Source of the DNA: Acetobacteroides hydrogenigenes | Lineage (GTDB): Bacteria > Bacteroidota > Bacteroidia > Bacteroidales > ZOR0009 | Direction of reading: 5' to 3' | Length of the DNA stretch: 64,000 nt | Assembly (NCBI RefSeq): GCF_004340205.1 | Contig: NZ_SLWB01000002.1 | Location: forward strand, 1 to 64,000 | Shown here: positions 1-64,000 of the stretch, piece after piece | Numbering within the stretch: the stretch's first letter is position 1 | How the letters are laid out: every line of letters starts with the position of its first letter | The notes under the pieces: model-generated | The model's input: only the letters and a program-made list of their open reading frames with translations | Told to the model about the DNA's origin: nothing | The model's database searches: none | Translations under genes and position numbers: made by a program

Positions 1-58
1 CGCTCCCGTTCCCTTCCGTGCCACTCTTCAGCGGCGCCGTTGTTCCCGATTGCGGATG

Positions 59-66
59 CAAAAGTA
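59..66 (-). promoter_or_regulatory. Bacteroidota -7 promoter box reading out of the window
   Basis: The minus strand reads TACTTTTG, an exact match to the Bacteroidota consensus TAnnTTTG. The transcript would run left and leave the window, so the gene it serves is not visible. Confidence 0.5.
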
Positions 67-404
67 CGCCCTTTTTCCGAACCTGCAAGCCCTACACCAT
101 ACTTTACCGCGTTAACGAACGTTGCACGCCTTAGGAAGAGGGCGTTGGAGGGGAAAGTTTTTTGTTCTGCTACCGCTTATGCCGTTTGGGATGCTGTGGA
201 TAGGCTGCTTTTGCAGATTTCTGTAGCGAATTTTGGCTATCGCCCCTACTCTATCTCCTACCTAAGCAAATATATCTGGGATTATTGCTGGATTAAATCG
301 AGCAAATATCCTTCTATAAAGCATGAAAAGTGATGACGAAAGGTTCTCCTTTGTCACATCTTAATAAAAGCACCGTTATAAACGAAGAAAAATATTTTCA
401 TCAT

Positions 405-441
405 GAGAGGGGGGATCTTCTCTTTTAGGTGTCATAGAGGT
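405..441 (+). promoter_or_regulatory. G-rich leader motif upstream of the ECF sigma gene
   Basis: A run GAGAGGGGGGATCTTCTC is followed by TTTTAGGTGTCATAGAGG. Closely similar blocks occur at 7619-7662 and 7844-7879, ahead of two other genes of the same locus. Shared placement suggests a common regulatory site or RNA leader; the mechanism is inferred only. Confidence 0.4.
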
Positions 442-491
442 GAATTGGAGGTAAACCGATTATTGATACTTTTGGGATTCAAACGAACTAA

Positions 492-1061
492 GTGAGCGAA
501 CAGGAGCTAATAGCAGGTATAGCCAAGGGTAGAGAGGATGCTTTTGAAGTGGTTTTCAGGGCATACTACGCGGCGCTATGCACCTATGCCAACTCGCTGC
601 TGAAGGATCCTGCCGAAGCCGAAGAGGTGGTACAGGGAACTTTCCTTTCCCTGTGGGAGAGCCGTCAAGGGCTCGATATCCACACCTCGCTGAAGTCCTA
701 CCTCTACCGTGCGGTGCACAACACCTGTCTGAATAGGCTAAAGCACTACAAGGTACGCCAAGCTCACGGCACAGAATATAAGAGCACGAATAGCGAAGCA
801 GTAGATGCTACTATAGAGCAGGTGCAGGGCAGCGAACTTGAGCGACAGATTGCAACGGCCATTGAGAAGCTTCCAAACCAGTGCCAGACGGTATTTAGGC
901 TCAGCCGCCAGCAGGGATTCTCGTACGCCGAGATTGCCGAGCAGCTGGGAGTTTCGGTTAAGGCGGTTGATAAGCAGATTGTTCGGGCACTTAGAATCCT
1001 TAGAGAAGAACTACGGGACTACCTTCCAGCAATACTCATTCTCATCATGTTTAAAAACTAA
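492..1061 (+). CDS. ECF (FecI-like) RNA polymerase sigma factor
   Basis: An extracytoplasmic-function sigma factor that would direct RNA polymerase to a small regulon. The 189-residue product has sigma region 2 near residues 8-75 (DPAEAEEVVQGTFLSLWE) and a region 4 helix-turn-helix near 115-175 (SYAEIAEQLGVSVKAVDKQI), the usual length for the family. The start is GTG. It is followed 12 bp later by a FecR-type anti-sigma gene, so the pair is a standard cell-surface-signalling module of Bacteroidota. The upstream leader shares a motif with two later genes, consistent with a common regulon. The family call is firm; the regulon is inferred from neighbours. Confidence 0.92.
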   Translation: MSEQELIAGIAKGREDAFEVVFRAYYAALCTYANSLLKDPAEAEEVVQGTFLSLWESRQGLDIHTSLKSYLYRAVHNTCLNRLKHYKVRQAHGTEYKSTNSEAVDATIEQVQGSELERQIATAIEKLPNQCQTVFRLSRQQGFSYAEIAEQLGVSVKAVDKQIVRALRILREELRDYLPAILILIMFKN

Positions 1062-1073
1062 ACCGAAGCAGAG

Positions 1074-2075
1074 TTGACTGATGATAGCAAACATATCGAC
1101 TACCTAATAGCCCGCTACCTGAGCGGTGAGGCATCGGCTGAAGAGCGGACGGAGGTGGAGCGCTGGTGCGCCGAATCGGAAGAGCATAAGGCTTACTTCG
1201 AGGAACTACGGTTGATCTTCGACCGTGCGGCAACGTTGGAGACAGATACCCAGTTTGACGTTGATGCTGCATGGAACCACATTGCCCCTCAGCTGAAACG
1301 ATCGAAAAGGATCGACTTTAGGCAGCGATCGTGGATGACGTGGGCTTCGGTGGCTGCATCGGTAGCTATACTTATTGGCGTATGGGTAGGCATTGCCCGA
1401 TATGAAATGTTGGGTAAGGATGAGCAATCCATTGAGCTAGCTGCAAATAACATTTCTAAGAAGGTGCTTCTCCCCGATAACTCTAAAGTAGAAGTAGAGC
1501 CTAACAGCCGCATCATCTACGCCGAGGGTTTTGGCAAAACCAACCGTGAGGTAACGCTGGTAGGCAACGCCTCTTTTGATGTACACCACCAGAGCGGTCC
1601 TGCCTTTACGGTTAGGGCAAGCGGAACCTTCATCAAGGATATAGGAACAGCCTTTAGGGTGAAAACGGATGGTGATACCTCTGTTGTGGAGGTGTACGTC
1701 AAAACGGGATCGGTGGTGTTCTATACAGAAAACAACCGAGGAATAATATTAAAGCAAGGAGAAACAGGTATCTACAACAAGATTACCAAGGAGTTTACCA
1801 AGACTGAGCCTGCCAAACCGGAGAATCCGCCTGCTGTTGTTAAGGCCTTCAACTTTCAGGAAACGCCTCTTAGCGAAGTGATAGATCTCCTGCAAAAGGC
1901 CTACAACGTTAGAATTTCCTTGAGCAACCCTAAGCTGGGCAGCTGCACCATCAGCGTAAGATTTGAAAACGAAGATATTGATACCATAATAGAGATCGTA
2001 GCCGAAACGCTTAACATGAAGGTTGAACGGAAGAACAAAGGCTACCTGCTAATCGGAGAAGAATGCTCGAAATAA
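1074..2075 (+). CDS. FecR-like anti-sigma factor
   Basis: An inner-membrane anti-sigma factor that holds the preceding sigma factor and receives a periplasmic signal. Of 333 residues, about 1-85 are cytoplasmic (YLIARYLSGEASAEE is typical), 90-109 form one transmembrane helix, about 125-225 are the FecR domain, and 255-330 are the DUF4974 domain that contacts STN domains. The start is TTG at 1074, chosen because the next residues match the family N-terminus and a purine-rich stretch precedes it. Its end overlaps the next gene by 13 bp, so translation of the two is probably coupled. Confidence 0.92.
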   Translation: MTDDSKHIDYLIARYLSGEASAEERTEVERWCAESEEHKAYFEELRLIFDRAATLETDTQFDVDAAWNHIAPQLKRSKRIDFRQRSWMTWASVAASVAILIGVWVGIARYEMLGKDEQSIELAANNISKKVLLPDNSKVEVEPNSRIIYAEGFGKTNREVTLVGNASFDVHHQSGPAFTVRASGTFIKDIGTAFRVKTDGDTSVVEVYVKTGSVVFYTENNRGIILKQGETGIYNKITKEFTKTEPAKPENPPAVVKAFNFQETPLSEVIDLLQKAYNVRISLSNPKLGSCTISVRFENEDIDTIIEIVAETLNMKVERKNKGYLLIGEECSK

Positions 2076-4048
2076 TACGCAAAGGGGTAGGATTGGCAAT
2101 CCTGTCCTTTTCCTTTATTGCCACAACTACAAAGCTGCAGGCCCAGAACCAAGTTCCATCGGCGCTAGAGCGCATCGTATCGGTTAACATCTACAACGAG
2201 CCTGCAAAAGGAATGCTCGATCTGATAGGAAAACAGACCAACGTGGTTTTCTCCTACTCTCCAAAGGTATTGGAGAATAGGCCTCCCATTACCCTAGAAG
2301 CCGAAAAACAGTCCATTCGTTTGGTGCTGTTTACGGCCTTTGGCGAAACGGTGAAGATGAAGAGCCGCGGCAAGTATATTATCCTTACCGATAACAGAAA
2401 CGAATTGAAACAACCCTTTGGGGATAAGCCTCAAGTAATCGAGGGGTACATCACCAACCCTAAAACAGGCGAAGCGGTAAGCAACGCCACCGTTTACGAC
2501 CAGAAGCTGCTGCTGTCGGCCGTTACCGACGAGTACGGCTACTTTAAGGTGGAGGTTCCATACGGTGAACTATCCAAGCAACTACAGGTTAAGAAGCAGG
2601 GTTTTGCCGATACCACCATCGTACCAACTTCCAACAGCAGCTTCGTTCTGCTCAAGCTACCAGCTACCGCACTCGATCATCTAAAGGATATATCGAAAAA
2701 GGGAGAAACTTTTATTACAAAGACCTTCCCCAAGTGGCTGCTGTCCGATAGACAAAAAACCAACAGCCTCAACGTGGGCGATACCATCTACCGAAACTGG
2801 CAGGTATCGCTTTTACCCTACATAGGTACCAATCGCCAGCTATCGGGGAATGTTGTGAATAAGTATTCGTACAACATCTTTGCCGGCTACTCGATGGGCG
2901 TTCGCGTGATGGAGGTCAGCAGCGGCGTTAATATCGTTCGGGGTGATGCCCGCTACTTTATGGCCGGTGGTGCCAACTACGTGGGAGGGCACATGAAGGG
3001 GGTGCAGCTGGCCAACGTGTTTAACCGTACCCAATCGGTTAACGGGGTACAGGCGGCTGGCCTATTCAACTACGTAGCAGGTAACGTACAAGGCGTGCAG
3101 CTGGCAGGCGTATTCAACCATACCGTCCAAACGCTAACGGGTACACAGGTTAGCGGAGTACTCAACAAGGCCGATACGGCCATAGGAACTCAGGTAAGCG
3201 GGGTTCTGTGCAGGGCACGCTTTTTAAACGGAACTCAGGCAAGCGGAGTGGCCAACATCGCCAAGGGTACCGCCAAACCGGGTCAGGTGGCAGGGGTGGT
3301 AAACTATATCGACGGATCGATATCGGGCGTACAGCTGGCAGGTGTGGCCAATACCGCTAAACAGGTTGTTGGTATGCAGGCAAGCGGAGTGGCCAACCGA
3401 GCAGAAACCATCCGGGGTGCGCAGCTTAGCGGGATCTACAATCAAGCCGATACGGTGATAGGCATTCAATCAAGCGGAATCATAAACAGGACAAAAGTTC
3501 TAAAAGGAGCACAGTTCGGACTTGTGAACCTAACCGACTCGGGCGATGGAGTTGCCTTTGGACTATTCTGCTACAATAAAAAAGGCATACACCAGTTAGA
3601 GGTCGCGGCCGATGAGCTCTTCTACACCAACATCACCTTCCGCACGGGCAGCCGTCGTTTTCACAACCTCCTAACGGTGGGCGTTCGACCCGATAACCTA
3701 GGAAGCCATACGCTATGGACGTACGGCTACGGTTTTGGAACCAGCCTTTCGCTATACAAGGGCATGATGCTGGATGCCGACCTGTACTCCAACAACGTGA
3801 TCGCAGGGGGCAACGCATCCGACGAGAATCAGCTCTACAGGATATACCTAGGCTTCGACAAAAGAATTGGTAGGAAAACATCGCTGGCCTTCGGCATTAC
3901 CACCAACCTTTTTACCTACAAGGACACTCCGCTTAACAACGGTAAGATGCTTTCTGATGCCGTTCCCTACACCCTTTGGAATAAGATGGGAGATGATGGT
4001 CGAACCTTTTGCGGTTGGATTGGCGGACGGGTAGCACTGCGATTCTAG
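2063..4048 (+). CDS. STN-domain outer-membrane protein with LA_2272-like surface repeats
   Basis: The 661-residue product starts with a signal peptide (1-28). An STN domain follows (about 38-110), then a carboxypeptidase-regulatory-like beta domain (about 126-197) and ten or more degenerate repeats of about 19-21 residues of the form GVQLAGVFN (about 305-495). It ends in a beta-rich module that finishes in aromatic F. STN domains normally sit at the N-terminus of TonB receptors and signal to FecR proteins; here no plug or receptor barrel is visible. The position directly after fecR, with a 13-bp overlap, suggests it is the signal transducer for that anti-sigma factor. The repeat family resembles LA_2272 surface-repeat proteins. 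A shorter paralogue lies at 7911-9092 with a near-identical C-terminus (GWIGGRVALR). Domain calls are from visible sequence; the signalling role is inference. Confidence 0.8.
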   Translation: MLEIIRKGVGLAILSFSFIATTTKLQAQNQVPSALERIVSVNIYNEPAKGMLDLIGKQTNVVFSYSPKVLENRPPITLEAEKQSIRLVLFTAFGETVKMKSRGKYIILTDNRNELKQPFGDKPQVIEGYITNPKTGEAVSNATVYDQKLLLSAVTDEYGYFKVEVPYGELSKQLQVKKQGFADTTIVPTSNSSFVLLKLPATALDHLKDISKKGETFITKTFPKWLLSDRQKTNSLNVGDTIYRNWQVSLLPYIGTNRQLSGNVVNKYSYNIFAGYSMGVRVMEVSSGVNIVRGDARYFMAGGANYVGGHMKGVQLANVFNRTQSVNGVQAAGLFNYVAGNVQGVQLAGVFNHTVQTLTGTQVSGVLNKADTAIGTQVSGVLCRARFLNGTQASGVANIAKGTAKPGQVAGVVNYIDGSISGVQLAGVANTAKQVVGMQASGVANRAETIRGAQLSGIYNQADTVIGIQSSGIINRTKVLKGAQFGLVNLTDSGDGVAFGLFCYNKKGIHQLEVAADELFYTNITFRTGSRRFHNLLTVGVRPDNLGSHTLWTYGYGFGTSLSLYKGMMLDADLYSNNVIAGGNASDENQLYRIYLGFDKRIGRKTSLAFGITTNLFTYKDTPLNNGKMLSDAVPYTLWNKMGDDGRTFCGWIGGRVALRF

Positions 4049-4091
4049 GGAATACTTTGCATCTTGTTCTAAATTCAGATTTAAATTCGGC

Positions 4092-4099
4092 TACCTTTG
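4092..4099 (+). promoter_or_regulatory. -7 promoter box for the DUF3142-like lipoprotein gene
   Basis: TACCTTTG matches TAnnTTTG exactly and lies about 27 bp upstream of the ATG pair at 4126/4129. It supports the short start rather than the longer frame beginning at 4009. Confidence 0.55.
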
Positions 4100-4125
4100 C
4101 CTTACAGTTAGTAGAATTCGGGATA

Positions 4126-5172
4126 ATGATGAGTAAGGAGCAAAGAAACTATTGGAAATGTCTTTTAAGAAGAGTTGCTATTGCTCTTTTTACTGCCACC
4201 CTCCTTGCCTCCTGCAATAGAGAACCACGCCCCGAGGTATCCTTCTACTACTGGAAAAGCCGCTTCACTTTAGGTAAGACCGAAAGGAAAGTCCTCGAGG
4301 CCAACAACGTCCAAAAGCTGTACGTTCGCTACTTCGATATCGATATCCACCCATACATTGGCAGCGCAACGCCTATAGCCATCATCAAAGGCGACAGTTT
4401 ACCCCAATGCTCCATCTTTCCGGTAGTATTTATAAAGAATAGGGTATTCGACAATGCCAGCAACCAAGAAGTGGATACGCTTTGCCGTAAAGTGGCGCAG
4501 CTGGTTGCCGACATCAACCAAAACTTTGGCATAAAACCCACAGAGATGCAGTTCGACTGCGATTGGACGGTAAAAACTAAGAATGCCTACTTCTATTTCC
4601 TAAAAAAGTACCGAGCGTTAACCGGACAAACGCTATCGGCCACCATCCGCCTTCACCAGGTGAAGTACCCCAACAGAACGGGCGTACCACCAGTTAACAA
4701 GGGCGTGCTGATGTACTACAATATGGGCAGGATTAGCTCCGATGGCCGTTGCTCCATCTACGATAGGAACGTTGCACAGAAGTATACCGGCTCGCTAGGC
4801 AGTTACCCGCTACCGCTAGACGTTGCGCTACCCATATTTACGTGGGGCATCCAAATACGGCAGAACATGGTGGTGCACCTGCTAAACAAGATGAACGAGG
4901 GGCACTTTGCCAACGATCCGCACTTTAAAAAGATGGATGACTATCGCTACCGTGTCGTAGCGCCCTGCTTTAAAGGCGGCTACTACTTTAAGCGGGGCGA
5001 CGAGGTGAAGATCGAAAGCATCTCGCGCAGCAACCTCCGACAAATGGTAAAGGAAATCGCGCAAAGCCTCAAAGGCCACCCTCAAAACCTAATTTTTTAC
5101 GATCTAGATTCTGTTAATATCAAGCAATATGAAGTTGAAATCTACCAAAAGCTGGCAAATCGTATGCGCTAG
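4126..5172 (+). CDS. Lipoprotein resembling the DUF3142 family
   Basis: A predicted outer-membrane-type lipoprotein of 348 residues. After a short basic segment there is a hydrophobic signal ending in the lipobox LLASC, so the mature protein starts at that cysteine. The body (YYWKSRF, QFDCDW, LSATIRLHQVKYP, LMYYNMG) resembles DUF3142, probably a TIM-barrel, glycoside-hydrolase-like fold of unknown activity. The start at 4126 (a second ATG follows at 4129) is preferred because the frame upstream overlaps the previous gene and lacks a signal peptide, and because a -7 box lies just upstream. Its end overlaps the next gene by 44 bp. Family assignment is from memory of conserved motifs and is moderate. 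Confidence 0.65.
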   Translation: MMSKEQRNYWKCLLRRVAIALFTATLLASCNREPRPEVSFYYWKSRFTLGKTERKVLEANNVQKLYVRYFDIDIHPYIGSATPIAIIKGDSLPQCSIFPVVFIKNRVFDNASNQEVDTLCRKVAQLVADINQNFGIKPTEMQFDCDWTVKTKNAYFYFLKKYRALTGQTLSATIRLHQVKYPNRTGVPPVNKGVLMYYNMGRISSDGRCSIYDRNVAQKYTGSLGSYPLPLDVALPIFTWGIQIRQNMVVHLLNKMNEGHFANDPHFKKMDDYRYRVVAPCFKGGYYFKRGDEVKIESISRSNLRQMVKEIAQSLKGHPQNLIFYDLDSVNIKQYEVEIYQKLANRMR

Positions 5173-7369
5173 CCTGCTGCTTCTAGCAGCCTCGTACGGT
5201 ATTGTACGCGCTTGCGCAGGTGGCGACTGGGGCGAAGCCTACACCTCGAACTACACGCCCGAGGTGTTTGTTACCGACACTACCCAAACCCCATTCTTCT
5301 ACACCTGGCTTTTCTACTATCAGATAGGATTCGATACCCAGCACAACGAGCGCTTCAACGCCACCAACGTGGCCGATTGGAACAAGTACCTAAAGGGTTC
5401 GATAGATTCCCCATCGATCGACTACCTTCTAAACAGGGCTAATGATGCCTCCATAGGTAGGTTTGCTGACTTTTTCGATGGTAAGGCGCTGCCCGACTCC
5501 CTAAAGCTAAAAGTGAAGGGGTTAAGCAGGAGCAATTCTCAGCACAAAGAGTTCATCCTCTACCTAAGCTACGCCAAAAAGTGCGAACAGTACGCCGTGT
5601 TCTACAACGACTACTACTGGGAGGCCAAACGCACGCTTCCTAGCAAGGCAAAGCTGGGCGAACTCGAAAAGCAGCTGCGAACAGGCTTCGAAAAGAGTAC
5701 CGACCAATTCCTAAAGGAACGATACTGGTTTCAGCTGGTACGCTACTACTTCTTCTACGATTCGGAGAAGTGTATTGCCGAGTTCGAAAATAACCGATCG
5801 ATGCTTTCGCCAAGCACTATGTACTACCGAACCATGGCGTACGCCGCCGGAGCCTACTACGCTACCGGAAAGTTCAGCATTGCCAACTACTACTACAGCC
5901 TCATTTACGATGGCAGTAGCCAGCTAAAGATGGTGGCCCACTCCAGCTTCCACCCTCAAGAAGAAAGCGACTGGAAGCAAACGCTCAACCTATGCAAAAG
6001 CAAAGAGGAACGCATTACCCTCTGGCAGCTACTAGGAATAAGCTACGCCGACGAGGTACGCTCGATGAAGGAGATATACAAGCTATCGCCTCGTAGCAGT
6101 AAGCTAGACCTGCTGCTAACCCGCTTTGTAAACAAGCAAGAAACCGGAAATCCATACAGTCAAAATAGCGACTCGGTTAAGAAAGCCGTTGCACAGGATA
6201 TCAGCTGGTGCCAACAGGTTGCCAACGATGGAAAAACCTCGAATCCATTTCTATGGAACGTATCGGCCGGCTACCTGTCGTTTCTAATGGGCGACTACCC
6301 AAAATCGGCTCAGTACTACCAAAAGGCTGCTAAGAGCACTCCCAACAATACCCTTGCCCAAAGCCAGCTTCGCCTGCTTTCGTTGCTTACCAACATTAAG
6401 CTGCTGCCCAAGATCACGCCATCCAACGAGCAATCGCTATTGGCCGATCTACAGTGGCTGTATGCGCTTTCGGAAAATAGCGTCGATCCTCGCTTCCGCT
6501 ACTACAACGCGCAGAGTTGGGTAAAAACGGAGCTGTCAAAGAAGTATATGGAGCAGGGAGACTTCGTTAAGGCGGAATGCTTCTCAACCAGCAGCGCCTT
6601 CTACGCCAGCAACGATAACGTTGAACGGATGAAAGCCTTTTTCCAAAATCCAAAAGCGAATGCCTACGAAAAATTCTGCATGGAGATGAGCGAAAAGAAG
6701 CTAGCCGACCTGTGGGAGTACCAAGCCATACGTGCAGCCTATAGCGACAGCCTCGATAAGGCCATTACCCTGATGGAGAATGCTGGGAAAACTAGCACGC
6801 TACCCGGCAACCCATTTGTTGGACGAAAAAACGACTGCCACGACTGCGATCACGCTGCACCACAAAAGGTGACGTACACCAAAATGTCGTTCCTTAAAAG
6901 GCTAAAGGAGCATGAAGCTGCCATTGAAGCCGGAAACAACGTGCACGCCAACGCCTTTACTGTGGCCAACGCCTTCTACAACATGAGCCACTTCGGAAAC
7001 GCCAGAGCCTTCTACGAAGGTAGCGTTATAGGTGCAGGCCACTATGCCCCTTACGCCATTCCAGACGAGTTTATTGCCATGCTTACCTCCAACAAAATGG
7101 CCGTGAAGTACTACCAGATAGCTCTAAAAAGCGCAACCAACAACGAGCAAAAGGCAAAATGTCTATTTATGATGGCCAAGTGCGAGCGCAACGAGTGGTA
7201 CAACTCCACCCTGTACAGCAACAAGGAAAATGAGTACCGCTACGATGCCAACCAGCCCGACTTCATCATGTGGGATAGCTTTAAGGCGCTAAAGGCCTAC
7301 AAGAATACCAAGTTCTACAATGAGGTAATAAACGAATGCGGATACTTCCGTAAGCTGATTCGCGGCTAG
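5129..7369 (+). CDS. Secreted TPR-like protein of unknown function
   Basis: A 746-residue exported protein with an N-terminal signal segment (about 1-28, ending near VRACAGG). The signature CAGGDWGEAYTSNYTPEVF is common to Bacteroidota proteins of this kind. The rest is helical with TPR-like pairs, for example GDYPKSAQYYQKAAK near residue 390. A CHDCDH motif near 571-576 could bind metal. The start overlaps the upstream lipoprotein gene by 44 bp, so the two are co-translated and probably act together. No catalytic motif is recognised. A terminator follows directly. Confidence 0.7.
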   Translation: MKLKSTKSWQIVCASLLLLAASYGIVRACAGGDWGEAYTSNYTPEVFVTDTTQTPFFYTWLFYYQIGFDTQHNERFNATNVADWNKYLKGSIDSPSIDYLLNRANDASIGRFADFFDGKALPDSLKLKVKGLSRSNSQHKEFILYLSYAKKCEQYAVFYNDYYWEAKRTLPSKAKLGELEKQLRTGFEKSTDQFLKERYWFQLVRYYFFYDSEKCIAEFENNRSMLSPSTMYYRTMAYAAGAYYATGKFSIANYYYSLIYDGSSQLKMVAHSSFHPQEESDWKQTLNLCKSKEERITLWQLLGISYADEVRSMKEIYKLSPRSSKLDLLLTRFVNKQETGNPYSQNSDSVKKAVAQDISWCQQVANDGKTSNPFLWNVSAGYLSFLMGDYPKSAQYYQKAAKSTPNNTLAQSQLRLLSLLTNIKLLPKITPSNEQSLLADLQWLYALSENSVDPRFRYYNAQSWVKTELSKKYMEQGDFVKAECFSTSSAFYASNDNVERMKAFFQNPKANAYEKFCMEMSEKKLADLWEYQAIRAAYSDSLDKAITLMENAGKTSTLPGNPFVGRKNDCHDCDHAAPQKVTYTKMSFLKRLKEHEAAIEAGNNVHANAFTVANAFYNMSHFGNARAFYEGSVIGAGHYAPYAIPDEFIAMLTSNKMAVKYYQIALKSATNNEQKAKCLFMMAKCERNEWYNSTLYSNKENEYRYDANQPDFIMWDSFKALKAYKNTKFYNEVINECGYFRKLIRG

Positions 7370-7394
7370 CATTCGTTCCTATAATAGTACTGCC

Positions 7395-7426
7395 ACTCCC
7401 GAGATACCCTCTCGGGAGTTTTTTTA
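7395..7426 (+). terminator. Intrinsic terminator after the TPR-like gene
   Basis: ACTCCCGAG and CTCGGGAGT form a 9-bp perfect stem with a 7-nt loop, followed by a run of T. It ends the operon that begins with the sigma factor or with the promoter at 4092. Confidence 0.85.
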
Positions 7427-7430
7427 TCCA

Positions 7431-7565
7431 GAGATTTCGCTTTTAAAATCAGTCCACTCCAATTCGAAGGTTATCCCCCGCCTGCAGGGGATAACCTTTG
7501 TGCTACGAAATACGGATCCCTTTACGGCTACATCTTTTATGGACGATAGATTTATTAAAAGCGCC
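7431..7565. repeat. Internally deleted copy of the MITE-like element
   Basis: The ends (GATTTCGCTTTTAAAA and TTATTAAAAGCGC) and the outer flanks match the longer elements at 9171, 42134 and 54058. The middle is reduced to one palindrome, AAGGTTATCCCC ... GGGGATAACCTT, with a 12-bp perfect stem. It looks like a deletion between the two inner palindromes of a full copy. Confidence 0.65.
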
Positions 7566-7612
7566 ACCCCTGCTTTTTTATCTACCTAGGTTTACAGATA
7601 GCTTAAAATATC

Positions 7613-7659
7613 TGCTCCTAAAGAGGGGGAGACTCTCCCCTTAAGGTGTCTTAGGAGCA
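7613..7659 (+). promoter_or_regulatory. Structured leader ahead of the 44-residue ORF
   Basis: TGCTCCTAA and TTAGGAGCA form a 9-bp outer stem enclosing an inner GGGGAG/CTCCCC hairpin. The enclosed and adjoining sequence matches the leader motif at 405-441. It could be an RNA hairpin or a DNA operator. Confidence 0.45.
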
Positions 7660-7679
7660 AATACCAAACACAAGTAAAC

Positions 7680-7814
7680 ATGCAACACCTATCGCTCACC
7701 CTACATCACATCGGCAAACAGATAGACTTTATAGCTTACCAGCTACACCTAACAGCCAGCGTTATCTACACCATTGCCTCCTACTATGCGGCAAAACTCT
7801 TCCTAGAATGGTAA
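7680..7814 (+). CDS. Small ORF of 44 residues, possible leader peptide
   Basis: The frame encodes 44 residues beginning MQHLSLTLHHIGKQ and ending AAKLFLEW, with a mildly hydrophobic second half. It has an ATG start and a clear stop, and sits between two hairpins: the structured leader at 7613-7659 and CCCCTCC/GGAGGGG at 7821-7850. I recognise no family. It may be a small membrane peptide or a leader peptide for the downstream LA_2272-like gene, or it may be chance. Confidence 0.35.
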   Translation: MQHLSLTLHHIGKQIDFIAYQLHLTASVIYTIASYYAAKLFLEW

Positions 7815-7820
7815 AACAAG

Positions 7821-7879
7821 CCCCTCCTAAACTTTTTTTACGATGGAGGGGGGAGGATAGCCAGCAGAGTTGTCATAGA
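7821..7879 (+). promoter_or_regulatory. Hairpin plus repeated leader motif upstream of the second LA_2272-like gene
   Basis: CCCCTCC (7821-7827) pairs with GGAGGGG (7844-7850). The following GGGGGGAGG ... GTCATAGAG block resembles the motif at 405-441. It lies about 31 bp before the ATG at 7911. Confidence 0.4.
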
Positions 7880-7910
7880 GCTATAAGAAAAAAACCAAAT
7901 CAACAGGCTT

Positions 7911-9092
7911 ATGAAGCGTAACACTCGTTTGGCCATCGTGGCCCTAGCAATTATGACGGCAAGCAGCACCAGCGCACTTGCACAATCAGCAACCAACAAC
8001 CAACCCAAGGATAGCACCACCTACCGCCCATTCCAGATCTCGTTTGTGCCCATGCTCGGTACCAACGGCATCGAATCGCCCAGGATTGCCAACCGGCTTT
8101 CGGTAAACATCATTGCCGGCATCTCGAAGGGCGTTGGCGCGGCCGAGTATGCGGGCATTGCCAACATCACCAAGGGTAAGGTGTACGGGTTTCAGTACGC
8201 AGGCGTGCTGAACATGACCGAAGATGCTACCGGATGCCAAATGGCCGGCATCGTAAACCTCACCCAAGGTAATGTAACGGGATTTCAGGGAGCAGGTATT
8301 GCCAACAACACCCGCAGCGTGAAGGGCGTTCAGGCAGCAGGCATCGTTAACATCGCCAAGGGCGATGTAGAGGGCAGCCAGCTGGCCGGTATCGGCAACA
8401 TGGCCAAGAACGTAACCGGGGCTCAGCTCTCCGGAATCTTCAACCTAGCCAATGGGAATGCCAAAACCCAGGTTGCCGGTATCTTCAACTCGGCCGAAAG
8501 CGTAAAGGGTGTGCAAATCTCCGGATTGGTAAACCGCGCAAAAAGCGTAGGCACCCAAATCGGGTTCGTCAACATTGCCGACAGCTGTAGCGGCGCCTCT
8601 ATCGGCATCGTTAACATCGTGAAGACGGGCTACCACCAAATTGAGCTGGGTACCGACGATATGCTGATGGCCAACCTCAGCTACCGATCGGGGATTAAGA
8701 AGCTGCACACCATTGTGGGCGCCTCCATCAAGTCCGACAACTCCAGCACCGTAGTATGGGGAACCACCTTCGGGTTGGGCACCAGCGTCAACCTATCGCC
8801 CCGCACGCTGTTCGACACCGAGCTGCTCTACTCGCAGATCGTTTGCGACGATAAGTTTAGCCACGACAACAAGCTCTTCCGCGCCTACCTGGGCATCGAC
8901 CGCCACCTCTTTGGTAAGCTGTCGCTGGCTGCAGGCGTTACCGCCAATGCGCTGATATACGAAACCACCAACGCCGGCAACGTAACCCGCATGAGGGAGC
9001 TCGTGCCCTACACCATGGTATCCGAAAAGGTGAACGACCGTATGCACCTAGCCGGATGGATTGGCGGACGAGTTGCCCTACGACTCAACTAG
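7911..9092 (+). CDS. LA_2272-like surface-repeat protein, paralogue without STN domain
   Basis: A 393-residue exported protein with a signal peptide (1-25, ending ALAQ). It has about nine degenerate repeats of 19-21 residues of the form GVQAAGIVNIAKGDV (about 85-240), and a C-terminal beta-rich module ending GWIGGRVALRLN. It aligns along its whole length with the C-terminal two thirds of the protein at 2063-4048 but lacks the STN and carboxypeptidase-like domains. This suggests duplication followed by gain or loss of the signalling head. Likely surface or outer-membrane location; function unknown. Confidence 0.75.
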   Translation: MKRNTRLAIVALAIMTASSTSALAQSATNNQPKDSTTYRPFQISFVPMLGTNGIESPRIANRLSVNIIAGISKGVGAAEYAGIANITKGKVYGFQYAGVLNMTEDATGCQMAGIVNLTQGNVTGFQGAGIANNTRSVKGVQAAGIVNIAKGDVEGSQLAGIGNMAKNVTGAQLSGIFNLANGNAKTQVAGIFNSAESVKGVQISGLVNRAKSVGTQIGFVNIADSCSGASIGIVNIVKTGYHQIELGTDDMLMANLSYRSGIKKLHTIVGASIKSDNSSTVVWGTTFGLGTSVNLSPRTLFDTELLYSQIVCDDKFSHDNKLFRAYLGIDRHLFGKLSLAAGVTANALIYETTNAGNVTRMRELVPYTMVSEKVNDRMHLAGWIGGRVALRLN

Positions 9093-9170
9093 TATCACGA
9101 CGCACGAACTGAAAGTCGGCGAAGCCAACCGAAGCGAAGTGATCTCAACGGAGTTAATCACAAGCTCTCA

Positions 9171-9413
9171 CTTATAGTATTTCGCCTTTAAAAAATCCAT
9201 CTTCCATGAAAGATGAAGACTTTTAAAAAAAGCAAGTCTAGCACAAAGCGTATCCCCCTTTGGAGGGGGCAGGGGGAGGAAAAAGCACGTTAAATGGTAA
9301 AAATGCGATGCTTATGATGACTATACGCTAACTAAAATCCACCCCCTACCCCCGCCAGCGGGGGATAACCTTCGAATTGAAGGTGTACAATTTTTAAAAG
9401 CGAAGTCCATAAG
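9171..9413. repeat. MITE-like element, long copy A
   Basis: About 243 bp with inverted ends (CTTATAG...TTCGCCTTTAAAA and TTTTTAAAAGCGAAGTCCATAAG) and two inner G/C palindromic blocks facing each other (GTATCCCCC... and ...GGGGGATAACC). The middle reads ACGTTAAATGGTAAAAATGC. The same order appears at 42134-42393, and inverted at 54058-54290. No coding capacity. Confidence 0.7.
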
Positions 9414-9511
9414 CGACGAATAACAAAAAATTCCATACAACCAGACCCACATAATTCCCAAATCGAGCCTATAAGGCTCACCCTTTTTAGTCTTCTCCTA
9501 CTGCCGCAGAT

Positions 9512-9537
9512 GGCAGTGGGGAAGATCTTCTCCCAAC
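9512..9537 (+). promoter_or_regulatory. G-rich palindrome upstream of the TonB receptor
   Basis: GGGGAAGATCTTCTCCC is a near-perfect palindrome that resembles the GGGGATCTTCTC core of the leader at 405-441. It lies about 30 bp before the ATG at 9566. Its membership of the same motif set is weaker than for the other copies. Confidence 0.3.
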
Positions 9538-9565
9538 CGAATTGGTCTACAAATCACCACACATC

Positions 9566-11902
9566 ATGAAAAAATTTATTGCACTTATAGCTGCAGCACT
9601 ACTATGGGTAGGCGCCGCAGACGGCCAAGCCATTGTCCAAACCGTACGCGGTAAGGTGTTCGACATCGAAACCCAAGCCACCATTCCCGGAGCCAACATC
9701 TCCATAGCGGGCACGGCACAAGGTACAGCCAGCAGCGCCGATGGCACATTTCGCATAGCCAACGTTCCAGTTGGTAGGCACGACCTTATTGCCTCGTTTG
9801 TTGGCTACGAACCCGTAACGCTACCCAACATTCTGGTAACATCGGGTAAGGAGGTGGTCCTCAACATCGGCCTAAAGCAGTCGTCGCGCCAGATAGACGA
9901 GGTGGTTGTTAAGGCCAACCAACGAAAGGATAGAACCGTGAATACCATGGCCTCCATAAGCGCACGTACCTTTTCGGTTGAAGAGACCAGGCGCTATGCC
10001 GGAGGATTGGACGACCCGGCCCGAATGGCATCGGCATTTGCTGGGGTTACGGTGGGCAACATTCAGGATAACGCCATCATCATCCGCGGCAACTCGCCTA
10101 AGGGCGTTTCGTGGAGGGTAGAAGGGGTAGAGATTCCCAACCCCAACCACTTTGCCGGCGGAAATGTTGCCGGTGGCGGCTTTGTAAGCATCCTAAGCAG
10201 CCAGCTGCTCAGCAACTCCGATTTCTACACCGGAGCCTTCCCCGCCGAGTACGGCAACGCCCTTGCCGGGGTCTTCGACATGAAAATGCGTACCGGAAAC
10301 AACGAGAAACGCGAGCATACGGCTCAGATTGGGCTAATGGGCGTCGATTTTGCCTCCGAAGGGCCCTTCGTAAAAGGGAAAAAATCGTCGTACCTCTTCA
10401 ACTACCGATACGCTACGGCAGGAATTCTATCCAAGCTAAAGGTTATTCCATCCGATCAGGTTCCCATTTACCAGGATCTGTCGTTCAAGATGAGCTTCCC
10501 AACAGCCAAGGCGGGCACCTTCTCGGTGTGGGGTGTTGGAGGTATAGACAACCTAAAGGAGCCCGAAGATGCCGACTCCACCAAGTGGAAGGTCGATTTT
10601 GATAGGATGAAGTTTGACTGGAACATAAAGACCGGCGCCGCAGGGATTAACCATAAGCTTACGCGAGGCCATTCGCTGATCAGCACCTCGGTGGCGGCAT
10701 CGGGCACCTCCAACATCCTCGACCAAACCCGCTTCGACGACCTGCTGATGATGCAACCCAACGCCTACATAAAAAGCAATACCGCCGCCATCACCGTAAG
10801 CTCGGTTATCAACAGCAAGCTATCGGCCAACCACACCCTACGCGCAGGGGTTACCTTTAAGGAGCAGCTCTACAATTTAGATATCAGCGGAACGGTAAAG
10901 GAGGATCCCGATACCTACCAAAATATGGTGAAGGAAAAAGGGAGCAGCCAGGTGGTGGAGGCCTACTGGCAGAGCCGCTACCAGCTATCGCCATCCATCC
11001 AAATTAACGGAGGCGTAAACGCCAGCTACTTCGCCCTCAACCAAAACTACTCGGTAGACCCCCGCTTTAGCATCAGGTGGCAGCTGGCCAATAGGCATGC
11101 CCTTACGCTGGGCGCTGGCAAGCACAGCCAGCTCGAGGAGCTTAGGTTCTACCTCACCAAGCAGCAGGGCAATGGCAGCAAGTACCCCAATAAAAACCTG
11201 GACTTCGCGCAGGCGCAGCACCTCATTCTTGGCTACGACTGGACGGTAAGCGGCAACCTGCGCCTCAAGGTGGAGGCCTACTACCAACAGCTGTCCCGAA
11301 TACCGGGCATTGCCGACAGCAGCTACTCCATGATCAACTTTAAGCAGGATTGGGCCTTCTACGATAAGCTCATCAACAATACCAAAGGCCAGAATATGGG
11401 GATCGACGTCACCCTAGAGCGATTCTTCAGCGGCGGGTTCTACTACCTGGCAACGGCCTCCCTCTTCGACTCGAAGTATAAGGGCGGCGATAACATCTGG
11501 CGCAGCACCCGCTTCAACAAGGGCTACTCGCTTAACCTCCTTGCCGGAAAGGAGTACGCCATCAGCCGCAACCGCATTGTGGGCATCAACGGAAGGGTGA
11601 ACTACCTGGGGGGCGAGCGCAAAACGCCCATCCTCAACGCCGAGTCGATTGCTGCCAAAAGGGTGATATACGACGAGTCGCGCGCCTTCGAGGAGCAGTA
11701 CCCCGCCACCTGCTACGTAGACTTTACCGTTACCTACCGCACCAACAAGAAGCGCTACGCCGGAACGTGGGCCCTTCAGGTAAAAAACCTGCTGAGCGCC
11801 CCAATCTACAGCAGTCCGGCCTACAACTACCGCGACAAAAGGGTGGAGGAGCAAAAGGCATCCCTCATACTGCCCGTACTCAGCTACCGAATCGACTTCT
11901 AG
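9566..11902 (+). CDS. TonB-dependent outer-membrane receptor
   Basis: A 778-residue outer-membrane receptor with a signal peptide (about 1-20), a carboxypeptidase-regulatory-like domain (about 27-108, VRGKVFDIETQATIPGANI), a plug (about 125-235, IIIRGNSPKGVSWRVEGVEIPNPNH) and a barrel to the C-terminal F. It would import an unknown ligand with TonB-ExbBD energy. The ATG at 9566 is chosen over TTG at 9542 because the signal peptide starts there. It has no STN domain, while an STN domain is present on the repeat protein at 2063. No SusD-like partner is adjacent, so it is not a classical polysaccharide-utilisation pair. Confidence 0.9.
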   Translation: MKKFIALIAAALLWVGAADGQAIVQTVRGKVFDIETQATIPGANISIAGTAQGTASSADGTFRIANVPVGRHDLIASFVGYEPVTLPNILVTSGKEVVLNIGLKQSSRQIDEVVVKANQRKDRTVNTMASISARTFSVEETRRYAGGLDDPARMASAFAGVTVGNIQDNAIIIRGNSPKGVSWRVEGVEIPNPNHFAGGNVAGGGFVSILSSQLLSNSDFYTGAFPAEYGNALAGVFDMKMRTGNNEKREHTAQIGLMGVDFASEGPFVKGKKSSYLFNYRYATAGILSKLKVIPSDQVPIYQDLSFKMSFPTAKAGTFSVWGVGGIDNLKEPEDADSTKWKVDFDRMKFDWNIKTGAAGINHKLTRGHSLISTSVAASGTSNILDQTRFDDLLMMQPNAYIKSNTAAITVSSVINSKLSANHTLRAGVTFKEQLYNLDISGTVKEDPDTYQNMVKEKGSSQVVEAYWQSRYQLSPSIQINGGVNASYFALNQNYSVDPRFSIRWQLANRHALTLGAGKHSQLEELRFYLTKQQGNGSKYPNKNLDFAQAQHLILGYDWTVSGNLRLKVEAYYQQLSRIPGIADSSYSMINFKQDWAFYDKLINNTKGQNMGIDVTLERFFSGGFYYLATASLFDSKYKGGDNIWRSTRFNKGYSLNLLAGKEYAISRNRIVGINGRVNYLGGERKTPILNAESIAAKRVIYDESRAFEEQYPATCYVDFTVTYRTNKKRYAGTWALQVKNLLSAPIYSSPAYNYRDKRVEEQKASLILPVLSYRIDF

Positions 11903-11910
11903 CCAACAAA

Positions 11911-11937
11911 AAAGCAGCCTCTACCGGGGCTGCTTTT
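11911..11937. terminator. Intrinsic terminator after the TonB receptor
   Basis: AAAGCAGCC pairs with GGCTGCTTT (9 bp), followed by a short T-rich tail. Confidence 0.75.
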
Positions 11938-12020
11938 GCAGCTTAAAGACGATCAAAAATGATCTCCATATTCTAGTAGGATTCGAAGATTCCTATGCCG
12001 CACGAATTCCTCATAAAAAG

Positions 12021-12060
12021 AAGGGGGCTGTCGCAAAAGCATCGGACAGCCCCCTTTTAT
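12021..12060. terminator. Strong hairpin terminator, possibly serving both strands
   Basis: GGGGGCTGTC pairs with GACAGCCCCC, with flanking A and T tracts. It sits between the convergent TonB receptor and the small periplasmic protein gene. Confidence 0.75.
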
Positions 12061-12116
12061 ATTGCCATCGCTATCGGAGAACCGAACCCCCTGATGCGCA
12101 CAGCCTCGCGCAACCG

Positions 12117-12518
12117 CTAGTGGGTGGATAGCGTTGTATCCCTCTGCGCTCTGCGCTCCCGAGCCCTCTCGCGCACCTTCTGCTTTGCGCGCTTCTCCAT
12201 CTTTTGGTACTTCTCGTACTGAGCTGGATTAAGCACGGCCTTAAGCTCGGCATCCTTTGCCTCGTTGTTGGATTTTAGCTTGGCCATGTTGCGCTTTAGC
12301 TGCTCGTTTTTCTCGGCATACTTTAGGTTGATGGCCTTTACCTGCTCCACCTGTTCGGGCGAGAGCAGCAGCTGGCGGCTCATCCCCTGCGTCAGCTTTT
12401 CGGCGCGCTGCTGAGGTGTTAGCTTAGCCTTTTGGCCTGTTGTATCGGTTTGAGCAAAGGCACCTGCCGAAAGCATAACAGCAAGGCACACCAGTAAAAT
12501 ACCTGCAAGTTTTTTCAT
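12117..12518 (-). CDS. Small Spy/DUF4890-like periplasmic protein
   Basis: A 133-residue exported helical protein with a signal peptide (about 1-23, ending AGAFA). A charged region follows with LTPQQRAEKLTQ and LLLSPEQVEQVKAINLKY, the LTxxQ-type pattern of Spy/CpxP and DUF4890 proteins, and then a very basic tail (RAKQKVRERARERR). Spy-like proteins are periplasmic chaperones or stress sensors; that role is inferred. The ATG at 12518 is preferred to a GTG six bases upstream. It is monocistronic and converges with the TonB receptor gene. Confidence 0.7.
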   Translation of the reverse strand: MKKLAGILLVCLAVMLSAGAFAQTDTTGQKAKLTPQQRAEKLTQGMSRQLLLSPEQVEQVKAINLKYAEKNEQLKRNMAKLKSNNEAKDAELKAVLNPAQYEKYQKMEKRAKQKVRERARERRAQRDTTLSTH

Positions 12519-12881
12519 AACCACATCTAATCGTTTAAAGTTTTGAAGCCTATAACAGAAGTAGCATGCAGCATACTACGAGTAGTATACAACCCAACCC
12601 GAAAACACCCCATCACGGGAGCTCTGATTTGGGGCATCGATGCGCTGCCCCTCGAAGCGTTGGCGCTCCCAGCACCCCCGTTATACGCCACCTGATCGAC
12701 CTGTTGATAACTTTTTTTGCAAATCCTTTGTAGGTTAAATTACGTTATTTATTTTAGGAATCGATACGAGATGCTCTTAGCCAGCACTCTGACGCTCTTT
12801 GAAAGATCAACACTTGCTTGCTCTTTACGGGATGGACATTGCTTCCCTCCCTTTCAAATCATTTTTTTAATCATACTTCCC
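12519..12881. other. Intergenic region between the Spy-like gene and the 42-bp array
   Basis: I see no gene. The region should contain the minus-strand promoter of the Spy-like gene, but no exact TAnnTTTG box is evident. It becomes AT-rich near 12700-12770. Confidence 0.5.
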
Positions 12882-13197
12882 CTATTGGGGTCGCTTCCTA
12901 CTAAGTACGGAAGGTGTTTTAGGTTCCGATTAGTGCTTCCGTAGCAGTACGGAAGGTGTTTGGGGTTCCGATTAGCGCTTCCGCAGTAGTACGGAAGGTG
13001 TTTTAGGTTCCGATTAGCGCTTCCGCAGTAGTACGGAAGGTGTTTTAGGTTCCGATTAGCGCTTCCGTAGTAGTACGGAAGGTGTTTGGGGTTCCGATTA
13101 GCGCTTCCGCAGTAGTACGGAAGGTGTTTGGGGTTTCGATTAGCGCTTCCGCAGTAGTACGGAAGGTGTTTGGGGTTTCGATTAGCGCTTCCGTACC
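12882..13197 (+). repeat. Tandem array of seven 42-bp units upstream of a DUF6261 gene
   Basis: Seven units start at 12904, 12946, 12988, 13030, 13072, 13114 and 13156; a degenerate partial unit precedes them (12882-12903). Each begins AGTACGGAAGGTGTTT and ends CGCTTCCG(C/T)AG. At every junction CTTCCGTA pairs with TACGGAAG around a 4-nt loop (GTAG or GCAG). This gives a 20-nt hairpin every 42 nt separated by about 22 nt. Units differ at few positions (TTAG/GGGG, TTCC/TTTC, C/T). No open frame crosses the array convincingly. Confidence 0.9.
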
Positions 13198-13307
13198 TAG
13201 AACAACCAACCTAAAGGGCAAACAGAAGGTCGATCTTAAAAGATGAAGATGTTGGACAAGAGGTTCTGTAGCTTATAACCTATTATCAACAACCAAAAAA
13301 TTGTCTT

Positions 13308-14036
13308 ATGAAAAGATTAGGTCTTAGTAAGTTTAGCGTTACCGATTCAGGTAGCATGGCAACTGTAGTGGAAGAAGAAGTGACCAATGCCAACCTTGTA
13401 GAGGCCAAGGAGTCGACCGAGTTTAAGGAGGTGGTTGCCGACCACGTAGAGTATCAGGAGAGCTTAGTACGGGTGAGCAAGAGCCAGAACACCGAGGTAA
13501 AAGTTGCCTCGGACAAGAATCTGGATGATGCCTGGGTGGGCATCCGGCAGATGGTGTGGGGGCTCACCTACTCGCCCGATCCGACGGTGGCGCAGAAGGC
13601 CCACCGCTTCTACGCCCTGCTCGACACCTACGGTGCCGGCGTGGAGGTGCTATCGGCCACCGAGGAGAGCGAGAAGATTGATGCTATTCTGGTGAAGCTC
13701 CTCGAGCCAGCCAACCAGCAGCTGGCGGTAGACCTAGGCGTTAAACCCTTTGTCGATCACCTGTCGGCCTGCGCCGAAACCTTCCGCCGCGACTGGGGCA
13801 ACCTGGAAGCCGATAAGGAGGCCTTCCGCAACAGCACCTCGGCCTCCAACAGCCGCCGTAAGCTCGAGGCCAGCATCGTACGCTTCTTCGGTCTCGTGAC
13901 CTACAGCGCCCAGTACGCCCCCGCCAAGCGCGAGGAGTGGGCCAAGCTCGAGAGCGCCATCTACAGCCGCTACCTCACCATCCGCCAGAAGTACACCGAA
14001 CCCAAGAAGAAGGACGACACCACCCCTACCAAGTAG
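13308..14036 (+). CDS. DUF6261-family protein (paralogue A)
   Basis: A 242-residue, probably cytoplasmic, helical protein with no signal peptide or membrane segment. The first 80 residues are acidic (VVEEEV, VEAKESTEFKEVV). A helical core follows (LLDTYG near 105; FVDHLSACAETFRRDW), and the tail is basic and low-complexity (PKKKDDTTPTK). It aligns with the protein at 26810-27559, for example at LLDTYG/LLETYG and the C-terminal helix, and I recognise both as DUF6261, a Bacteroidota family of unknown function. The start is 110 bp after the 42-bp hairpin array, as in the other locus. G/C-rich codon choice suggests good expression. Confidence 0.7.
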   Translation: MKRLGLSKFSVTDSGSMATVVEEEVTNANLVEAKESTEFKEVVADHVEYQESLVRVSKSQNTEVKVASDKNLDDAWVGIRQMVWGLTYSPDPTVAQKAHRFYALLDTYGAGVEVLSATEESEKIDAILVKLLEPANQQLAVDLGVKPFVDHLSACAETFRRDWGNLEADKEAFRNSTSASNSRRKLEASIVRFFGLVTYSAQYAPAKREEWAKLESAIYSRYLTIRQKYTEPKKKDDTTPTK

Positions 14037-14055
14037 CAGGTAGGTAAACCTATAC

Positions 14056-14092
14056 GGGCAGCCTGCGCAGTAACTGGTGTGGGCTGTTTTTT
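14056..14092 (+). terminator. Intrinsic terminator after DUF6261 gene A
   Basis: CAGCC and GGCTG pair and are followed by six T. Confidence 0.6.
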
Positions 14093-14172
14093 ACAGTTTC
14101 CACAGACAGGATTTTTGGCCTCCTGTCAACCGTAAACTCAAACATTAATTTGAAACGAAAAACCGAATTCCT

Positions 14173-14448
14173 ATGAAAGATACATACAATAAATCAATTC
14201 AACTCCAATGCATAACATGCGGAGATACTAATTTCGAGTTCAATGAAGACAAATCATGGATAAAATGCAACCGTTGTGGAAAAGAATATCTGGGAGGTTA
14301 TAATGAACTTGTTGAATTAAATCAAGAGAACATTAATCAGGAATTAGAAGCCACTAAGGAACAAATAGCCAAAGATTTAAAAGAGGATATTACCAAAATG
14401 TTCAAAGATGCATTCAAAGGTAATAGGAATATTAAATTTAAAGAATAA
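14173..14448 (+). CDS. Small zinc-ribbon protein
   Basis: A 91-residue protein with a zinc ribbon at about 13-36 (CITCG ... CNRCGKEY, two CxxC pairs) and a charged amphipathic helical tail (QENINQELEATKEQIAKDLKED). Its stop overlaps the start of the next gene by one base, so the two are translationally coupled. Base composition is much more AT-rich than the neighbours, which suggests recent acquisition. Function unknown; a regulatory or phage-defence accessory role is only a guess. Confidence 0.65.
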   Translation: MKDTYNKSIQLQCITCGDTNFEFNEDKSWIKCNRCGKEYLGGYNELVELNQENINQELEATKEQIAKDLKEDITKMFKDAFKGNRNIKFKE

Positions 14449-14885
14449 TGGACACTCTCGCAATTACAATATCATCAGCAGCATTAGCCTTTTCAATCTT
14501 CACATATTTGAAACATGACAAGAAGATTAAACAACAATCTTCTCTCTTAAATAAATATCACTTGGAGAAAATTGAAAAGGAAAAAGAAGAAGAAAAAAAA
14601 GCAATTATTGAGGCTAATGTTATATCTGGACAAAACGGTTCAAGAATTGTAAAAGTATATAATAAAGGGAAAAGTATTGCAAAAAACCTAAATGTGAAAA
14701 TTCCCCAAAATGATAGTTATCACATTTTCATTAATCCTTGTCCTATAGATGTTCGACCTCAAAATGGAATCGACATTAGATTAGGAGCCTTAACTGAAAA
14801 TCATCCCGATAAAATTGAAATTGAATTTGAATGGAGCGATGATTACAGTAAACACAACAATGGAAAACAAATGATTCAAATTTGA
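14448..14885 (+). CDS. Single-pass membrane protein paired with the zinc-ribbon protein
   Basis: A 145-residue protein with an N-terminal transmembrane helix (about 4-22, AITISSAALAFSIFTYL), a strongly charged coiled-coil-like stretch (about 24-57, KIEKEKEEEKKA) and a C-terminal beta-rich domain (SRIVKVYNKGKSIAKNLNV), possibly Ig-like. AT-rich like its partner. The one-base overlap argues for a two-component unit. No family recognised. Confidence 0.65.
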   Translation: MDTLAITISSAALAFSIFTYLKHDKKIKQQSSLLNKYHLEKIEKEKEEEKKAIIEANVISGQNGSRIVKVYNKGKSIAKNLNVKIPQNDSYHIFINPCPIDVRPQNGIDIRLGALTENHPDKIEIEFEWSDDYSKHNNGKQMIQI

Positions 14886-15260
14886 TAATGCAATAAACAC
14901 TTTATTGAAACAAAACCGTGTCTGTCCTAATCTATCCTAGACAGGCTATAACCTGCACCTAATTACAAACAGCCCGCACGAAAAGTAAGGGCTGTTTGTA
15001 ATTGGTTACTCCCGTCAGAACCTAAGCCCCAAAAGAGATACATTCTAGGAGACCTCACCCAAATTCCACGAACAGGTACCGTAACATTTTACTTTCCATT
15101 ACCATTTCACGTTTTTTAGCATTAACCTTTCGGCTGACAATCAGCAAAAGTTACTTCGAGGTTAGCCGCTTACATCGGCCTCCCTTATTTCGCGCTGCAG
15201 CAAGATGGCCTACTTTTACACCCGATAGGACAATTACTAGCTGATATAATCCGATAAAAA
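14886..15260. other. Intergenic region with a long palindrome
   Basis: No gene is visible. It contains the 15-bp perfect stem at 14961-15003 and a weaker GACAG/CTGTC hairpin near 14920-14945. The cupin gene follows. Confidence 0.5.
14961..15003. terminator. Long perfect hairpin, probable terminator
   Basis: AATTACAAACAGCCC pairs perfectly with GGGCTGTTTGTAATT across a 13-nt loop. It is palindromic, so it could act on both strands, although the T tract lies inside the stem. Confidence 0.55.
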
Positions 15261-15710
15261 ATGAAGACAGTTGAAAAAGTAAAAGAAGGGGCCAACTTTA
15301 CGGCAACCTCCATTGGTAGCCTCAATGACCTTGGCGAGTTTAAGTACCTACACCCTGCAGGAATCGAAGTTCCCGGAAAAGTATTTGTGGGCGATGCACT
15401 GCAGTGCACCGGTACCGAAGCTTCGTTTCAGGTAATGCCCGTAGGTCAAGGTGTAGCATTTCTACATACCCATAAGGAGAATGAGGAGCTGTACGTAGTG
15501 CTCAAAGGTAGCGGCGAGTATCAGGTCGATGGCACTATCTTTCCAATTGCCGAAGGAAGCCTGGTAAGAGTTTCGCCTCAAGGAAAACGATCGTGGCGAA
15601 ATACCGGAACAGAACCTATGGTAATGATGGTTGTTCAAAGCAAGCAGGGCTCCCTCAAAAACCTAGGCATTGTTGATGGTGCCAGAGTCGACGAAGAGGT
15701 AAAGTGGTAA
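15261..15710 (+). CDS. Cupin-domain protein
   Basis: A 149-residue single-domain cupin. Motif 1 is visible as LHTHKENEELYVVLKGSGEY (about residues 71-90) with the HxH and E ligands. Motif 2 (SPQGKRSWRNTG, about 112-123) lacks the usual histidine, so metal binding may be altered or lost. Cytoplasmic; substrate unknown. It converges with an HxlR-type regulator gene, but regulation by it is speculation. Confidence 0.8.
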   Translation: MKTVEKVKEGANFTATSIGSLNDLGEFKYLHPAGIEVPGKVFVGDALQCTGTEASFQVMPVGQGVAFLHTHKENEELYVVLKGSGEYQVDGTIFPIAEGSLVRVSPQGKRSWRNTGTEPMVMMVVQSKQGSLKNLGIVDGARVDEEVKW

Positions 15711-15730
15711 CCCTACAGCATCCGACCAAC

Positions 15731-15775
15731 AAGGCATTCTTCTCCGTTTTTAAAACATGAAGGATGCCTTTTTAT
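15731..15775 (+). terminator. Intrinsic terminator after the cupin gene
   Basis: AAGGCAT pairs with ATGCCTT, followed by TTTTATT. Confidence 0.6.
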
Positions 15776-15795
15776 TCCATATTCCGAGCAGCGCT

Positions 15796-16146
15796 CTACT
15801 CTCGTCCCTCATAGGCGTTTCTACTTCTGATAATCTCCCCTCTATTCTCACGAGCCCATTCAACCATGTTCCTTATCAAGGGGATTAGGCTCTCGCCCAT
15901 CGTCGTTAGCTGGTACTCTACCCGAGGAGGCACCTCGGGGTACACCTTCCTTTTCACAAGCCCATCGGCCTCCAACGTACGCAGCGTAACGGCTAGCATC
16001 CTTTGCGAGATATCCGGGATGCTCTTCCCAATAGCGCTAAAGCGCAGCACCCTGTGCCGATGAAGCTGAACCATCACCAGTATCGACCACTTATCGCCAA
16101 ACCTATTTAGAATATCCCTTATCGGACAAGCATCGTCAGGATTCAT
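15796..16146 (-). CDS. HxlR-family winged-helix transcriptional regulator
   Basis: A 116-residue DNA-binding protein of the HxlR (MarR-like) type. The N-terminal CPIRDILNRFGDKWSILVM is diagnostic, followed by the helix-turn-helix (ISQRMLAVTLRTLEADGLVKR) and wing (PPRVEYQLTTMGESL). The cysteine near residue 8 is the redox or electrophile-sensing position in several family members. The ATG at 16146 is chosen because the longer frame adds 26 residues with no family match. Targets unknown. Confidence 0.85.
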   Translation of the reverse strand: MNPDDACPIRDILNRFGDKWSILVMVQLHRHRVLRFSAIGKSIPDISQRMLAVTLRTLEADGLVKRKVYPEVPPRVEYQLTTMGESLIPLIRNMVEWARENRGEIIRSRNAYEGRE

Positions 16147-16222
16147 CGTGAGTTGTTTATTATCTGTGCTGCAAGATCGCACAAAAATATGAATAGAAGA
16201 TGACAGGTTAGAGCCTCCACCC

Positions 16223-16256
16223 AAAAAAGAAGGCAGCCCTTCTCAGAGCCGCCTTT
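16223..16256 (-). terminator. Intrinsic terminator after tRNA-Gln
   Basis: On the minus strand AAGGC ... GCCTT form a stem followed by CTTTTTT. Confidence 0.55.
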
Positions 16257-16257
16257 G

Positions 16258-16330
16258 TTGTCCTATCAGGGGTCGAACCTGAACTCTTCTGATCCAGAGT
16301 CAGACGTGTTGCCAATTACACCATAGGACA
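16258..16330 (-). tRNA. tRNA-Gln (CTG anticodon)
   Basis: Acceptor arms TGTCCTA/TAGGACA pair perfectly. The anticodon stem TCTGA/TCAGA encloses the loop CTCTGGA, giving anticodon CTG. The T arm GGTTCGAACC is present. CCA is not encoded. A -7 box lies at 16343-16350. Confidence 0.95.
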
Positions 16331-16342
16331 GGATTGATTGTG

Positions 16343-16350
16343 CAAAGGTA
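16343..16350 (-). promoter_or_regulatory. -7 promoter box for tRNA-Gln
   Basis: The minus strand reads TACCTTTG, exact to TAnnTTTG, 13 bp upstream of the tRNA. Confidence 0.65.
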
Positions 16351-16459
16351 GCAGAGGCAGCTCCCCGATGTTCCCATCCACAAGAAAAATTTAGAGTAAA
16401 GCTTGGTGGTTTGCATTTATTAGCTAACTTAGGAGGGTCATAACCTAATACTAACAAGT

Positions 16460-16759
16460 ATGAGTACAATTCAAGTAAACAACGGCAAGGCCGAGATCCA
16501 TAGGGATGGCATTGTTGTAGGCTCATTTGGACACGGGGAGATTATCTGCGCCGAGTTCAACCACGATCACTCGTTAATCCTATGCGTAACCGATCAGGGA
16601 AAAGTTGAGCTACGCAAGGAAAATGGCTCGGTGCACAAGAGCGTTGCCACCAATGCCGTATACGCCACCTTCGAGGGGCACGACATTTCGGTTACCACCA
16701 TGAAGGGCAAGGTGGAGCTCCGCAAGGAAAACGGAAGCTTAATAAAGGTTGTTGGCTAG
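16460..16759 (+). CDS. Small beta-repeat protein of unknown function
   Basis: A 99-residue beta-rich cytoplasmic protein with two copies of GKVELRKENGS (about 51-61 and 84-94) and related strands between them, a blade-like repeat. Its length and composition suggest a compact beta-sandwich or a partial propeller. A good purine stretch, AGGAGG, lies about 25 bp upstream of the start. A terminator follows at 16781. I recognise no named family. Confidence 0.65.
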   Translation: MSTIQVNNGKAEIHRDGIVVGSFGHGEIICAEFNHDHSLILCVTDQGKVELRKENGSVHKSVATNAVYATFEGHDISVTTMKGKVELRKENGSLIKVVG

Positions 16760-16780
16760 TAAATTTTGAGCGAATAAATG

Positions 16781-16820
16781 AAAGAGGCGAATCGCAGATG
16801 ATTCGCCTCTTTCTATTTTT
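16781..16820. terminator. Intrinsic terminator between the beta-repeat gene and glnS
   Basis: AAAGAGGCGAATC pairs with GATTCGCCTCTTT (13 bp) and is followed by a T run. It lies between convergent genes and may serve both. Confidence 0.85.
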
Positions 16821-16832
16821 TTTGTGTGATGA

Positions 16833-18527
16833 TTACTTTCCGGCAATCTTGGCCCACGAGTCCTTTAGCGTAACCGTGCGGTTGAAGATGATCTTCTCGT
16901 CGGTGCTATCGGAATCTACGCAGAAGTAGCCGATGCGCTCGAACTGGAACTTATCACCTGGCTTCTTGGTTGTCAAGTCGGGCTCAACCAGCGCCTCAAC
17001 CACCTTAAGCGATTCTGGGTTTAGGAAGTCCTTGTAGTCCTCGTCCTCGGTAAGGTTGTCCATATCTTGGCGGGTGAAGAGGCGGTCGTATAGGCGAACG
17101 TCTACTTTCTTGGCGTGCTCTGCCGATACCCAGTGGATGGTTCCCTGAACCTTACGGCCATCTGGCGAGTTACCTCCGCGCGATGCAGGATCGTAGGTAG
17201 CGTGAACCTCTATGATGTTACCATCGACATCCTTAACCACATCGGTAGCCTTAATGAAGTAGGCGTAGCGCAGGCGAACCTCCTGACCGATGGCCAAACG
17301 GAAGTACTTCTTAGGAGCCACCTCCATAAAGTCGTCGCGCTCGATGAAGATTTCCCTTCCAAAAGGAATCATGCGGGTGCCAGCCTCAGCAGCTTCTGGG
17401 TTGTTCACAGCCTCCAACTCCTCGGTTTGACCCTCGGGGTAGTTGGTGATAACCACCTTCAGCGGATTGAGCACCGCCATACGACGCTCGGCGCGCTTAT
17501 TCAAATCCTCGCGAACAAAAAACTCGAGCAGCGAGAAGTCGATAACGTTATCGCGCTTGGCAACACCAATACGCTCGGCAAAGTTGCGGATAGCCTCGGG
17601 GGTGTAACCACGACGGCGGATACCGCAGATGGTAGGCATGCGAGGATCGTCCCATCCTGATACGTAATTATTCTTAACCAACTCCAGCAGCTTACGCTTG
17701 CTCATAACCGTATAGGTAAGGTTCAAGCGGGCAAACTCGTACTGCTTCGATGGGAATATTTCGAGCGTATCAACAAACCAATCGTAAAGCGGACGATGCA
17801 CGTCGAACTCGAGCGTACATATCGAGTGGGTAATATTTTCGATAGAGTCGCACTGGCCATGAGCCCAGTCGTACATCGGGTAGATGCACCACTTATCGCC
17901 AGTACGATGGTGGTGTGTATGGATGATACGGTATAGGATTGGGTCGCGGAAGAACATATTGGTATGCGCCATATCAATCTTGGCTCGAAGCACCTTAGCG
18001 CCATTCTCGAACTCACCATTCTTCATGCGCTCGAATAGGTCGAGGTTCTCCTCAACGCTACGGTTGCGGTAGGGGCTTTCCTTTCCAGGTACGGTTACCG
18101 TTCCACGACCAAGGCGAATTTCCTCCTGGGTTTGGTCGTCGACGTAAGCCTTTCCCTTTTTGATGAGCTCGCAGGCCCAAAGATAGAGCTGCTCGAAGTA
18201 GTCCGACGCGTAGAACTCGTTAGCCCACTCGAAACCAAGCCACTTTACATCCTCCTTAATCGAATCAACGTACTCCACATCCTCCTTAACGGGGTTGGTA
18301 TCGTCGAAACGAAGGTTGGTTTGCCCGCCATACTTCTTTGCCAAACCAAAGTTAAGGCAGATAGACTTGGCATGACCAATATGTAGGTAACCGTTAGGCT
18401 CTGGAGGGAAACGGGTTAAAACTCGTCCACCATGCTTACCGCTCTTAATATCCTCTTCGATAATCTCTTCAAGAAAGTTCAGCGTCCTTTCTTCGGCACC
18501 TGAAACTTCTGGTTTATTGTCGCTCAT
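16833..18527 (-). CDS. glnS: Glutamine--tRNA ligase
   Basis: The 564-residue class I synthetase charges tRNA-Gln with glutamine. The HIGH motif is in [14 protein letters not shown] (about residue 41-54) and the KMSKS loop is VMSKRKL. The C-terminal anticodon-binding beta barrels are present, so the length is typical. The ATG at 18527 ([10 protein letters not shown]) is used because the longer frame reaches into the promoter: a TATATTTG box lies at 18575-18582. It stands next to tRNA-Gln, a small neighbourhood coincidence. Confidence 0.96.
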
Positions 18528-18574
18528 ACGTTTGTAATTTCTGATATCTAAATCGGCCTTACCGATTGAAACTA

Positions 18575-18582
18575 CAAATATA
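18575..18582 (-). promoter_or_regulatory. -7 promoter box for glnS
   Basis: The minus strand reads TATATTTG, exact to TAnnTTTG, about 48 bp upstream of the ATG. Confidence 0.6.
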
Positions 18583-18680
18583 TACAAAGTGCCGCTTTAC
18601 TGCTGTGCTTATCTTTAGAAATCATTCCCCTAAACCAATATAATGCCCTTCCTGCTTCTGAAAATGATGACCGAATCCAT

Positions 18681-18688
18681 TACCTTTG
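18681..18688 (+). promoter_or_regulatory. -7 promoter box for folB
   Basis: TACCTTTG, exact to TAnnTTTG, 17 bp before the ATG, which implies a very short leader. Confidence 0.6.
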
Positions 18689-18705
18689 CATAAAAATCGA
18701 CTGAA

Positions 18706-19059
18706 ATGCACGGAATAATTGAGATAGAGAACATGGAGTTCTACGCCTATCACGGCTGCTTCGAGGAAGAGGCCATCGTTGGCAACAAGTTTTTGGTAAA
18801 CCTTACCATTGAGATGAACCCCGATGTACCCGCCCAAACCGATAGCATCAACGATGCGGTAAACTACCAGCTGGCCTACTTCATCGTAAAGCGCGAAATG
18901 GCCATCCGCTCGCACCTACTCGAGCATGTTGGCGGGAGAATCGTAGATGCCCTATACAAGGAGCTAACCGGCATTCAAAAGGTAGCCGTAAAGGTTTCGA
19001 AGATGAATCCACCTATGGGAGGTCCTATCCAAAAGGTAAGCGTAACGGTAGTTAGATAG
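18706..19059 (+). CDS. folB: Dihydroneopterin aldolase
   Basis: A 117-residue enzyme of folate synthesis that converts 7,8-dihydroneopterin to 6-hydroxymethyl-dihydropterin and glycolaldehyde. Conserved segments are YAYHGCFEEE (about 13-22), NYQLAYFIVK, and LLEHVGGRIVDAL with the active-site glutamate region. Length is normal. A Cys-rich CWC gene follows 8 bp later, probably in the same transcript. Confidence 0.92.
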   Translation: MHGIIEIENMEFYAYHGCFEEEAIVGNKFLVNLTIEMNPDVPAQTDSINDAVNYQLAYFIVKREMAIRSHLLEHVGGRIVDALYKELTGIQKVAVKVSKMNPPMGGPIQKVSVTVVR

Positions 19060-19067
19060 ATACTTTG

Positions 19068-19283
19068 ATGAGCACAGAAAATAAGCAACCCAAACAAGCC
19101 ATCTGCCCCAAATGCGGCGCCGAGTTTACCTGTAGCACGGCTACCGGCAGCTGCTGGTGCATGGAATTTAAGCTATCCGCAGAAGCACTTAACCAACTGA
19201 GGATAAAGTATGCCACATGCCTTTGCCCTGCCTGCCTATCGCAATTTGCCGAAAAAGATGGCCAAAGGTCTTGCAGCATTTAA
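19068..19283 (+). CDS. Cysteine-rich CWC-type small protein
   Basis: A 71-residue protein with the pattern CPKCGAEFTC ... CWCMEF ... CLCPACL, matching the Cys_rich_CWC family, likely zinc-binding. The ATG at 19068 is used rather than TTG three bases earlier. It lies 8 bp after folB. Function unknown; in other genomes the family commonly appears as a small accessory gene. Confidence 0.8.
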   Translation: MSTENKQPKQAICPKCGAEFTCSTATGSCWCMEFKLSAEALNQLRIKYATCLCPACLSQFAEKDGQRSCSI

Positions 19284-19291
19284 TTTTTTTC

Positions 19292-19299
19292 TATCTTTG
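19292..19299 (+). promoter_or_regulatory. -7 promoter box for tRNA-Cys
   Basis: TATCTTTG, exact to TAnnTTTG, 12 bp upstream of the tRNA. Confidence 0.65.
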
Positions 19300-19311
19300 C
19301 ACTCGCAAAAG

Positions 19312-19382
19312 GGTTTCGTGGCCGAGTGGCTAGGCAACGGTCTGCAAAACCGTGTACAGCGGTTCGAATCCGCTCGAAACCT
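19312..19382 (+). tRNA. tRNA-Cys (GCA anticodon)
   Basis: Acceptor arms GGTTTCG/CGAAACC pair. The anticodon stem ACGGT/ACCGT encloses CTGCAAA, giving anticodon GCA. The T-loop TTCGAATC is present. CCA is not encoded. Confidence 0.95.
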
Positions 19383-19384
19383 CA

Positions 19385-19417
19385 AAAAAGGCTGAATGAT
19401 TCATTCGGCCTTTTTTT
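19385..19417 (+). terminator. Intrinsic terminator after tRNA-Cys
   Basis: A stem AAAGGC-TGAATGA / TCATTC-GGCCTTT is followed by a T run. Confidence 0.7.
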
Positions 19418-19463
19418 GTACGATACAAAAGCATATCATTTAACTTAAAAAATGACTCTGTAT

Positions 19464-20264
19464 CTACTTCAGTTTAATACATTGTTTTAAGTGACTATGC
19501 TTAATAATTGCATTAGGAGCATATTCTTTAATTAAAGATTGAATCATTATCTCTTGAGATACAGTAGCAGAAGGACAAAGTGTTACTACCAATTTATCCA
19601 AAGCAGATTTTTTAATTCCTAGAAAATAATCATCAAAAGGTAATTCTATGTTTCTTTTTAAACTATCTACAACCATACTTGAAAATAAAGGATTAGAAAT
19701 ATCTATATCATACAATTTTGGAATTGCCGTCAAAACAAACCTACTCTCATCTTGGAAAGCCCATCTTTTATGTTTGTATTTTCCAACTTCTCCAAATGAG
19801 ATCATAATAGCATCCCCCCTTCTTTGAACTACATTTTCAGTTCTGGTAATGATATCATCAACGTATTCTATTGGACGATAAAAAAAGTTGGAATCATTAA
19901 CGAATGATATAAATATATATTGCTTGTTAAACATCTCCTCAAATGAGAGAATCGATTTTACTGTTTCATCTACAACTGATATTCTATCTGAACTTTTTAT
20001 ATCATACTCTTCAAAAAAATTATTTTCCAATGAAATCCTTACACCACTCTTACCATCTGCATAAAGTTTCCACAAAGGAATACTCTCTTCATCTGATTCT
20101 GTCCAACATGACACAAAAACATATTTACTTAGATTAATACCATTTGAAACAGTATTACCTTCTTCTAAATCATCTACCCTATCCAATCTATTAAAACGAA
20201 TATTCCTATTTCTAAGAATTAAAGCCAAATTCTCTATTGTTGTGTAATGATGTATCATTCCCAT
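19464..20264 (-). CDS. DUF2971-family protein
   Basis: A 266-residue cytoplasmic protein with the DUF2971 pattern: HYTTIENLALILRNRNIRFNR at the start, then VSCWTESDEES, LWKLYADGKSGVRIS and the later FQDESRFVL. The family's function is not established; members recur in accessory and defence islands. This gene is markedly AT-rich and stands alone between tRNA-Cys and metK, which suggests horizontal acquisition beside a tRNA. Confidence 0.85.
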   Translation of the reverse strand: MGMIHHYTTIENLALILRNRNIRFNRLDRVDDLEEGNTVSNGINLSKYVFVSCWTESDEESIPLWKLYADGKSGVRISLENNFFEEYDIKSSDRISVVDETVKSILSFEEMFNKQYIFISFVNDSNFFYRPIEYVDDIITRTENVVQRRGDAIMISFGEVGKYKHKRWAFQDESRFVLTAIPKLYDIDISNPLFSSMVVDSLKRNIELPFDDYFLGIKKSALDKLVVTLCPSATVSQEIMIQSLIKEYAPNAIIKHSHLKQCIKLK

Positions 20265-20355
20265 TGCAAGTAAGATCTATTTAACACTAATTAGATAGTC
20301 CAAATCTAATATATATAATCAATATTGTATAATGTAAAAAATGACCTCTGTATAG

Positions 20356-20392
20356 AAATAAAAGAAGGGCGCCAATTTATTTGACACCCTTC
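20356..20392 (-). terminator. Intrinsic terminator after metK
   Basis: On the minus strand AAGGG ... CCCTT form an extended stem followed by CTTTTATTT. Confidence 0.6.
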
Positions 20393-20414
20393 CTCATATT
20401 GATTATGGAATCGT

Positions 20415-21671
20415 CTACAAACCAAACTCTTTCTTAATAGCATCAACGCTGTCAAGCTTTTCCCAGGTGAAGAACTCCACCTCCTTCTCAGCTTGGCAGT
20501 TGATTGGGCCAACAAGTACATTCTTCTTGTAGCACTTGTGCCCGAAGTGTCCGTAAGCAGCGGTTTCTTCGAAAATTGGGTTCTTCAACCCGAACTTCTC
20601 GATGATGCGAGCTGGACGAAGGTCGAATAGTTTATCAACCTTTTCGCTGATCTGAGCATCGGTTAGGTTAACCTTTGCAGTTCCGTAGGTATTTACATAG
20701 ATACTTACAGGACGAGCAACGCCAATAGCGTAAGCCACCTGAACAAGTATCTCTTCGGCAACACCTGCAGCAACAAGGTTCTTGGCAATGTAGCGAGCAG
20801 CGTAAGCAGCCGAGCGGTCTACCTTCGACGAGTCTTTACCCGAGAATGCGCCACCACCGTGAGCACCCTTGCCACCGTAGGTATCTACGATGATCTTACG
20901 TCCGGTAAGACCGGTATCTCCGTGAGGACCTCCAATAACAAACTTTCCGGTTGGATTTACGTGAAGGATGATATCGTCAGTGAAGAGCTTTTGGGTACGT
21001 TCTGGAAGAAGCGCCTTAACACGTGGAATAAGGATGCTCTTAACATCAGCCTTAATCTTTGCCAACATCACCTCATCCGCATCAAACTCGTCGTGCTGAG
21101 TAGAAACAACGATAGTGTGGATGCGCTCTGGATGGTTATTTTCGTTATACTCGATGGTAACCTGCGACTTAGCATCTGGGCGGAGGTAGGTCATTTCCTT
21201 ACCCTCGCGGCGGATCTTTGCAAGCTCCTGAAGCAACATGTGCGAGATGGTTAGCGATAGCGGCATATACTCATCGGTTTCGCTACATGCGTAACCAAAC
21301 ATAAGACCTTGGTCGCCTGCACCCTGTTCGCCTGCACCCTTTTCCTCTTGGGTTACACCACGGTTAATGTCAGGCGATTGCTCGTGAATGGTAGAGATAA
21401 CACCACAAGAGTCTCCATCGAATTTATACTCAGCCTTGTTGTAACCAATTCGGTTGATAACCTTACGCGCAACTTCCTGAACGTCTACGTAAGCCTCAGA
21501 GCGTACCTCGCCGCTGATAACCACCAAACCGGTAGTAACGAGCGTTTCGCAAGCCACCTTCGAGTTAGGGTCTTGGCTTAGGAACTGATCGAGAATTGCA
21601 TCGGAAATTTGATCGGCTACCTTGTCTGGATGTCCTTCGGATACAGACTCAGATGTAAATAAGTATCCCAT
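20415..21671 (-). CDS. metK: S-adenosylmethionine synthase
   Basis: A 418-residue enzyme that makes S-adenosylmethionine from ATP and methionine. Signature motifs are [12 protein letters not shown] (about 115-126) and [16 protein letters not shown] (about 272-287). The N-terminal [20 protein letters not shown] is intact. Length is slightly longer than the enterobacterial enzyme, as in other Bacteroidota. A TACCTTTG box lies at 21793-21800. Confidence 0.97.
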
Positions 21672-21792
21672 TTCTTGTTAAGCTGTTTTTGATTAAACAA
21701 TAATGAGAAAGGATTTTAGGATGGACAGAAATACTAGGTTTTAGCATTTTTTTCTGTGGTTGCAAGCATCCAAATCTTTCCACATAAGCGCA

Positions 21793-21800
21793 CAAAGGTA
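21793..21800 (-). promoter_or_regulatory. -7 promoter box for metK
   Basis: The minus strand reads TACCTTTG, about 120 bp upstream of the start codon, leaving a long leader. No SAM riboswitch was recognised in it. Confidence 0.5.
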
Positions 21801-21957
21801 GCAATTGTTTTATTTTTTGCTCTATCTCTTGCGTATATTATCTATTTTCTTCAATTGGCTTATAAATTATTATGATAGCCACCGGAAGTGTTTGGGTTCT
21901 TTAGCTGGTAGAATCCGAAAAACGGTTCCTCATAACTGTTTTTTAATCGATAGCGAT

Positions 21958-21965
21958 TATCTTTG
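21958..21965 (+). promoter_or_regulatory. -7 promoter box for the DUF5074-like lipoprotein gene
   Basis: TATCTTTG, exact to TAnnTTTG, 31 bp before the ATG at 21997. It lies inside the longer open frame that begins at 21805, which argues against that earlier start. Confidence 0.55.
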
Positions 21966-21996
21966 CTTCTACTATCAACTCAGATATACGAATATA

Positions 21997-23301
21997 ATGC
22001 TTAGATTCTTTCGAATAGGTTTGGCTTTAGCCATTGCGACGATTGCTATTGCTGGCGCTACATCGTGCTCGAAAAGCGAGTTCGAAGGGCCAATCCTAAT
22101 TAATGATCCCGTTAACTTGAAGCGGACCTTTACCATTAATCCAGGCGAATCGGTTACGCTCACCTCCAAATTCGATGTTCCTGAAAGCCTGAACTACGAA
22201 TGGAGCATCGACGGTGCTAAAACATCGGTCTCCGAAGGTTCATACGTTTTTACCACCAACGAATCTGGCAGCTACATAATCACCCAACGAGTTTTTAACG
22301 GCTACGGAGAGGCATTTATAGACTACTACGTGGTTGTTCGTGGCACCTACGACAAGGGTTCCTTTTTGCTGAACAACAACACAACCGAAGCATCGCTTAC
22401 CTACATCAGCAAGGATCTTACTGCTGTTGACGAAAATGCCTATGCAACCGCCAATCCAGGAAAAACGCTAGGCGCTAAAATAGTATCAGCCCAAGCCTAC
22501 CTTGGGAAATTCTATATCATCTCCCAAACTGAAGGGCTAATCGTGCTGAACTCCATCACCCTAAAGGAGCTTGGCAGAATTGCGCTTCCCGCCAAGGCTA
22601 ACTACTTTTTGGGCATCGACCGAACAACAGCCCTGCTGAGTACCGATGACGGCATATACCGAATCAACCTTAACCCGCTTTCGGTTGGCGAAAAGATTCC
22701 CGGATTTGGAGGTCGCGCTGGCATGATGGCCAATACCCCTAACTACGTGCTGGCACTTACGCTCGAAAACGGAGTTGTTGCAGTAGACAAGAGCAGGCTA
22801 ATCGTATCGAAGGTGCTAAGAGTGGGCCGATCGGGGTTAGCTGCCGACATAAGCGGCAACGTGTGGACCTCGCACAAGGATACGCTCTTTAAGATTAGCC
22901 CATCGCTATACGTATCGAGCTATAGAATGCCCACTGGTATAACGGTAACCTCGTCGTGGAATCCGTGGAACGAAGGTTCGCTTTGCATATCCACCTCCGA
23001 AAATGCCCTATTCTTTATCCGCGCCAACAGCGACGGAAGGCCATCGAGAGAAATATACAAGGTGAACATTAACACCATTAGCAGTAGCAGCCCTGTGCTT
23101 AGCACGCTTCCCGAAGGGCGAGCCTTTAGCGGAATAGGGCTGCGCATTGACAACGAAAATAACATTGTAGCCTCGACGGTTAGCACCATCGGCGACAATC
23201 CAGAAGTTGTTGTATACCGCGCAGCCGATGCTTCGCTGGTAAAAACAATACCAACAGCTTCGACGGATACCCGATCGATGCTCTTTAATAGCGTAAAGTA
23301 G
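21997..23301 (+). CDS. Beta-propeller lipoprotein, DUF5074-like
   Basis: A 434-residue lipoprotein with a signal peptide ending in the lipobox ATSC. An Ig/PKD-like segment follows (about 35-115, LNYEWSIDG), then a repetitive beta region from GSFLLNNN onward (about 120-430) that resembles the YncE/DUF5074 propellers often found with outer-membrane import systems. It is probably surface- or periplasm-exposed. It is followed after 1 bp by the 23303 gene, forming an operon that runs on to the radical SAM gene. Confidence 0.65.
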   Translation: MLRFFRIGLALAIATIAIAGATSCSKSEFEGPILINDPVNLKRTFTINPGESVTLTSKFDVPESLNYEWSIDGAKTSVSEGSYVFTTNESGSYIITQRVFNGYGEAFIDYYVVVRGTYDKGSFLLNNNTTEASLTYISKDLTAVDENAYATANPGKTLGAKIVSAQAYLGKFYIISQTEGLIVLNSITLKELGRIALPAKANYFLGIDRTTALLSTDDGIYRINLNPLSVGEKIPGFGGRAGMMANTPNYVLALTLENGVVAVDKSRLIVSKVLRVGRSGLAADISGNVWTSHKDTLFKISPSLYVSSYRMPTGITVTSSWNPWNEGSLCISTSENALFFIRANSDGRPSREIYKVNINTISSSSPVLSTLPEGRAFSGIGLRIDNENNIVASTVSTIGDNPEVVVYRAADASLVKTIPTASTDTRSMLFNSVK

Positions 23302-23302
23302 A

Positions 23303-23902
23303 ATGAGAAAGGTTGCAGCACACTACGTATACTGTGGCGAAGACCAACCCGTAAAGTTTGGCATCGTTACGCTCGACGGCAACACGGTGATTTCCGTTAG
23401 CCCATCGGCAGACAACCTTGTAGAGGCTGCTCAAACCGAGTTCTACCCTGGGGTGCTCATCCCTGCCATCGTCAACGCTGTTATGGCCACCGGCAGCAGC
23501 GTTTGGTTTCCGAAGGATGACGATGAGGTAAACAGCGTGTTAACCATAGAGGAAGAGCTGCCGCTATTTGCCGTTATTGATTCCGAGGCATTAGCTCGAC
23601 TATCGGCTACTGCACTGGCATCCATCTACGAAAATAAAATAGCAATAGCGCTTGCCCATGCCACCTCCAACCATCCTACCATCCTCTTTAGGATGATGAT
23701 GCAGCTAACCGAGAAGCTTCCGGATGTTCCATTCCACGAAATTGTGAGGATGGCTACAGCCAACGGCGCCCAAGCGCTTCAGCAAAAACAGCGAGGAGCT
23801 ATTGCTGCCGGATATCAACCCGGCATTTACCATATATCGGGATTCTGCTTTGCCCGAAAGAGTATAGACCAACACTCGACAATCGAGATTATTGCTAGCT
23901 AA
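23303..23902 (+). CDS. Shortened amidohydrolase-like protein lacking the catalytic barrel core
   Basis: A 199-residue protein whose ends resemble amidohydrolase-superfamily deaminases such as aminodeoxyfutalosine deaminase. The N-terminal YVYCGEDQPVKFGIVTLDGN and FYPGVLIPAIVNA correspond to the small beta domain and the strand before the metal site. The C-terminal EIVRMATANGAQALQ and GAIAAGYQPGIYHI match the family end. The expected HxH metal motif after VNA is absent (VMATGSS instead), and the middle of the barrel is missing, so it is unlikely to be a normal hydrolase. It starts 1 bp after the upstream stop. Confidence 0.6.
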   Translation: MRKVAAHYVYCGEDQPVKFGIVTLDGNTVISVSPSADNLVEAAQTEFYPGVLIPAIVNAVMATGSSVWFPKDDDEVNSVLTIEEELPLFAVIDSEALARLSATALASIYENKIAIALAHATSNHPTILFRMMMQLTEKLPDVPFHEIVRMATANGAQALQQKQRGAIAAGYQPGIYHISGFCFARKSIDQHSTIEIIAS

Positions 23903-23917
23903 AACCACACATTAAAC

Positions 23918-24694
23918 ATGGCAACGTTTCTATTCGATAAGATCATATTTGGACCCATAAAGAGCCGCCGCTTAGGCAGCTCGCTGGGCATAAACCTGCT
24001 GCCCAACGACAGCAAGCTCTGCTCGTTCGACTGCATCTACTGCGAGTGCGGATGGAATACGCCCGGCGCTCGTAAGGTGTTTCATCCCCGCGAGGAGGTA
24101 AAGGCCCGCCTAAGGGAGAAGCTCGAGGAGCTGGGCAGCCAGAACAGCCTTCCCGACGTAATCACCTTTGCCGGCAATGGTGAGCCCACCATGCACCCCG
24201 AGTTCGAGGGCATCATCGACGATACCATAGCGCTGCGCGATGCGCTTAGCCCTAAAACCAAGATTGCCGTTCTATCGAACGCTACCCTTATCGGGCGCGA
24301 AAAGGTATTCAACGCCCTAAAGAAGGTTGACCAAAACATTCTGAAGCTTGACTCAGCCTTTGAGGAAACCGTTAGGCTCCTCAACAACCCGCAGGGCGAG
24401 TACTCCACCGCCGTGCTGGTGGAAAGGCTCAAGAAGTTCGAAGGAAATCTGACCATACAAACGCTCTTCGTGCGCGGCAGCTACAACGGGCAAACGGTTG
24501 ATAACACAACGCCTGCTGAGCTGGATGCGTGGATGAAGCTGCTGGCCGAGATAAAGCCCAAGGAGCTGATGGTGTACACCATTGCCCGCGACACCCCTGC
24601 CCCCGACCTGGTGAAGGTGCCGGAGAAGGAGCTTCGCGCAATTGCCGAAACCGTAAAGCAAACGCTGGGGATACCCGTACAGGTATCCGCATAA
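23918..24694 (+). CDS. Radical SAM protein (COG0731-like)
   Basis: A 258-residue radical S-adenosylmethionine enzyme with the iron-sulfur motif CSFDCIYC (CxxxCxxC, about residues 32-39). It has a GNGEPTMHPEF motif (about 87-97) typical of the COG0731 group, for which substrates are mostly unknown. The preceding FGPIKSRRLGSSLGINLLP is a hallmark of this subfamily. It lies 15 bp after the preceding gene and 11 bp before the next, so it is in the same operon. Confidence 0.85.
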   Translation: MATFLFDKIIFGPIKSRRLGSSLGINLLPNDSKLCSFDCIYCECGWNTPGARKVFHPREEVKARLREKLEELGSQNSLPDVITFAGNGEPTMHPEFEGIIDDTIALRDALSPKTKIAVLSNATLIGREKVFNALKKVDQNILKLDSAFEETVRLLNNPQGEYSTAVLVERLKKFEGNLTIQTLFVRGSYNGQTVDNTTPAELDAWMKLLAEIKPKELMVYTIARDTPAPDLVKVPEKELRAIAETVKQTLGIPVQVSA

Positions 24695-24705
24695 CATAAA
24701 AAGCT

Positions 24706-25686
24706 ATGAAGGTACTGGTAGCACCGCTCAACTGGGGAGTGGGTCACGCCACCCGCTGCATCCCCATCATCCATTTCCTGCTGAATAGAGGAGACGAGGT
24801 GCATATTGCCGGCGACGGCCAGTCGTTGGAGCTGCTCCAGAGCTACTTCCCGAAGCTGACGTTCCATGAGCTCCCCCCGCTGAATATTACCTACACCAAG
24901 CGCCTACCTCTATATACAGCCTTCCCCCGAATGGCCGCCCGCATGTTCTTTCACTATTTTAGGGATCGAAGGGCCATACGCCGGCTGATGAAGCAGGAGC
25001 ATTTCGACTGCATCTTCTCCGACAACCGCTACGGCATCCGCAGCGCAGAGGCCAAGTCGTACCTCATCACCCACCAGCTACGGGTATGCTTTGGCTGCAA
25101 GAATAGCTGGCTCGAACGCCTTTCGGGGCGCATCATCCGGCGGCTGATAGCCTCCTTCAACGCCTGCCTGGTGCCCGACTACGACAGCGACAACAACCTA
25201 GCCGGAAGAATCGACAAGCCCGTAGATGGGCTCAAGGTGCTCTACACCGGGCCACAATCGCGCTTCCCGCTCGACGAGCCCGACATACCGCTCCCCCGCT
25301 ACGATTTGCTGATTATCCTATCGGGCCCCGAGCCCCAGCGCACCAAGTTCGAGCAGCTGGTAGCCTCGCTGGCGGCGAGCAGCATCAAGCGCATCATGCT
25401 GGTTAGGGGTACCAAGACGCCGCCGGAAGCAGCGCTCCCCGCCAACCTCAGCACGCTCGACTTTGTTGGCGACCTCATGCTGCAAACGCTCATCCACAAC
25501 TCCAAGGCCATCATCGCCCGAGCCGGATACAGCACCATAATGGACCTCAACGCCCTGAGCCGTGGCGCCGTGCTGGTGGCCACCCCACACCAGCCCGAGC
25601 AGGAGTACCTGGCCACCTGGCTCGACGGTAAGCGCGGCTTCGTCCGCGCCGAGCAGGACGAGAAGAGCCTGCGGGAGTGGTTCTAG
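24706..25686 (+). CDS. MurG-like glycosyltransferase (GT28 type)
   Basis: A 326-residue GT-B glycosyltransferase. The N-terminal LNWGVGHATRCIPI is the acceptor-side glycine motif. The C-terminal ARAGYSTIMDL and PHQPEQEYLATWL are the nucleotide-sugar motifs of the MurG/GT28 group. It is probably membrane-associated through basic and hydrophobic patches. The substrate cannot be told; it is not murG itself, since the neighbours are not division genes and the length is short. Confidence 0.8.
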   Translation: MKVLVAPLNWGVGHATRCIPIIHFLLNRGDEVHIAGDGQSLELLQSYFPKLTFHELPPLNITYTKRLPLYTAFPRMAARMFFHYFRDRRAIRRLMKQEHFDCIFSDNRYGIRSAEAKSYLITHQLRVCFGCKNSWLERLSGRIIRRLIASFNACLVPDYDSDNNLAGRIDKPVDGLKVLYTGPQSRFPLDEPDIPLPRYDLLIILSGPEPQRTKFEQLVASLAASSIKRIMLVRGTKTPPEAALPANLSTLDFVGDLMLQTLIHNSKAIIARAGYSTIMDLNALSRGAVLVATPHQPEQEYLATWLDGKRGFVRAEQDEKSLREWF

Positions 25687-25815
25687 CCAGACGCCGCCTA
25701 TACACAAGCAACAACACCTCCCGCCATGAGCCCCGTACGACGGACAACCGCAAACCGGCATAGAAGACCCTCAACCATGCGGGTTTATCCAACCCCATAA
25801 AGCAGCAGTATCCCG

Positions 25816-26463
25816 ATGAAAACCATCTACTTCCTAAGCGGGCTGGGAGCCGACGAGCGCGCGTTCGTGAGCCTTCAGCAAAACGGCATCACCGGAAAGC
25901 CCATTAAATGGATATCGCCCAAAAAGCACGAGAGCCTGCGGGAGTACTGCGCGCGGCTCACCAATCAGCTCGATGCCGATAGCGGCATCGTCCTCGTGGG
26001 CGTTTCGTTTGGGGGGATTGTTGCCCAGGAGATATCGAAGCTGGTAAAGGTCGATAAGGTCATCATCCTATCGAGCATTAAATCGGTGCGGGAGCTCAGC
26101 TGGCGGCTGAGCGTTGTGCGTGCCCTTGGCCTCTACCGGCTGGCGCCATCGGGGCTGCTGAAGTGGGCCAACCTGCTGGCCCGCAGCTACAGCTTTGGCA
26201 CCCAGACAAAGGCCGAGTCGGAGCTGCTCGGCCAGATCATTAAGGATACCGATAGCTCCTTCATGAAGTGGGCCATCGGCGAGCTGATGCGGTGGAAGGG
26301 CGGTGCGCCCAACCCGGCTGTTGTCCACATCCACGGCGATAAGGACCGCATCTTCCCCATCGGCCGGATTCGTAACGCCATTACCATTGCCGGCGGAAGC
26401 CACTTCATGATCGTAAACCGCGCCAAGGAGATCTCCGAGCTTATCGAAAAGGAGATCGGCTAG
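25816..26463 (+). CDS. Alpha/beta hydrolase
   Basis: A 215-residue alpha/beta-hydrolase fold protein. The nucleophile elbow is GVSFGG (about residue 62-67), the acid is in HGDKDRIFP (about 175-183), and the histidine is in GGSHFMI. The lid region is short. The substrate is unknown. It starts 129 bp after the glycosyltransferase and ends 18 bp before the 41-bp hairpin array. Confidence 0.8.
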   Translation: MKTIYFLSGLGADERAFVSLQQNGITGKPIKWISPKKHESLREYCARLTNQLDADSGIVLVGVSFGGIVAQEISKLVKVDKVIILSSIKSVRELSWRLSVVRALGLYRLAPSGLLKWANLLARSYSFGTQTKAESELLGQIIKDTDSSFMKWAIGELMRWKGGAPNPAVVHIHGDKDRIFPIGRIRNAITIAGGSHFMIVNRAKEISELIEKEIG

Positions 26464-26481
26464 CGGAAGCAGCCGAAGCCC

Positions 26482-26687
26482 TGTCTAACACTAGACAGAG
26501 TCCATGCGCCCTGCAGGAAGGCTGTCTAATCCTAGACAAGGGCTATGCACACCTCAGGAGGCTTGTCTAACGCTAGACGGCGGCCATGCAGCGCTGCAGG
26601 AAGGTTGTCTAGCCCTAGACCGAGCCCATGCAGCCTGCAGGAAGGCTGCCTAAATCTAGGTAAAGGCTACGCAGCCATCCGAAAGCC
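26482..26687 (+). repeat. Tandem array of five 41-42-bp hairpin units upstream of the second DUF6261 gene
   Basis: Units start at 26482, 26523, 26564, 26606 and 26647. Each opens with TGTCTA-NNNN-TAGAC(A), a stem with a 4-nt loop whose loop varies (ACAC, ATCC, ACGC, GCCC, AATC), and continues with a CATGCAGCCTGCAGGAAGG-like tail. In the fifth unit both arms change (TGCCTA ... TAGGTA), preserving one pair through a compensatory change and another as G-T. The array starts just after the hydrolase stop. It shares unit length and design, but not sequence, with the array at 12904-13197. Confidence 0.88.
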
Positions 26688-26809
26688 CTACCGGCGCTGG
26701 AGTTGTAAAAAAAAGCAGCCCTGCCCCCTATTTTTTTTCAGATCTGCATCTTGCATTGCATCTATTTTACTATATTTATCAATCATTAACCATTTAACCC
26801 GTTCTAAAT

Positions 26810-27559
26810 ATGAAAAAAGTAAGGTTTAACAGCTCTCCTGTACCATTCTTAACCTACATGGAGTTCTACCAGTTTGTAGCATCGCAGGCTAACCGCATTC
26901 ACGATTTAGGCGATACCGTACTCACCGATACCGAGCTCAAGCAGCTGGTTGCCGTGCTAATTGCGCTTTCGGGCGATTTCAACAAGCTGCTGCTGCGCGT
27001 TCAGAAGAGCCTGATCACCGACGATATCACCAAGAAGGACAAGGTGCGCGACTTTAGCATCTCGGCGCTACGCGCGGCCATTAGGAATGCCCACTACTCT
27101 ACGGACGAAGAGGTGGTGCGCTGCTCGGTTGCCCTAACCGTCCTGCTCGAAACCTACGGGGATATCGCTCGCGAGGATCTTGACACCGAAAGCGCCACCA
27201 TCGACAAGCTGGTGGAAGAGCTCGAGGGCCCAACCTACAAGCCCATGGTGGATAAGCTGCTCATTGGCGCCAACGTGGTACGCCTAAAAACCGACAACGA
27301 CACGTTTAAGAAGCTGTACAACCAGCGCTCGAACGAGGAGGTTGCCAAGGATGCCACCGACACGCGCCAGCTCCGCAACAAGGTAAACGAGCAGTACCAG
27401 CTGCTGTGCGACTACGTGCTGCTAAAGGCCCGCATGAAGGACGAGGAGCAGTACAACCAGTCGGTGCTCATCATCAACCAGGTTCGTAGCCACTACAGCG
27501 CCCTAAAGGCCCAGAGCAAGGCCGCCCAAAAGAACGACGAAAGCACTACCAAAAAGTAA
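26810..27559 (+). CDS. DUF6261-family protein (paralogue B)
   Basis: A 249-residue helical, probably cytoplasmic protein without signal or membrane segments. Its core (AIRNAHYSTDEEVVRCSVALTVLLETYG split around residue 100-130, then LRNKVNEQYQLLCDYVLLKA) aligns with the protein at 13308-14036. The tail is lysine/threonine-rich (KNDESTTKK). I place it in DUF6261, function unknown. The start lies 122 bp after the end of a hairpin array, repeating the arrangement of the first locus. A terminator follows. Confidence 0.72.
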   Translation: MKKVRFNSSPVPFLTYMEFYQFVASQANRIHDLGDTVLTDTELKQLVAVLIALSGDFNKLLLRVQKSLITDDITKKDKVRDFSISALRAAIRNAHYSTDEEVVRCSVALTVLLETYGDIAREDLDTESATIDKLVEELEGPTYKPMVDKLLIGANVVRLKTDNDTFKKLYNQRSNEEVAKDATDTRQLRNKVNEQYQLLCDYVLLKARMKDEEQYNQSVLIINQVRSHYSALKAQSKAAQKNDESTTKK

Positions 27560-27579
27560 ACAAGCTGCCCTGCTATTCG

Positions 27580-27621
27580 AGCGAGTAGCCGCCACTACAA
27601 CGGGCGCTGCTCGCTTTTTTT
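27580..27621 (+). terminator. Intrinsic terminator after DUF6261 gene B
   Basis: AGCGAG(T)AGC pairs with GCTGCTCGCT and is followed by seven T. Confidence 0.75.
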
Positions 27622-27759
27622 ATGCCGACAACCAGTATGTTGTTAATGTTTATTTGTACATTTTATGGTTTGGCACCATTTTTGAGAAGAGAGATTTCGC
27701 TTTGCCGATACTGTATTGAACGTTAGGTATCGCAACCATTAACCATAATATCAACGCAT

Positions 27760-28500
27760 ATGAAACTTTTCTTTTCGACATTTATGCTAATCGCGGTCTC
27801 GTCCGTAGCCACAGCACAAAACTTAACGCTGGGCGTTAAGGCGGGTAGCAGCACCACCACCTTTAGGGGCGACTACTCCTACTCTGCATCTAATATGTAC
27901 GACAATTCCAAAACAAATTCGCTTGTGCTAACCGAGTACCTCAACTATAAGCTGACATCAATGCTCTCGGTACAGGCAGAGCTGAGCTACCAGAAAAAGG
28001 GCTTTGAGTATAAAACCAAGCGCACTGTTGTCGATTACGCCGAATTTGGGAACGTCGAATTCGGATATCTACAGATCCCCTTACTTCTTCAATTCAGCTA
28101 CGGAGGTAAGCTAAAGGTTTTTTCAAATGGTGGTCCATCGGTTAACATCCTTGTATCAGATGGCTACTTCCACTTAAAATCCAACAATAGCGAACTCTCA
28201 AATTCCGTTGGTTATGTACCCTTAGATGTAACACGTAATATAAAATCCGACTTCAACAAGGTTACGCTCGGGCTTGTGGGATCGGCAGGGGTATCCTACG
28301 ACATTACCTCTACCATAGGCATTCTTGGCGAATTTAGGATTGGCTACGACTTAACTAAGTCAGCAAAAAATAAAGAGAAACTCACTATTTATACATTTTT
28401 ACCCCTTCCTCCAGGCACACCAGAACCCCTCTACTACAAGAACACCCACTTCCTGAGCTACACCGTGCAGGGGGGCGTTTACTTTAAGTTGAGCAAGTAA
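27760..28500 (+). CDS. PorT-like outer-membrane beta-barrel protein
   Basis: A 246-residue exported protein with a signal peptide (about 1-19, ending TAQN). Alternating beta strands are typical of the Bacteroidota outer-membrane beta-barrel family (LTLGVKAGSSTTTF at the start, QGGVYFKLSK at the end). It is predicted to span the outer membrane as a small barrel of unknown function. The lipoprotein gene 25 bp downstream is probably co-transcribed. Confidence 0.8.
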   Translation: MKLFFSTFMLIAVSSVATAQNLTLGVKAGSSTTTFRGDYSYSASNMYDNSKTNSLVLTEYLNYKLTSMLSVQAELSYQKKGFEYKTKRTVVDYAEFGNVEFGYLQIPLLLQFSYGGKLKVFSNGGPSVNILVSDGYFHLKSNNSELSNSVGYVPLDVTRNIKSDFNKVTLGLVGSAGVSYDITSTIGILGEFRIGYDLTKSAKNKEKLTIYTFLPLPPGTPEPLYYKNTHFLSYTVQGGVYFKLSK

Positions 28501-28525
28501 CGTTATATTCAAAATAATAAAAGCA

Positions 28526-28960
28526 ATGAGAACAGCCATTTTACTAATGAGCCTACTTTTCGCCTTTACGGCATGCTCGAAGGATGAGGATAATAGCCAA
28601 GACCCAACCATCGACTACCCCAACAGCAAGGTTTACACCAGCACCAACGGAACGATGCTAGTATTGCACAGCGCCGAGTGGTACCTCACCAAGGCCAGCA
28701 ATGGCGGCGGCGATGTTCACCTAAAAATCTCAGGCCTTACCAACGGCGATAGGCTAACCATCCAAACCCACGGTGATGGACTAATTAGCGACGACAACCT
28801 TGAGATGGACACCAATAAGAGCTTTAACAAGGATATTATCATTAGCTTCTTTGCAACCTCACTGCCATCTGGAGAATTCGAGAAGTCTACCACTATAAAG
28901 GTTTACCGAGGATCGGACGTGCTGACGGTAGACCTAAAGAGCGGCAAGCTGAAGTTCTGA
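28526..28960 (+). CDS. Small lipoprotein
   Basis: A 144-residue lipoprotein with a signal peptide and lipobox FTAC, followed by a charged spacer (SKDEDNSQDP) and a beta-rich domain of about 110 residues. I recognise no family. It is partnered with the upstream outer-membrane barrel gene. Confidence 0.7.
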   Translation: MRTAILLMSLLFAFTACSKDEDNSQDPTIDYPNSKVYTSTNGTMLVLHSAEWYLTKASNGGGDVHLKISGLTNGDRLTIQTHGDGLISDDNLEMDTNKSFNKDIIISFFATSLPSGEFEKSTTIKVYRGSDVLTVDLKSGKLKF

Positions 28961-28984
28961 CAGGCAACATCAATTCCAAATACA

Positions 28985-29020
28985 AGAAGCGCCCCCAAAC
29001 CGGAGGCGCTTCTGTTTTAT
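28985..29020. terminator. Intrinsic terminator after the lipoprotein gene
   Basis: GAAGCGCC pairs with GGCGCTTC, followed by TGTTTTAT. It lies between convergent genes. Confidence 0.7.
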
Positions 29021-29041
29021 CAATTAGGTAGAGGGATGACG

Positions 29042-29650
29042 CTAAAACAGGTAGATTGCACAAATCATGGTAACCATACCTAGAGCGTACCCCCCAGCAA
29101 TCTGCTTAATGTTGTGCTCTCCAAGGTATAGCCTCGACGTTCCGATAACCCCGCTAAAGAGAAATCCTACGAGTAGGAAGCCTACAATGCTAGAGAGCAG
29201 CTTAAGGATTACCAGAATAATCATGCCCACCAAACCACCGATTCCTACCATATGGATGCTCACCTTCCAAAAGAAGTTGAGCGCAAAGGTGAGCAATACG
29301 GCAATGGTGGAGCCCATCAGAAACCCCTTGATTACACCGGGTAACGAAATTCCCCCTATAAAGTAGAAGGTTATCGCGTACAGAACAAAGGTGATAAGCA
29401 AAGGGAGCACCCGTTCCTTGCGATCGGAGAAGCTGTAGTCCTTCGCCATTTTCCGCTTAACGAAAATGGGTAAGAGCAGCATAGGGAGCACGAGCGTATT
29501 GGCCACAACAACCATCAGCACGTACTGTTTTACCTCCCAAGGGAGAAGGGCCGCCACGCTGCCAGCCTGAAACATGATCAGAATGCCGTAGGTAGGCATA
29601 AAAAGGGGATGCAGCAAAAAGCTGAAAGTCTTAGCCAGCACTTTTAACAT
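29042..29650 (-). CDS. PAP2-like integral membrane protein
   Basis: A 202-residue protein with about six hydrophobic helices. It shows weak PAP2 phosphatase landmarks: DRKERVLP (KxxxxxxRP region), SIHMVGIGGL (in place of PSGH) and SRLYLGEHNIKQIAGG (SRxxxxxH). The second motif is degenerate, so activity is uncertain. The ATG at 29650 is used; it lies 4 bp after the rpoN stop, indicating one transcript with rpoN. Confidence 0.6.
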   Translation of the reverse strand: MLKVLAKTFSFLLHPLFMPTYGILIMFQAGSVAALLPWEVKQYVLMVVVANTLVLPMLLLPIFVKRKMAKDYSFSDRKERVLPLLITFVLYAITFYFIGGISLPGVIKGFLMGSTIAVLLTFALNFFWKVSIHMVGIGGLVGMIILVILKLLSSIVGFLLVGFLFSGVIGTSRLYLGEHNIKQIAGGYALGMVTMICAIYLF

Positions 29651-29654
29651 ATCT

Positions 29655-31094
29655 CTATAGCTCCTTCCGTAACCGCGCAACCGGGATGTTGAGCTGCTCG
29701 CGATACTTGGCCACCGTACGGCGGGCAATCGGGTATCCCTTTTCTTTAAGGATGTCCATAAGCGCCTCGTCGGTTAGCGGCTGCCTCTTGTTCTCGCTGG
29801 CAACGCACTCCTCCAGTATAGTTTTTATCTCTCTTGTCGAAACCTCCTCCCCGCTATCGTTTTGCATTCCCTCCGAGAAGAAGTGTTTTAGCGGATAAAT
29901 GCCGAAGTGGGTTTGCACGTACTTGCTATTCACCACGCGCGATATGGTGGAAATATCAAGGTTAGTAACCTCGGCAATATCCTTAAGTATCATAGGACGA
30001 AGCTTGGTTTCGTCGCCCTCCATAAAGTAGGCCTTCTGAAACTCCAGAATAGCGTTCATGGTAAGCATCAGCGTATTCTGCCTCAGCTTTAGGGCATCAA
30101 TAAACCACTTTGCCGAATCGATCTTTTGCTTAACAAAGGTTACCGCTTCCTTATCCTTCTTCGTATTATCCAACTTGCGAGCAACGTACTCCTGAAGCAT
30201 TGCTTGATATTCGCGACTGATCCTGAGCTCCGGTTGATTCTTTGAGTTGAGCGAAAGCATCAGCTCGTCATCCTTTAGCTCTAAGACAAAGTCTGGAATA
30301 ATATGCTCGGCATACGCGCTGTGCGGATCGTTATAGCTGCTTCCGGGCTTCGGCGTAAGGCTAACAATCTCCTCAATAGCATCGCGAAGCTCGTCCTCCT
30401 CCAAACCTAGCCTACTGGCAATCTTATCGTAGTGCTTCTTGGTGAACTCCTCGAAGTACTTCTCCAAGATTATGGTCGCATTATAAACAGCTTTTACCTC
30501 TTGATCTTTATGCCGCAGCTGAATCAACAGGCACTCCTGAAGGTTACGGGCACCAACGCCCAACGGCTCAAAATCCTGAATAACCTGCAGCACCTCCTCA
30601 AGCTCCTCCTCAGTAACCTCAAGGTTTAGCGCAAAGGCAATATCATCCACAATATTCTCAAGTGGACGACGGAGGTAGCCATCGTCATCAATGCTACCGA
30701 TAAGGTACTGCCCAAGGGCCTGCTGCCTCGGAGTGATAGGACGTAGCCCTAGCTGATCCTCCAAACTAGCATGGAAATCGATTCCTACCGAAAACGGAAT
30801 GGCCGTCTTGGTGCTATCCTTGGAGTAGTTATTAGCATACAGCTTGTAGTTGGGCGTATCGTCGTCGTTGATATACGAGTCGATATTCGACAGCGCATCC
30901 TCTTGCGTCTTATCGGCCATTTCGGCCTCATCGCTCACCTGATCGCCTCCCTCTTCGAGTACAGGATTAACCTCCAGCTCCTCCTTGATGCGCTGCTCAA
31001 GCTGCATGGTGGGCAGCTCCAGCAGCTTAATCATCTGGATTTGCTGGGGGGATAGCTTCTGTAGTAATCGTTGCTGAAGGTTTAGCTTTTGCAT
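29655..31094 (-). CDS. rpoN: RNA polymerase sigma-54 factor
   Basis: A 479-residue sigma-54, which directs RNA polymerase to -24/-12 promoters and needs enhancer-binding ATPases. The N-terminal glutamine/leucine-rich activator region (LQQRLLQKLSPQQIQMIKLL), the core-binding region, the helix-turn-helix region (ISRVVNSKYVQTHFG) and the RpoN box ARRTVAKYR near the C-terminus are all present. Length is normal. No activator is visible nearby. Confidence 0.96.
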   Translation of the reverse strand: MQKLNLQQRLLQKLSPQQIQMIKLLELPTMQLEQRIKEELEVNPVLEEGGDQVSDEAEMADKTQEDALSNIDSYINDDDTPNYKLYANNYSKDSTKTAIPFSVGIDFHASLEDQLGLRPITPRQQALGQYLIGSIDDDGYLRRPLENIVDDIAFALNLEVTEEELEEVLQVIQDFEPLGVGARNLQECLLIQLRHKDQEVKAVYNATIILEKYFEEFTKKHYDKIASRLGLEEDELRDAIEEIVSLTPKPGSSYNDPHSAYAEHIIPDFVLELKDDELMLSLNSKNQPELRISREYQAMLQEYVARKLDNTKKDKEAVTFVKQKIDSAKWFIDALKLRQNTLMLTMNAILEFQKAYFMEGDETKLRPMILKDIAEVTNLDISTISRVVNSKYVQTHFGIYPLKHFFSEGMQNDSGEEVSTREIKTILEECVASENKRQPLTDEALMDILKEKGYPIARRTVAKYREQLNIPVARLRKEL

Positions 31095-31120
31095 GCTAGC
31101 GTATTCCGTTGCTACTTAGG

Positions 31121-32518
31121 TTAAAACTCTGCAGTATTTGGGGTACGAGGGAATGGAATAACATCGCGGATGTTGCCCATACCGGTAACAAATAGCAGTA
31201 GGCGCTCGAACCCAAGTCCGAATCCCGAGTGTGGCGCAGTTCCAAACCTACGAGTATCCAGATACCACCACATATCCTTTTCTGGAATCTCCAGCTCGGT
31301 AATACGGTCCATCAGCTTTTCGTAGTTCTCCTCACGCTGCGATCCTCCAATGATTTCGCCAATCTTTGGGAAAAGCACGTCCATGGCACGAACAGTTTTG
31401 CCATCGGGATTTTGCTTCATGTAGAAAGCCTTAATCTCCTTTGGATAGTCGGTTAGGATTACGGGCTTCATGAAGTGCTTCTCAACAAGGTAGCGCTCGT
31501 GCTCCGATTGTAGGTCGAGCCCCCAGCTAACAGGGAATTCGAACTTATGGCCGCTGGCCATAAGAATATCGATAGCCTCGGTATATGGTAGGCGAACGAA
31601 GTCGTTGCTAACAACAAACTTCAGGCGCTCGATTAGCTCCTCATCGTACATCTTGTTAAGGAACTCGAGATCCTCCATGCAGTTATCCAGCGCGTACTGG
31701 ATGAGGTTCTTTAGGAAGTCCTCGGCAAGGTTCATGTTGTCCACTATCTCGTAGAAGGCCATTTCCGGCTCAATCATCCAGAATTCTGCAAGGTGGCGAG
31801 GAGTGTTCGAGTTCTCGGCACGGAAGGTTGGCCCAAAGGTGTAGATCTCCGATAGCGCCATGGCTCCTAGCTCGCCTTCGAGCTGCCCCGATACGGTAAG
31901 GTTGGTCGACTTACCAAAGAAGTCCTGGGTATAGTCGATCTTACCATCCTCGGTACGGGGTGGGTTGTTCAAGTCCAGCGTGGTTACCTGAAACATGGCT
32001 CCGGCCCCTTCGGCATCCGAACCGGTAATGATGGGGGTATGCAGGTAGAAAAATCCTCTATCGTTAAAGTACTTGTGGATAGCGTAGGCCATGGCATGGC
32101 GGATGCGAAGCACCGCGCCAAACGTGTTGGTACGTGGACGCAGGTGGGCAATCTCCCTAAGGAACTCCAGCGAGTGTCCCTTCTTCTGAAGTGGGTAGGT
32201 GTTGGCATCGGCCGTACCGTAAATCTCGATCTCCTTAGCGAGCATCTCTACGCTTTGGCCCGAGCCTACCGACTCAACCAGCGTCCCAACAACCTTAAGG
32301 CAAGCACCTGTAGTTATCTGCTTAAGCAGCTCCTCGTTGAAATTCGAAACCTCAACAACTACTTGTATATTATTAATGGTAGAACCGTCGTTCAGTGCGA
32401 TAAATGCTACGTTCTTGTTGCCACGCTTGGTGCGTACCCAACCTTTTGCAGTGACTTCGCTGCCAACGCTGTTGGAGCGGAGCAGATCCTTAATCTTAAG
32501 TCGTCCTCCGGGTTGCAT
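31121..32518 (-). CDS. asnS: Asparagine--tRNA ligase
   Basis: A 465-residue class IIb synthetase. It has an N-terminal OB-fold anticodon-binding domain (about 18-105) and a catalytic domain with motif 2 ([21 protein letters not shown]) and motif 3 ([12 protein letters not shown]), as in AsnRS. A TAACTTTG box lies at 32554-32561. Normal length. The presence of both asnS and glnS implies direct charging of tRNA-Asn and tRNA-Gln. Confidence 0.95.
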
Positions 32519-32553
32519 AATGATCTTAAATTATAAATTCATTTCGAAACTCG

Positions 32554-32561
32554 ACAAAGTT
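32554..32561 (-). promoter_or_regulatory. -7 promoter box for asnS
   Basis: The minus strand reads TAACTTTG, exact to TAnnTTTG, about 36 bp upstream of the ATG. Confidence 0.6.
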
Positions 32562-32647
32562 AAAAAAAAGAGCTTTCTACTGAGTCCGATATCGGGCTCA
32601 ATTTCCCTTATGTTTATAAAGTAAGTTAATACGTTAGTGGGCTTCAG

Positions 32648-33916
32648 CTACAGCACATCTTTCAGGATAAACTGAACCTTAATAGGATTACCCTCCCGAA
32701 GCACCTCCATGCGAATGACATCCCCCTTTTTCCCGTTAAGAATTCCCATCAGATCGTTCATTTTCATCGTAAGGCAGAACTTTTCGTTTATGGATATTAT
32801 TTGATCGCCAACTCGCAAGCCGGCCTTATCGGCAGGCGAGTTTTCCCGAACAGTTATTACTTTGTAACCAGGATAACCAGGAGATATTGAGCCTACTTCA
32901 ATACCGCTCATATCCATAAAGAAAACATTCTTGAAATTCGTATTGGGGCGGAGTCCGATTTTTTTATCGGGATAGTTGAGCACCACGTTAAAGCGCCTCA
33001 GGATTTCGGATCCGATGCTCCCATTCCGATAGTTCAAGTTCTCTGCGCTGCCAATATAAGCGGTATCCGGAAAGGCTGCAATAATGCTTTTAAAGCTAAA
33101 ATCGCCAATTCGAACTTTGGGAATGCGGCTTACCCTGCCGTAGATATCGCCGTTAAGCCCGTAGCCTAGGTAGCTGTAAATGCTATTTGCCGCTGGAACA
33201 AGTACCGTTTCGCTACGGGTATCGATCCAAATAGGGTTGCTGAGCCCCGAATCGACAAGGAACTTCATTGGCGAACTCTTTCCATTCGTACTAACGTTGA
33301 GCTTTACGAAGCACTTATCATCGGGAATGTCGAGGTCGTACTGCTTGTAACGCCTCATCTTCGAACGCTTGTAGAACTTAGGGTTCCAAATTTTAAGAAC
33401 ACCATTGGGATAGTCTATTTCTACTATAAAATTCTTAAAAAAAACGCCTCCAATTATGCCGTTGATCAACATTCCCGTTCGGATAGAAAAGTCGAAGATA
33501 TCATCCATCGCCACCAGAATATCCACATTTTCGCCTATGATGTCGGGCATGCGGAAGGTATTTTGCGTACTGGCAAGCGCTTCAATAGACTTGCCCTTGC
33601 CCAACCCCTGAAGCATAATTTTACGCGCATAGTTGAGCGTAAGTACGCGGTTATCCTGCAATGCAGTGACCATAACACCGCTAAGCCCTGTGTCTAGGAT
33701 AAACATTAAGGAGTCGGAGCCATTAACCGAAAAGGGGATGATGATATGGTTGTTGATAAATTTGAACTTTACCTTAGTATACTTTTTTGTGCTATCGACA
33801 AACCGGAAGTGATTGTAAAACGGATTGGGTTTTGGAGCAGCCTCTGCGTATAACGGAGACGCTACAACCAACAGAACAACAATAACACCAAGGAAATACT
33901 CGACGAAACGCTTCAT
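32648..33916 (-). CDS. Exported retropepsin-like aspartic protease with PDZ domain
   Basis: A 422-residue exported protein with an N-terminal signal segment (about 1-25). Two aspartyl-protease-like halves follow, FILDTGLSG (about 73-81) and FLVDSGLSN (about 217-225), each with the catalytic D-T/S-G. A C-terminal PDZ domain (about 330-420, AGLRVGDQIISINEK) completes it. The D(T/S)G pair suggests an intact single-chain enzyme. Likely periplasmic or envelope peptidase. The ATG at 33916 gives the signal peptide; the longer frame adds 12 residues. Confidence 0.85.
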   Translation of the reverse strand: MKRFVEYFLGVIVVLLVVASPLYAEAAPKPNPFYNHFRFVDSTKKYTKVKFKFINNHIIIPFSVNGSDSLMFILDTGLSGVMVTALQDNRVLTLNYARKIMLQGLGKGKSIEALASTQNTFRMPDIIGENVDILVAMDDIFDFSIRTGMLINGIIGGVFFKNFIVEIDYPNGVLKIWNPKFYKRSKMRRYKQYDLDIPDDKCFVKLNVSTNGKSSPMKFLVDSGLSNPIWIDTRSETVLVPAANSIYSYLGYGLNGDIYGRVSRIPKVRIGDFSFKSIIAAFPDTAYIGSAENLNYRNGSIGSEILRRFNVVLNYPDKKIGLRPNTNFKNVFFMDMSGIEVGSISPGYPGYKVITVRENSPADKAGLRVGDQIISINEKFCLTMKMNDLMGILNGKKGDVIRMEVLREGNPIKVQFILKDVL

Positions 33917-34023
33917 AGTAGTCCTCCTCTCTTTTACTATAGTAAACAGCAAATGAGGCTCTATGGTAATGGCTGCTTAGCGTAAAAAGCCGCGATTAGA
34001 GACCGGGGGACAACCCTCGGAAC

Positions 34024-34212
34024 GTGCAACTCGTCGAGTTTGAAGCGTAGCTCACTAAGCTTGACATGAAGCTCGCCGAGTTTGAAGCAAAACTCGACGA
34101 GTTTGAGGTGAAACTCACCGAGTCTGACGTGAAGCTCGGCGAATCTGACGTGAAGTTCGCCGAGGTTAAGGTGAAACTCAATGAGCTTGAAGCGAAGCTC
34201 GGCAAACTTCAT
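34024..34212 (+). repeat. Nine-unit tandem array with 21-bp period
   Basis: Units start every 21 bp from 34024 to 34192. Each is centred on a CTCGnCGAG-like dyad, preceded by GTGAAG or GCGAAG and followed by TTTGAA or TCTGAC. Read on the plus strand the units encode heptads of the pattern (V/A)KLxExE, with synonymous GAA/GAG and AAA/AAG changes, but a TAG interrupts unit 2. The minus strand is also open, but its only ATG lies in the gltX terminator. I treat it as a non-coding array or a relic of a coiled-coil gene. Confidence 0.85.
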
Positions 34213-34259
34213 GTGCGGAACGCCCATCCTAACGTAAAGGAGGGAGCTCCGCTGCCAAG

Positions 34260-34293
34260 CAAAAAGGCCCACCGGAATTCCTCCGGTGGGCCT
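34260..34293 (-). terminator. Intrinsic terminator after gltX
   Basis: On the minus strand GGCCCACCGGA pairs with TCCGGTGGGCC and is followed by TTTTTGC. Confidence 0.85.
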
Positions 34294-34317
34294 CGTATGG
34301 TTTATTAAGTGCCTGGC

Positions 34318-35847
34318 CTATCGTAGCACCTCGATGCCTCGACGGATACGTCCAACAGCATCATCCTTTCCTATTGCGCTGATGATATCGGCAATGCCGG
34401 GCCCCTTGCTGCTACCCACTAAAAGGAGGCGAAGCGAGTTCATTACCTGTCCCATCTTTAGGCCGCTACTGTGGATATACTCCTTAATGGTAGCTTCGAT
34501 AGCGGCGGCAGAAAAGTCGCTAGCGGTCGAAGTCAGCTCGGCAATTTCGGCAGCAGCCTTAGCCATATCGGCATTCCAGAACTTGGCAGCAACCTTTTCG
34601 TCGTACTCAGTTGGTGCTACGAAAAAGTACGAAGCCTGTTCCCAGATGTCGTGAACAAACACCAGCCTATCCTTCACCAATCCGGTTACGGTGGCCACAA
34701 ATTCGTCCGTAGGCTCTACGCCATGCTTTGCCAGTTCGGCCTTTGCAAGAGGGGTTAGCTCCTCAACCGAAAGGCGCTGAATATGCTGCTGGTTGAACCA
34801 TTTAGCCTTCTCGGGGTCAAAGCGCGCACCCGACTTGCTCACTCTATCGAGCGAGAAGAGCGGAATAAGCTCTTCGATGGTAAACAGCTCCTGATTGGTG
34901 CCGGGGTTCCATCCCAAAAGGGCCAGCAGGTTAACAAATGCCTCGGGTAGGTAGCCCGACTCGCGGTAGCCCGAAGCGGTTTCGCCCGTTTTTGGATCGA
35001 CCCAACGAAGCGGGAATACCGGGAAGCCAAGCTTATCGCCATCGCGCTTGCTGAGCTTACCCTTGCCGCTGGGCTTAAGTAGCAGTGGAAGGTGCGCAAA
35101 CTGCGGCATCTTATCCAACCAGCCAAAAGCCTTGTATAGCGATACGTGCAGCGGTAGCGATGGAAGCCACTCCTCGCCGCGTATTACGTGTGAGATATCC
35201 ATTAGGTAGTCGTCCACAATGTTTGCCAAGTGGTATGTTGGCAGCTGGTCGGCCGACTTATAGAGTACCTTATCATCCAAGGTTGATGAGTTTACAATCA
35301 CCTCACCACGGATAAGGTCGTTCATTACAATCTCCTCGTTTTCGGGCATCTTAAAGCGAACCACGTATTGGTCGCCAGCGCTTATGCGGCGCTGCACCTC
35401 CTCGGCCGAAAGGGCCAGCGAGGTTGCCAGCTTCTCGCGAACCTCGAAGTTGTAGGTAAAGGTTTTGCCCTCGGCCTCGTATTCGGCGCGAAGCTTATCG
35501 AGCTCCTCGGCAGTATCGAATGCAACATAGGCGTTGCCGCTTTCGATAAGCTGATCGGAGTACTTTTTGTACAGCTCCTTGCGCTCGCTCTGGCGGTATG
35601 GCGCATGTGGTCCACCAACCGAAACTCCCTCGTCAATCTGAATGCCACACCACTTCAGCGATTCGATGATGTAGTCTTCGGCTCCTGGAACAAAGCGGTT
35701 CGAGTCGGTATCCTCTATTCTAAGCAAGAAATCGCCACCATGCTGGCGGGCAAATAGGTAGTTGAAAAGGGCGGTACGAACGCCTCCCATGTGTAGCGCA
35801 CCAGTTGGGCTGGGTGCAAAGCGTACCCTTACTCTTCTTTCGCTCAT
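34318..35847 (-). CDS. gltX: Glutamate--tRNA ligase
   Basis: A 509-residue class I synthetase that charges tRNA-Glu. The HIGH-type motif is in [13 protein letters not shown] (about residue 9-21), and the KMSKS loop is KLSKRDG. The C-terminal helical anticodon-binding domain is complete. The ATG at 35847 is used because the 41 extra residues upstream have no family match and cover the TATATTTG box at 35874-35881. Confidence 0.96.
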
Positions 35848-35873
35848 TTTTCTGATGATTTCGTAATATCCTG

Positions 35874-35881
35874 CAAATATA
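35874..35881 (-). promoter_or_regulatory. -7 promoter box for gltX
   Basis: The minus strand reads TATATTTG, about 27 bp before the ATG at 35847. Confidence 0.6.
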
Positions 35882-35950
35882 GAGCGAAAGTTTGAGTTAT
35901 CGGCAGCTCGATGTGTGCAGATCGTGAACGAATACAGCTCTATCCCTAAA

Positions 35951-35979
35951 TAAAAAAGGAGGCTAAACATTGCCTCCCT
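35951..35979 (-). terminator. Intrinsic terminator after the 35992 gene
   Basis: On the minus strand GGAGGC and GCCTCC pair, followed by TTTTTTATTT. Confidence 0.75.
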
Positions 35980-35991
35980 ATTTCATTTATT

Positions 35992-36654
35992 CTATTGAAC
36001 AACCTTGTATCGCTTCAACTTCCATGTTTCCGTGTTCCCATTTTCGGGATTCTTCACCTTCATCTTTACGATCCAGCGGTTACGGGCAATCCAGTACTCG
36101 TTTTCATACTTAGTATTTGCTAAAATACCACCAAGACCTTTCACCGTACATTTTACATGTACTACATCCTTTATCTGTTCACTTCCTAAATCTAAAATCT
36201 CTTCTTCCGATATGATGCTAAAGTATGGAGCATTTGCTTGGTTTACGAACGACAACGGAAACAGCAATATCATATCTATGTTAGATGTAGGCTGGCTACT
36301 TTTATCGTATGTCAATACTTTAAGCGAGTTCCCCCGTGGTAGAACATTTTCGACTTTAGTACTCAGAAATCCCTCGCTACCGGCGAATTTTATATCAATT
36401 TGCTGAGCCAAGCACTTGTTTCCTCCATCATCGGTTCCGGAGATTTCTTTTTCGCTATACGAAACTACATAGGTTGAATCGGTAGTTTTCGTTCCCTCCA
36501 ACTCGTAAACCCAATAGCTACCTTCCTTAAATGCCGTCCACTCTCGAGTTTCCTGCTCTATGCTATACTTTCGCATAGGATCCTCCTTTGTACACATAGT
36601 AAGAGCCAAAAGCGGCACGACAACCATTCCCATAAACCCCAAAAAACCCCTCAT
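35992..36654 (-). CDS. Lipoprotein of unknown function
   Basis: A 220-residue predicted lipoprotein with a hydrophobic N-terminus and the lipobox LTMC (about residue 18-21), then a charged linker and a beta-rich domain (about 35-220). Short motifs such as GSYWVYEL and YENEYWIARNRWIVKMK resemble other Bacteroidota secreted beta proteins, but I recognise no family. Single gene, own terminator. Confidence 0.7.
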   Translation of the reverse strand: MRGFLGFMGMVVVPLLALTMCTKEDPMRKYSIEQETREWTAFKEGSYWVYELEGTKTTDSTYVVSYSEKEISGTDDGGNKCLAQQIDIKFAGSEGFLSTKVENVLPRGNSLKVLTYDKSSQPTSNIDMILLFPLSFVNQANAPYFSIISEEEILDLGSEQIKDVVHVKCTVKGLGGILANTKYENEYWIARNRWIVKMKVKNPENGNTETWKLKRYKVVQ

Positions 36655-36769
36655 ATCCTAATGAACCTACTTGATTTAACGCCGCTAATATAGCTTCCAT
36701 TTTTACACTTCAAGCAGATCAAAGTAAATATTTAAAGGCTATTTTGTTAAAAGCGTCATAGGCAAAAAC

Positions 36770-36803
36770 AAAAAAATCCTGCTGCGTATGGCAACAGGAT
36801 TCT
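36770..36803 (-). terminator. Intrinsic terminator after the threonine dehydrogenase gene
   Basis: On the minus strand AATCCTG pairs with CAGGATT, followed by TTTTTG. Confidence 0.75.
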
Positions 36804-36828
36804 ATATAAGCAATATCAATTTAGACTC

Positions 36829-37791
36829 TTAAAACAGCTTTGCAGCATACTTCTCGGCAATAACCTTAAGCATGTCATCCGTCATGTTTTCGAGATTCCA
36901 TTTAGGATTCCATCCCCACTCCTCGCGAGCACAGCTATCGTCCATCCAGTTAGGCCAGCTACGCGAAATGGCTTCCTTAACAGGGTCAACGTTGTAGCTC
37001 ATGGTAAACTCAGGGATACGTTTCTTTATAGCAGCAAATATCTCCTCTGGAGTAAAGTGCATTGCGGTAATGTTAAAGCTATTGCGGTGAACCAGCTTAT
37101 CCGGATTTGCCTCCATAAGCTGTACCATCGCCGATAGCGCATCGGGCATGTACATCATATCCATGCTTACATCCTTAGGGATAGGGCAGGTAAACGACTT
37201 GTCCTTAATGGCAGCATAGTAGATCTCTACAGCATAATCGGTAGTACCGCCACCAGGAAGGGTAACGTTAGAAATAATTCCAGGGAAACGTACCGAACGG
37301 GTATCCACTCCAAAACGTGAATGGTAGTAGTCGGATAGCAGTTCGCCGGTTACCTTGCAAACGCCATAAATGGTAGATGGGCGCATCACGGTATCCTGTG
37401 GGGTTCCATCGTGTGGAGTGCTGGTTCCAAAGGCTCCAATAGAGCTAGGAGTAAACACCGCACAACCATTTTCGCGACCAATCTCTAGCGAGTTCATCAA
37501 TGCACCCATGTTGATTTTCCATGCCAGCTGCGGATTCTTCTCCCCAGTAGCAGATAGAAGAGCTACCATATTAAATATGGTATCAATCTTATACTTCTTC
37601 ACCAGCTGAGCAAACTCCTCACCATTAAGCGCATCGAGCACCTCAAATGGGCCATCATCGCCTAGAGTTCCCTTGCATTTATCGTTGATATCCGTGGCTA
37701 CAACATTGTTGTTTCCATAGATACTTCTGAAATAGGGCACCAGCTCAGAACCTATCTGGCCGCCAGCACCAACTATGAGAATATTTTTCAT
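36829..37791 (-). CDS. L-threonine 3-dehydrogenase, SDR (epimerase-like) type
   Basis: A 320-residue short-chain dehydrogenase that oxidises L-threonine to 2-amino-3-ketobutyrate with NAD. The NAD motif GAGGQIG is at residues 8-14 and the catalytic YGVCK (YxxxK) near 143-147, preceded by SSIGAFG. The extended-SDR length and sequence fit the epimerase-type threonine dehydrogenases of Bacteroidota rather than GalE-type enzymes. The usual partner glycine C-acetyltransferase is not in this window. Confidence 0.85.
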   Translation of the reverse strand: MKNILIVGAGGQIGSELVPYFRSIYGNNNVVATDINDKCKGTLGDDGPFEVLDALNGEEFAQLVKKYKIDTIFNMVALLSATGEKNPQLAWKINMGALMNSLEIGRENGCAVFTPSSIGAFGTSTPHDGTPQDTVMRPSTIYGVCKVTGELLSDYYHSRFGVDTRSVRFPGIISNVTLPGGGTTDYAVEIYYAAIKDKSFTCPIPKDVSMDMMYMPDALSAMVQLMEANPDKLVHRNSFNITAMHFTPEEIFAAIKKRIPEFTMSYNVDPVKEAISRSWPNWMDDSCAREEWGWNPKWNLENMTDDMLKVIAEKYAAKLF

Positions 37792-38190
37792 TGAAGTAGA
37801 CTTTTTTTACTTTTTCTTCCATGTGGGTAGGCAAATGTAGGCATTATTTAAAAAACTCTTTAAAGTTGTAACTAAAAAGTATATATAAGCCAAATATTAA
37901 AACCTAACGTATGCTAATTCCTTACTTGTGCCAAAAGCTAACCGAAAGCAGTTTAAGAAGTTCAAAAGAATGCATTACCCAATTTGCTCTGAATCTAAAG
38001 CTACCAGAATTCGCCACTTAAAGGCAAGATCTATAGTTCCCCATTCGCAACAATTCCGCTAATATCAAAATTGGTAGTAAAAAAAATTTGTACCCCACAT
38101 TCAACAAAAAGATCTATTTGTTACCTTGAGTGCAAAATCTTAAACAACAAAACATAGCCCCAGAACTTTTAAATCATCGTATGTAAGGTC
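37792..38190. other. Intergenic region with divergent promoters
   Basis: No gene is visible. It contains the exact minus-strand box for threonine dehydrogenase at 37832-37839 and the leader of the plus-strand membrane protein gene. The middle is AT-rich without clear repeats. Confidence 0.5.
37832..37839 (-). promoter_or_regulatory. -7 promoter box for the threonine dehydrogenase gene
   Basis: The minus strand reads TACATTTG, about 41 bp before the ATG. Confidence 0.6.
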
Positions 38191-38667
38191 ATGACTGAGT
38201 TAAAAAGAAAGAACAGCAGCGTAGTAACCCTCCTATCTTTTATTCTGATCGCTATTTTTACGTCAGCTATTCTGAGCATGCTCTTCTCTACATACAGGTT
38301 CAACGATTTCTTGGTCGGTTCTGTAGGACTAATCCTTTTCCTAACGCAAATAATTATAGCTCTTGCAAAGTATAGGAAAAACTATAAAAATGAAGACCGT
38401 CCCGTTCTTAGCCCACGAATTCTTAGATACAGAACTAACTACGGAAAACTCCGATTTATTTTATTTGCCGACACCGTTAACACACGGCTTATCGCGATTG
38501 TTGTTATCTTGATGATCTTTTATAGCCAAACATTTAATTTGTCGTGGTGGCTTTTCCTAGCAACTCTACTAATTCTGATATTCACCAAAATATTCATAGG
38601 AAGTATAGTTTGGGAAAGGTATGGCGAATTTGTGCCTAACAAGAATGCTCACGTAGATCAAAACTAA
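38191..38667 (+). CDS. Small integral membrane protein
   Basis: A 158-residue protein with four predicted transmembrane helices in two pairs (about 13-33, 39-59, 98-115 and 118-138), separated by a basic cytoplasmic loop (KYRKNYKNEDRP). No family recognised. Single gene, with a bidirectional terminator shared with rnr. Confidence 0.65.
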   Translation: MTELKRKNSSVVTLLSFILIAIFTSAILSMLFSTYRFNDFLVGSVGLILFLTQIIIALAKYRKNYKNEDRPVLSPRILRYRTNYGKLRFILFADTVNTRLIAIVVILMIFYSQTFNLSWWLFLATLLILIFTKIFIGSIVWERYGEFVPNKNAHVDQN

Positions 38668-38671
38668 AAAC

Positions 38672-38708
38672 AAAGGCCACTTACTACAAGATGGCCTTCA
38701 TTTTTTAT
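38672..38708. terminator. Bidirectional terminator between the membrane protein gene and rnr
   Basis: AAGGCCA pairs with TGGCCTT, with T-rich sequence on both sides. Confidence 0.75.
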
Positions 38709-38725
38709 ATCGGCTGGTATAAGAC

Positions 38726-41080
38726 TTATCGTCTTCTTCGCTTTCCTTTATCCTTCTTATCTCCTTTTGATTTGGATGATGAGCGTCTCCCGCCTCTTTC
38801 AGATTTCTTTTCACCTGAGCGTCCTCTCGCTGAAGAACCACGGCCCGAAGAGAATCCGCCTCCGTTTCCACCTCTTGAGCCGCCACCTGCGGGGCGTGGT
38901 GCGGCGGGCTCGAAGCTGAGCACCTCATCGCCCTTGCCGATGAGCTCATAGTCGAGCTGCTTGCGCGAGAGGTTGGCGCGTAGCACGCGGATGCGCACCT
39001 CGTCGCCCAGGGTAAAGGTGCGGCCGTTGGTTTTGCCCACCAGGCTGTAGGTATCCTCGTCGAAGATGTAGAAGTCGTCGGTAAGGTCGCGGGTCGAAAC
39101 CATGCCCTCCACCTTGTTCTCCTTTATCTCCACGTAGATACCCCACTCGGTGATGCCCGATACGATACCGTCGAACTCCATCCCGATCTTATCCATCATA
39201 AACTCCACCATCTTGTACTTGATGGAGGCACGCTCGGCATCCGAGGCGAGGATTTCCATTTCGGAAGAGTGCTCGCACAGCTGCTCGTAGGTATCCTTGC
39301 TCTGCGATTCGGCCTTGCGGTCGTACATGTCGAGCAGGCGGTGCACCATCACATCAGGGTAGCGGCGGATGGGCGAGGTGAAGTGCGTATAGTGGTCGAA
39401 CTGTAGCCCGTAGTGACCGATGTTCTCCGTAGAATAGCGCGCCTTGGCCATCGAGCGGACGGCCAGCGTTTCGATAAGGTTCTCCTCCGTCTTCCCCTTA
39501 ACTTCGGCCAGCAGCTTGTTCAACTCCTTCGAGATGCCCTTGCTGTTGGTGGCCTGAAGGTAGTAGCCAAACTTCACGATAAAGCGGCGGAAGGTATCGA
39601 ACTTATCGGGGTTGGGCACGTCGTGGATACGGTACACAAAGGTTTTTGCAATGCTCTTGCCCCTAGGCTTGCCGATATGCTCGGCCACCTTCTTGTTGGC
39701 CAAAAGCATGAACTCCTCGATGAGCTGGTTGCTCTCCTTCTGCGACTTGAAGTACACGCGCAGCGGCTTGCCGTTCTCGTCGAGCTCAAACTTGGCCTCC
39801 TCGCGGTCGAAGGCTATAGCACCATGCTTAAAGCGGTCGGAGCGCAGCTTCTGTGCTAGGGTATGCAGCGTAAGAATTTCATCCTTGTAGTCGCCATGTC
39901 CGGTTTCGATAACCTTCTGTGCCTCCTCGTAGGTAAAGCGCCTATCGGAGTGAATCACCGTACGGCCAATCCACGTGTTTAGAACGTTAGCATCCTCATC
40001 GATCTCGAAAACGGCCGAGTAGGTAAGCTTATCCTCGTTAGGGCGTAGCGAGCAGAGGTTGTTCGACAATCGTTCGGGTAGCATCGGCACGGTACGGTCT
40101 ACCAGGTACACCGATGTAGCGCGGTCTACCGCCTCCTGATCGAGTATCGATCCGGGCCTTACGTAGTGCGATACGTCGGCAATGTGCACGCCCACCTCGA
40201 TGTTGCCGTTGGGCATGCGGCGGTACGATAGCGCATCGTCGAAGTCCTTGGCATCGGCAGGGTCAATGGTAAAGGTCACTACATCGCGCATGTCGCGGCG
40301 CTTGGCTATTTCGGCAGGGGTAATATCATCTGGAATTTGCTCGGCTGCCTTGGTTACCTCCTCGGGGAAGTGGTAGGGCAAGCCGTAGTCGGCCAAGATG
40401 GCGTGCATCTCGGTTTCGTTGTTGCCCGGACGACCCAGCACCTCTACGATCTCGCCAATGGGGTTCTTACCTGCCTTGGGGATCTCAATAACCTTAACGA
40501 TTACCTTATCGCCATCCTGCGCCTCGCCGGCGCTGCGCATCGGCACGAAGATGTCGAACGGCATCTGCTTGCCGTCGGGCACCACAAAGATGTAGTTGGG
40601 CGACATCTGCACCGTGCCCACGTACTGGCGCTTGCCCTGCTCGAGGATCTCCACGATCTCGCCTTCGGGGCGCTTCTTGCCCTTGTACGGGAAGATGAAG
40701 ACGCGCACCTTGTCGCCGTGCAGCGCCTGGTTCATGTTGTTGGGGGCGATGAACACGTCCTCCTCTAGGTCGGGCGTAATTATAAACGCCGAGCCCGACT
40801 GGGTCATGTCTACTTTACCCTCGATGAAGCCGCCCTTGGTTACCACCTTGAACACGCCGTGCTCCACTTCGGTAACCATATTGCGGACCTTCAGCTCGGT
40901 GAGACAGGTCATCACCAGATGCTTTTCTCCCTCGGTCTTAAAGCCGAGCTGCTTGGCGATTGCCTTGTAGCTGTAAGCCTTATCGGGGTGGGTGGATATA
41001 ATTTCGAATATTAGCTTTTCGATGCTCTGCTTCTTAACGGCCTTGCTGCTGGCGCGGCCTTCCTTTTTGATCTTCTTCAT
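38726..41080 (-). CDS. rnr: Ribonuclease R
   Basis: A 784-residue 3'-5' exoribonuclease of the RNase II/R family. It has an N-terminal winged-helix segment (KAYSYKAIAKQLGF), cold-shock domains (about 80-225), and the RNB catalytic domain with FTIDPADAKDFDDALS and its metal-binding aspartates. An S1 domain lies near 665-745, followed by a low-complexity Gly/Arg/Lys-rich tail (GGGSRGGNGGGFSSGRG). The ATG at 41080 (MKKIKKEG) is used; the open frame continues a further 188 codons upstream through the promoter and a 21-bp repeat array, which is an artefact. Confidence 0.95.
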   Translation of the reverse strand: MKKIKKEGRASSKAVKKQSIEKLIFEIISTHPDKAYSYKAIAKQLGFKTEGEKHLVMTCLTELKVRNMVTEVEHGVFKVVTKGGFIEGKVDMTQSGSAFIITPDLEEDVFIAPNNMNQALHGDKVRVFIFPYKGKKRPEGEIVEILEQGKRQYVGTVQMSPNYIFVVPDGKQMPFDIFVPMRSAGEAQDGDKVIVKVIEIPKAGKNPIGEIVEVLGRPGNNETEMHAILADYGLPYHFPEEVTKAAEQIPDDITPAEIAKRRDMRDVVTFTIDPADAKDFDDALSYRRMPNGNIEVGVHIADVSHYVRPGSILDQEAVDRATSVYLVDRTVPMLPERLSNNLCSLRPNEDKLTYSAVFEIDEDANVLNTWIGRTVIHSDRRFTYEEAQKVIETGHGDYKDEILTLHTLAQKLRSDRFKHGAIAFDREEAKFELDENGKPLRVYFKSQKESNQLIEEFMLLANKKVAEHIGKPRGKSIAKTFVYRIHDVPNPDKFDTFRRFIVKFGYYLQATNSKGISKELNKLLAEVKGKTEENLIETLAVRSMAKARYSTENIGHYGLQFDHYTHFTSPIRRYPDVMVHRLLDMYDRKAESQSKDTYEQLCEHSSEMEILASDAERASIKYKMVEFMMDKIGMEFDGIVSGITEWGIYVEIKENKVEGMVSTRDLTDDFYIFDEDTYSLVGKTNGRTFTLGDEVRIRVLRANLSRKQLDYELIGKGDEVLSFEPAAPRPAGGGSRGGNGGGFSSGRGSSARGRSGEKKSERGGRRSSSKSKGDKKDKGKRRRR

Positions 41081-41228
41081 TTGGTTGGATCTGTCGTTAC
41101 TGTATACGGGGGCGGATGATTCCCCCACGACTTTCCGAGATAACCGCTCACAAGTAATGCTGGAGCTGGGGGGTGCACCCGACCGGTCAAAAAAAACAAT
41201 TCTAATCGGATGGGATGAATTAGTTCCC

Positions 41229-41236
41229 CAAAGGTA
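41229..41236 (-). promoter_or_regulatory. -7 promoter box for rnr
   Basis: The minus strand reads TACCTTTG, about 149 bp before the ATG at 41080. It decides against the longer frame. Confidence 0.55.
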
Positions 41237-41277
41237 CGAAAAAGGATTGACAACCCTCAAGGGGAGGAGGTTTTCCC

Positions 41278-41375
41278 CTTCGGCTCCGCTCGGGGAGCAC
41301 TCGGCTTCGCTCGGGAACCTGCTGGGGAAACCCCTTTTTTGTTCCCCGAGCGTAGTCGAGGGGCAAACTCCCGCA
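41278..41375. repeat. Palindromic CTCGGGGA-type intergenic repeat cluster
   Basis: Several short palindromes occur together: CTTCGGCTCCGCTCGGGGA, CTCGGCTTCGCTCGGGAA and CCCCGAGCGTAGTCGAGGGG. The motif GAGCGTAGTCGAGG and its variants are widespread intergenic hairpins in many bacteria. It lies upstream of rnr. Confidence 0.6.
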
Positions 41376-41409
41376 GCTTCAGCAACTTCAACCATGAAGG
41401 GGCACGATA

Positions 41410-41703
41410 CCGCAGAAATGCAAGTTACAACCACATATATGCAATATACTGCCACAGAAATATAGCTTGATACCACAGCAATGCAATACGGCACCCCATC
41501 AATGATGTTTAGCACAGCATAAATAAAATACGACACCACAGATATAAAAGTGGTCGCCACAGCAACGAAATTTGGCACCACAGAAATGATGTTAGCTACC
41601 ACATCTTTGCAATTCAACACCCCGATATTGTTGATCAGCGCCACATCTTTGTAAGTGGATGCCGCATTAACGAAAGGCTATACCCCATCATCGGGAGATA
41701 ATA
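41410..41703 (+). repeat. Fourteen-unit degenerate tandem array with 21-bp period
   Basis: Units start at 41410, 41431, 41452, 41473 and 41494; two units of 18 and 24 bp restore the phase, and the 21-bp spacing then continues from 41536 to 41683. Each starts CCACAG or CCACAT and continues AAATGCAATxx. The plus strand translates as degenerate heptads like TTAMQYG with a few stops; the minus strand is open and extends the rnr frame. I consider it non-coding. Confidence 0.85.
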
Positions 41704-41770
41704 TGCAGGGGATTGCAATTATTGATTCCGTTTTTTTGCTAAATTTAACCGAACCAATACTGATACCCCC

Positions 41771-42121
41771 ATGCTACGCTACAACATCGAACGCATGATT
41801 CTGATGCGCGGCCACACCGATCCTAAAAGCTACCTGAAGCGGATGGGCTACACCCGATACGTGATTAGCCACCTGCTGGCCAAACCCCGCCATCTAGACA
41901 TTACGTACCTCGAGCGATTCTGCCACGAGCTGCGCTGCACGCCCAACGAGCTGATGGAGTGGATTCCCTCGGAGTCAGAACCGATCGAAGATAATCATCC
42001 GCTTACCAAACTCCGCCGCAACGGCCTGAGCACGCCCGTCTACAGCGCCCTGCTGAGCGTGCCCGCCGAGAAGCTCGACGAGGCGGTGGCCTACCTGCAG
42101 CAGCTCGGCGAGAAAGAGTAG
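41771..42121 (+). CDS. Helix-turn-helix transcriptional regulator (XRE/Cro-like)
   Basis: A 116-residue DNA-binding protein. The helix-turn-helix spans about 20-62 (YLKRMGYTRYVISHLLAK ... LDITYLERFCHELRCTPNELMEW), like the HTH_26/XRE group. The C-terminal 50 residues may mediate dimerisation. Target unknown. The 21-bp array ends about 70 bp upstream, and a MITE-like element starts 13 bp downstream. Confidence 0.8.
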   Translation: MLRYNIERMILMRGHTDPKSYLKRMGYTRYVISHLLAKPRHLDITYLERFCHELRCTPNELMEWIPSESEPIEDNHPLTKLRRNGLSTPVYSALLSVPAEKLDEAVAYLQQLGEKE

Positions 42122-42133
42122 CACCATTTCACC

Positions 42134-42393
42134 GTACTAAATGGCGCTGAATTTTGCTTTTATAAACCGATCCTCCATAAAAGAGGTAGGCTTATAGGAA
42201 TCAGCCTGTCGTAGCCCAAAGCGTATCCCCCGCTGGCGGGGGCAGGGGGTGGAAAATGCACGTCATGTGGTAAATGTTTGCTGCTTATCAGGGCTATACA
42301 CTGCCGAAAATCCACCCCCTAACCCCCGCCAGCGGGGGATAACCTTCGAAGTGGAGTAGCCCAATTCTTAAAGGCGAAATCCCTATTTAGTAC
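42134..42393. repeat. MITE-like element, long copy B
   Basis: About 260 bp with inverted ends (GTACTAAAT...ATTTTGC and GCGAAATCCCTATTTAGTAC) and inner palindromes CCCCCGCTGGCGGGGG and CCCCCGCCAGCGGGGG facing each other about 85 bp apart. Same order and orientation as copy A at 9171-9413. Confidence 0.75.
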
Positions 42394-42426
42394 CCTAAAC
42401 GTCTTACAATATCATCCGTAAATAGC

Positions 42427-42434
42427 TAACTTTG
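42427..42434 (+). promoter_or_regulatory. -7 promoter box for cysS
   Basis: TAACTTTG, exact to TAnnTTTG, 27 bp before the ATG at 42462. It overlaps the upstream TTG at 42432, which is therefore not the start. Confidence 0.6.
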
Positions 42435-42461
42435 CTGCTCGAACAAAAAATTACGAAAGTG

Positions 42462-43934
42462 ATGGAAGGACAACTACAAATCTACAACACCCTTTCCCGT
42501 AGGAAGGAAGATTTTACCCCGCTCAACCCACCCCATGTTGGACTGTACGTCTGCGGCCCCACCGTATACGGCGATCCGCATCTGGGCCACGCGCGTCCGG
42601 CCATTACCTTCGACCTGCTGTTCCGCTACCTTAAGCATCAGGGGTTCAAGGTTCGCTACGTGCGCAACATCACCGATGTGGGCCACCTGGTAAACGATGC
42701 CGATAGCGGCGACGACAAGATCGGTAAACAGGCCCGCCTGCAGCAGCTCGAGCCTATGGAGGTGGTGCAGTACTACACCAACCGCTACCACCAGGCCATG
42801 GATGCGCTCAACGTGCTTCCGCCCAGCATCGAACCACACGCCTCGGGGCACATCATCGAGCAGATCGAGATGGTGCGCAAGATTCAGGATGCCGGATTCG
42901 CCTACGAAAGCGAAGGATCGATATACTTTGATGTAGAAGCCTACAACAAGAAGTACCCCTACGGCAAGCTCTCGGGCCGCATCCTCGACGATATGATGGC
43001 CAACACCCGCGAGCTCGAAGGCCAAAGCGAGAAGCGCAACCCATTCGACTTCGCCCTTTGGAAGAAGGCGCTACCCGAGCACATCATGCGCTGGCCTTCG
43101 CCATGGAGCGACGGCTTCCCCGGATGGCACCTCGAGTGCTCGGCCATGAGCACCAAGTACCTCGGCGAAACCTTCGACATCCACGGTGGCGGGATGGACC
43201 TGATGTTCCCCCACCACGAGTGCGAGATTGCCCAAAGCACCGCCGCCCTTGGCCACGATTCGGTTCGCTACTGGATGCACAACAACATGGTAACCATCAA
43301 CGGGCAGAAGATGGGAAAGAGCCTCGGAAACTTCATTACCCTCGAGCAGCTCTTCACCGGTAGCCACGAGCTACTGCAGCAAGCCTACAGCCCGATGACC
43401 ATCCGCTTCTTCATCCTTCAAGCGCAGTACCGCAGCACGCTCGACTTCTCGAACGAGGCGCTACAGGCCGCCGAAAAGGGTCTACAACGATTGATCACCG
43501 CAACCAGCACGCTTGCCAAGCTAAAGCCATCAGATACTTCGACCGTTAATGTTGATGAGCTAGAGAACGGCGTATTCGCCGCCCTCAACGACGACCTCAA
43601 CAGCCCAATTGCCATCTCGGTGCTGTTCGACTGGGTGCGCAACATCAACTCCATCTACGACGGTAAGGAAAAGATCAGCGCCGAAGATCTCGAGCGCCTT
43701 CGCGCCATCTTCAGCGCCGTAGTCTTCGACATCCTCGGCCTCCGCGACGACAGCATCGCCGGAGATGATAAAGGAAAACTCACCGCCGAACTCATCAACA
43801 TGCTGCTGAACATGCGCCTACAGGCAAAGCAGAATAAGGACTTTGCAACTTCTGATAGGATTCGCGACGAACTCAACAAGCTGGGCGTAATCGTAAAAGA
43901 TAGAAAAGACGGCTTCGACTGGGAGATAGCCTAG
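42462..43934 (+). CDS. cysS: Cysteine--tRNA ligase
   Basis: A 490-residue class I synthetase that charges tRNA-Cys. The HIGH motif is HLGHARP (about residue 40-46) and KMSKS is KMGKS. The zinc ligands CGPT, ECS and HHECE are all visible. The C-terminal DALR-like helical domain is complete. The ATG at 42462 follows a good -7 box. Confidence 0.96.
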
Positions 43935-43952
43935 CCTGTACAACATAAACAG

Positions 43953-43990
43953 AAGAGCCTCTACTTATTACCGTAGAGGCTCTTTTTTTA
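43953..43990 (+). terminator. Intrinsic terminator after cysS
   Basis: AGAGCCTCTA pairs with TAGAGGCTCT, followed by seven T. Confidence 0.85.
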
Positions 43991-44069
43991 TCTTCTGATT
44001 TAACAAAAAAATGGAGCTTGCTAATTAAAAAAATGCAACAAAGAATAATAACCTACCGTAAAAAATAGT

Positions 44070-44624
44070 GAACAGAGGGGAAAAGAGAAGAGAAAGCACG
44101 TCGGTGGGACGTGTGAGTTTAAGAGGTCTTTATAAATAGTAACAGTTGAGGTTTTGGACTTGGATCTTAACTTTTAGGTGAAATGCTTAACGGAATGAGG
44201 ATGCTACAGAGGGTAAAACCTCTGCCGAGTTTAGTTAAAGCAAGTCCGATTCTAGAAGTTGGTACTTGTAGCCTCAGTTGAGAGCGCAAAATCGTGGTTT
44301 CATTCAAGGCGCACACCCGTATTTAGAGTTTAAAGGCAGTAAGCCAAGGTTACGATGAAGTAATGATAACACGCTTGCTCTCAGTAATGATTATCAAACG
44401 AGGTATAAGATGCTAATGGAAGAATCCAATTGAGTATGCCGAATTTGCAGGCTGCGATAGATGTAATTTTCAGTAAATGGTTAAAAGTTAATTATCACGG
44501 TTAGATTGCAGAATGCAAGTTTTGGTTAACCCTTAAAATTTGTATATGGCAAATTTGAGAAACGAAGAATGTGAAACTTAGCGAGGCTACGATCTTAGAC
44601 GATGGTAGCCTCAATTTTTTGTGC
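44070..44624 (+). ncRNA. Candidate large structured RNA, unknown class
   Basis: About 555 bp without a usable reading frame contain many stems on the plus strand. CACGTC/GACGTG is at 44097-44114. GGACTTG (44156) pairs with CAAGTCC (44241), with TTAACT/AGTTAA nested inside and a CAGAGG/CCTCTG hairpin within that. TGAGAGC (44279) pairs with GCTCTCA (44376), with an ATCGT/ACGAT stem inside. TGATAA/TTATCA, TTGCA/TGCAA and AAATTTG/CAAATTT (44537-44557) follow. It ends in a strong terminator (GAGGCTAC ... GTAGCCTC, then TTTTTT). It lacks RNase P and tmRNA consensus elements. The 5' end is approximate. Confidence 0.45.
44583..44620 (+). terminator. Strong intrinsic terminator of the candidate RNA
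   Basis: GAGGCTAC pairs with GTAGCCTC across a 14-nt loop, followed by AATTTTTT. The T tract is only on the plus strand. Confidence 0.85.
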
Positions 44625-44650
44625 CTACTGGTAAGTCGACTTATTTGCAC

Positions 44651-44680
44651 AAAACAAAAAGGGAATCCAAATGGATTCCC
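44651..44680 (-). terminator. Terminator after the first tRNA-Lys
   Basis: GGGAATCCA/TGGATTCCC hairpin with TTTTTGTTTT on the minus strand. Confidence 0.8.
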
Positions 44681-44684
44681 TTTG

Positions 44685-44757
44685 TCGGTTCGGTGAGGAT
44701 CGAACTCACGACCCCATGATTAAGAGTCACGTGCTCTACCAACTGAGCTACGAACCG
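44685..44757 (-). tRNA. tRNA-Lys (CTT anticodon), copy 1
   Basis: Acceptor arms CGGTTCG/CGAACCG pair. The anticodon stem CGTGA/TCATG encloses CTCTTAA, giving CTT. The T-loop TTCGATC is present. CCA is not encoded. Its sequence is the same as copy 2. Confidence 0.95.
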
Positions 44758-44773
44758 TTCTTGATTACGGCTG

Positions 44774-44804
44774 CAAAGGTAACGTCTTTTTTTTAAAACG
44801 CAAA
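44774..44804 (-). promoter_or_regulatory. -33/-7 promoter of tRNA-Lys copy 1
   Basis: On the minus strand TTTG (44804-44801), a 19-nt spacer and TACCTTTG (44781-44774) match the Bacteroidota consensus fully. This is the clearest promoter in the window. Confidence 0.8.
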
Positions 44805-44896
44805 TATTCGCGCCCCAAATTGAATACTTTAATCGTATAAAAGCTGCTACAGCCTCGCGTACAATCACTATAAGCAGCATTGCTGCCTGCTTAAAC

Positions 44897-44923
44897 GCAA
44901 AAAGGGAATCCAAATGGATTCCC
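44897..44923 (-). terminator. Terminator after the second tRNA-Lys
   Basis: Same GGGAATCCA/TGGATTCCC hairpin as for copy 1, followed by TTTTTGC on the minus strand. Confidence 0.8.
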
Positions 44924-44928
44924 TTTTG

Positions 44929-45001
44929 TCGGTTCGGTGAGGATCGAACTCACGACCCCATGATTAAGAGTCACGTGCTCTACCAACTGAGCTACGAACC
45001 G
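44929..45001 (-). tRNA. tRNA-Lys (CTT anticodon), copy 2
   Basis: Same 73-nt sequence as copy 1, starting 244 bp further on, with its own promoter box and terminator. The pair looks like a tandem duplication of a whole transcription unit. Confidence 0.95.
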
Positions 45002-45016
45002 TTCTGATTACGGGTG

Positions 45017-45024
45017 CAAATGTA
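45017..45024 (-). promoter_or_regulatory. -7 promoter box for tRNA-Lys copy 2
   Basis: The minus strand reads TACATTTG, at the same distance from the tRNA as in copy 1. Confidence 0.65.
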
Positions 45025-45131
45025 GAGCATTTTTCCTCATACACAAACCACCCTAACGTTTTTTTAGAATAAAATGAGCACCATTACTCGTACCCTTTTT
45101 TGTACATTAGCTGCTCACAAACTATAGAATA

Positions 45132-46169
45132 ATGAGCAAGAAGATTTTAGTAACGGGGGGAACTGGGTTTATTGGCTCACATACTACCGTAGAGCTCCAA
45201 AATTCGGGCTATGAAGTAGTAATTGTAGACAACCTTTCGAACTCGGAGGCAAACGTTGTAGATGCCATTGCACAGATCACAGGCAAAAAACCTGCATTCG
45301 AGCAGGTAGACTGTACTGATAAGGCAGCCATGAAGAATGTTTTTGAGAAGCATGGCCCAATAGAAGCAATCATCCACTTTGCAGCCAGTAAGGCAGTAGG
45401 CGAATCGGTTGAGAAGCCTCTTCTCTACTACCGCAACAACATCGGATCTCTGATCAACCTTCTTGAGCTCATGAAGGATTTCAAGTGCAACAACATCGTA
45501 TTCTCGTCGTCGTGTACCGTATACGGACAGCCCGATCAGCTGCCAGTAACCGAACAAGCATCAATCAAAAAGGCTGAATCGCCTTACGGCAACACCAAAC
45601 AAATTTGCGAAGAAATACTTGTTGATACCACCAATGCGGAACCTTGGCTTCAAGCCATTGCGCTTCGCTACTTCAACCCAATTGGTGCGCACCCCTCAAC
45701 TCTTATTGGTGAGCTTCCTATTGGTGTTCCTGCCAACCTTATACCATTTGTTACGCAAACAGCCATTGGCATTCGCGAGCAACTTTCGGTATTTGGCGAT
45801 GACTACAACACCCCTGACGGCTCGTGCATCCGCGACTATATTAACGTGGTTGACCTTGCCAAGGCTCACGTAGTAGCAGTAAACCGCATGTTCGAGAAGA
45901 AGAACAAGTCTAACTACGAATTCTTCAATATCGGAACAGGAAGAGGCTTGTCAGTTCTTGAGATTGTAGATATCTTCCAAAAGGTAGCTGGAGTAAAGCT
46001 CAACTACAAGATTGTGGGTCGCAGAAGCGGCGATATTGAGCAGGTTTGGGCAGACACCTCCTATGCCAACAATGAACTTGGATGGAAAGCCCAAGAGTCG
46101 GTAGAAGACACCCTTCTCTCTGCTTGGAAATGGCAATTGAAGCTCAAAGAAAAGGAAGAAAGCAAATAA
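45132..46169 (+). CDS. galE: UDP-glucose 4-epimerase
   Basis: A 345-residue extended SDR that interconverts UDP-glucose and UDP-galactose. NAD motif GGTGFIGSH is at 8-16, catalytic YGNTK (YxxxK) near 151-155, and the conserved RYFNPIGAHPS near 180-190. Length and motifs are typical of GalE. rfbB follows with its own promoter, so the two sugar-nucleotide genes form a small surface-polysaccharide cluster. Confidence 0.95.
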   Translation: MSKKILVTGGTGFIGSHTTVELQNSGYEVVIVDNLSNSEANVVDAIAQITGKKPAFEQVDCTDKAAMKNVFEKHGPIEAIIHFAASKAVGESVEKPLLYYRNNIGSLINLLELMKDFKCNNIVFSSSCTVYGQPDQLPVTEQASIKKAESPYGNTKQICEEILVDTTNAEPWLQAIALRYFNPIGAHPSTLIGELPIGVPANLIPFVTQTAIGIREQLSVFGDDYNTPDGSCIRDYINVVDLAKAHVVAVNRMFEKKNKSNYEFFNIGTGRGLSVLEIVDIFQKVAGVKLNYKIVGRRSGDIEQVWADTSYANNELGWKAQESVEDTLLSAWKWQLKLKEKEESK

Positions 46170-46173
46170 GCAT

Positions 46174-46181
46174 TATATTTG
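46174..46181 (+). promoter_or_regulatory. -7 promoter box for rfbB
   Basis: TATATTTG, exact to TAnnTTTG, just after the galE stop and about 100 bp before the rfbB ATG. Confidence 0.6.
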
Positions 46182-46194
46182 CCTCATAGAACAA

Positions 46195-46239
46195 TAACGT
46201 CAGTTCGAAAGTATTTTTTCTTATACCGAACTGACGTTA
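46195..46239 (+). promoter_or_regulatory. Leader hairpin between the rfbB promoter and start codon
   Basis: TAACGTCAGTTCG pairs perfectly with CGAACTGACGTTA (13 bp) over a 19-nt loop that contains a T run. There is no T tract after the stem, so it is not a standard terminator. It may control mRNA stability or be an operator. Confidence 0.45.
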
Positions 46240-46280
46240 ATATTAACTGGATGTTTGAAACGTTACAATCATCATTAGCT

Positions 46281-47333
46281 ATGAGAACAATAGTGGTTAC
46301 CGGAGGTGCCGGATTCATTGGATCGCATGTAGTGAGGCTACTGGTCAACAAGTACCCCAACTACCGTATCATAAACTACGACAAGCTAACATATGCGGGC
46401 AATCTCGAAAACCTTAAGGATGTAGAGAATGCGCCCAACTACCGCTTTGTAAAGGGTGATATCTGCGATGCCCAACTTCTTGAAAAGCTTTTTGAAGAAG
46501 AAAATGTGAACGCAGTAATCCATCTTGCTGCCGAATCGCACGTTGATAGGTCGATTACCAACCCAATGGAATTTATCCAAACCAACATCGTAGGTACGGT
46601 TACCCTACTCAACGTAGCAAAAAGCAAATGGGCTGATAACTTTGAGGACAAGCTATTCTACCACGTATCCACCGACGAGGTATACGGATCACTTGGCGAA
46701 ACTGGATACTTCTACGAGACTACCTCGTACGATCCTCGTAGCCCCTATTCGGCATCGAAGGCTAGTTCCGACCATTTGGTTATGGCCTACCACCACACCT
46801 TTGGTCTTCCAGTCATAATATCGAACTGCTCGAACAACTATGGGCCAAACCAGTTCCCCGAGAAGCTCATACCGCTTGTTATCAACAACATTAAAAAAGG
46901 TAAGCCGCTTCCAGTATATGGTAAGGGAGAAAACGTTCGCGATTGGCTATACGTTGTTGACCATGCAAGAGCCATCGATATGATTTTCCACAACGGAAAG
47001 ATTGGCCAAACCTACAACATTGGAGGCCACAACGAGTGGAAAAACATCGACCTGATTAAGGTTCTTTGTAGGGTTATGGATAAAAAGATGGGCAACCCCG
47101 AAGGTAGTGCCGAAAAGTTGATTACCTACGTTAAGGACAGAGCAGGCCACGACTTACGTTACGCAATAGATGCAACCAAGATTAAGGATGAACTTGGCTG
47201 GTTGCCATCACTACAGTTCGAGGAAGGTATCGAGAAAACGGTTGATTGGTACCTTGCCAATAACGAGTGGCTTGAGAATATCGTATCGGGCGAATACGAG
47301 AGGTACTACTCTGCCCAGTACGAGAAACGATAA
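46281..47333 (+). CDS. rfbB: dTDP-glucose 4,6-dehydratase
   Basis: A 350-residue extended SDR that makes dTDP-4-keto-6-deoxyglucose for rhamnose and related sugars. Motifs: GGAGFIGSH (7-15), STDEVYG near 130, catalytic YSASK, and NCSNNYGPNQFPEKLIP, typical of RmlB. The ATG at 46281 (MRTIVVTGG) is used; the frame extends 34 codons upstream through the promoter and leader hairpin. The other rml genes are not in this window. Confidence 0.94.
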   Translation: MRTIVVTGGAGFIGSHVVRLLVNKYPNYRIINYDKLTYAGNLENLKDVENAPNYRFVKGDICDAQLLEKLFEEENVNAVIHLAAESHVDRSITNPMEFIQTNIVGTVTLLNVAKSKWADNFEDKLFYHVSTDEVYGSLGETGYFYETTSYDPRSPYSASKASSDHLVMAYHHTFGLPVIISNCSNNYGPNQFPEKLIPLVINNIKKGKPLPVYGKGENVRDWLYVVDHARAIDMIFHNGKIGQTYNIGGHNEWKNIDLIKVLCRVMDKKMGNPEGSAEKLITYVKDRAGHDLRYAIDATKIKDELGWLPSLQFEEGIEKTVDWYLANNEWLENIVSGEYERYYSAQYEKR

Positions 47334-47352
47334 CGATTAAAACAGTATAAAT

Positions 47353-47382
47353 AAAAAAGAGGGCTATGCCCTCTTTTTTATT
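47353..47382. terminator. Bidirectional terminator between rfbB and the DUF4270 gene
   Basis: AAAAGAGGG pairs with CCCTCTTTT, with A and T tracts on both sides. Confidence 0.85.
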
Positions 47383-48814
47383 TGCTGTATGTTATTACAA
47401 GCTTGATATGGTTGGATTTTCCTGGCTTCCCTAATATTACTTGATTAGGAACAGAAAGGAAATCGCTTGTAGGCTCTGCATAGTTAGTTCCGTAAGAACT
47501 TTGACTGCTGTATAAGCTGGCAGGCACACCTGCATATAGGTACAATTCCTTGGGGTATGAAGAATCTCGCATTGCATTCTTAAAGTAGGTTGTAATATTT
47601 AAGGAATACAACCTTCTACTACGATTATAGAATGCATTTGTAGAGACATCCTTAAAAGTTGCCATATCAGGAACAAAAAGCATAACATCCTTTTTATCAA
47701 TCGACTTGGAATAATAAGCTGTTATTGCCATAGGCATCTTAGGATAGCTAAGTTCTCCATTAGGGAAGAAAGGCTCTACAATAAGTTCTGCCCTGTGTAT
47801 TTTATAGTTTTTATTCTCCCATAATGCAACCGAAGCCTTGTTGAATTTAATCATAGTTCGCAAGCCACCTAATCCTTGAAGATAAACCAAGTCCTGAGGA
47901 GTTGGATTGGCATTATTTGAGAAATCAGGGTTGATATTCGTTGGCCTATATGGGCTAGTTCCATTATATACGTGTTCTATAATGCAAAACTTTCGAAGAG
48001 TTGTTCCAATTAAGAACGGCATACGCACAGATGAATCCTTATTTACCTTTCCTTCCACTTTGAAATAAAGGTGCATTCTAGAAGATGTATCTGAAAAATC
48101 AACACCGTTTAAACCTCCACCTGCAGAGAGTTTACTATTTTCAATATACAAACCTTTAAAATAATCCAAGAACACATCGTAATTTGTAAATTTAGAGGTG
48201 TCTATATTGCTGTTAAATAACTTATTGATAAAATCGGTGCTTATTCTTATACGAACAACCCCATTCCCCTTTCTGCTGTATGCTATTGCAGATGGTTTAA
48301 GATCTTTATTTACACTTATAGAAGGAACCTCTATGCTATCCTTAATGTTATAGTTAGAGTAGTAAGAAGAGTCGCTACGTACCTTCTTCTTCATCTGGTA
48401 AACCGTAAGATACTGAAGAGCTAGCGAGTCTCCAACACCACCTTTCAGTTTAAGGGTAAGTACAAGGGAATCTATTTTTCCACTTATGTTCTTAGCGTAC
48501 TTTTTATAATCCAGAAGAGATGACGGAACAAATTGAGTTACAACACTAGAGTTTATTTGTCCAAAAACGGGATCATTATACGACCCTAGGTAGCATTTCC
48601 CCGATAGGGTGCTAGAATAAATGCTATCCGTAGACACAGTGTAGGCATCTATAGCAAAAGAAGAGTCTATTGACACACCACTCTTTTGGCTTGGATCAAT
48701 AAAGTCATCACCCAAACTATTATCAACATCCGTACAAGCATTAAAGCTGAGAGCCAACGATGCAAGTACTCCCAAAAAGAAAATCCTACTATGCGTTATC
48801 AAAAATTTGATCAT
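47378..48814 (-). CDS. DUF4270-family lipoprotein
   Basis: A 478-residue lipoprotein with a signal peptide and lipobox SFNAC, followed by TDVDNSLGDDFIDP, the usual N-terminus of DUF4270 proteins. The rest is beta-rich. These proteins are found beside GT5-like glycogen synthase genes in Bacteroidota, as here; the 26-bp overlap with that gene indicates coupled translation. Likely outer-membrane or surface located; function unknown. The ATG at 48814 is chosen for the signal peptide. Confidence 0.85.
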   Translation of the reverse strand: MIKFLITHSRIFFLGVLASLALSFNACTDVDNSLGDDFIDPSQKSGVSIDSSFAIDAYTVSTDSIYSSTLSGKCYLGSYNDPVFGQINSSVVTQFVPSSLLDYKKYAKNISGKIDSLVLTLKLKGGVGDSLALQYLTVYQMKKKVRSDSSYYSNYNIKDSIEVPSISVNKDLKPSAIAYSRKGNGVVRIRISTDFINKLFNSNIDTSKFTNYDVFLDYFKGLYIENSKLSAGGGLNGVDFSDTSSRMHLYFKVEGKVNKDSSVRMPFLIGTTLRKFCIIEHVYNGTSPYRPTNINPDFSNNANPTPQDLVYLQGLGGLRTMIKFNKASVALWENKNYKIHRAELIVEPFFPNGELSYPKMPMAITAYYSKSIDKKDVMLFVPDMATFKDVSTNAFYNRSRRLYSLNITTYFKNAMRDSSYPKELYLYAGVPASLYSSQSSYGTNYAEPTSDFLSVPNQVILGKPGKSNHIKLVITYSK

Positions 48815-49601
48815 AAAAATCTGTATAAGCTTCAACATAATTCTCCATCCCCTGATACTCCAGCACTGGCTTATCGCAGGCTTTAAGGAATTCGGCAACT
48901 TCGCCATTAATCGCACTGCTACCTATAATCATCCCATCAGAATACTTATAGGCAAACTTAATAAGATTAACGTAAGTTGGGTCGGTTAATTGTTCTACAT
49001 CCTTGTTTTTTATGCCTTCGAGGATAACTTTTTTCTTAAAGTTGGGATCGAGAGGTGTTGGAAACTCATCGTTATAGACCGTAAATACCACCTTTGTATT
49101 AGCAAAAAGAGGATCTTCTTTAAATAACTTCTTTACGTAGAGCGGAACTAAACAGGTAAACCATCCTTGGCAGTGAATAACATCTGGCGACCAGCGCAAC
49201 TTTCGAACAGTTTCGAGCACCCCCCTAGCATAAAAAATTGCACGTTCATCGTTGTCATCGAAGAATTTACCATCTTCGTCTTTAAGAGTTTGCTTGCGAT
49301 GGAAGTAGTCTTCGTTATCAATAAAGTAAACCTGCATGCGAGCTGCAGGAATTGATGCTACCTTTATGATAAGAGGATGGTCGGTATCATTAATTATGAG
49401 GTTCATTCCCGATAAGCGAATTACCTCATGTAGCTGGTTACGGCGCTCATTTATAGAGCCAAACCTTGGCATAAATGTCCGAATCTCTTTTCCTTGCTCT
49501 TGCACCCCTTGGGGTAGATAACGACATAGTATGGAAATATCGTTCTCTGGTAAATAAGGCGTAATTTCCGTACTCACAAAAAGTACCCTACTGCTTTTCA
49601 T
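48789..49601 (-). CDS. Short glycogen/starch-synthase-like protein (GT5 N-terminal domain)
   Basis: A 270-residue protein matching only the N-terminal Rossmann half of GT5 glycogen synthases (FVSTEITPYLPENDISILCRYLP at the start split as usual, VIHCQGWFTCLVPLYVKK, VVFTVYNDEF). The typical KTGGL is missing and the C-terminal GT-B half is absent, so it is probably not a full synthase. This short form is conserved next to DUF4270 and panC in Bacteroidota. A TACCTTTG box is at 49635-49642. Confidence 0.8.
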   Translation of the reverse strand: MKSSRVLFVSTEITPYLPENDISILCRYLPQGVQEQGKEIRTFMPRFGSINERRNQLHEVIRLSGMNLIINDTDHPLIIKVASIPAARMQVYFIDNEDYFHRKQTLKDEDGKFFDDNDERAIFYARGVLETVRKLRWSPDVIHCQGWFTCLVPLYVKKLFKEDPLFANTKVVFTVYNDEFPTPLDPNFKKKVILEGIKNKDVEQLTDPTYVNLIKFAYKYSDGMIIGSSAINGEVAEFLKACDKPVLEYQGMENYVEAYTDFYDQIFDNA

Positions 49602-49634
49602 CTTTTTCAGGTCTAACTATGGAGAAAGTAGCTA

Positions 49635-49642
49635 CAAAGGTA
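49635..49642 (-). promoter_or_regulatory. -7 promoter box for the GT5-like/DUF4270 operon
   Basis: The minus strand reads TACCTTTG, 34 bp before the ATG. Confidence 0.65.
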
Positions 49643-49743
49643 GCTATTTTTCTTGACCTTATAAAGAGGAATGTAAAAGTAGCTTAACCTGCTTTAGCTG
49701 AAAAAGAAGCGGCTGCTATTGGAATGTATTGTTGGGATAATGG

Positions 49744-49751
49744 TATATTTG
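49744..49751 (+). promoter_or_regulatory. -7 promoter box for panC
   Basis: TATATTTG, exact to TAnnTTTG, 17 bp before the ATG. It stands divergent to the GT5-like promoter. Confidence 0.65.
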
Positions 49752-49767
49752 CCGAAATTTTTTTTCA

Positions 49768-50610
49768 ATGAAGGTTGTTAGGACAGCTGCAGAGCTCGAC
49801 CAAGAGGTGGCGAATCAAAGAAAGAATGGACAAACCATTGGGTTTGTACCAACTATGGGTGCGCTGCATGTTGGGCATATCTCGCTAGTGAACAAATGCT
49901 TGACTGACGGATGCTACACGGTTTGCAGCATCTTCGTGAACCCAACTCAATTTAACGATAAGAACGACCTAAAAAACTACCCGCGCATGCCCGAGCAGGA
50001 TTTGGCCCTACTCGAAGAGCGTGGAGTTCACCTTGTTTTTATGCCATCGGTAGAGGAAATGTACCCCGAGACCGATACCAGAACGTTTGATTTTGGATCT
50101 ATAGATAAGGTAATGGAGGGGGCTAAGCGTCCCGGCCATTTTAACGGAGTGGCTCAGGTAGTAAGCAAGCTTTTTACTATGGTTCAGCCCGATAAGGCAT
50201 ACTTTGGAGAAAAGGACTTCCAGCAGGTTGCCATTATCAATGCAATGGTAAAGCAGCATGGGTTTAAGGTAGAAATCGTTCGCTGCCCAATAGTTCGCGA
50301 TACCGATGGATTGGCGTTGAGCTCGCGCAACATGCTCCTTAACGCGCAACAGCGTAAAAGCGCACCTACTATATATAGAGCGTTAAGTGACGCTAAGTTG
50401 CTTGGCACCTCTACCTCGATTGAAGAAATCAAGGAAAAGGTGATGGCTCAGGTAAACGCCGACAGCGAGCTGGAGGTAGAGTACTTCGACGTGGTTGATG
50501 CAGACTCGCTGCAGAGCCTTACATCGTGGGAGGAGTCCAACAACATTTTTGGCTGTATTGCCGTAAAAGTAGGTGCAATCCGCCTAATCGATAACATCAG
50601 ACTAAAGTAA
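49768..50610 (+). CDS. panC: Pantothenate synthetase
   Basis: A 280-residue enzyme that joins pantoate and beta-alanine with ATP. The nucleotidyltransferase HIGH motif is [14 protein letters not shown] (about 28-41), with FVNPTQF, KDFQQV and LALSSRN further on. Length is typical. panD follows 5 bp later and supplies beta-alanine, so the two act in one pathway. Confidence 0.96.
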
Positions 50611-50615
50611 AAACC

Positions 50616-50966
50616 ATGTATATAGAGGTTGTAAAATCGAAAATTCACCGCGTTAAGGTTACTGAAGCAAACCTCAACTATGTTGGCAGCATCACCATAG
50701 ATGAAGATCTTTTGATTGCTTCCAATATTATCGAAAACGAAAAGGTTCAAATTGTAAACGTAAACAACGGTGAGCGACTTGAAACCTACGTTATTAAGGG
50801 GGAAAAGGGAAGTGGCGCCATCTGCCTAAATGGAGCAGCAGCTCGTAAGGCCGAAGTTGGCGATGTGCTCATCATCATCTCATACGCTACCTTGGATTTC
50901 GAAGAGGCAAAATCCTTCAAACCTTGGATTGTATTCCCCGATACAGAGACGAACCGCATCATCTAA
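50616..50966 (+). CDS. panD: Aspartate 1-decarboxylase
   Basis: A 116-residue pro-enzyme that makes beta-alanine from aspartate. The self-cleavage site is in YVGSITID, where the Gly-Ser bond (about residues 24-25) yields the pyruvoyl group. [13 protein letters not shown] and [11 protein letters not shown] are conserved. It sits in an operon between panC and a UPF0104 gene. Confidence 0.96.
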
Positions 50967-50978
50967 TACACCCATAAT

Positions 50979-52019
50979 TTGAAAAAAGGAGCTCTCCTCA
51001 GAGGAATAAACATCATTCTATTCTTTGGGTTAGGCGTAGTGCTCATGTACTTCGCCTTCAAGAATGTTGAGTTTAGCTTTCTGATGGAGGGACTGAGCAA
51101 GGCCAACTACTCGTGGTTGGTGATATCGCTTCTGGTGGGCATCGTTGCCTTTTTGGCGCGTGCCCTACGCTGGAGGCTGCTCATCGAGCCGCTCGGATAC
51201 CGTCCTACGGTGATGAATGCGTTTCACGCCATTACCATTGGCTACCTTGCCAACTTTGCCTTTCCGAGAGCTGGTGAGGTGTCTCGATGCGGCGTTCTTC
51301 GTAAAACCGAGAAGATTCCATTTGAATCGTTGATCGGCACCGTTATAGTAGAGCGCACATTCGATCTGCTATGCCTTTTGATACTACTAGTCACCGTATT
51401 CTTTCTCAAAGTAGACTTCTTTGGGAAGTTTATATACGATACCGCGCTGCTTCCTATCACCAAGAAGTTTGCGGGTTTTGGCGGCAGCTACCTTGCGTTT
51501 CTGATCGTAATACTTCCCATCATTATAGCTCTTTTTGTTGCTTACATCTTCCGGTATAAGCTTATTCGGTTTGGCATTATACGTAAAATGATACGGCTGG
51601 CAAGAGGCGTTATCAAGGGACTAAAAACAGGCTTTACCATGGAGCGCAGACTCGAGTTCCTGCTCTTCACCCTACTTATTTGGGCATCGTACCTCACTAT
51701 GACCTGGGTAATTTTCTATACGCTACCCGCCACTAGCTCGCTCGGTTTTGTTGATGCGCTATTCATACTAGCCATTAGCAGCATTGGTATGACGGTTCCG
51801 GTACAGGGTGGTTTTGGAGCGTTCCACATCATTGTAGCAACGGGGCTTACCATGTACGGCATTTCGCGCGAAGATGGACTGCTATACGCAACAATTTCTC
51901 ACGAATCTCAGACCATCATGACTATCATTATTGGAGTAATTTCGCTATCTTACCTCTTCTTTAAGAAACGAAATAACCCAGTAATAGCCACCAGTCATGA
52001 ACAAGTTCAAGAACGTTAG
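50979..52019 (+). CDS. UPF0104/LPG_synthase_TM-family membrane protein
   Basis: A 346-residue protein with about eight transmembrane helices, including FFGLGVVLMYFAF, LVGIVAFLARALRWR and GYLANFAFPRAGEV, the UPF0104/LPG_synthase_TM (DUF2156-lacking) pattern. It may flip or modify lipids; the exact role is unknown. The start is TTG at 50979, since the next Met lies inside the first helix. It ends inside the next gene (23-bp overlap). Confidence 0.8.
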   Translation: MKKGALLRGINIILFFGLGVVLMYFAFKNVEFSFLMEGLSKANYSWLVISLLVGIVAFLARALRWRLLIEPLGYRPTVMNAFHAITIGYLANFAFPRAGEVSRCGVLRKTEKIPFESLIGTVIVERTFDLLCLLILLVTVFFLKVDFFGKFIYDTALLPITKKFAGFGGSYLAFLIVILPIIIALFVAYIFRYKLIRFGIIRKMIRLARGVIKGLKTGFTMERRLEFLLFTLLIWASYLTMTWVIFYTLPATSSLGFVDALFILAISSIGMTVPVQGGFGAFHIIVATGLTMYGISREDGLLYATISHESQTIMTIIIGVISLSYLFFKKRNNPVIATSHEQVQER

Positions 52020-52488
52020 CAAAAAGGTGGTAGACCAGCAGGAGCTAAGCCGCTTGGTCGCCATGTGGAACCTTCTCGGGAAAAAGATCGTCTTTACCGA
52101 CGGTTGCTTTGACATCCTTCATCGTGGACATGTTGAGTACCTAACGCAGGCCGCAAGCAAAGGCGATGTTCTGATTGTTGGGCTACATTCCGATGCCTCG
52201 GTAGCTCGTCTTAAAGGAGAAGGACGTCCGATCCAAAGCCAGGAAAATCGCGCACTAATTGTAGCCTCACTCTCGTATGTTGATGCCGTTATCATTCTTG
52301 ATGAAGACTCGCCTTACAACCTTATCAAGCTGATTAAGCCCGATGTGCTGGTTAAAGGTGCCGATAAGCTCCCCAAGGATATTGTTGGCTATGACATTGT
52401 TTCGGCAAGGGGAGGCAGCGTAATTGCACTCGACATCAAGGAGGGTACCACCGAAAAGCTCATCGACCGAATAAAGCTTACCCCATAA
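51997..52488 (+). CDS. D-glycero-beta-D-manno-heptose 1-phosphate adenylyltransferase
   Basis: A 163-residue nucleotidyltransferase equal to the C-terminal half of HldE (RfaE2). The HIGH-type motif is TDGCFDILHRGHVEYL (about 34-49), and GRPIQSQENRA and VKGADKL are conserved. It would activate heptose for LPS core or similar glycans. The kinase half is not visible nearby. It overlaps the upstream gene by 23 bp. A terminator follows. Confidence 0.88.
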   Translation: MNKFKNVSKKVVDQQELSRLVAMWNLLGKKIVFTDGCFDILHRGHVEYLTQAASKGDVLIVGLHSDASVARLKGEGRPIQSQENRALIVASLSYVDAVIILDEDSPYNLIKLIKPDVLVKGADKLPKDIVGYDIVSARGGSVIALDIKEGTTEKLIDRIKLTP

Positions 52489-52510
52489 AAGAAACTCAAA
52501 TACCAATCTG

Positions 52511-52553
52511 ACAAAATGGATTTTGCCATCAACGGTAGAATCCATTTTTTTTC
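52511..52553 (+). terminator. Intrinsic terminator after the heptose adenylyltransferase gene
   Basis: AATGGATT pairs with AATCCATT and is followed by eight T. Confidence 0.8.
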
Positions 52554-52599
52554 GTGTATCTTAGTCGAACTAACGCTCAATTAACATAACCAAACATCC

Positions 52600-53961
52600 A
52601 TGGCTAAGGTAAAAAAGGCCTACTTCTGCCAGAGCTGCGGCTTCGAATCGCCCAAGTGGCTGGGTAAATGCCCATCGTGCGGCGAATGGAACACCTTCGT
52701 AGAGGAGCTCGTAACCAAATCGAGCGCTGCACCAACCACCTTTGGGCTGGAAACCAGCAAGCCGCTACGCATCGACGAAATTGACCTTGAGAAGACGCCT
52801 CGCATCACCCTAAACTCCGGTGAGCTGAACCGTATTTTGGGCGGTGGCGTAGTGCCCGGCTCGCTCATTCTAATTGGGGGAGAACCCGGCATCGGCAAAT
52901 CGACCCTTAGCCTGCAGATAGCCCTACGCACCCACGGACTTAAAACGCTATACGTATCAGGCGAGGAAAGCGCCCAGCAGATTAAGCTACGCGCCGAACG
53001 GCTTGGCGGCAACAACTCCGACTGCCTGATCTACTGCGAAACCCTCGTGGAGAACATCATCACCCAAGCAAAGCATACGGCTCCCGACCTGGTGGTTATC
53101 GACTCGATACAGACGCTGCTTACCGAGCGCATCGACTCGTCGCCCGGAAGCGTGAGCCAAATCCGCGAAACGGCAGCCATGCTGCTGCGCTACGCCAAAG
53201 AGTCGGCTACACCCATATTTATTATTGGCCATATTACCAAGGATGGCACCATTGCCGGACCAAAGGTGCTGGAGCATATCGTAGACGTTGTACTGCAGTT
53301 CGAGGGCGACTCGAACCATATCTACCGCCTGCTGCGCTCGGCCAAGAACCGCTTTGGCTCTACCGCCGAAATGGGCATCTTCGAGATGACCAGCCACGGG
53401 TTACGCGAGGTGGACAACCCCTCGGAGATGCTCGTTACCCAGCATGATAGCCAGCTGAGCGGCATCGCCATTACTGCTGCACTGGACGGCAACCGCCCCT
53501 TTATGATCGAGGTGCAGTCGCTGGTGAGCTCGGCCGCCTACGGTACGCCTCAACGCTCGACAACGGGCTTCGACATCCGCCGCCTGAACATGCTGCTGGC
53601 CGTACTCGAAAAGCGGGTGGGCTTTAAGCTGGGCGCTAAGGACGTGTTCCTGAACATCGCCGGGGGCATTAAGCTATCCGACCCCTGCATCGACCTTGCC
53701 GTTATTAGCGCCGTACTCTCGTCGAACCTCGACATTCCCATATCCACCGACATCTGCTTTGCTGCTGAAGTTGGCCTATCGGGTGAGATTCGCCCAATCA
53801 CCCGCCTCGACCAGCGCATTGCCGAGGCACAGCGCCTTGGATTCAAGAAAATATACGTATCGAAGTACGGGCAAAAGGGGCTCAACATCCCCGATGGGAT
53901 AGAGGTAAAGTTCGTGAGCAAGGTAGAGGAGCTGTTTAGAAGCCTGTTCGGAAAGGGATAG
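52600..53961 (+). CDS. radA: DNA repair protein RadA
   Basis: A 453-residue branch-migration protein of recombination. It has an N-terminal zinc finger (CQSCGFESPKWLGKCPSCG, about 10-28), a RecA-like ATPase with Walker A GGEPGIGKST (about 92-101), the RadA-specific KNRFG motif (about 249-253), and a C-terminal Lon-protease-like domain (about 290-450). Complete and typical. Confidence 0.96.
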   Translation: MAKVKKAYFCQSCGFESPKWLGKCPSCGEWNTFVEELVTKSSAAPTTFGLETSKPLRIDEIDLEKTPRITLNSGELNRILGGGVVPGSLILIGGEPGIGKSTLSLQIALRTHGLKTLYVSGEESAQQIKLRAERLGGNNSDCLIYCETLVENIITQAKHTAPDLVVIDSIQTLLTERIDSSPGSVSQIRETAAMLLRYAKESATPIFIIGHITKDGTIAGPKVLEHIVDVVLQFEGDSNHIYRLLRSAKNRFGSTAEMGIFEMTSHGLREVDNPSEMLVTQHDSQLSGIAITAALDGNRPFMIEVQSLVSSAAYGTPQRSTTGFDIRRLNMLLAVLEKRVGFKLGAKDVFLNIAGGIKLSDPCIDLAVISAVLSSNLDIPISTDICFAAEVGLSGEIRPITRLDQRIAEAQRLGFKKIYVSKYGQKGLNIPDGIEVKFVSKVEELFRSLFGKG

Positions 53962-54008
53962 CAGCAAAGAAGTTAAAGGTAGCTAGACGGAGGATCTCTA
54001 ATTCTATT

Positions 54009-54057
54009 TGTGATGTGTAATGTGAGATGTGTGATGTGAGATGTGTGATGTGCGATG
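54009..54057 (+). repeat. Short TGTGATG-type tandem repeat
   Basis: About six imperfect copies of an 8-bp unit, GTGTGATG or GTGAGATG, form a microsatellite. It directly abuts a MITE-like element and may have eaten its left end. Confidence 0.7.
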
Positions 54058-54290
54058 TTTTAAAAAATAAGACTACTCCATTTCGAAGGTTATCCCCCGC
54101 TGGCGGGGGTTAGGGGGTGGATTTTCGGTAGTGTATAGTCACCATAAGCTTCGCATTTTTACCATTAACGTTCATTTTCCACCCCCTGCCCCCGCCAGCG
54201 GGGGATACGCTTTGTGCTACTACATGCTGATTCCTTTACGTCTACATCTTTTATGGAAGATGGTTTTTAAAATGTAAAATCCCTAGGGAT
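54058..54290. repeat. MITE-like element, long copy C (inverted orientation)
   Basis: Inner palindromes GTTATCCCCCGCTGG and CCAGCGGGGGATACGC face each other as in copies A and B, but the order is reversed. The right end, TTTTTAAAATGTAAAATCCC, is recognisable; the left end is lost next to the microsatellite. It lies between radA and the M16 peptidase gene. Confidence 0.7.
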
Positions 54291-54486
54291 ATGTAATTTG
54301 AGATATGAGTTCATCTTTGTTCCTTAAATAATATCCTACATACTACCCATTTAAAGCTGTTTAGAGCCGTTTTTGAAAATAAATGCCCCTATTCTGCCTC
54401 TTATTAACTAAATAAATAGTAGAACGGTACCATCTCTTAGTATTTTTCATACCTTTCGTTTCGTTAACATAACATATACTAAAAGT

Positions 54487-57231
54487 ATGAGAAAGAAGAT
54501 CATCATCGGACTATGTATGCTTATAGCCTCCTCTGGTCTATTTGCTCAGTCCAAAAAGTTCGACGTAAAGGATATCGATATCCCTTACAAGAAGTTTGTC
54601 CTCGATAACGGTCTGACGGTTCTTATCCACGAAGACCACAAGGCTCCGGTTGTTGCCGTGAACATTTGGTACCATGTGGGATCGAAGAACGAGAAGCCCG
54701 GAAAGACCGGATTTGCTCACCTATTCGAGCACCTAATGTTTAACGGTAGCGAGCACCACAAGACCGACTACTTTAAGGCCGTTGACAAGATTGGTGCTAC
54801 CGATATGAACGGTACCACCAGCAACGACCGCACCAACTACTTCGAGACGGTTCCCACCTCGGCCTTCGATCAGGTGCTTTGGCTGGAGAGCGACCGCATG
54901 GGCTACATGGTGAACGCCATCGACCAGAAGACGCTCGACGAGCAGCGCGGCGTTGTTCAGAACGAGAAGCGCCAGGGCGAGAATACCCCATACGGCCGAA
55001 CTGAGGATGCCATCTGCAAGGCAACCTATCCGGCAGGTCACCCCTACTCGTGGACGGTAATCGGCTCGATGGACGACCTGAGCGCTGCAAGCCTCGACGA
55101 CGTGAAGGAGTGGTTTAAGACCTACTACGGCCCCAACAACGCCGTACTGGTTGTTGCCGGCGATGTGAAAACCGAAGAGGCCCTCGAAAAGGTGAAGAAG
55201 TACTTCGGTGGCCTACAGGCTGGACCTCCGGTAACCAAGTTTACCTCATGGCCCGCCAAGCGCATTGGCACTCAACGCGAGGTTATGCAGGATCGCGTTC
55301 CCCAATCGCGCCTATACATGGTGTGGAACATGCCCGAGGATGGTAGCAAGGATGCCAACATGCTCGATATCGCCTCTAGCGTACTTGCCGGTGGAAAAAC
55401 TTCGCGCCTGTACAAGCGCTTGGTGTACACCGATCAGATTGCTTCGAACGTATACGCTTGGGCTGGAACCAACGAAATTGGCGGACAGTTTGAGATTGTA
55501 GCTACCGCTAAGCCTGGTGTTGAGCTTTCGAAAATAGAAGCCGTAATCAACGAGGAGATGGAAAAGTTCCTAAAGGAAGGCCCAACCGAGCAGGAGATGG
55601 AAAAGGTTAAGGCTAAAACCTACTCGTACTTCGTTCAGGGATTCGAGCGCGTGGGCGGATTTGGCGGCAAATCGGATATCCTTGCCACCTACCAAACCTA
55701 CCACAACAACCCCGACTACTACAAGGTGGTGCTCCAGCAGCAAATGGATGCTACCCCTGCCGACGTTAAGAAGGTAGCCAACGAGTGGCTAACCGATGGG
55801 GTATACATCCTTAACGTTGTTCCATTCACCGATCCTAAGCCTACTACGGCCGATGCCGACCGCAGCAAGCTTCCCGAGCTGAACACCCCTCCTACCCCTA
55901 CCTTCCCCAGCTTCCAAAGGGCAACGCTTAGCAACGGCTTGAACATCATCCTTGCCGAGCGCCACGCTATTCCGGCCCTAAACATGGAGCTGCAGTTTAA
56001 CGCTGGTACCGCTGCCGATATCCTCGCCAAGCCGGGTACCGCCAAGCTATTTGGTAGCGTACTCGATGAGGGTACCAAAACCCGCTCGTCGATGGAGATT
56101 AGCGAGGAGATGGAGATGCTGGGCAGCTCCATGGGCGCCGGATCGGGGCTCGACCGTAGCTACCTCTACCTGAACACGCTTAAGGGCAACCTCGACAAGT
56201 CGCTCGAGGTGTTTACCGATGTGCTGCTCAACCCAACCTTCCCCCAGAAGGAGTTCGACCGCCTGCGCAAGGATCAGCTCGTGAGCATTAAGCAGGAGCA
56301 GGCGCGCCCCAACAGCATCGCCTTCCGCGTCGTTCCACAGTTCCTATACGGCAGCGGCCACCCCTACAGCAATCCGCTAACCGGATCGGGAAACGAGAGC
56401 AGCGTAAGCTCCATCACCCGCGACGACCTGGTGAAGTTCTACAACGATTGGATCACCCCAAATAACGCCACCCTAATTGTGGTGGGCGATATCACCATGG
56501 GCGAGCTCAAGCCTAAGCTCGAGGCCGCCTTCAAGGGATGGAAGAAGGGCACCAACCCCAAGAAGCACATCCCTAGCGTTGCGCTTCCTGCCAAGCCCAC
56601 CATCTACTTCGTTAACCGCCCACAGGCCCAGCAGTCAGTGGTTATGGCGGCCAACCTTGCCCCCGAGGCCAACAAGCTGAACGATGCGGCCGCAGATTTG
56701 GCCAACAGCATCATTGGCGGCGAGTTTACTTCGCGCATCAACATGAACATCCGCGAGGATAAGCACTGGAGCTACGGCGCCGGATCGGGCATCTACGAAA
56801 CGGCCGCCCAGCAGCCCTTCTTTGTGAGCACCTCGGTGCAGTCGGATAAGACCAAGGAGACCATCCAGGAGATCGAAAAGGAGCTTACCGGCTACGTGGG
56901 CAGCAACCCCGCCACCGCAGAGGAGTTTGCCAACAACCAAAACAACAAGCTGCTTCAGATACCCGGTACCTACGAAACCGGCGATGCCGTGCTGAACACC
57001 ATCAGCCGTATGGTGGCCAACAACCTGAAGGATACCTACCCACAGGATAACGCCAAAAACCTAAAGAGCGCCAAGCTCGCCGACATCCACCAGGCCGCCA
57101 AGGCCATCATTAAGCCTGCGCAGCTTACCTGGGTGATCGTGGGCGATAAGGATAAGGTGCTCGACAGCGTGAAGAGCCTCGGCTACGAGGTGAAGCTGGT
57201 TGACGCCGACGGCAAGCCCGCAACCGAGTAG
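54487..57231 (+). CDS. Two-domain M16-family zinc metallopeptidase
   Basis: A 914-residue exported peptidase of the insulinase/pitrilysin family with a signal peptide (about 1-20, ending LFAQ). The first half carries the zinc motif HLFEH (HxxEH, residues 78-82) with the distal glutamate downstream. The second half (about 460-900) is the usual inactive partner. It would degrade peptides in the periplasm or at the surface. Own terminator; no obvious partner genes. Confidence 0.93.
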   Translation: MRKKIIIGLCMLIASSGLFAQSKKFDVKDIDIPYKKFVLDNGLTVLIHEDHKAPVVAVNIWYHVGSKNEKPGKTGFAHLFEHLMFNGSEHHKTDYFKAVDKIGATDMNGTTSNDRTNYFETVPTSAFDQVLWLESDRMGYMVNAIDQKTLDEQRGVVQNEKRQGENTPYGRTEDAICKATYPAGHPYSWTVIGSMDDLSAASLDDVKEWFKTYYGPNNAVLVVAGDVKTEEALEKVKKYFGGLQAGPPVTKFTSWPAKRIGTQREVMQDRVPQSRLYMVWNMPEDGSKDANMLDIASSVLAGGKTSRLYKRLVYTDQIASNVYAWAGTNEIGGQFEIVATAKPGVELSKIEAVINEEMEKFLKEGPTEQEMEKVKAKTYSYFVQGFERVGGFGGKSDILATYQTYHNNPDYYKVVLQQQMDATPADVKKVANEWLTDGVYILNVVPFTDPKPTTADADRSKLPELNTPPTPTFPSFQRATLSNGLNIILAERHAIPALNMELQFNAGTAADILAKPGTAKLFGSVLDEGTKTRSSMEISEEMEMLGSSMGAGSGLDRSYLYLNTLKGNLDKSLEVFTDVLLNPTFPQKEFDRLRKDQLVSIKQEQARPNSIAFRVVPQFLYGSGHPYSNPLTGSGNESSVSSITRDDLVKFYNDWITPNNATLIVVGDITMGELKPKLEAAFKGWKKGTNPKKHIPSVALPAKPTIYFVNRPQAQQSVVMAANLAPEANKLNDAAADLANSIIGGEFTSRINMNIREDKHWSYGAGSGIYETAAQQPFFVSTSVQSDKTKETIQEIEKELTGYVGSNPATAEEFANNQNNKLLQIPGTYETGDAVLNTISRMVANNLKDTYPQDNAKNLKSAKLADIHQAAKAIIKPAQLTWVIVGDKDKVLDSVKSLGYEVKLVDADGKPATE

Positions 57232-57269
57232 CTTTCGATGAACAATTGAAATACGCGATTTGAACAAAA

Positions 57270-57307
57270 AGAGAGCCCGGGGACGATTCCTCGGGCTCTT
57301 GTGTTTT
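57270..57307 (+). terminator. Intrinsic terminator after the M16 peptidase
   Basis: AGAGCCCGG pairs with TCGGGCTCT (with one G-T pair) and is followed by TGTGTTTT. Confidence 0.75.
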
Positions 57308-57544
57308 ATGCCTCTCCTGAAACCATACTATTTTGCCCCACTCCTACTAGTATCTCATCGAAAAATCTAAGCAAACCCTCCCTATCTCCTACAAGAACAA
57401 TTTAAAAGCCCAGCCAATGATAGTGAAGTTATTGGAGTATCCTACCGTCATTCTTTATCGTAAAACTGTCAACTTTTTAAGGATGAGACAGATCCTTCAG
57501 TAAACCCAAATAGTATCTAAAGTCTAAGTTTATCTCACTAATAA

Positions 57545-57580
57545 ATAAAAAAGGCTCGGAGTACTCCGAGCCTTTTTCTC
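57545..57580 (-). terminator. Intrinsic terminator after nrdJ
   Basis: AAAGGCTCGGAGT and ACTCCGAGCCTTT form a near-perfect palindrome with a T tract on the minus strand (and also on the plus strand). Confidence 0.85.
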
Positions 57581-57604
57581 TTCAAGTTGTAAATATAAGA
57601 AGCG

Positions 57605-60175
57605 CTATCCGCACTTAGATGTTCCACAAGATGTACAAATAAGGCAACCTTCTTGGTAGATAAGGGTTTCGGCACCGCACTCAGGGCATTTAGTTCCAAG
57701 TTTTGCCTTGGTTCCGTTAGGAATAAAGCGCTTAAGGGCACGCTCTACACCGTTTCTCCACGAGTTGATGGTGTCACTATCCAACCGGAGCGAGGATACC
57801 AGATTCACAATGTCATTGATCGGCATTCCGTTGCGGAGTACACCCGAAATAAGTTTGGCATAGTTCCAGTACTCCTTGTTAAACATGTGCGATATGCCAC
57901 CTAGGGTGTTGGTGTATCCGTACTTATCAACGTATTGGAAGTCGTAGCGGCTACCCTTATCATCCTTTACCTTAATAATTTTACCTTTAGTGATGGTCTT
58001 AGGGATTGGACGAACCTCTTCGTCAACAATACCGGTAAATATTTCGTAAGGTCGGTTGTTGATGATACCAACAAAAGCGATCCACTGCTCGTCGTTATTT
58101 TTGAAGCGGATTACCTCGCAGTCAACCGAGTTTGGACGCTTGTTAGGGAATTCTGCGCTATTCTCCTTGGTTTCTTTTTTGCTCGAAACAAGAACTCCAG
58201 CTCTTGAGCCATCGCGATATACGGTAACACCCTTACAGCCGCTTTCCCAAGCTGTTTTGTAAACCTTTGATACCATCTCTTCGGTAATATCAGCAGGGAG
58301 GTTAACGGTAACGCTGATGGAGTGGTCTACCCACTTCTGCATGCGTCCTTGCATCTTTACCTTGCTTACCCAGTCAACATCGTTTGAGGTTGCCTTATGG
58401 TATGGCGATTTGGCGATAACCTCGTCCATTTGTTCGGGATCGTACTGCTTTACCGCTTCTACATCGTAGCCGTTAATTTCGAGCCAGGTGATGAACTTGT
58501 GGTGGAATACGTAGTACTCTTCCCACGAATCGCCAACCTCGTCAACAAAGGTAACCACAACGTCCTTGTCGTTAGGGTTAACCTTGCGGCGGCGCTTGTA
58601 AACAGGAAGGAATACGGGCTCGATTCCCGAGGTAGTTTGGGTCATCAAGCTGGTCGTTCCAGTTGGAGCAATGGTAAGCATAGAAATGTTACGTCTACCA
58701 ACTTCGCTCATCTCTTTGTATAGCGCAGGATCAGCCTCTTTTATACGGTTGACGAAAGGATTCTTCATCTCGCGCTTTGTGTCGTAGATTGGGAACGAGC
58801 CACGTTCGCGGGACATGATAACCGACGAACGGTAGGCTTCAACAGCAAGCATTCGCTGGATATTTTCGGAAAAGTCGATAGCTTCATCGCTGCCGTAGCG
58901 AATGCCAAGAGCAGCAAGCATATCGCCCTCCGCAGTAATTCCTAAACCTGTACGGCGACCGTTGATTGCCTTCTCACGAATTTTCTCCCAAAGATGGCGT
59001 TCAACAAACTTAATTTCTTCGTCTTCAGGATCATTATTTACCTTTTCGATGATGGCTTCAACCTTTTCGAGTTCAAGATCGATGATGTCGTCCATCATGC
59101 GCATGGCAATGATAACATGGCGCTTGAAGAGGTCGTAGTCGAACTTTGCCTTAGGAGTAAACGGATTTTCTACGTAGCTGTATAGGTTAAGAGCCAGCAA
59201 GCGGCAGCTGTCGTATGGGCAAAGAGGAATTTCGCCGCAAGGATTGGTGGATACGGTGCGGTATCCCAAATCTGCATAGCAGTCTGCTACCGATTCGCGG
59301 AGAATGGTATCCCAGAAAAGAATGCCTGGTTCTGCCGATTTCCAAGCGTTATGAACAATCTTTTTCCACAGCTTTTGGGCATCAATTTCTACCCTATACT
59401 TTGGTGTTGTTGAGTTAATTGGGTACTGCTGAACGTATTTTCGGCCAGTTTGTACGCACTTCATAAACTCATCATCAATCTTTACCGATACGTTGGCTCC
59501 GGTAACCTTTCCGGTTTCCATTTTTGCATCGATAAAGCGCTCTGCATCGGGGTGCTTAATGGATATGCTGAGCATAAGAGCTCCACGGCGGCCATCTTGG
59601 GCAACTTCGCGGGTAGAGTTGGAGTAGCGCTCCATAAAAGGAACAACACCTGTTGATGTGAGCGCACTATTTAGTACGGGGCTGCCCGTTGGGCGTATGT
59701 GCGATAGGTCGTGGCCAACACCGCCACGGCGCTTCATTAGCTGAACCTGTTCTTCGTCAATTCGAATGATACCTCCGTATGAGTCAGCAGGATTGTCTTG
59801 CCCAATAACAAAGCAATTCGAAAGAGAGGCAATCTGCATGTTATTGCCAATTCCGGTCATTGGTCCTCCCTGTGGGATAACGTACTTGAAATCTTTAAGC
59901 AGCTCGTAAACCTTGACGGCGGTAAGCGGGTTGGGGTAGTTTTTTTCAATACGCGCAATTTCGTTGGCAATCCGCCAGTGCATTTGATCGGGATTTAACT
60001 CGTAAATTTTACCGAACGAATCCTTTAAGGCGTATTTGCTTACCCAAACAGTAGCGGCAAGGTCATCGCCCCGGAAGTACTCTTTGGCAGAAGCAACGGA
60101 GTCCTGATACGAGTAAACCTTCAACTCGTCAGGTGTTGTTTCTAGTTTTGCTTTGGCTGATTTGGCTGCTTCCAT
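57605..60175 (-). CDS. nrdJ: Adenosylcobalamin-dependent ribonucleoside-diphosphate reductase (class II)
   Basis: An 856-residue class II ribonucleotide reductase that uses adenosylcobalamin to make deoxyribonucleotides and works with or without oxygen. Visible are the SNCFVIG cysteine (about 121), the radical-site NPCGEIPL (Cys313, Glu315), the barrel motifs APTGTTSLMTQTTSG, and a C-terminal zinc-ribbon tail (CPECG ... CTSCGTSKCG). Length is as expected. No cobalamin riboswitch was recognised upstream. Confidence 0.95.
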   Translation of the reverse strand: MEAAKSAKAKLETTPDELKVYSYQDSVASAKEYFRGDDLAATVWVSKYALKDSFGKIYELNPDQMHWRIANEIARIEKNYPNPLTAVKVYELLKDFKYVIPQGGPMTGIGNNMQIASLSNCFVIGQDNPADSYGGIIRIDEEQVQLMKRRGGVGHDLSHIRPTGSPVLNSALTSTGVVPFMERYSNSTREVAQDGRRGALMLSISIKHPDAERFIDAKMETGKVTGANVSVKIDDEFMKCVQTGRKYVQQYPINSTTPKYRVEIDAQKLWKKIVHNAWKSAEPGILFWDTILRESVADCYADLGYRTVSTNPCGEIPLCPYDSCRLLALNLYSYVENPFTPKAKFDYDLFKRHVIIAMRMMDDIIDLELEKVEAIIEKVNNDPEDEEIKFVERHLWEKIREKAINGRRTGLGITAEGDMLAALGIRYGSDEAIDFSENIQRMLAVEAYRSSVIMSRERGSFPIYDTKREMKNPFVNRIKEADPALYKEMSEVGRRNISMLTIAPTGTTSLMTQTTSGIEPVFLPVYKRRRKVNPNDKDVVVTFVDEVGDSWEEYYVFHHKFITWLEINGYDVEAVKQYDPEQMDEVIAKSPYHKATSNDVDWVSKVKMQGRMQKWVDHSISVTVNLPADITEEMVSKVYKTAWESGCKGVTVYRDGSRAGVLVSSKKETKENSAEFPNKRPNSVDCEVIRFKNNDEQWIAFVGIINNRPYEIFTGIVDEEVRPIPKTITKGKIIKVKDDKGSRYDFQYVDKYGYTNTLGGISHMFNKEYWNYAKLISGVLRNGMPINDIVNLVSSLRLDSDTINSWRNGVERALKRFIPNGTKAKLGTKCPECGAETLIYQEGCLICTSCGTSKCG

Positions 60176-60559
60176 TATTCTGTATTTATAGTTATCCTTT
60201 AATTGCTTTAGGAAAAAAGAGTTGTCGCTTTACGGCTCGTTTTACGAACACCTTTGCAAGATAGTAAGGTTATTTGGTGCAAGCCAAAGGCTTTTTACTT
60301 TAGATATCAACAATAAAGAAAAGTTATTAACAATACTGATTTTGAGGTATATAACCATTTATTAAATAAAATTTACCTCTTGCATTATTCGCTATCTTGA
60401 TTAAATAATAGTTTGCTAAAGCCTTGCAATAGCAATCTTTTGAATTAACACGAATAAACAAAAACAGTAGTATTATCACGTAGATTAACACACAAAAAAG
60501 GCAGAGCTAATGCTATAACCCTGCCTTATCAATATACTTTATGTAAAGTAAAATTCTGC
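60176..60559. other. AT-rich intergenic region upstream of nrdJ
   Basis: No gene is visible. It should contain the nrdJ promoter (a near match TATCTTGC occurs on the minus strand near 60258) and, at the right end, the ispG terminator. No riboswitch was found. Confidence 0.45.
60494..60530 (-). terminator. Intrinsic terminator after ispG
   Basis: On the minus strand AAGGCAG ... CTGCCTT pair, followed by TTTTTG. Confidence 0.7.
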
Positions 60560-62401
60560 TTACTCCTTCCAGTCTCCGTTTTCTTTTATAAGGCTGATAA
60601 GCTCTTCCAATGCTTCTTCTTGAGGAATGTTTTTCTTAACGGCTATTTTACCCTTGTAAAGGGTAACTTTTTTAGGACCTGCTCCAACGTAGCCGTAATC
60701 GGCATCAGCCATTTCGCCAGGACCGTTTACTATGCAGCCCATTATGCCTATTTTTAGTCCTGTAAGGTGCTTAGTGCGCTCGCGGATAAGTGCAGCGGTT
60801 TGCTGGAGGTTAAACAGGGTACGGCCACATCCGGGACAAGAGATGAACTCTGTTTTGGAGATGCGGACTCTTGCTGCTTGCAGAATGGAGAAGGCTGTAG
60901 ATACAACTTGAGCGCTGCCGATACCTCCATCATTAGATATCATAATGCCATCGGGTAGGCCATCAATAAAAAGAGGGCCACAGTCGGCAGCAGATTTGAG
61001 CTGCAACAGGCTTACATCGTTTTCGGAGTATTGGCGCTGTATAATAATCGGGTTAAACACCTTTTTGCTCCTTAGGTTGAGTATTGCTGCTCTTTGTTCC
61101 GCAAGTCCATTAATGTTTGATGTGCGAATAATTGCAATAGCCTGAGGATTCTGACTTAGGTTGCTAGCAATAGTATCCATGTTATCAGCAGCATCCAACC
61201 AAACAAACAAAGGTGTATTGTGTGGATTATCAATAATATAAAGGCCAGTCTTTGTGCTTAGGCTGATGTCTGCTTTCCCAACAAAAAGGTAGTCGGGAGC
61301 AGTATCAATCTCTTTTTCCCAGCCGTTTTCTTTTTCAGTAAGCTGATATCCAAGGTTGGAAATTATGTCGTTGGTTATAGACTCTTGTGCAGAGAGATCG
61401 CATACTACTACAGGTGGGTTATCTCCACCAATGTTTGCAACAGCCCTACTTTCGATTTTTAAATAGGAGTAGGGATTGTAAAATGATGCGTCAACTTGGG
61501 CAATCTTTCCATGGTTTTGGCGATTGTTGAAGTAGCCTACAAGAGCTTTAGCAACGGGAATTTCTGCTTCTGGTTCTTCGGTAAGCGAAACACGGATGGT
61601 ATCGCCAATTCCATCGGCTAAAAGCGCTCCAATACCAACAGCTGACTTAACACGTCCGTCTTCGCCTTCACCAGCCTCCGTAACACCAAGATGTAGTGGG
61701 AATTGCATTTCTTCCTGCTTCATTCTCCTAACGAGCTGACGATAGGCGTGTACCATTACCCTAACGTTGCTCGACTTCATGGAGAGGACTACATTAAAGA
61801 AGCCTTCTTCTACGCAAATTCGCAGGAATTCTATTGCCGATTCAACCATTCCTTCTGGAGTATCGCCGTATCGGCTCATTATTCTGTCGGAAAGGGAGCC
61901 ATGGTTTACGCCAATGCGAATAGCAGTATTGTTGTTCTTGCAGATATTAATTAGGGTAACAAACTTTTCACGGAGCCTAGCTAATTCTTCTGCATACTCC
62001 TCATCGTTAAGGTTAATGTCAATAAAGCTAGCTCGTTTATCAATAAAGTTACCAGGGTTAATTCTAACTTTCTCAACGTGGAGGGCTGCAACATCAGCTG
62101 CGTTGGGATTGAAGTGGATATCAGCAACCAGAGGTTTGTTGTAGCCTTGCTGCAGCAGCAAATGCCGGATATTTGCCAAATTTTCGGCCTCGCGAACACC
62201 CTGTGCGGTGAGCCTAACCAAATCGGCGCCTGCATCGAATATTCGCTTGCATTGAGCTACTGAATCTTCGGTGTCGAGCGTATTAGTGGTTGTCATCGAT
62301 TGAACCCGGATGGGGAAATTACTACCCATCATAAGGTTTCCTATACAAACGTCGTTGGTTTTGCGACGCTTGTACTGGCTTAGGCTTTCAAAAAATTCCA
62401 T
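60560..62401 (-). CDS. ispG: 4-hydroxy-3-methylbut-2-enyl-diphosphate synthase (large IspG)
   Basis: A 613-residue iron-sulfur enzyme of the MEP isoprenoid pathway that makes HMBPP. It is of the long type with an inserted middle domain (about 270-500), as in other Bacteroidota and in Chlamydiae and plants. The cluster ligands are in the C-terminal domain: SCPGCGRT and GCIVNGPGEMADADYG. The N-terminal TIM-barrel is intact. It starts 5 bp after rlpA. Confidence 0.95.
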   Translation of the reverse strand: MEFFESLSQYKRRKTNDVCIGNLMMGSNFPIRVQSMTTTNTLDTEDSVAQCKRIFDAGADLVRLTAQGVREAENLANIRHLLLQQGYNKPLVADIHFNPNAADVAALHVEKVRINPGNFIDKRASFIDINLNDEEYAEELARLREKFVTLINICKNNNTAIRIGVNHGSLSDRIMSRYGDTPEGMVESAIEFLRICVEEGFFNVVLSMKSSNVRVMVHAYRQLVRRMKQEEMQFPLHLGVTEAGEGEDGRVKSAVGIGALLADGIGDTIRVSLTEEPEAEIPVAKALVGYFNNRQNHGKIAQVDASFYNPYSYLKIESRAVANIGGDNPPVVVCDLSAQESITNDIISNLGYQLTEKENGWEKEIDTAPDYLFVGKADISLSTKTGLYIIDNPHNTPLFVWLDAADNMDTIASNLSQNPQAIAIIRTSNINGLAEQRAAILNLRSKKVFNPIIIQRQYSENDVSLLQLKSAADCGPLFIDGLPDGIMISNDGGIGSAQVVSTAFSILQAARVRISKTEFISCPGCGRTLFNLQQTAALIRERTKHLTGLKIGIMGCIVNGPGEMADADYGYVGAGPKKVTLYKGKIAVKKNIPQEEALEELISLIKENGDWKE

Positions 62402-62406
62402 AGCAA

Positions 62407-63087
62407 TTAGTTGGCAATTATAAAGGCCGTTCGATAGGTTTTCTTAAGGGCTTTTAAAGGTTCCTTTGCATCTTCGCGGTTAGCAAATGATCCTACAAAA
62501 ACTTTGTAAAGCGTTTTCTTTCTGTGCTTCACTTTTCGGAAGCTGGATGGCATTCCGTAGGTTTCGTTTAGCTTGTCGGCAAGCTTCTTCGCATTTTTAA
62601 GAGAAGCCACACTCGCAACCTGAATGGTAAAGAGATTTTCTACACTGGCTGTTGAATCGGTGGATGTCAATAGTGAATCAGCACCAACTTTTGCTGAATC
62701 TGCCATCTCGTTTTCGAGATAGAGAGATTTTATGCTATCACAAGCAACTTCTATTCTAACTTTTTGTACGCCTGCAGCAATCATGTCTATTTTTGCAGCA
62801 GCTGCACGGGATAGATCGATTTTAATTTTGCGAGGGGAGCAACGATCGTTTATCTTCACTATAACCGACTTATTGTTGCTTAGGTTGGTAACAAGCACAT
62901 CGGTTCCAAAAGGAAGCGATGGGTGTGCCGCAGTAAGCTTTGTATGGCGATAAATTTCTCCGCTCGAGGTTCTTCTTCCGTTGAATTTCTTGCTATAGAA
63001 GGTAGCCAGACCCTCTTCGGTAGGCATTTGTGCGTAGTTCAAAAACGAAAATGCCGAAAAAAGAATAATCAGGACAACATTCCGCAT
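62407..63087 (-). CDS. RlpA-like septal ring lytic transglycosylase with SPOR domain
   Basis: A 226-residue exported protein with a signal peptide (about 1-19). The double-psi beta-barrel (about 25-110) carries GLATFYSKKFNGRRTSSGE, TKLTAAHPSLPFGT and VKINDRCSP, and a SPOR domain follows (about 150-226, FTIQVASVASLKNAKKLADK). RlpA cleaves denuded glycan strands at the division site, and SPOR binds such glycan. ispG lies 5 bp downstream, so the two share a transcript. Confidence 0.88.
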   Translation of the reverse strand: MRNVVLIILFSAFSFLNYAQMPTEEGLATFYSKKFNGRRTSSGEIYRHTKLTAAHPSLPFGTDVLVTNLSNNKSVIVKINDRCSPRKIKIDLSRAAAAKIDMIAAGVQKVRIEVACDSIKSLYLENEMADSAKVGADSLLTSTDSTASVENLFTIQVASVASLKNAKKLADKLNETYGMPSSFRKVKHRKKTLYKVFVGSFANREDAKEPLKALKKTYRTAFIIAN

Positions 63088-63091
63088 AAAT

Positions 63092-63784
63092 TTAGTTTTT
63101 GGTTAGCTTAGGTTCGTTCTTTGTGGACGATCCTAAGTTGTAAAGTATAGCTGCCGAAAATTGCAGCTGGTAAAGGCGCGAACCATATGGACGGTTGTTG
63201 GTATAGTCTGGATTATAAAGATTTGTAAGACCGTAGTAGTAGCGTGATTCTACCTGTATTGTAATAGGATCGAGTTTGAATCCTAAACCAACTCCACCTA
63301 AAACACCAAACTCGTAGCGTCGGTCGCGCTTAAGAAAGAAATCGTAGTCGTTCTTATAGGTAATGCCCTTGTTTTTTATTTGATCTTTTGAGTCGATCAT
63401 GTAACTAGCGTAGGCGCCAAGGTTTAGCAAAACCGAAACCCTTTTATAGCTTACATTGCCTTGAGCCATTATTGGTAGCATGATTGAATTGTAGGTACGC
63501 GTGTAGATTGAATCGCCTATTTCAGGCTTTTTATAGCCTCTATGCGTATAGTTCAATTCTGCCTGAAAAGCCATGTACTTTTCAGCCATATACTTAAAAG
63601 AAAGTCCTCCGCTGTAGCTTCCTGCATATGATGTTTGCTTGAGATCGGGTTGAAACATAATACCGGCAATGCCATACCCAACGTTTATACCAACGTATTT
63701 TTTAGCAGGCTTACTTGGTTTTTGAGCAGCTGCAGTAGCTGCTATTCCAGCGATGAGGATAAGTGTATATAGTTGCCTTTTCAT
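63092..63784 (-). CDS. PorT-like outer-membrane beta-barrel protein
   Basis: A 230-residue exported protein with a signal peptide (about 1-20, ending TAAAQ) and regular amphipathic strands (KYVGINVGYGIAGIMF, SYSGGLSFKYMAEKYMAFQAE split across), typical of the Bacteroidota outer-membrane barrel family. The ATG at 63784 is used, since the frame upstream adds ten residues without a signal. The stop lies 4 bp before the rlpA start. Confidence 0.78.
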   Translation of the reverse strand: MKRQLYTLILIAGIAATAAAQKPSKPAKKYVGINVGYGIAGIMFQPDLKQTSYAGSYSGGLSFKYMAEKYMAFQAELNYTHRGYKKPEIGDSIYTRTYNSIMLPIMAQGNVSYKRVSVLLNLGAYASYMIDSKDQIKNKGITYKNDYDFFLKRDRRYEFGVLGGVGLGFKLDPITIQVESRYYYGLTNLYNPDYTNNRPYGSRLYQLQFSAAILYNLGSSTKNEPKLTKN

Positions 63785-63794
63785 TAGCTCAAAA

Positions 63795-63986
63795 TCAATT
63801 ATTAACATTGCCAATTATTTGTTGGATTGCTTCCACCTTATGCTGCATTCTGTCGCTTTCTCCCTTTCGGAGATCTACGTTAATGCTAAGGTAAATGCGA
63901 TCTGCAAAAGGCTCGATTGCCTGATTTGCTTTTACAACAATGGCAAGGGCTTCCTCCAATGTTTCCGTTTCGATAATGGTACTCAT
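63795..63986 (-). CDS. Small protein of 63 residues, unknown function
   Basis: A 63-residue, probably cytoplasmic protein (MSTIIETETLEEALAIVV at the start, KVEAIQQIIGNVNN at the end) with an acidic helical pattern. It ends 10 bp before the outer-membrane barrel gene and on the same strand, so it is likely the first visible gene of that operon. No family recognised. The operon promoter lies outside the window. Confidence 0.5.
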   Translation of the reverse strand: MSTIIETETLEEALAIVVKANQAIEPFADRIYLSINVDLRKGESDRMQHKVEAIQQIIGNVNN

Positions 63987-64000
63987 CGAGGTAAGTTGGT

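Follow-up and report, generated by a model that had tools for sequence, protein, structure and literature searches.

DUF6261 genes of Acetobacteroides and other Bacteroidota are paired with private tandem arrays of about 42-bp dyad units, the candidate binding sites of the encoded proteins

We analysed a window of 64,000 nucleotides from the genome of Acetobacteroides hydrogenigenes, in which two genes coding for DUF6261 proteins are each found downstream of a tandem array of short units with dyad symmetry. The features of the two loci, all on the forward (+) strand, are:

12727..12757, +: promoter-like site of the Bacteroidetes type (TTTG-N19-TATTTTAG), read from the sequence, in a region conserved in the orthologue L108
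12793..12808, +: boxA-like antitermination motif CGCTCTTTGAAAGATC, with the same 16 nt in L108
12904..13197, +: gene-linked array of seven 42-bp units with the dyad CTTCCGTA-4-TACGGAAG and the conserved segment GGTTCCGATTAG
13308..14036, +: DUF6261 gene, 242 aa (PF19775, E 6.6e-14)
14060..14092, +: likely terminator (AGCC...GGCT, then a T run), read by eye
26475..26653, +: array linked to the other DUF6261 gene, with 41-bp units and the dyad TGTCTA-4-TAGACA
26810..27559, +: the other DUF6261 gene, 249 aa (PF19775, E 1.8e-35)

The first array was delimited by TRF to 12904-13193 (6.9 copies, 95% matches). Its last left arm ends at position 13197, leaving a gap of 110 bp to the start of the DUF6261 ORF at 13308, and the encoded protein matches PF19775 with 52.5 bits against a Pfam gathering cut-off of 27. 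The original prediction of seven 42-bp units ending 110 bp upstream of a DUF6261 start is thus borne out in position and count by TRF, the ORF and the family match. It had also proposed a hairpin at each junction, with an 8-bp stem (or one mismatch) and a 4-nt loop, and indeed the junctions consist of CTTCCGTA or CTTCCGCA, 4 nt and TACGGAAG, with at least 7 of the 8 stem pairs kept in all six internal junctions. Among 79 tiles of the window, each 800 bp long, two (at 12800 and 26400) contain real arrays of the ~42-bp period class, the second likewise upstream of a DUF6261 gene, and the first array is far above chance expectation. A weak 84-bp signal in the tile at 40800 was judged to be no array, and an Rfam search gave no match on the first array. 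Elsewhere in the window, a SAM-II riboswitch (21731-21789, - strand) lies directly 5' of a methionine adenosyltransferase-like gene (20415-21671), and a 7-bp tandem repeat, TGTGATG, is present in about seven copies at 54009-54058.

The source genome (G000, 3.86 Mb) contains 33 DUF6261 genes, and all 33 have an array in the 800 bp upstream, with a best repeat distance of 40-42 bp or approximately a multiple thereof and almost always with a private unit of its own; some arrays are weak, e.g. those of L007, L020 and L034. Across about 20 Bacteroidota genomes, an array, called at a 55% identity threshold within the period class, is located upstream of the gene in 106 of 116 cases and downstream in 2 of 114, counts in which paralogues within one genome are non-independent events. 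The pattern is seen again in several families, outside the class and in named DUF6261 loci of Chryseobacterium, Kaistella, Pedobacter and Tangfeifania, and the array period is restricted to 40-43 bp. Arrays are thus present upstream of orthologous DUF6261 genes in relatives, in line with the conserved array originally predicted. The protein family is patchy, being found in 12 of the 395 genomes that were sampled from the phylum, in 8 of 60 relatives and in none of 14 control genomes, and is strongly expanded in this genus only, with 18 to 38 matches per genome. Within the genus, a unit similarity of at least 0.8 is seen only at protein identities of at least 60%, no pair below 60% shares a unit, and similar units are confined to orthologues and very close paralogues. 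About 27 orthologue pairs connect G000 with G002, the genome of a sister species, and since flanks are conserved for 20 of these, most DUF6261 genes are inherited vertically. In the near-identical pair L018/L021, a recent duplication took promoter region, array, gene and terminator as one. The L085 gene of G002 is 94% identical to that of L008, which has seven units, yet L085 has no array; here, the array is lost and the gene kept.

Several loci have further features. A 41-bp array (TGCTTATTTAAAAAAAAGG...) lies downstream of the DUF6261 gene of L006 (2139-2276) and differs from the upstream array of this locus. At Chryseobacterium loci such as L153, L154 and L167, the upstream ORF ends in a coiled-coil-like stretch (EQYEERIKEL...) and the array begins right after it; this ORF possibly codes for a regulator. 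At the Pedobacter loci L180, L184 and L185, a short conserved ORF (MKITGMIREPPRSA...) extends into the first array unit. Single arrays, e.g. in Pedobacter soli, do read openly; the idea that the arrays are a protein-coding repeat was rejected, as periods of 40, 41 and 43 bp break the frame.

DUF6261 proteins are mostly 230-340 aa long and very divergent. PF19775 was matched by 30 of the 30 members of our alignment A1 and was the only Pfam family above the cut-off. Besides the start methionine, a single arginine is nearly invariant among these 30 members, and the near-absence of invariant residues argues against an enzyme. AlphaFold2 predicts an elongated all-helical bundle (pLDDT 87 and pTM 0.63 for the L153 protein, pLDDT 81 for the second protein of the window). 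Fold searches of DUF6261 models against the PDB and viral models gave no significant match, the best VIA Z score of 10.1, to helical sensor domains, being within the common helical-bundle range; the protein therefore has no recognisable DNA-binding fold. The median pI of 6.2 is neutral to acidic and is no help to a DNA-binding reading. PADLOC returned one weak unrelated match only, PHROGs gave only weak matches, involving one distant member, and searches for related loci with alignments A4 and A5 yielded no matches. In the literature other than subscription journals and preprints, DUF6261 is mentioned in one unrelated paper and no description of such arrays was found.

Arrays also occur away from DUF6261 genes. 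The unit of the first window array is found in two further arrays of G000 (C1:170613-170870 and C5:146515-146808) and as one relic unit on C12. In total, we identified 36 orphan arrays of private types, 19 in G000 (17 in a search with 24 array types, plus two of the window family) and 17 in G002 (23 types), in searches that cover known array types and miss arrays of other types. All 36 lie between ordinary genes, in 20 tandem, nine convergent and seven divergent gaps and in either orientation, some of them directly 3' of a terminator-like hairpin. Their unit number and period resemble those of the gene-linked arrays, and they amount to about 0-4 per array family; no DUF6261 gene or gene remnant lies near any orphan array of G000. 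Extra arrays were also found in G031, Pedobacter soli and Chryseobacterium cheonjiense; of the extra arrays outside G000 and G002, two were checked and neither has a DUF6261 gene beside it. Recurrence of the unit at many unrelated intergenic sites would speak against the original prediction; the unit does occur elsewhere, but at few sites, each within the family of one DUF6261 paralogue. A regulon marked by the orphan arrays was considered and rejected, as the arrays are not consistent in side, in orientation or in the type of gene. The orphan arrays L193 and L194, which belong to the L022 family, contain two unit types per array, with the palindromes TGCATACATA and CCCATAGGGA on one backbone.

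For three families, we found that the stems differ between the two species and are common to the gene-linked and orphan arrays within each genome. In the window family, the three G000 arrays have CTTCCGTA/TACGGAAG in common, whereas the four G002 arrays (the gene-linked one and three orphans) have CCCGA/TCGGG; in register, 3 of 7 stem pairs are changed on both sides. An orphan of this family located between mazG and crp is syntenic in G000 and G002, with flanking proteins 92-94% identical, and two of the G002 orphans contain traces of the G000-type stem at the array edges. In the L005/L069 family, TGTCTA/TAGACA is found in two G000 arrays and GTACTG/CAGTAC in five G002 arrays, both sides being changed in 4 of 6 stem pairs. 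The third family, L010/L086, has AACAC/GTGTT versus TTGTA/TACAA, a difference taken from a separate reading of the arrays, the automatic axis having picked a different dyad here; one orphan of this family, next to htpG, is syntenic, and array edges retain remnants of the other stem type. Stems are unchanged in other families, e.g. L011/L083 and L014/L092. When unlinked arrays within one genome are compared in eight families, identity is 91% in the stem, 66% in the loop and 69% in other columns, a comparison that favours stems somewhat since the stem columns were picked from consensus units. The high stem identity and the changes on both sides indicate that the sequence of the stem is important inside a genome and that its symmetry is kept on change. 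Such a joint change is as expected if each array family is recognised by its own DUF6261 protein; it might also result from a different trans factor or from gene conversion among the arrays.

Due to the gene-linked position, the private units, the orphan arrays and the joint stem change, we consider it very probable that each DUF6261 paralogue and a private family of ~42-bp arrays form a cognate pair. The conserved platform tied to DUF6261 that was originally proposed is likewise supported by the upstream arrays (106/116), the joint stem change and the stem conservation, from which binding itself would be predicted. That the protein binds duplex DNA of its own arrays is in our view the best explanation, at about even odds, and on the sequence evidence duplex DNA appears a more likely target than RNA.

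As an alternative, the arrays could be transcribed and the hairpin RNA bound by DUF6261, either as a ToxIN-like pair or for leader control of its own gene. The array lies directly upstream of one gene and on the same strand, and arrays are far more structured than shuffled sequences. In addition, the boxA motif TCTTTGA precedes 10 of 105 arrays (five orthologue pairs), together with a promoter-like site that is kept between species; it was found in none of the arrays, gaps or genes, and each of the six rRNA leaders of G002 also has the boxA core TTCTTTGAG. These ten arrays, the first window array included, are probably transcribed within a long leader. The earlier placement of the array in a leader is hence plausible at the window locus, where the promoter-like site and boxA lie 5' of the array and are conserved in the orthologue, but it is not general, because at 14-15 of 105 other loci, against an expectation of 1.4, a promoter match of the Bacteroidetes type lies 3' of the array and 5' of the gene. 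If RNA hairpins were selected on the gene strand, G-U mismatches should be tolerated above A-C. The G-U:A-C ratio is 172:168 for all chosen stems, 64:70 for strong stems and 10:22 for the boxA group, and a separate count of 91:59 leans weakly towards sense G-U. Strand asymmetry is absent in two of three mismatch counts and also in folding energy, which is lower in sense for 49 of 105 arrays (p 0.67). Furthermore, loop-free dyads are about as frequent as dyads with a 4-base loop, the orphan arrays have no boxA (0/36) or fixed orientation and some lie directly behind a terminator-like hairpin, and the part conserved within a genome is the stem sequence and not the loop. Mismatch counts, folding, loop-free dyads, orphan placement and the narrow period range of 40-43 bp therefore favour duplex DNA, and we regard the binding of hairpin RNA as unlikely. 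The suggestion that the array is a source of small RNAs is likewise not supported, given that G-U is not preferred in the strong stems of the gene strand (with the weak lean of the one count above), that folding is equally good for both strands and that boxA is missing from the orphans. The mean profile is also elevated at a second dyad axis, offset by half a unit (1.90 vs 1.45), which was kept out of the main argument because it is partly forced by geometry.

The arrays might also be REPIN-like, self-maintaining repeats that DUF6261 helps to copy or homogenise, any benefit to the host being secondary. The repeats are indeed private, dispersed in intergenic DNA and each tied to one vertically inherited gene, their unit number is variable, array interiors are homogenised with older stems at the edges, and the relic unit on C12 of G000 lies where G002 seems to hold a full array. 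However, the protein lacks a transposase domain and almost none of its residues is invariant, orphan arrays number only about 0-4 per family and no freshly inserted copy was found, and we consider this explanation improbable. It is very unlikely that the orphans are former DUF6261 loci whose stems changed by gene conversion and without protein recognition: their unit number and period are similar to those of gene-linked arrays, and L085 illustrates that gene and array can part, but gene remnants are missing beside the G000 orphans, the promoter-boxA part is absent, and the orphan stems are intact and better conserved than the spacers, which gene conversion would copy too.

Assuming that DUF6261 proteins recognise duplex DNA, we speculate that the elongated helical bundle, probably as a dimer or higher oligomer, sits on the dyads of its own arrays. 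The array period corresponds to about four helical turns, which would place successive units on one face of the helix, so that several proteins could line up along the array. Binding to the array beside the gene could lead to autoregulation of DUF6261, and the orphan arrays could be anchoring sites through which the protein gathers or bridges distant intergenic loci. A drift in protein specificity would then pull all arrays of a family to a new stem. Bridging or chromosome organisation is a possible cellular role, to which we give less than even odds. With similar reserve, one might speculate that a single chromosome holds about 33 parallel and largely orthogonal protein-DNA addressing systems: every DUF6261 protein would be specific for its own dyad arrays, phased at 42 bp, and would bring distant loci together, and protein-array co-evolution in trans would be so rapid that sister species have come to use different addresses. 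The gene-array pairs would be a co-evolving protein-repeat system of a new kind, with many instances in single genomes and a distribution across Bacteroidota. That unlinked arrays change jointly is a natural experiment on how a binding protein and its sites shift specificity together, and orthogonal protein-array pairs could serve as DNA addresses. A large uncharacterised Bacteroidota family thereby gains a concrete, testable partner. We know of no described system of this make-up, and the DUF6261 gene-array pairs apparently represent an undescribed one.

In plasmid centromere systems of the ParR-parC type and in iteron-Rep systems, tandem repeats 5' of a gene are the binding sites of its product, and protein and helically phased sites form specific, co-evolving pairs. 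DUF6261 resembles these systems in its upstream tandem repeats and co-varying stems, binding being predicted here. Unlike ParR-parC, DUF6261 is chromosomal, reaches up to 38 matches per genome, has unlinked arrays and shows no fold match, and no partner of the kind of the ParR-parC motor gene was noticed beside DUF6261 genes in an inspection short of a systematic neighbour survey. In the type III toxin-antitoxin system ToxIN, too, a single gene directly follows a short repeat array; the toxin, ToxN, is an endoribonuclease that has the type II RNase-toxin fold, and an RNA pseudoknot serves as antitoxin (PMC8860590). DUF6261 shares the tandem repeats directly upstream, but it is all-helical, its dyads have no clear strand asymmetry and orphan arrays exist elsewhere. 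We rejected membership in the type III toxin-antitoxin systems, since only DUF6261 passes the Pfam cut-off, the model is all-helical and PADLOC gave one weak unrelated match. In RAYT-REPIN systems, a protein gene is accompanied by a private family of short inverted repeats, which are scattered in intergenic DNA at dozens to hundreds of sites and vertically inherited, with conserved arms and variable spacers (PMC8049555, PMC3116915). Similarly, DUF6261 has private inverted repeats dispersed in intergenic DNA, with conserved arms and variable spacers. In contrast to RAYT-REPIN, no Y1/HUH transposase domain was found by Pfam in 30 DUF6261 members, the repeats form tandem arrays with a 40-43-bp period, one of them directly upstream of the gene, and there are few sites per family and dozens of parallel systems per genome. 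By analogy, the DUF6261-array system may work somewhat like RAYT-REPIN or ParR-parC pairs.

Follow-up and report, generated by a model that had tools for sequence, protein, structure and literature searches.

Do the two short tandem-repeat arrays at this locus belong to the genes that follow them, and if so, what might gene and array do together? The window (the whole 64,000-nucleotide stretch of the Acetobacteroides hydrogenigenes genome analysed here) had been predicted to hold two paralogous genes, each preceded by an array of 41–42 bp units, and it does. Both gene products match Pfam DUF6261 (PF19775) above the curated cut-off of 27 bits that defines membership: protein 1 with E 6.6e-14 (52.5 bits) and protein 2 with E 1.8e-35 (122.6 bits). 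They are 24% identical to each other (E 2e-8). The periods are 42 and 41 bp, both units contain a dyad, in agreement with the small-stem design ascribed to both arrays, and the two unit sequences are, as claimed, unrelated. Array 2 is much more degenerate than array 1 (74% vs. 95% match). The similar array-to-start distance holds only roughly, since the gaps to the ATG differ (114 bp at locus 1 and 156 bp at locus 2). The promoter-like site 5′ of array 1 was judged against the Bacteroidota consensus; a search 5′ of array 2 found no such site.

Table. Features of the two DUF6261 loci in the window
Feature	Position	Strand	Description
Promoter-like site 5′ of array 1	12727..12757	+	TTTG, 19 bp, TATTTTAG; one mismatch in the -7 box
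Array 1	12904..13193	+	42-bp unit, 6.9 copies, 95% match (Tandem Repeats Finder); dyad ACGGAAG ... CTTCCGT
DUF6261 protein 1 gene	13308..14036	+	242 aa; all-helix model, mean pLDDT 86.9
Array 2	26475..26653	+	41-bp unit, ~4.2 degenerate copies, 74% match; dyad CTGTCTA ... TAGACAG
DUF6261 protein 2 gene	26810..27559	+	249 aa; all-helix model, mean pLDDT 88.9

The pairing is not confined to the window. All 33 DUF6261 genes found in this genome have an array of 40–42 bp period upstream, 27 detected by Tandem Repeats Finder and 6 by autocorrelation. Tandem Repeats Finder places an array within 700 bp upstream of 27 of the 33 but of only 19 of 591 other genes (Fisher p 2.5e-29; the controls are the other genes predicted in the sampled stretches and the window by a simple codon-score caller), so the pairing in the window is not chance. 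The best self-match lag upstream of the remaining six is 40 or 42 bp, which is also the case for 23 of 601 control upstream regions (ORFs <200 aa excluded). Across Bacteroidota an array accompanies 133 of 150 distinct usable DUF6261 loci (166 records minus 9 duplicates and 7 short), and the loci with arrays come from several orders in at least two classes. One comparison omits L143, which is below the cut-off, and one count, 24 of 48, retains short-ORF records (such as L170, L181, L188, L194, L197 and L201). In genome G001 an array is found at 11 of 18 loci (9 of the 18 genes by Tandem Repeats Finder). Arrays usually lie upstream of the gene, as first described, but are downstream in the Aquimarina-type loci L191–L193. 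The frequency comparison proposed with the original prediction came out in favour of the pairing by a wide margin, and the window observation is confirmed and generalises.

The period is conserved across these arrays and the unit sequence is not. In all 108 Tandem Repeats Finder arrays the best self-match lag is 40–43 (3 at 40, 36 at 41, 66 at 42 and 3 at 43), a uniformity due in part to selection, arrays having been picked at 38–45 bp or multiples. Unit turnover is fast, and older-type units remain at array edges. These last two features are what would be expected if the arrays were neutral minisatellites homogenised by slippage and gene conversion, with DUF6261 merely adjacent, and the occurrence of arrays away from DUF6261 fits as well. 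We consider such passive association unlikely: it must contend with arrays at all 33 loci here and at 133 of 150 in the phylum, spread across more than one class and several orders, with a 41–42 bp period that stays constant while the sequence is replaced, and with the lack of any period-41/42 array in the 200 kb sampled from each of two genomes without DUF6261. In a genome with five DUF6261 copies, 400 kb held one such array; 400 kb of the present genome gave 26 Tandem Repeats Finder rows.

Repeat divergence follows protein divergence, as the second proposed check asked. Among 105 arrays (3 of the 108 dropped), similar arrays make up 0.4% of pairs at <30% protein identity (likewise 0.4% in the 15–20% bin), 23% at 40–50%, 47% at 50–60%, 71% at 70–80% and 16 of 16 pairs at ≥80%. 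The relation is not strict: of two ortholog pairs at 77% protein identity, one has kept its array (L008/L103) and the other has had it replaced (L027/L123). A whole unit can also be copied. At L014/L017 a 1.4-kb block of leader, array and gene has recently been duplicated to a new place, with 92.7% identity. A clean empty site for the locus 1 unit was not obtained in G001, where the right flank was not found beside the left one.

We examined 40 control stretches of this genome, placed by hand without overlap with DUF6261 coordinates (the first 20 were also profile-checked). They rule out the idea that arrays are exclusive to DUF6261; 42-bp arrays are common elsewhere in the genome, and 40 such orphan arrays were found in the 864 kb sampled. 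Eleven match a DUF6261-linked array of the same genome above the best reversed-sequence control (31), nine with scores of 77–354 and two marginally (32 and 33), whereas 26 of the 40 have no good match to any DUF6261-linked array of this genome (G000) or of the second species, G002. The unit of window array 1 recurs in two long copies (C1:170624 and C5:146516) and a fragment (C12:20659), and the L017 and L018 repeats are similarly dispersed. Orphans that carry DUF6261-linked units are as predicted for a repeat paired with a dedicated protein.

The satellites were compared between the two species. In family 1, that of window array 1, the shared site L269/L279 (flanks 89–90% identical) holds arrays that each resemble the master of their own species, at 89% in G000 (score 354) and 83% in G002 (287); the site-mates score 97 against each other. 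Both G002 satellites of family 2 resemble the G000 masters and not their own, a further point for passive association, and family 3 is neutral on this matter. Concerted change of master and satellite is therefore not general, being seen in family 1 and contradicted in family 2.

A gene adjoining repeats that are also dispersed recalls REP/REPIN elements and RAYT (TnpA-REP), for which two papers describe palindromic repeats flanking the gene, one repeat family per gene type and copies in intergenic DNA (PMC6006769, PMC3116915), with a GT[AG]G tetranucleotide at the hairpin foot (PMC6006769). The DUF6261 gene likewise lies beside palindromic repeats of its own family with dispersed copies. Arrays might then be selfish repeats spread by DUF6261 or by a genomic Y1 transposase, the gene unit being the master and the satellites non-autonomous. 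The L014/L017 duplication fits this, as do the Y1 transposases of G000 (3) and G002 (7). So do two of the nine G002 satellites, L268 and L277, which lack a partner among the seven G000 satellites compared and may be new in G002 or lost in G000. Arrays as a whole also favour convergent-gene gaps (18 of 35 arrays with both neighbours, the two window DUF6261 arrays included, vs. 44 of 249 gaps >150 bp). Still, we rate such spread as distinctly improbable, because all seven G000 satellites compared share their site with a G002 partner and so have not moved since the split, because G001 has no Y1 transposase match yet carries Tandem Repeats Finder arrays at 9 of its 18 DUF6261 genes, and because neither window protein matches a transposase (HuH/Y1 included) or nuclease family. 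That neither motif is visible had been noted originally, and the lack of matches holds at the thresholds used in Pfam, PHROGs, PADLOC and NCBIfam. DUF6261 repeats differ further in being tandem arrays of fixed 41–42 bp period whose unit sequence is replaced. A role for satellites as a boundary between convergent genes was considered and dropped: the convergent excess belongs to orphans as a whole, and among the 11 matched ones tandem neighbours (5) are commoner than convergent (3) or divergent ones (2), with one array lying at the edge of a stretch.

Stems are over-represented in the arrays (198 vs. 82 in shuffles; under looser rules 311, where shuffles give 106 and the same length of DUF6261 coding sequence gives 171). 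Dyad spacings peak at 20–22 and 40–42 bp, in an analysis that took in L331–L339 and left out the short matches L340 and L341. Such spacings are about two and four turns of B-DNA, which would set the dyads on one face of the duplex. They might instead act as RNA: arrays would be transcribed as part of leaders or 3′ ends, and DUF6261 would control mRNA fate by binding the hairpins. Array 1 does sit between the promoter-like site at 12727 and the gene, and such a site lies within 250 bp before the array at 8 of 50 G000/G002 loci (1.7 expected). However, 6 of the 50 loci have a promoter-like site in the gap from array to ATG (2.2 expected), so that transcription of most arrays is only putative; the strict period is unexpected for RNA hairpins; and stem mismatches on the gene strand show no excess of G-T (53) over A-C (58). 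At other thresholds the G-T/A-C counts are 15/30, 5/12 and 36/46. A-C exceeds G-T significantly at one of these only (30 to 15, p 0.036), in the direction opposite to that expected of sense RNA. Sense-strand RNA hairpins were placed second because of this symmetry, and we regard an RNA system as very unlikely. The term hairpin array does not survive, as the stems have no sense-strand G-U excess and no sign of RNA hairpins; phased-dyad array is the better name. Templated correction of quasi-palindromes is another possible origin of dyads, and it counts against a role of the dyads in duplex DNA.

DUF6261 proteins are confidently modelled as all-helical, with ~245 aa. A Foldseek search with window protein 2 gave no match at E <0.001 in PDB or BFVD and no DNA-binding fold. 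Its VIA-align matches, which reach Z 9.4, are generic helix bundles, and the fold was therefore given no functional reading. Eighth among these is the DGR accessory protein Avd (8ube_D), also a helix bundle (Z 8.7 over 90 residues), but this score is within the range of unrelated bundles. The best PDB sequence match of profile A3 is BibA (1.6e-4, a 61-residue stretch). No paper on DUF6261-linked arrays was found in a literature search whose coverage excludes most subscription journals. In the literature covered, a single paper mentions DUF6261 and is, by its title, about resistance to daptomycin in Streptococcus oralis.

Iteron arrays with a Rep initiator, and operator arrays with an oligomeric repressor, are phased repeats beside the gene of their presumed binder. 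DUF6261 loci share this layout but have no match to initiator (in Pfam, for the window proteins) or repressor families, have chromosomal satellites, and number 33 paralogs in one genome with mostly unrelated repeats. CRISPR too has an array beside a dedicated gene; in array 1, by contrast, the whole 42-bp unit repeats (95% match), with no unique spacers. Four DUF6261 loci lie inside cas9 loci, adjoining separate CRISPR-type arrays.

Together the evidence points to an undescribed two-part system, in which each locus would combine a tandem palindromic 41–42 bp array with the gene of a ~245-aa all-helical protein. We give an even chance to the reading that each DUF6261 protein works in trans on the arrays belonging to its family, in this genus a master array and a few chromosomal satellites, most probably by binding helically phased dyads ~21 and 42 bp apart. 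Duplex DNA would be the ligand, and binding at the master array may serve autoregulation; any satellite role is conjectural, satellites sitting before genes as often as not. The original proposal that each protein recognises or maintains its own repeat is partly supported, by the joint divergence and by the orphans with DUF6261-linked units. The predicted recognition would be by proteins that are not basic: across 154 of them the median pI is slightly acidic (6.1), which counts against binding, as does the lack of a matched DNA-binding fold. Arrays could also become homogeneous through nothing more than ectopic gene conversion, which likewise counts against action in trans. The 26 unmatched orphans, the family 2 satellites, the 11 of 18 loci in G001 and the unequal fate of arrays in the two ortholog pairs weigh on the same side.

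Arrays of 21-bp period are paired with a second, unnamed family (TGHA[KN]N). Kinship of its proteins with DUF6261 was not supported (hhalign probability 3.9%, E 0.011). It is conceivable, though we lean slightly against it, that the two all-helical families represent a new kind of chromosomal system, each paralog keeping its own phased satellite network and masters and satellites turning over together, a logic comparable to that of a eukaryotic satellite DNA and the protein that binds it. We know of no bacterial counterpart to one paralog per repeat. If true, a single bacterium would hold more than 30 paralogs, each linked with a short repeat of its own and some with several chromosomal sites; this would offer an experimental model for joint change of a protein and its repeat DNA, and would assign a role to an uncharacterised Pfam family present in several Bacteroidota orders.

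TRF confirmed both window arrays where they had been read by eye, and the genes following them encode DUF6261 paralogs (24% identity between the two window proteins). We found 33 DUF6261 matches in this genome (G000; 3.86 Mb, 32 contigs). Among these oriented loci, 27 of 33 have an upstream TRF array with a period of 40-42 bp or multiples, and in the remaining six (L003, L016, L019, L023, L024, L030) self-matching is best at a lag of 40 or 42 bp, so all 33 genes carry an array. Among other predicted genes of the genome, TRF finds an array at 19 of 591 (Fisher p 2.5e-29), and autocorrelation at 23 of 601. DUF6261 and its arrays are very tightly associated, as expected from the original prediction that arrays are commoner before DUF6261 than before other genes; this association is absent from the papers covered by our literature searches.

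Arrays and other features of the window, and related features elsewhere
Feature	Position	Remarks
Array 1	window 12904-13193	period 42 bp, 6.9 copies, 95% match (TRF)
Window gene 1	window 13308-14036	DUF6261
Gene	window 20415-21671	presumably metK
SAM-II riboswitch	window 21731-21789 (-)	Rfam RF01726, ahead of gene 20415-21671; ordinary
Array 2	window 26475-26653	period 41 bp, 4.2 copies, 74% match (TRF)
Window gene 2	window 26810-27559	DUF6261
TGTGATG repeats	window 54009-54058	7-bp unit; like stretches scattered in G000, many in the congeneric G001
Array 1 copy	G000 C1:170624	89%
Array 1 copy	G000 C5:146516	84%
Array 1 copy	G000 C12:20659	fragment
Y1 transposase match	G000:C4:204855-205199	one of three in G000; about 1 kb from DUF6261 locus L006
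Y1_Tnp gene (RAYT-like)	L182:3885-4478	after DUF6261 in a cas9 locus
41-bp array	L208:19089-19301	G348 (genus inferred Chryseobacterium); no DUF6261 gene seen beside it

DUF6261 occurs in 6 of 41 genomes searched among relatives (this one included), with 18 and 38 copies in two congeneric species (G001 and G002), and a phylum sample gave matches in 12 of 395 genomes, 11 above cut-off. TRF arrays lie upstream at 73 of 98 loci in the six genomes (G000 27/33, G001 9/18, G002 30/38, G031 6/7, G004 1/1, G039 0/1) and at 24 of 48 named loci of GTDB genomes, mostly from Chryseobacterium and relatives, also from Flavobacterium, Prolixibacteraceae, Aquimarina and others. The Aquimarina-type loci L191-L193 (two distinct proteins) have the array just downstream of the gene, not upstream. 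With duplicates and short loci taken out, 133 of 150 loci have an array, 103 by TRF and 30 by autocorrelation only, the weakest genome being G001 (11 of 18). Every one of the 108 TRF arrays has its best lag at 40-43 bp, in part an effect of how arrays were selected, and the median gap from TRF array to ATG is 119 bp. At L093 (G001 C24) the DUF6261 gene is closely followed by 3.6 copies of a 212-bp unit. Arrays of period 41/42 are no general feature of the phylum: samples of 400 kb gave 26 such TRF rows in G000 and one array in G348, which has five DUF6261 genes, and samples of 200 kb from G434 and from G042, both without a DUF6261 match, gave none.

Four of the 48 named loci (L182, L184, L185, L187; about 1-6700) have DUF6261 flanked by cas9 on one side and cas1-cas2 on the other, the latter followed by a CRISPR-type array. 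Pfam found Cas9 domains and Cas1 in L182, L184 and L187, and Cas2 in L182 and L187; L185 was assigned by eye. Similar-looking ORFs to the Y1_Tnp gene of L182 follow DUF6261 in L185 and L187, that of L187 having no Pfam match.

Gene and array are inherited together. The pair L014/L017 stems from a recent dispersed duplication (92.7% identity over 1406 bp), in which the common stretch begins 216-225 bp before the array, includes a terminator-like hairpin after the gene (by eye) and stops about 52 bp past the stop codon; the flanks outside differ. Both flanks of the L017 site match L111 of G002, so L014 is likely the newer copy. L017 and L111 share 94% identity over 154 bp of the leader that precedes the array, and in the arrays the first unit is retained while the interior is replaced (by eye). 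Across 105 arrays (5460 pairs), repeat divergence follows protein divergence, a relation that had been put forward for testing: similar arrays were found in 0/1419 pairs below 15% protein identity, 11/2805 at 15-20%, 8/639 at 20-25%, 0/108 at 25-30%, 14/163 at 30-40%, 30/130 at 40-50%, 47/100 at 50-60%, 21/38 at 60-70%, 30/42 at 70-80% and 16/16 at 80% or more, with a total of two similar pairs in a reversed-sequence control. This rise shows co-inheritance, and is not by itself proof of recognition. We consider the pairing of DUF6261 with its array probably functional.

The analogy first drawn with REP repeats and RAYT enzymes stands for the layout of gene and repeats and fails for the enzyme, since neither window protein matched a transposase family in Pfam, PHROGs, PADLOC or NCBIfam under the cut-offs applied. 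AlphaFold2 predicts an all-helical structure of ten helices for both window proteins (pLDDT 88.9 and 86.9, pTM 0.62 and 0.54, for proteins 2 and 1); a structure search with the protein 2 model gave no significant match among solved or viral structures. Median pI of DUF6261 proteins is 6.1, and invariant or near-invariant columns include D77, R80, D81, G117, E127, N163, F166, R189, N223 and Y229 (protein 2 numbering).

Array units have one or two dyads, and the spacing between dyads (426 in all) peaks at 20-22 and 40-42 bp. Under a rule of 7 or more pairs and no more than one mismatch, the arrays contain 198 stems and their shuffles 82; looser rules give 311, compared with 106 for shuffles and 171 for coding sequence of the same length. 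Stems working as hairpins in RNA or the gene strand should have more G-T than A-C mismatches. No such excess was found in array stems (53 vs 58; 15/30, 5/12 and 36/46 under other thresholds), a result that fits duplex-DNA dyads, or dyads left by a mutational process, better than the 'hairpin array' of the earlier reading. The constant 41-42 bp period and its half-steps of close to 21 bp correspond to about four and two turns of B-DNA, a phasing that may reflect binding on one DNA face. We give duplex binding, as the mechanism of pairing, roughly an even chance.

Arrays also lie away from DUF6261. The window and 40 stretches placed by hand, together 864 kb with 645 predicted genes, hold 42 arrays with 21/42-bp-series periods, 40 of them not at DUF6261 (orphans). 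Convergent genes flank 18 of 35 arrays with both neighbors (the two window DUF6261 arrays included) versus 44 of 249 gaps longer than 150 bp. Compared with the DUF6261-linked arrays of G000, eleven orphans find a match that exceeds the best reversed control (31), with scores of 77-354 for nine and marginal ones (32, 33) for two; three more (L039, L048:11106, L258:6898) strongly match only a G002 array beside DUF6261 (master), and 26 have no good match to a DUF6261-linked array of G000 or G002. The eleven are placed unlike other orphans: three lie between convergent genes, five between tandem and two between divergent ones, and one is at a stretch edge. A boundary role for satellites, arrays sharing a master's unit elsewhere in the chromosome, was set aside with only 3 of these 11 between convergent genes; the main reading does not depend on it.

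Array 1 has copies elsewhere in G000 and none in G001, which lacks an ortholog of window gene 1 in the tree. The G002 ortholog, L123, has an array with a different stem and a common core, and G002 has three satellites of this new type (87, 86 and 83%) and two of the old. By flank comparison, all seven G000 satellites examined (three families) share their site with a G002 satellite, and two of nine G002 satellites (L268, L277) lack a partner among those seven. At the common site L269/L279 each species' array is of its own type, scoring 354 (G000) and 287 (G002) to its own master and 97 to its site-mate. Older-type units persist at the edges of L277 and L278 (by eye), and L271/L270 retain the old type in both species. 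In family 2 both G002 satellites are closer to G000 masters than to their own, L111, and family 3 gave no clear signal; coupling in trans is thus shown in one family, contradicted in another and undecided in the third.

Two orphan arrays adjoin proteins of about 240 aa with a TGHA[KN]N motif, a family with nothing above cut-off in Pfam and no support found for a relation to DUF6261. G000 has five copies (L242-L246), four of them followed, at a distance of about 115-225 bp, by a 21/42-bp array. The family matches in 9 of 395 phylum genomes, and six of nine loci outside G000 have a nearby 21-bp-period array, placed downstream in L332-L335 and upstream in L336 and, as a short array, in L337. Over L242-L246 and L331-L337 the arrays lie mostly downstream of the gene. 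With a second protein family beside 21-bp arrays, the pairing of proteins with arrays may extend more widely than DUF6261.
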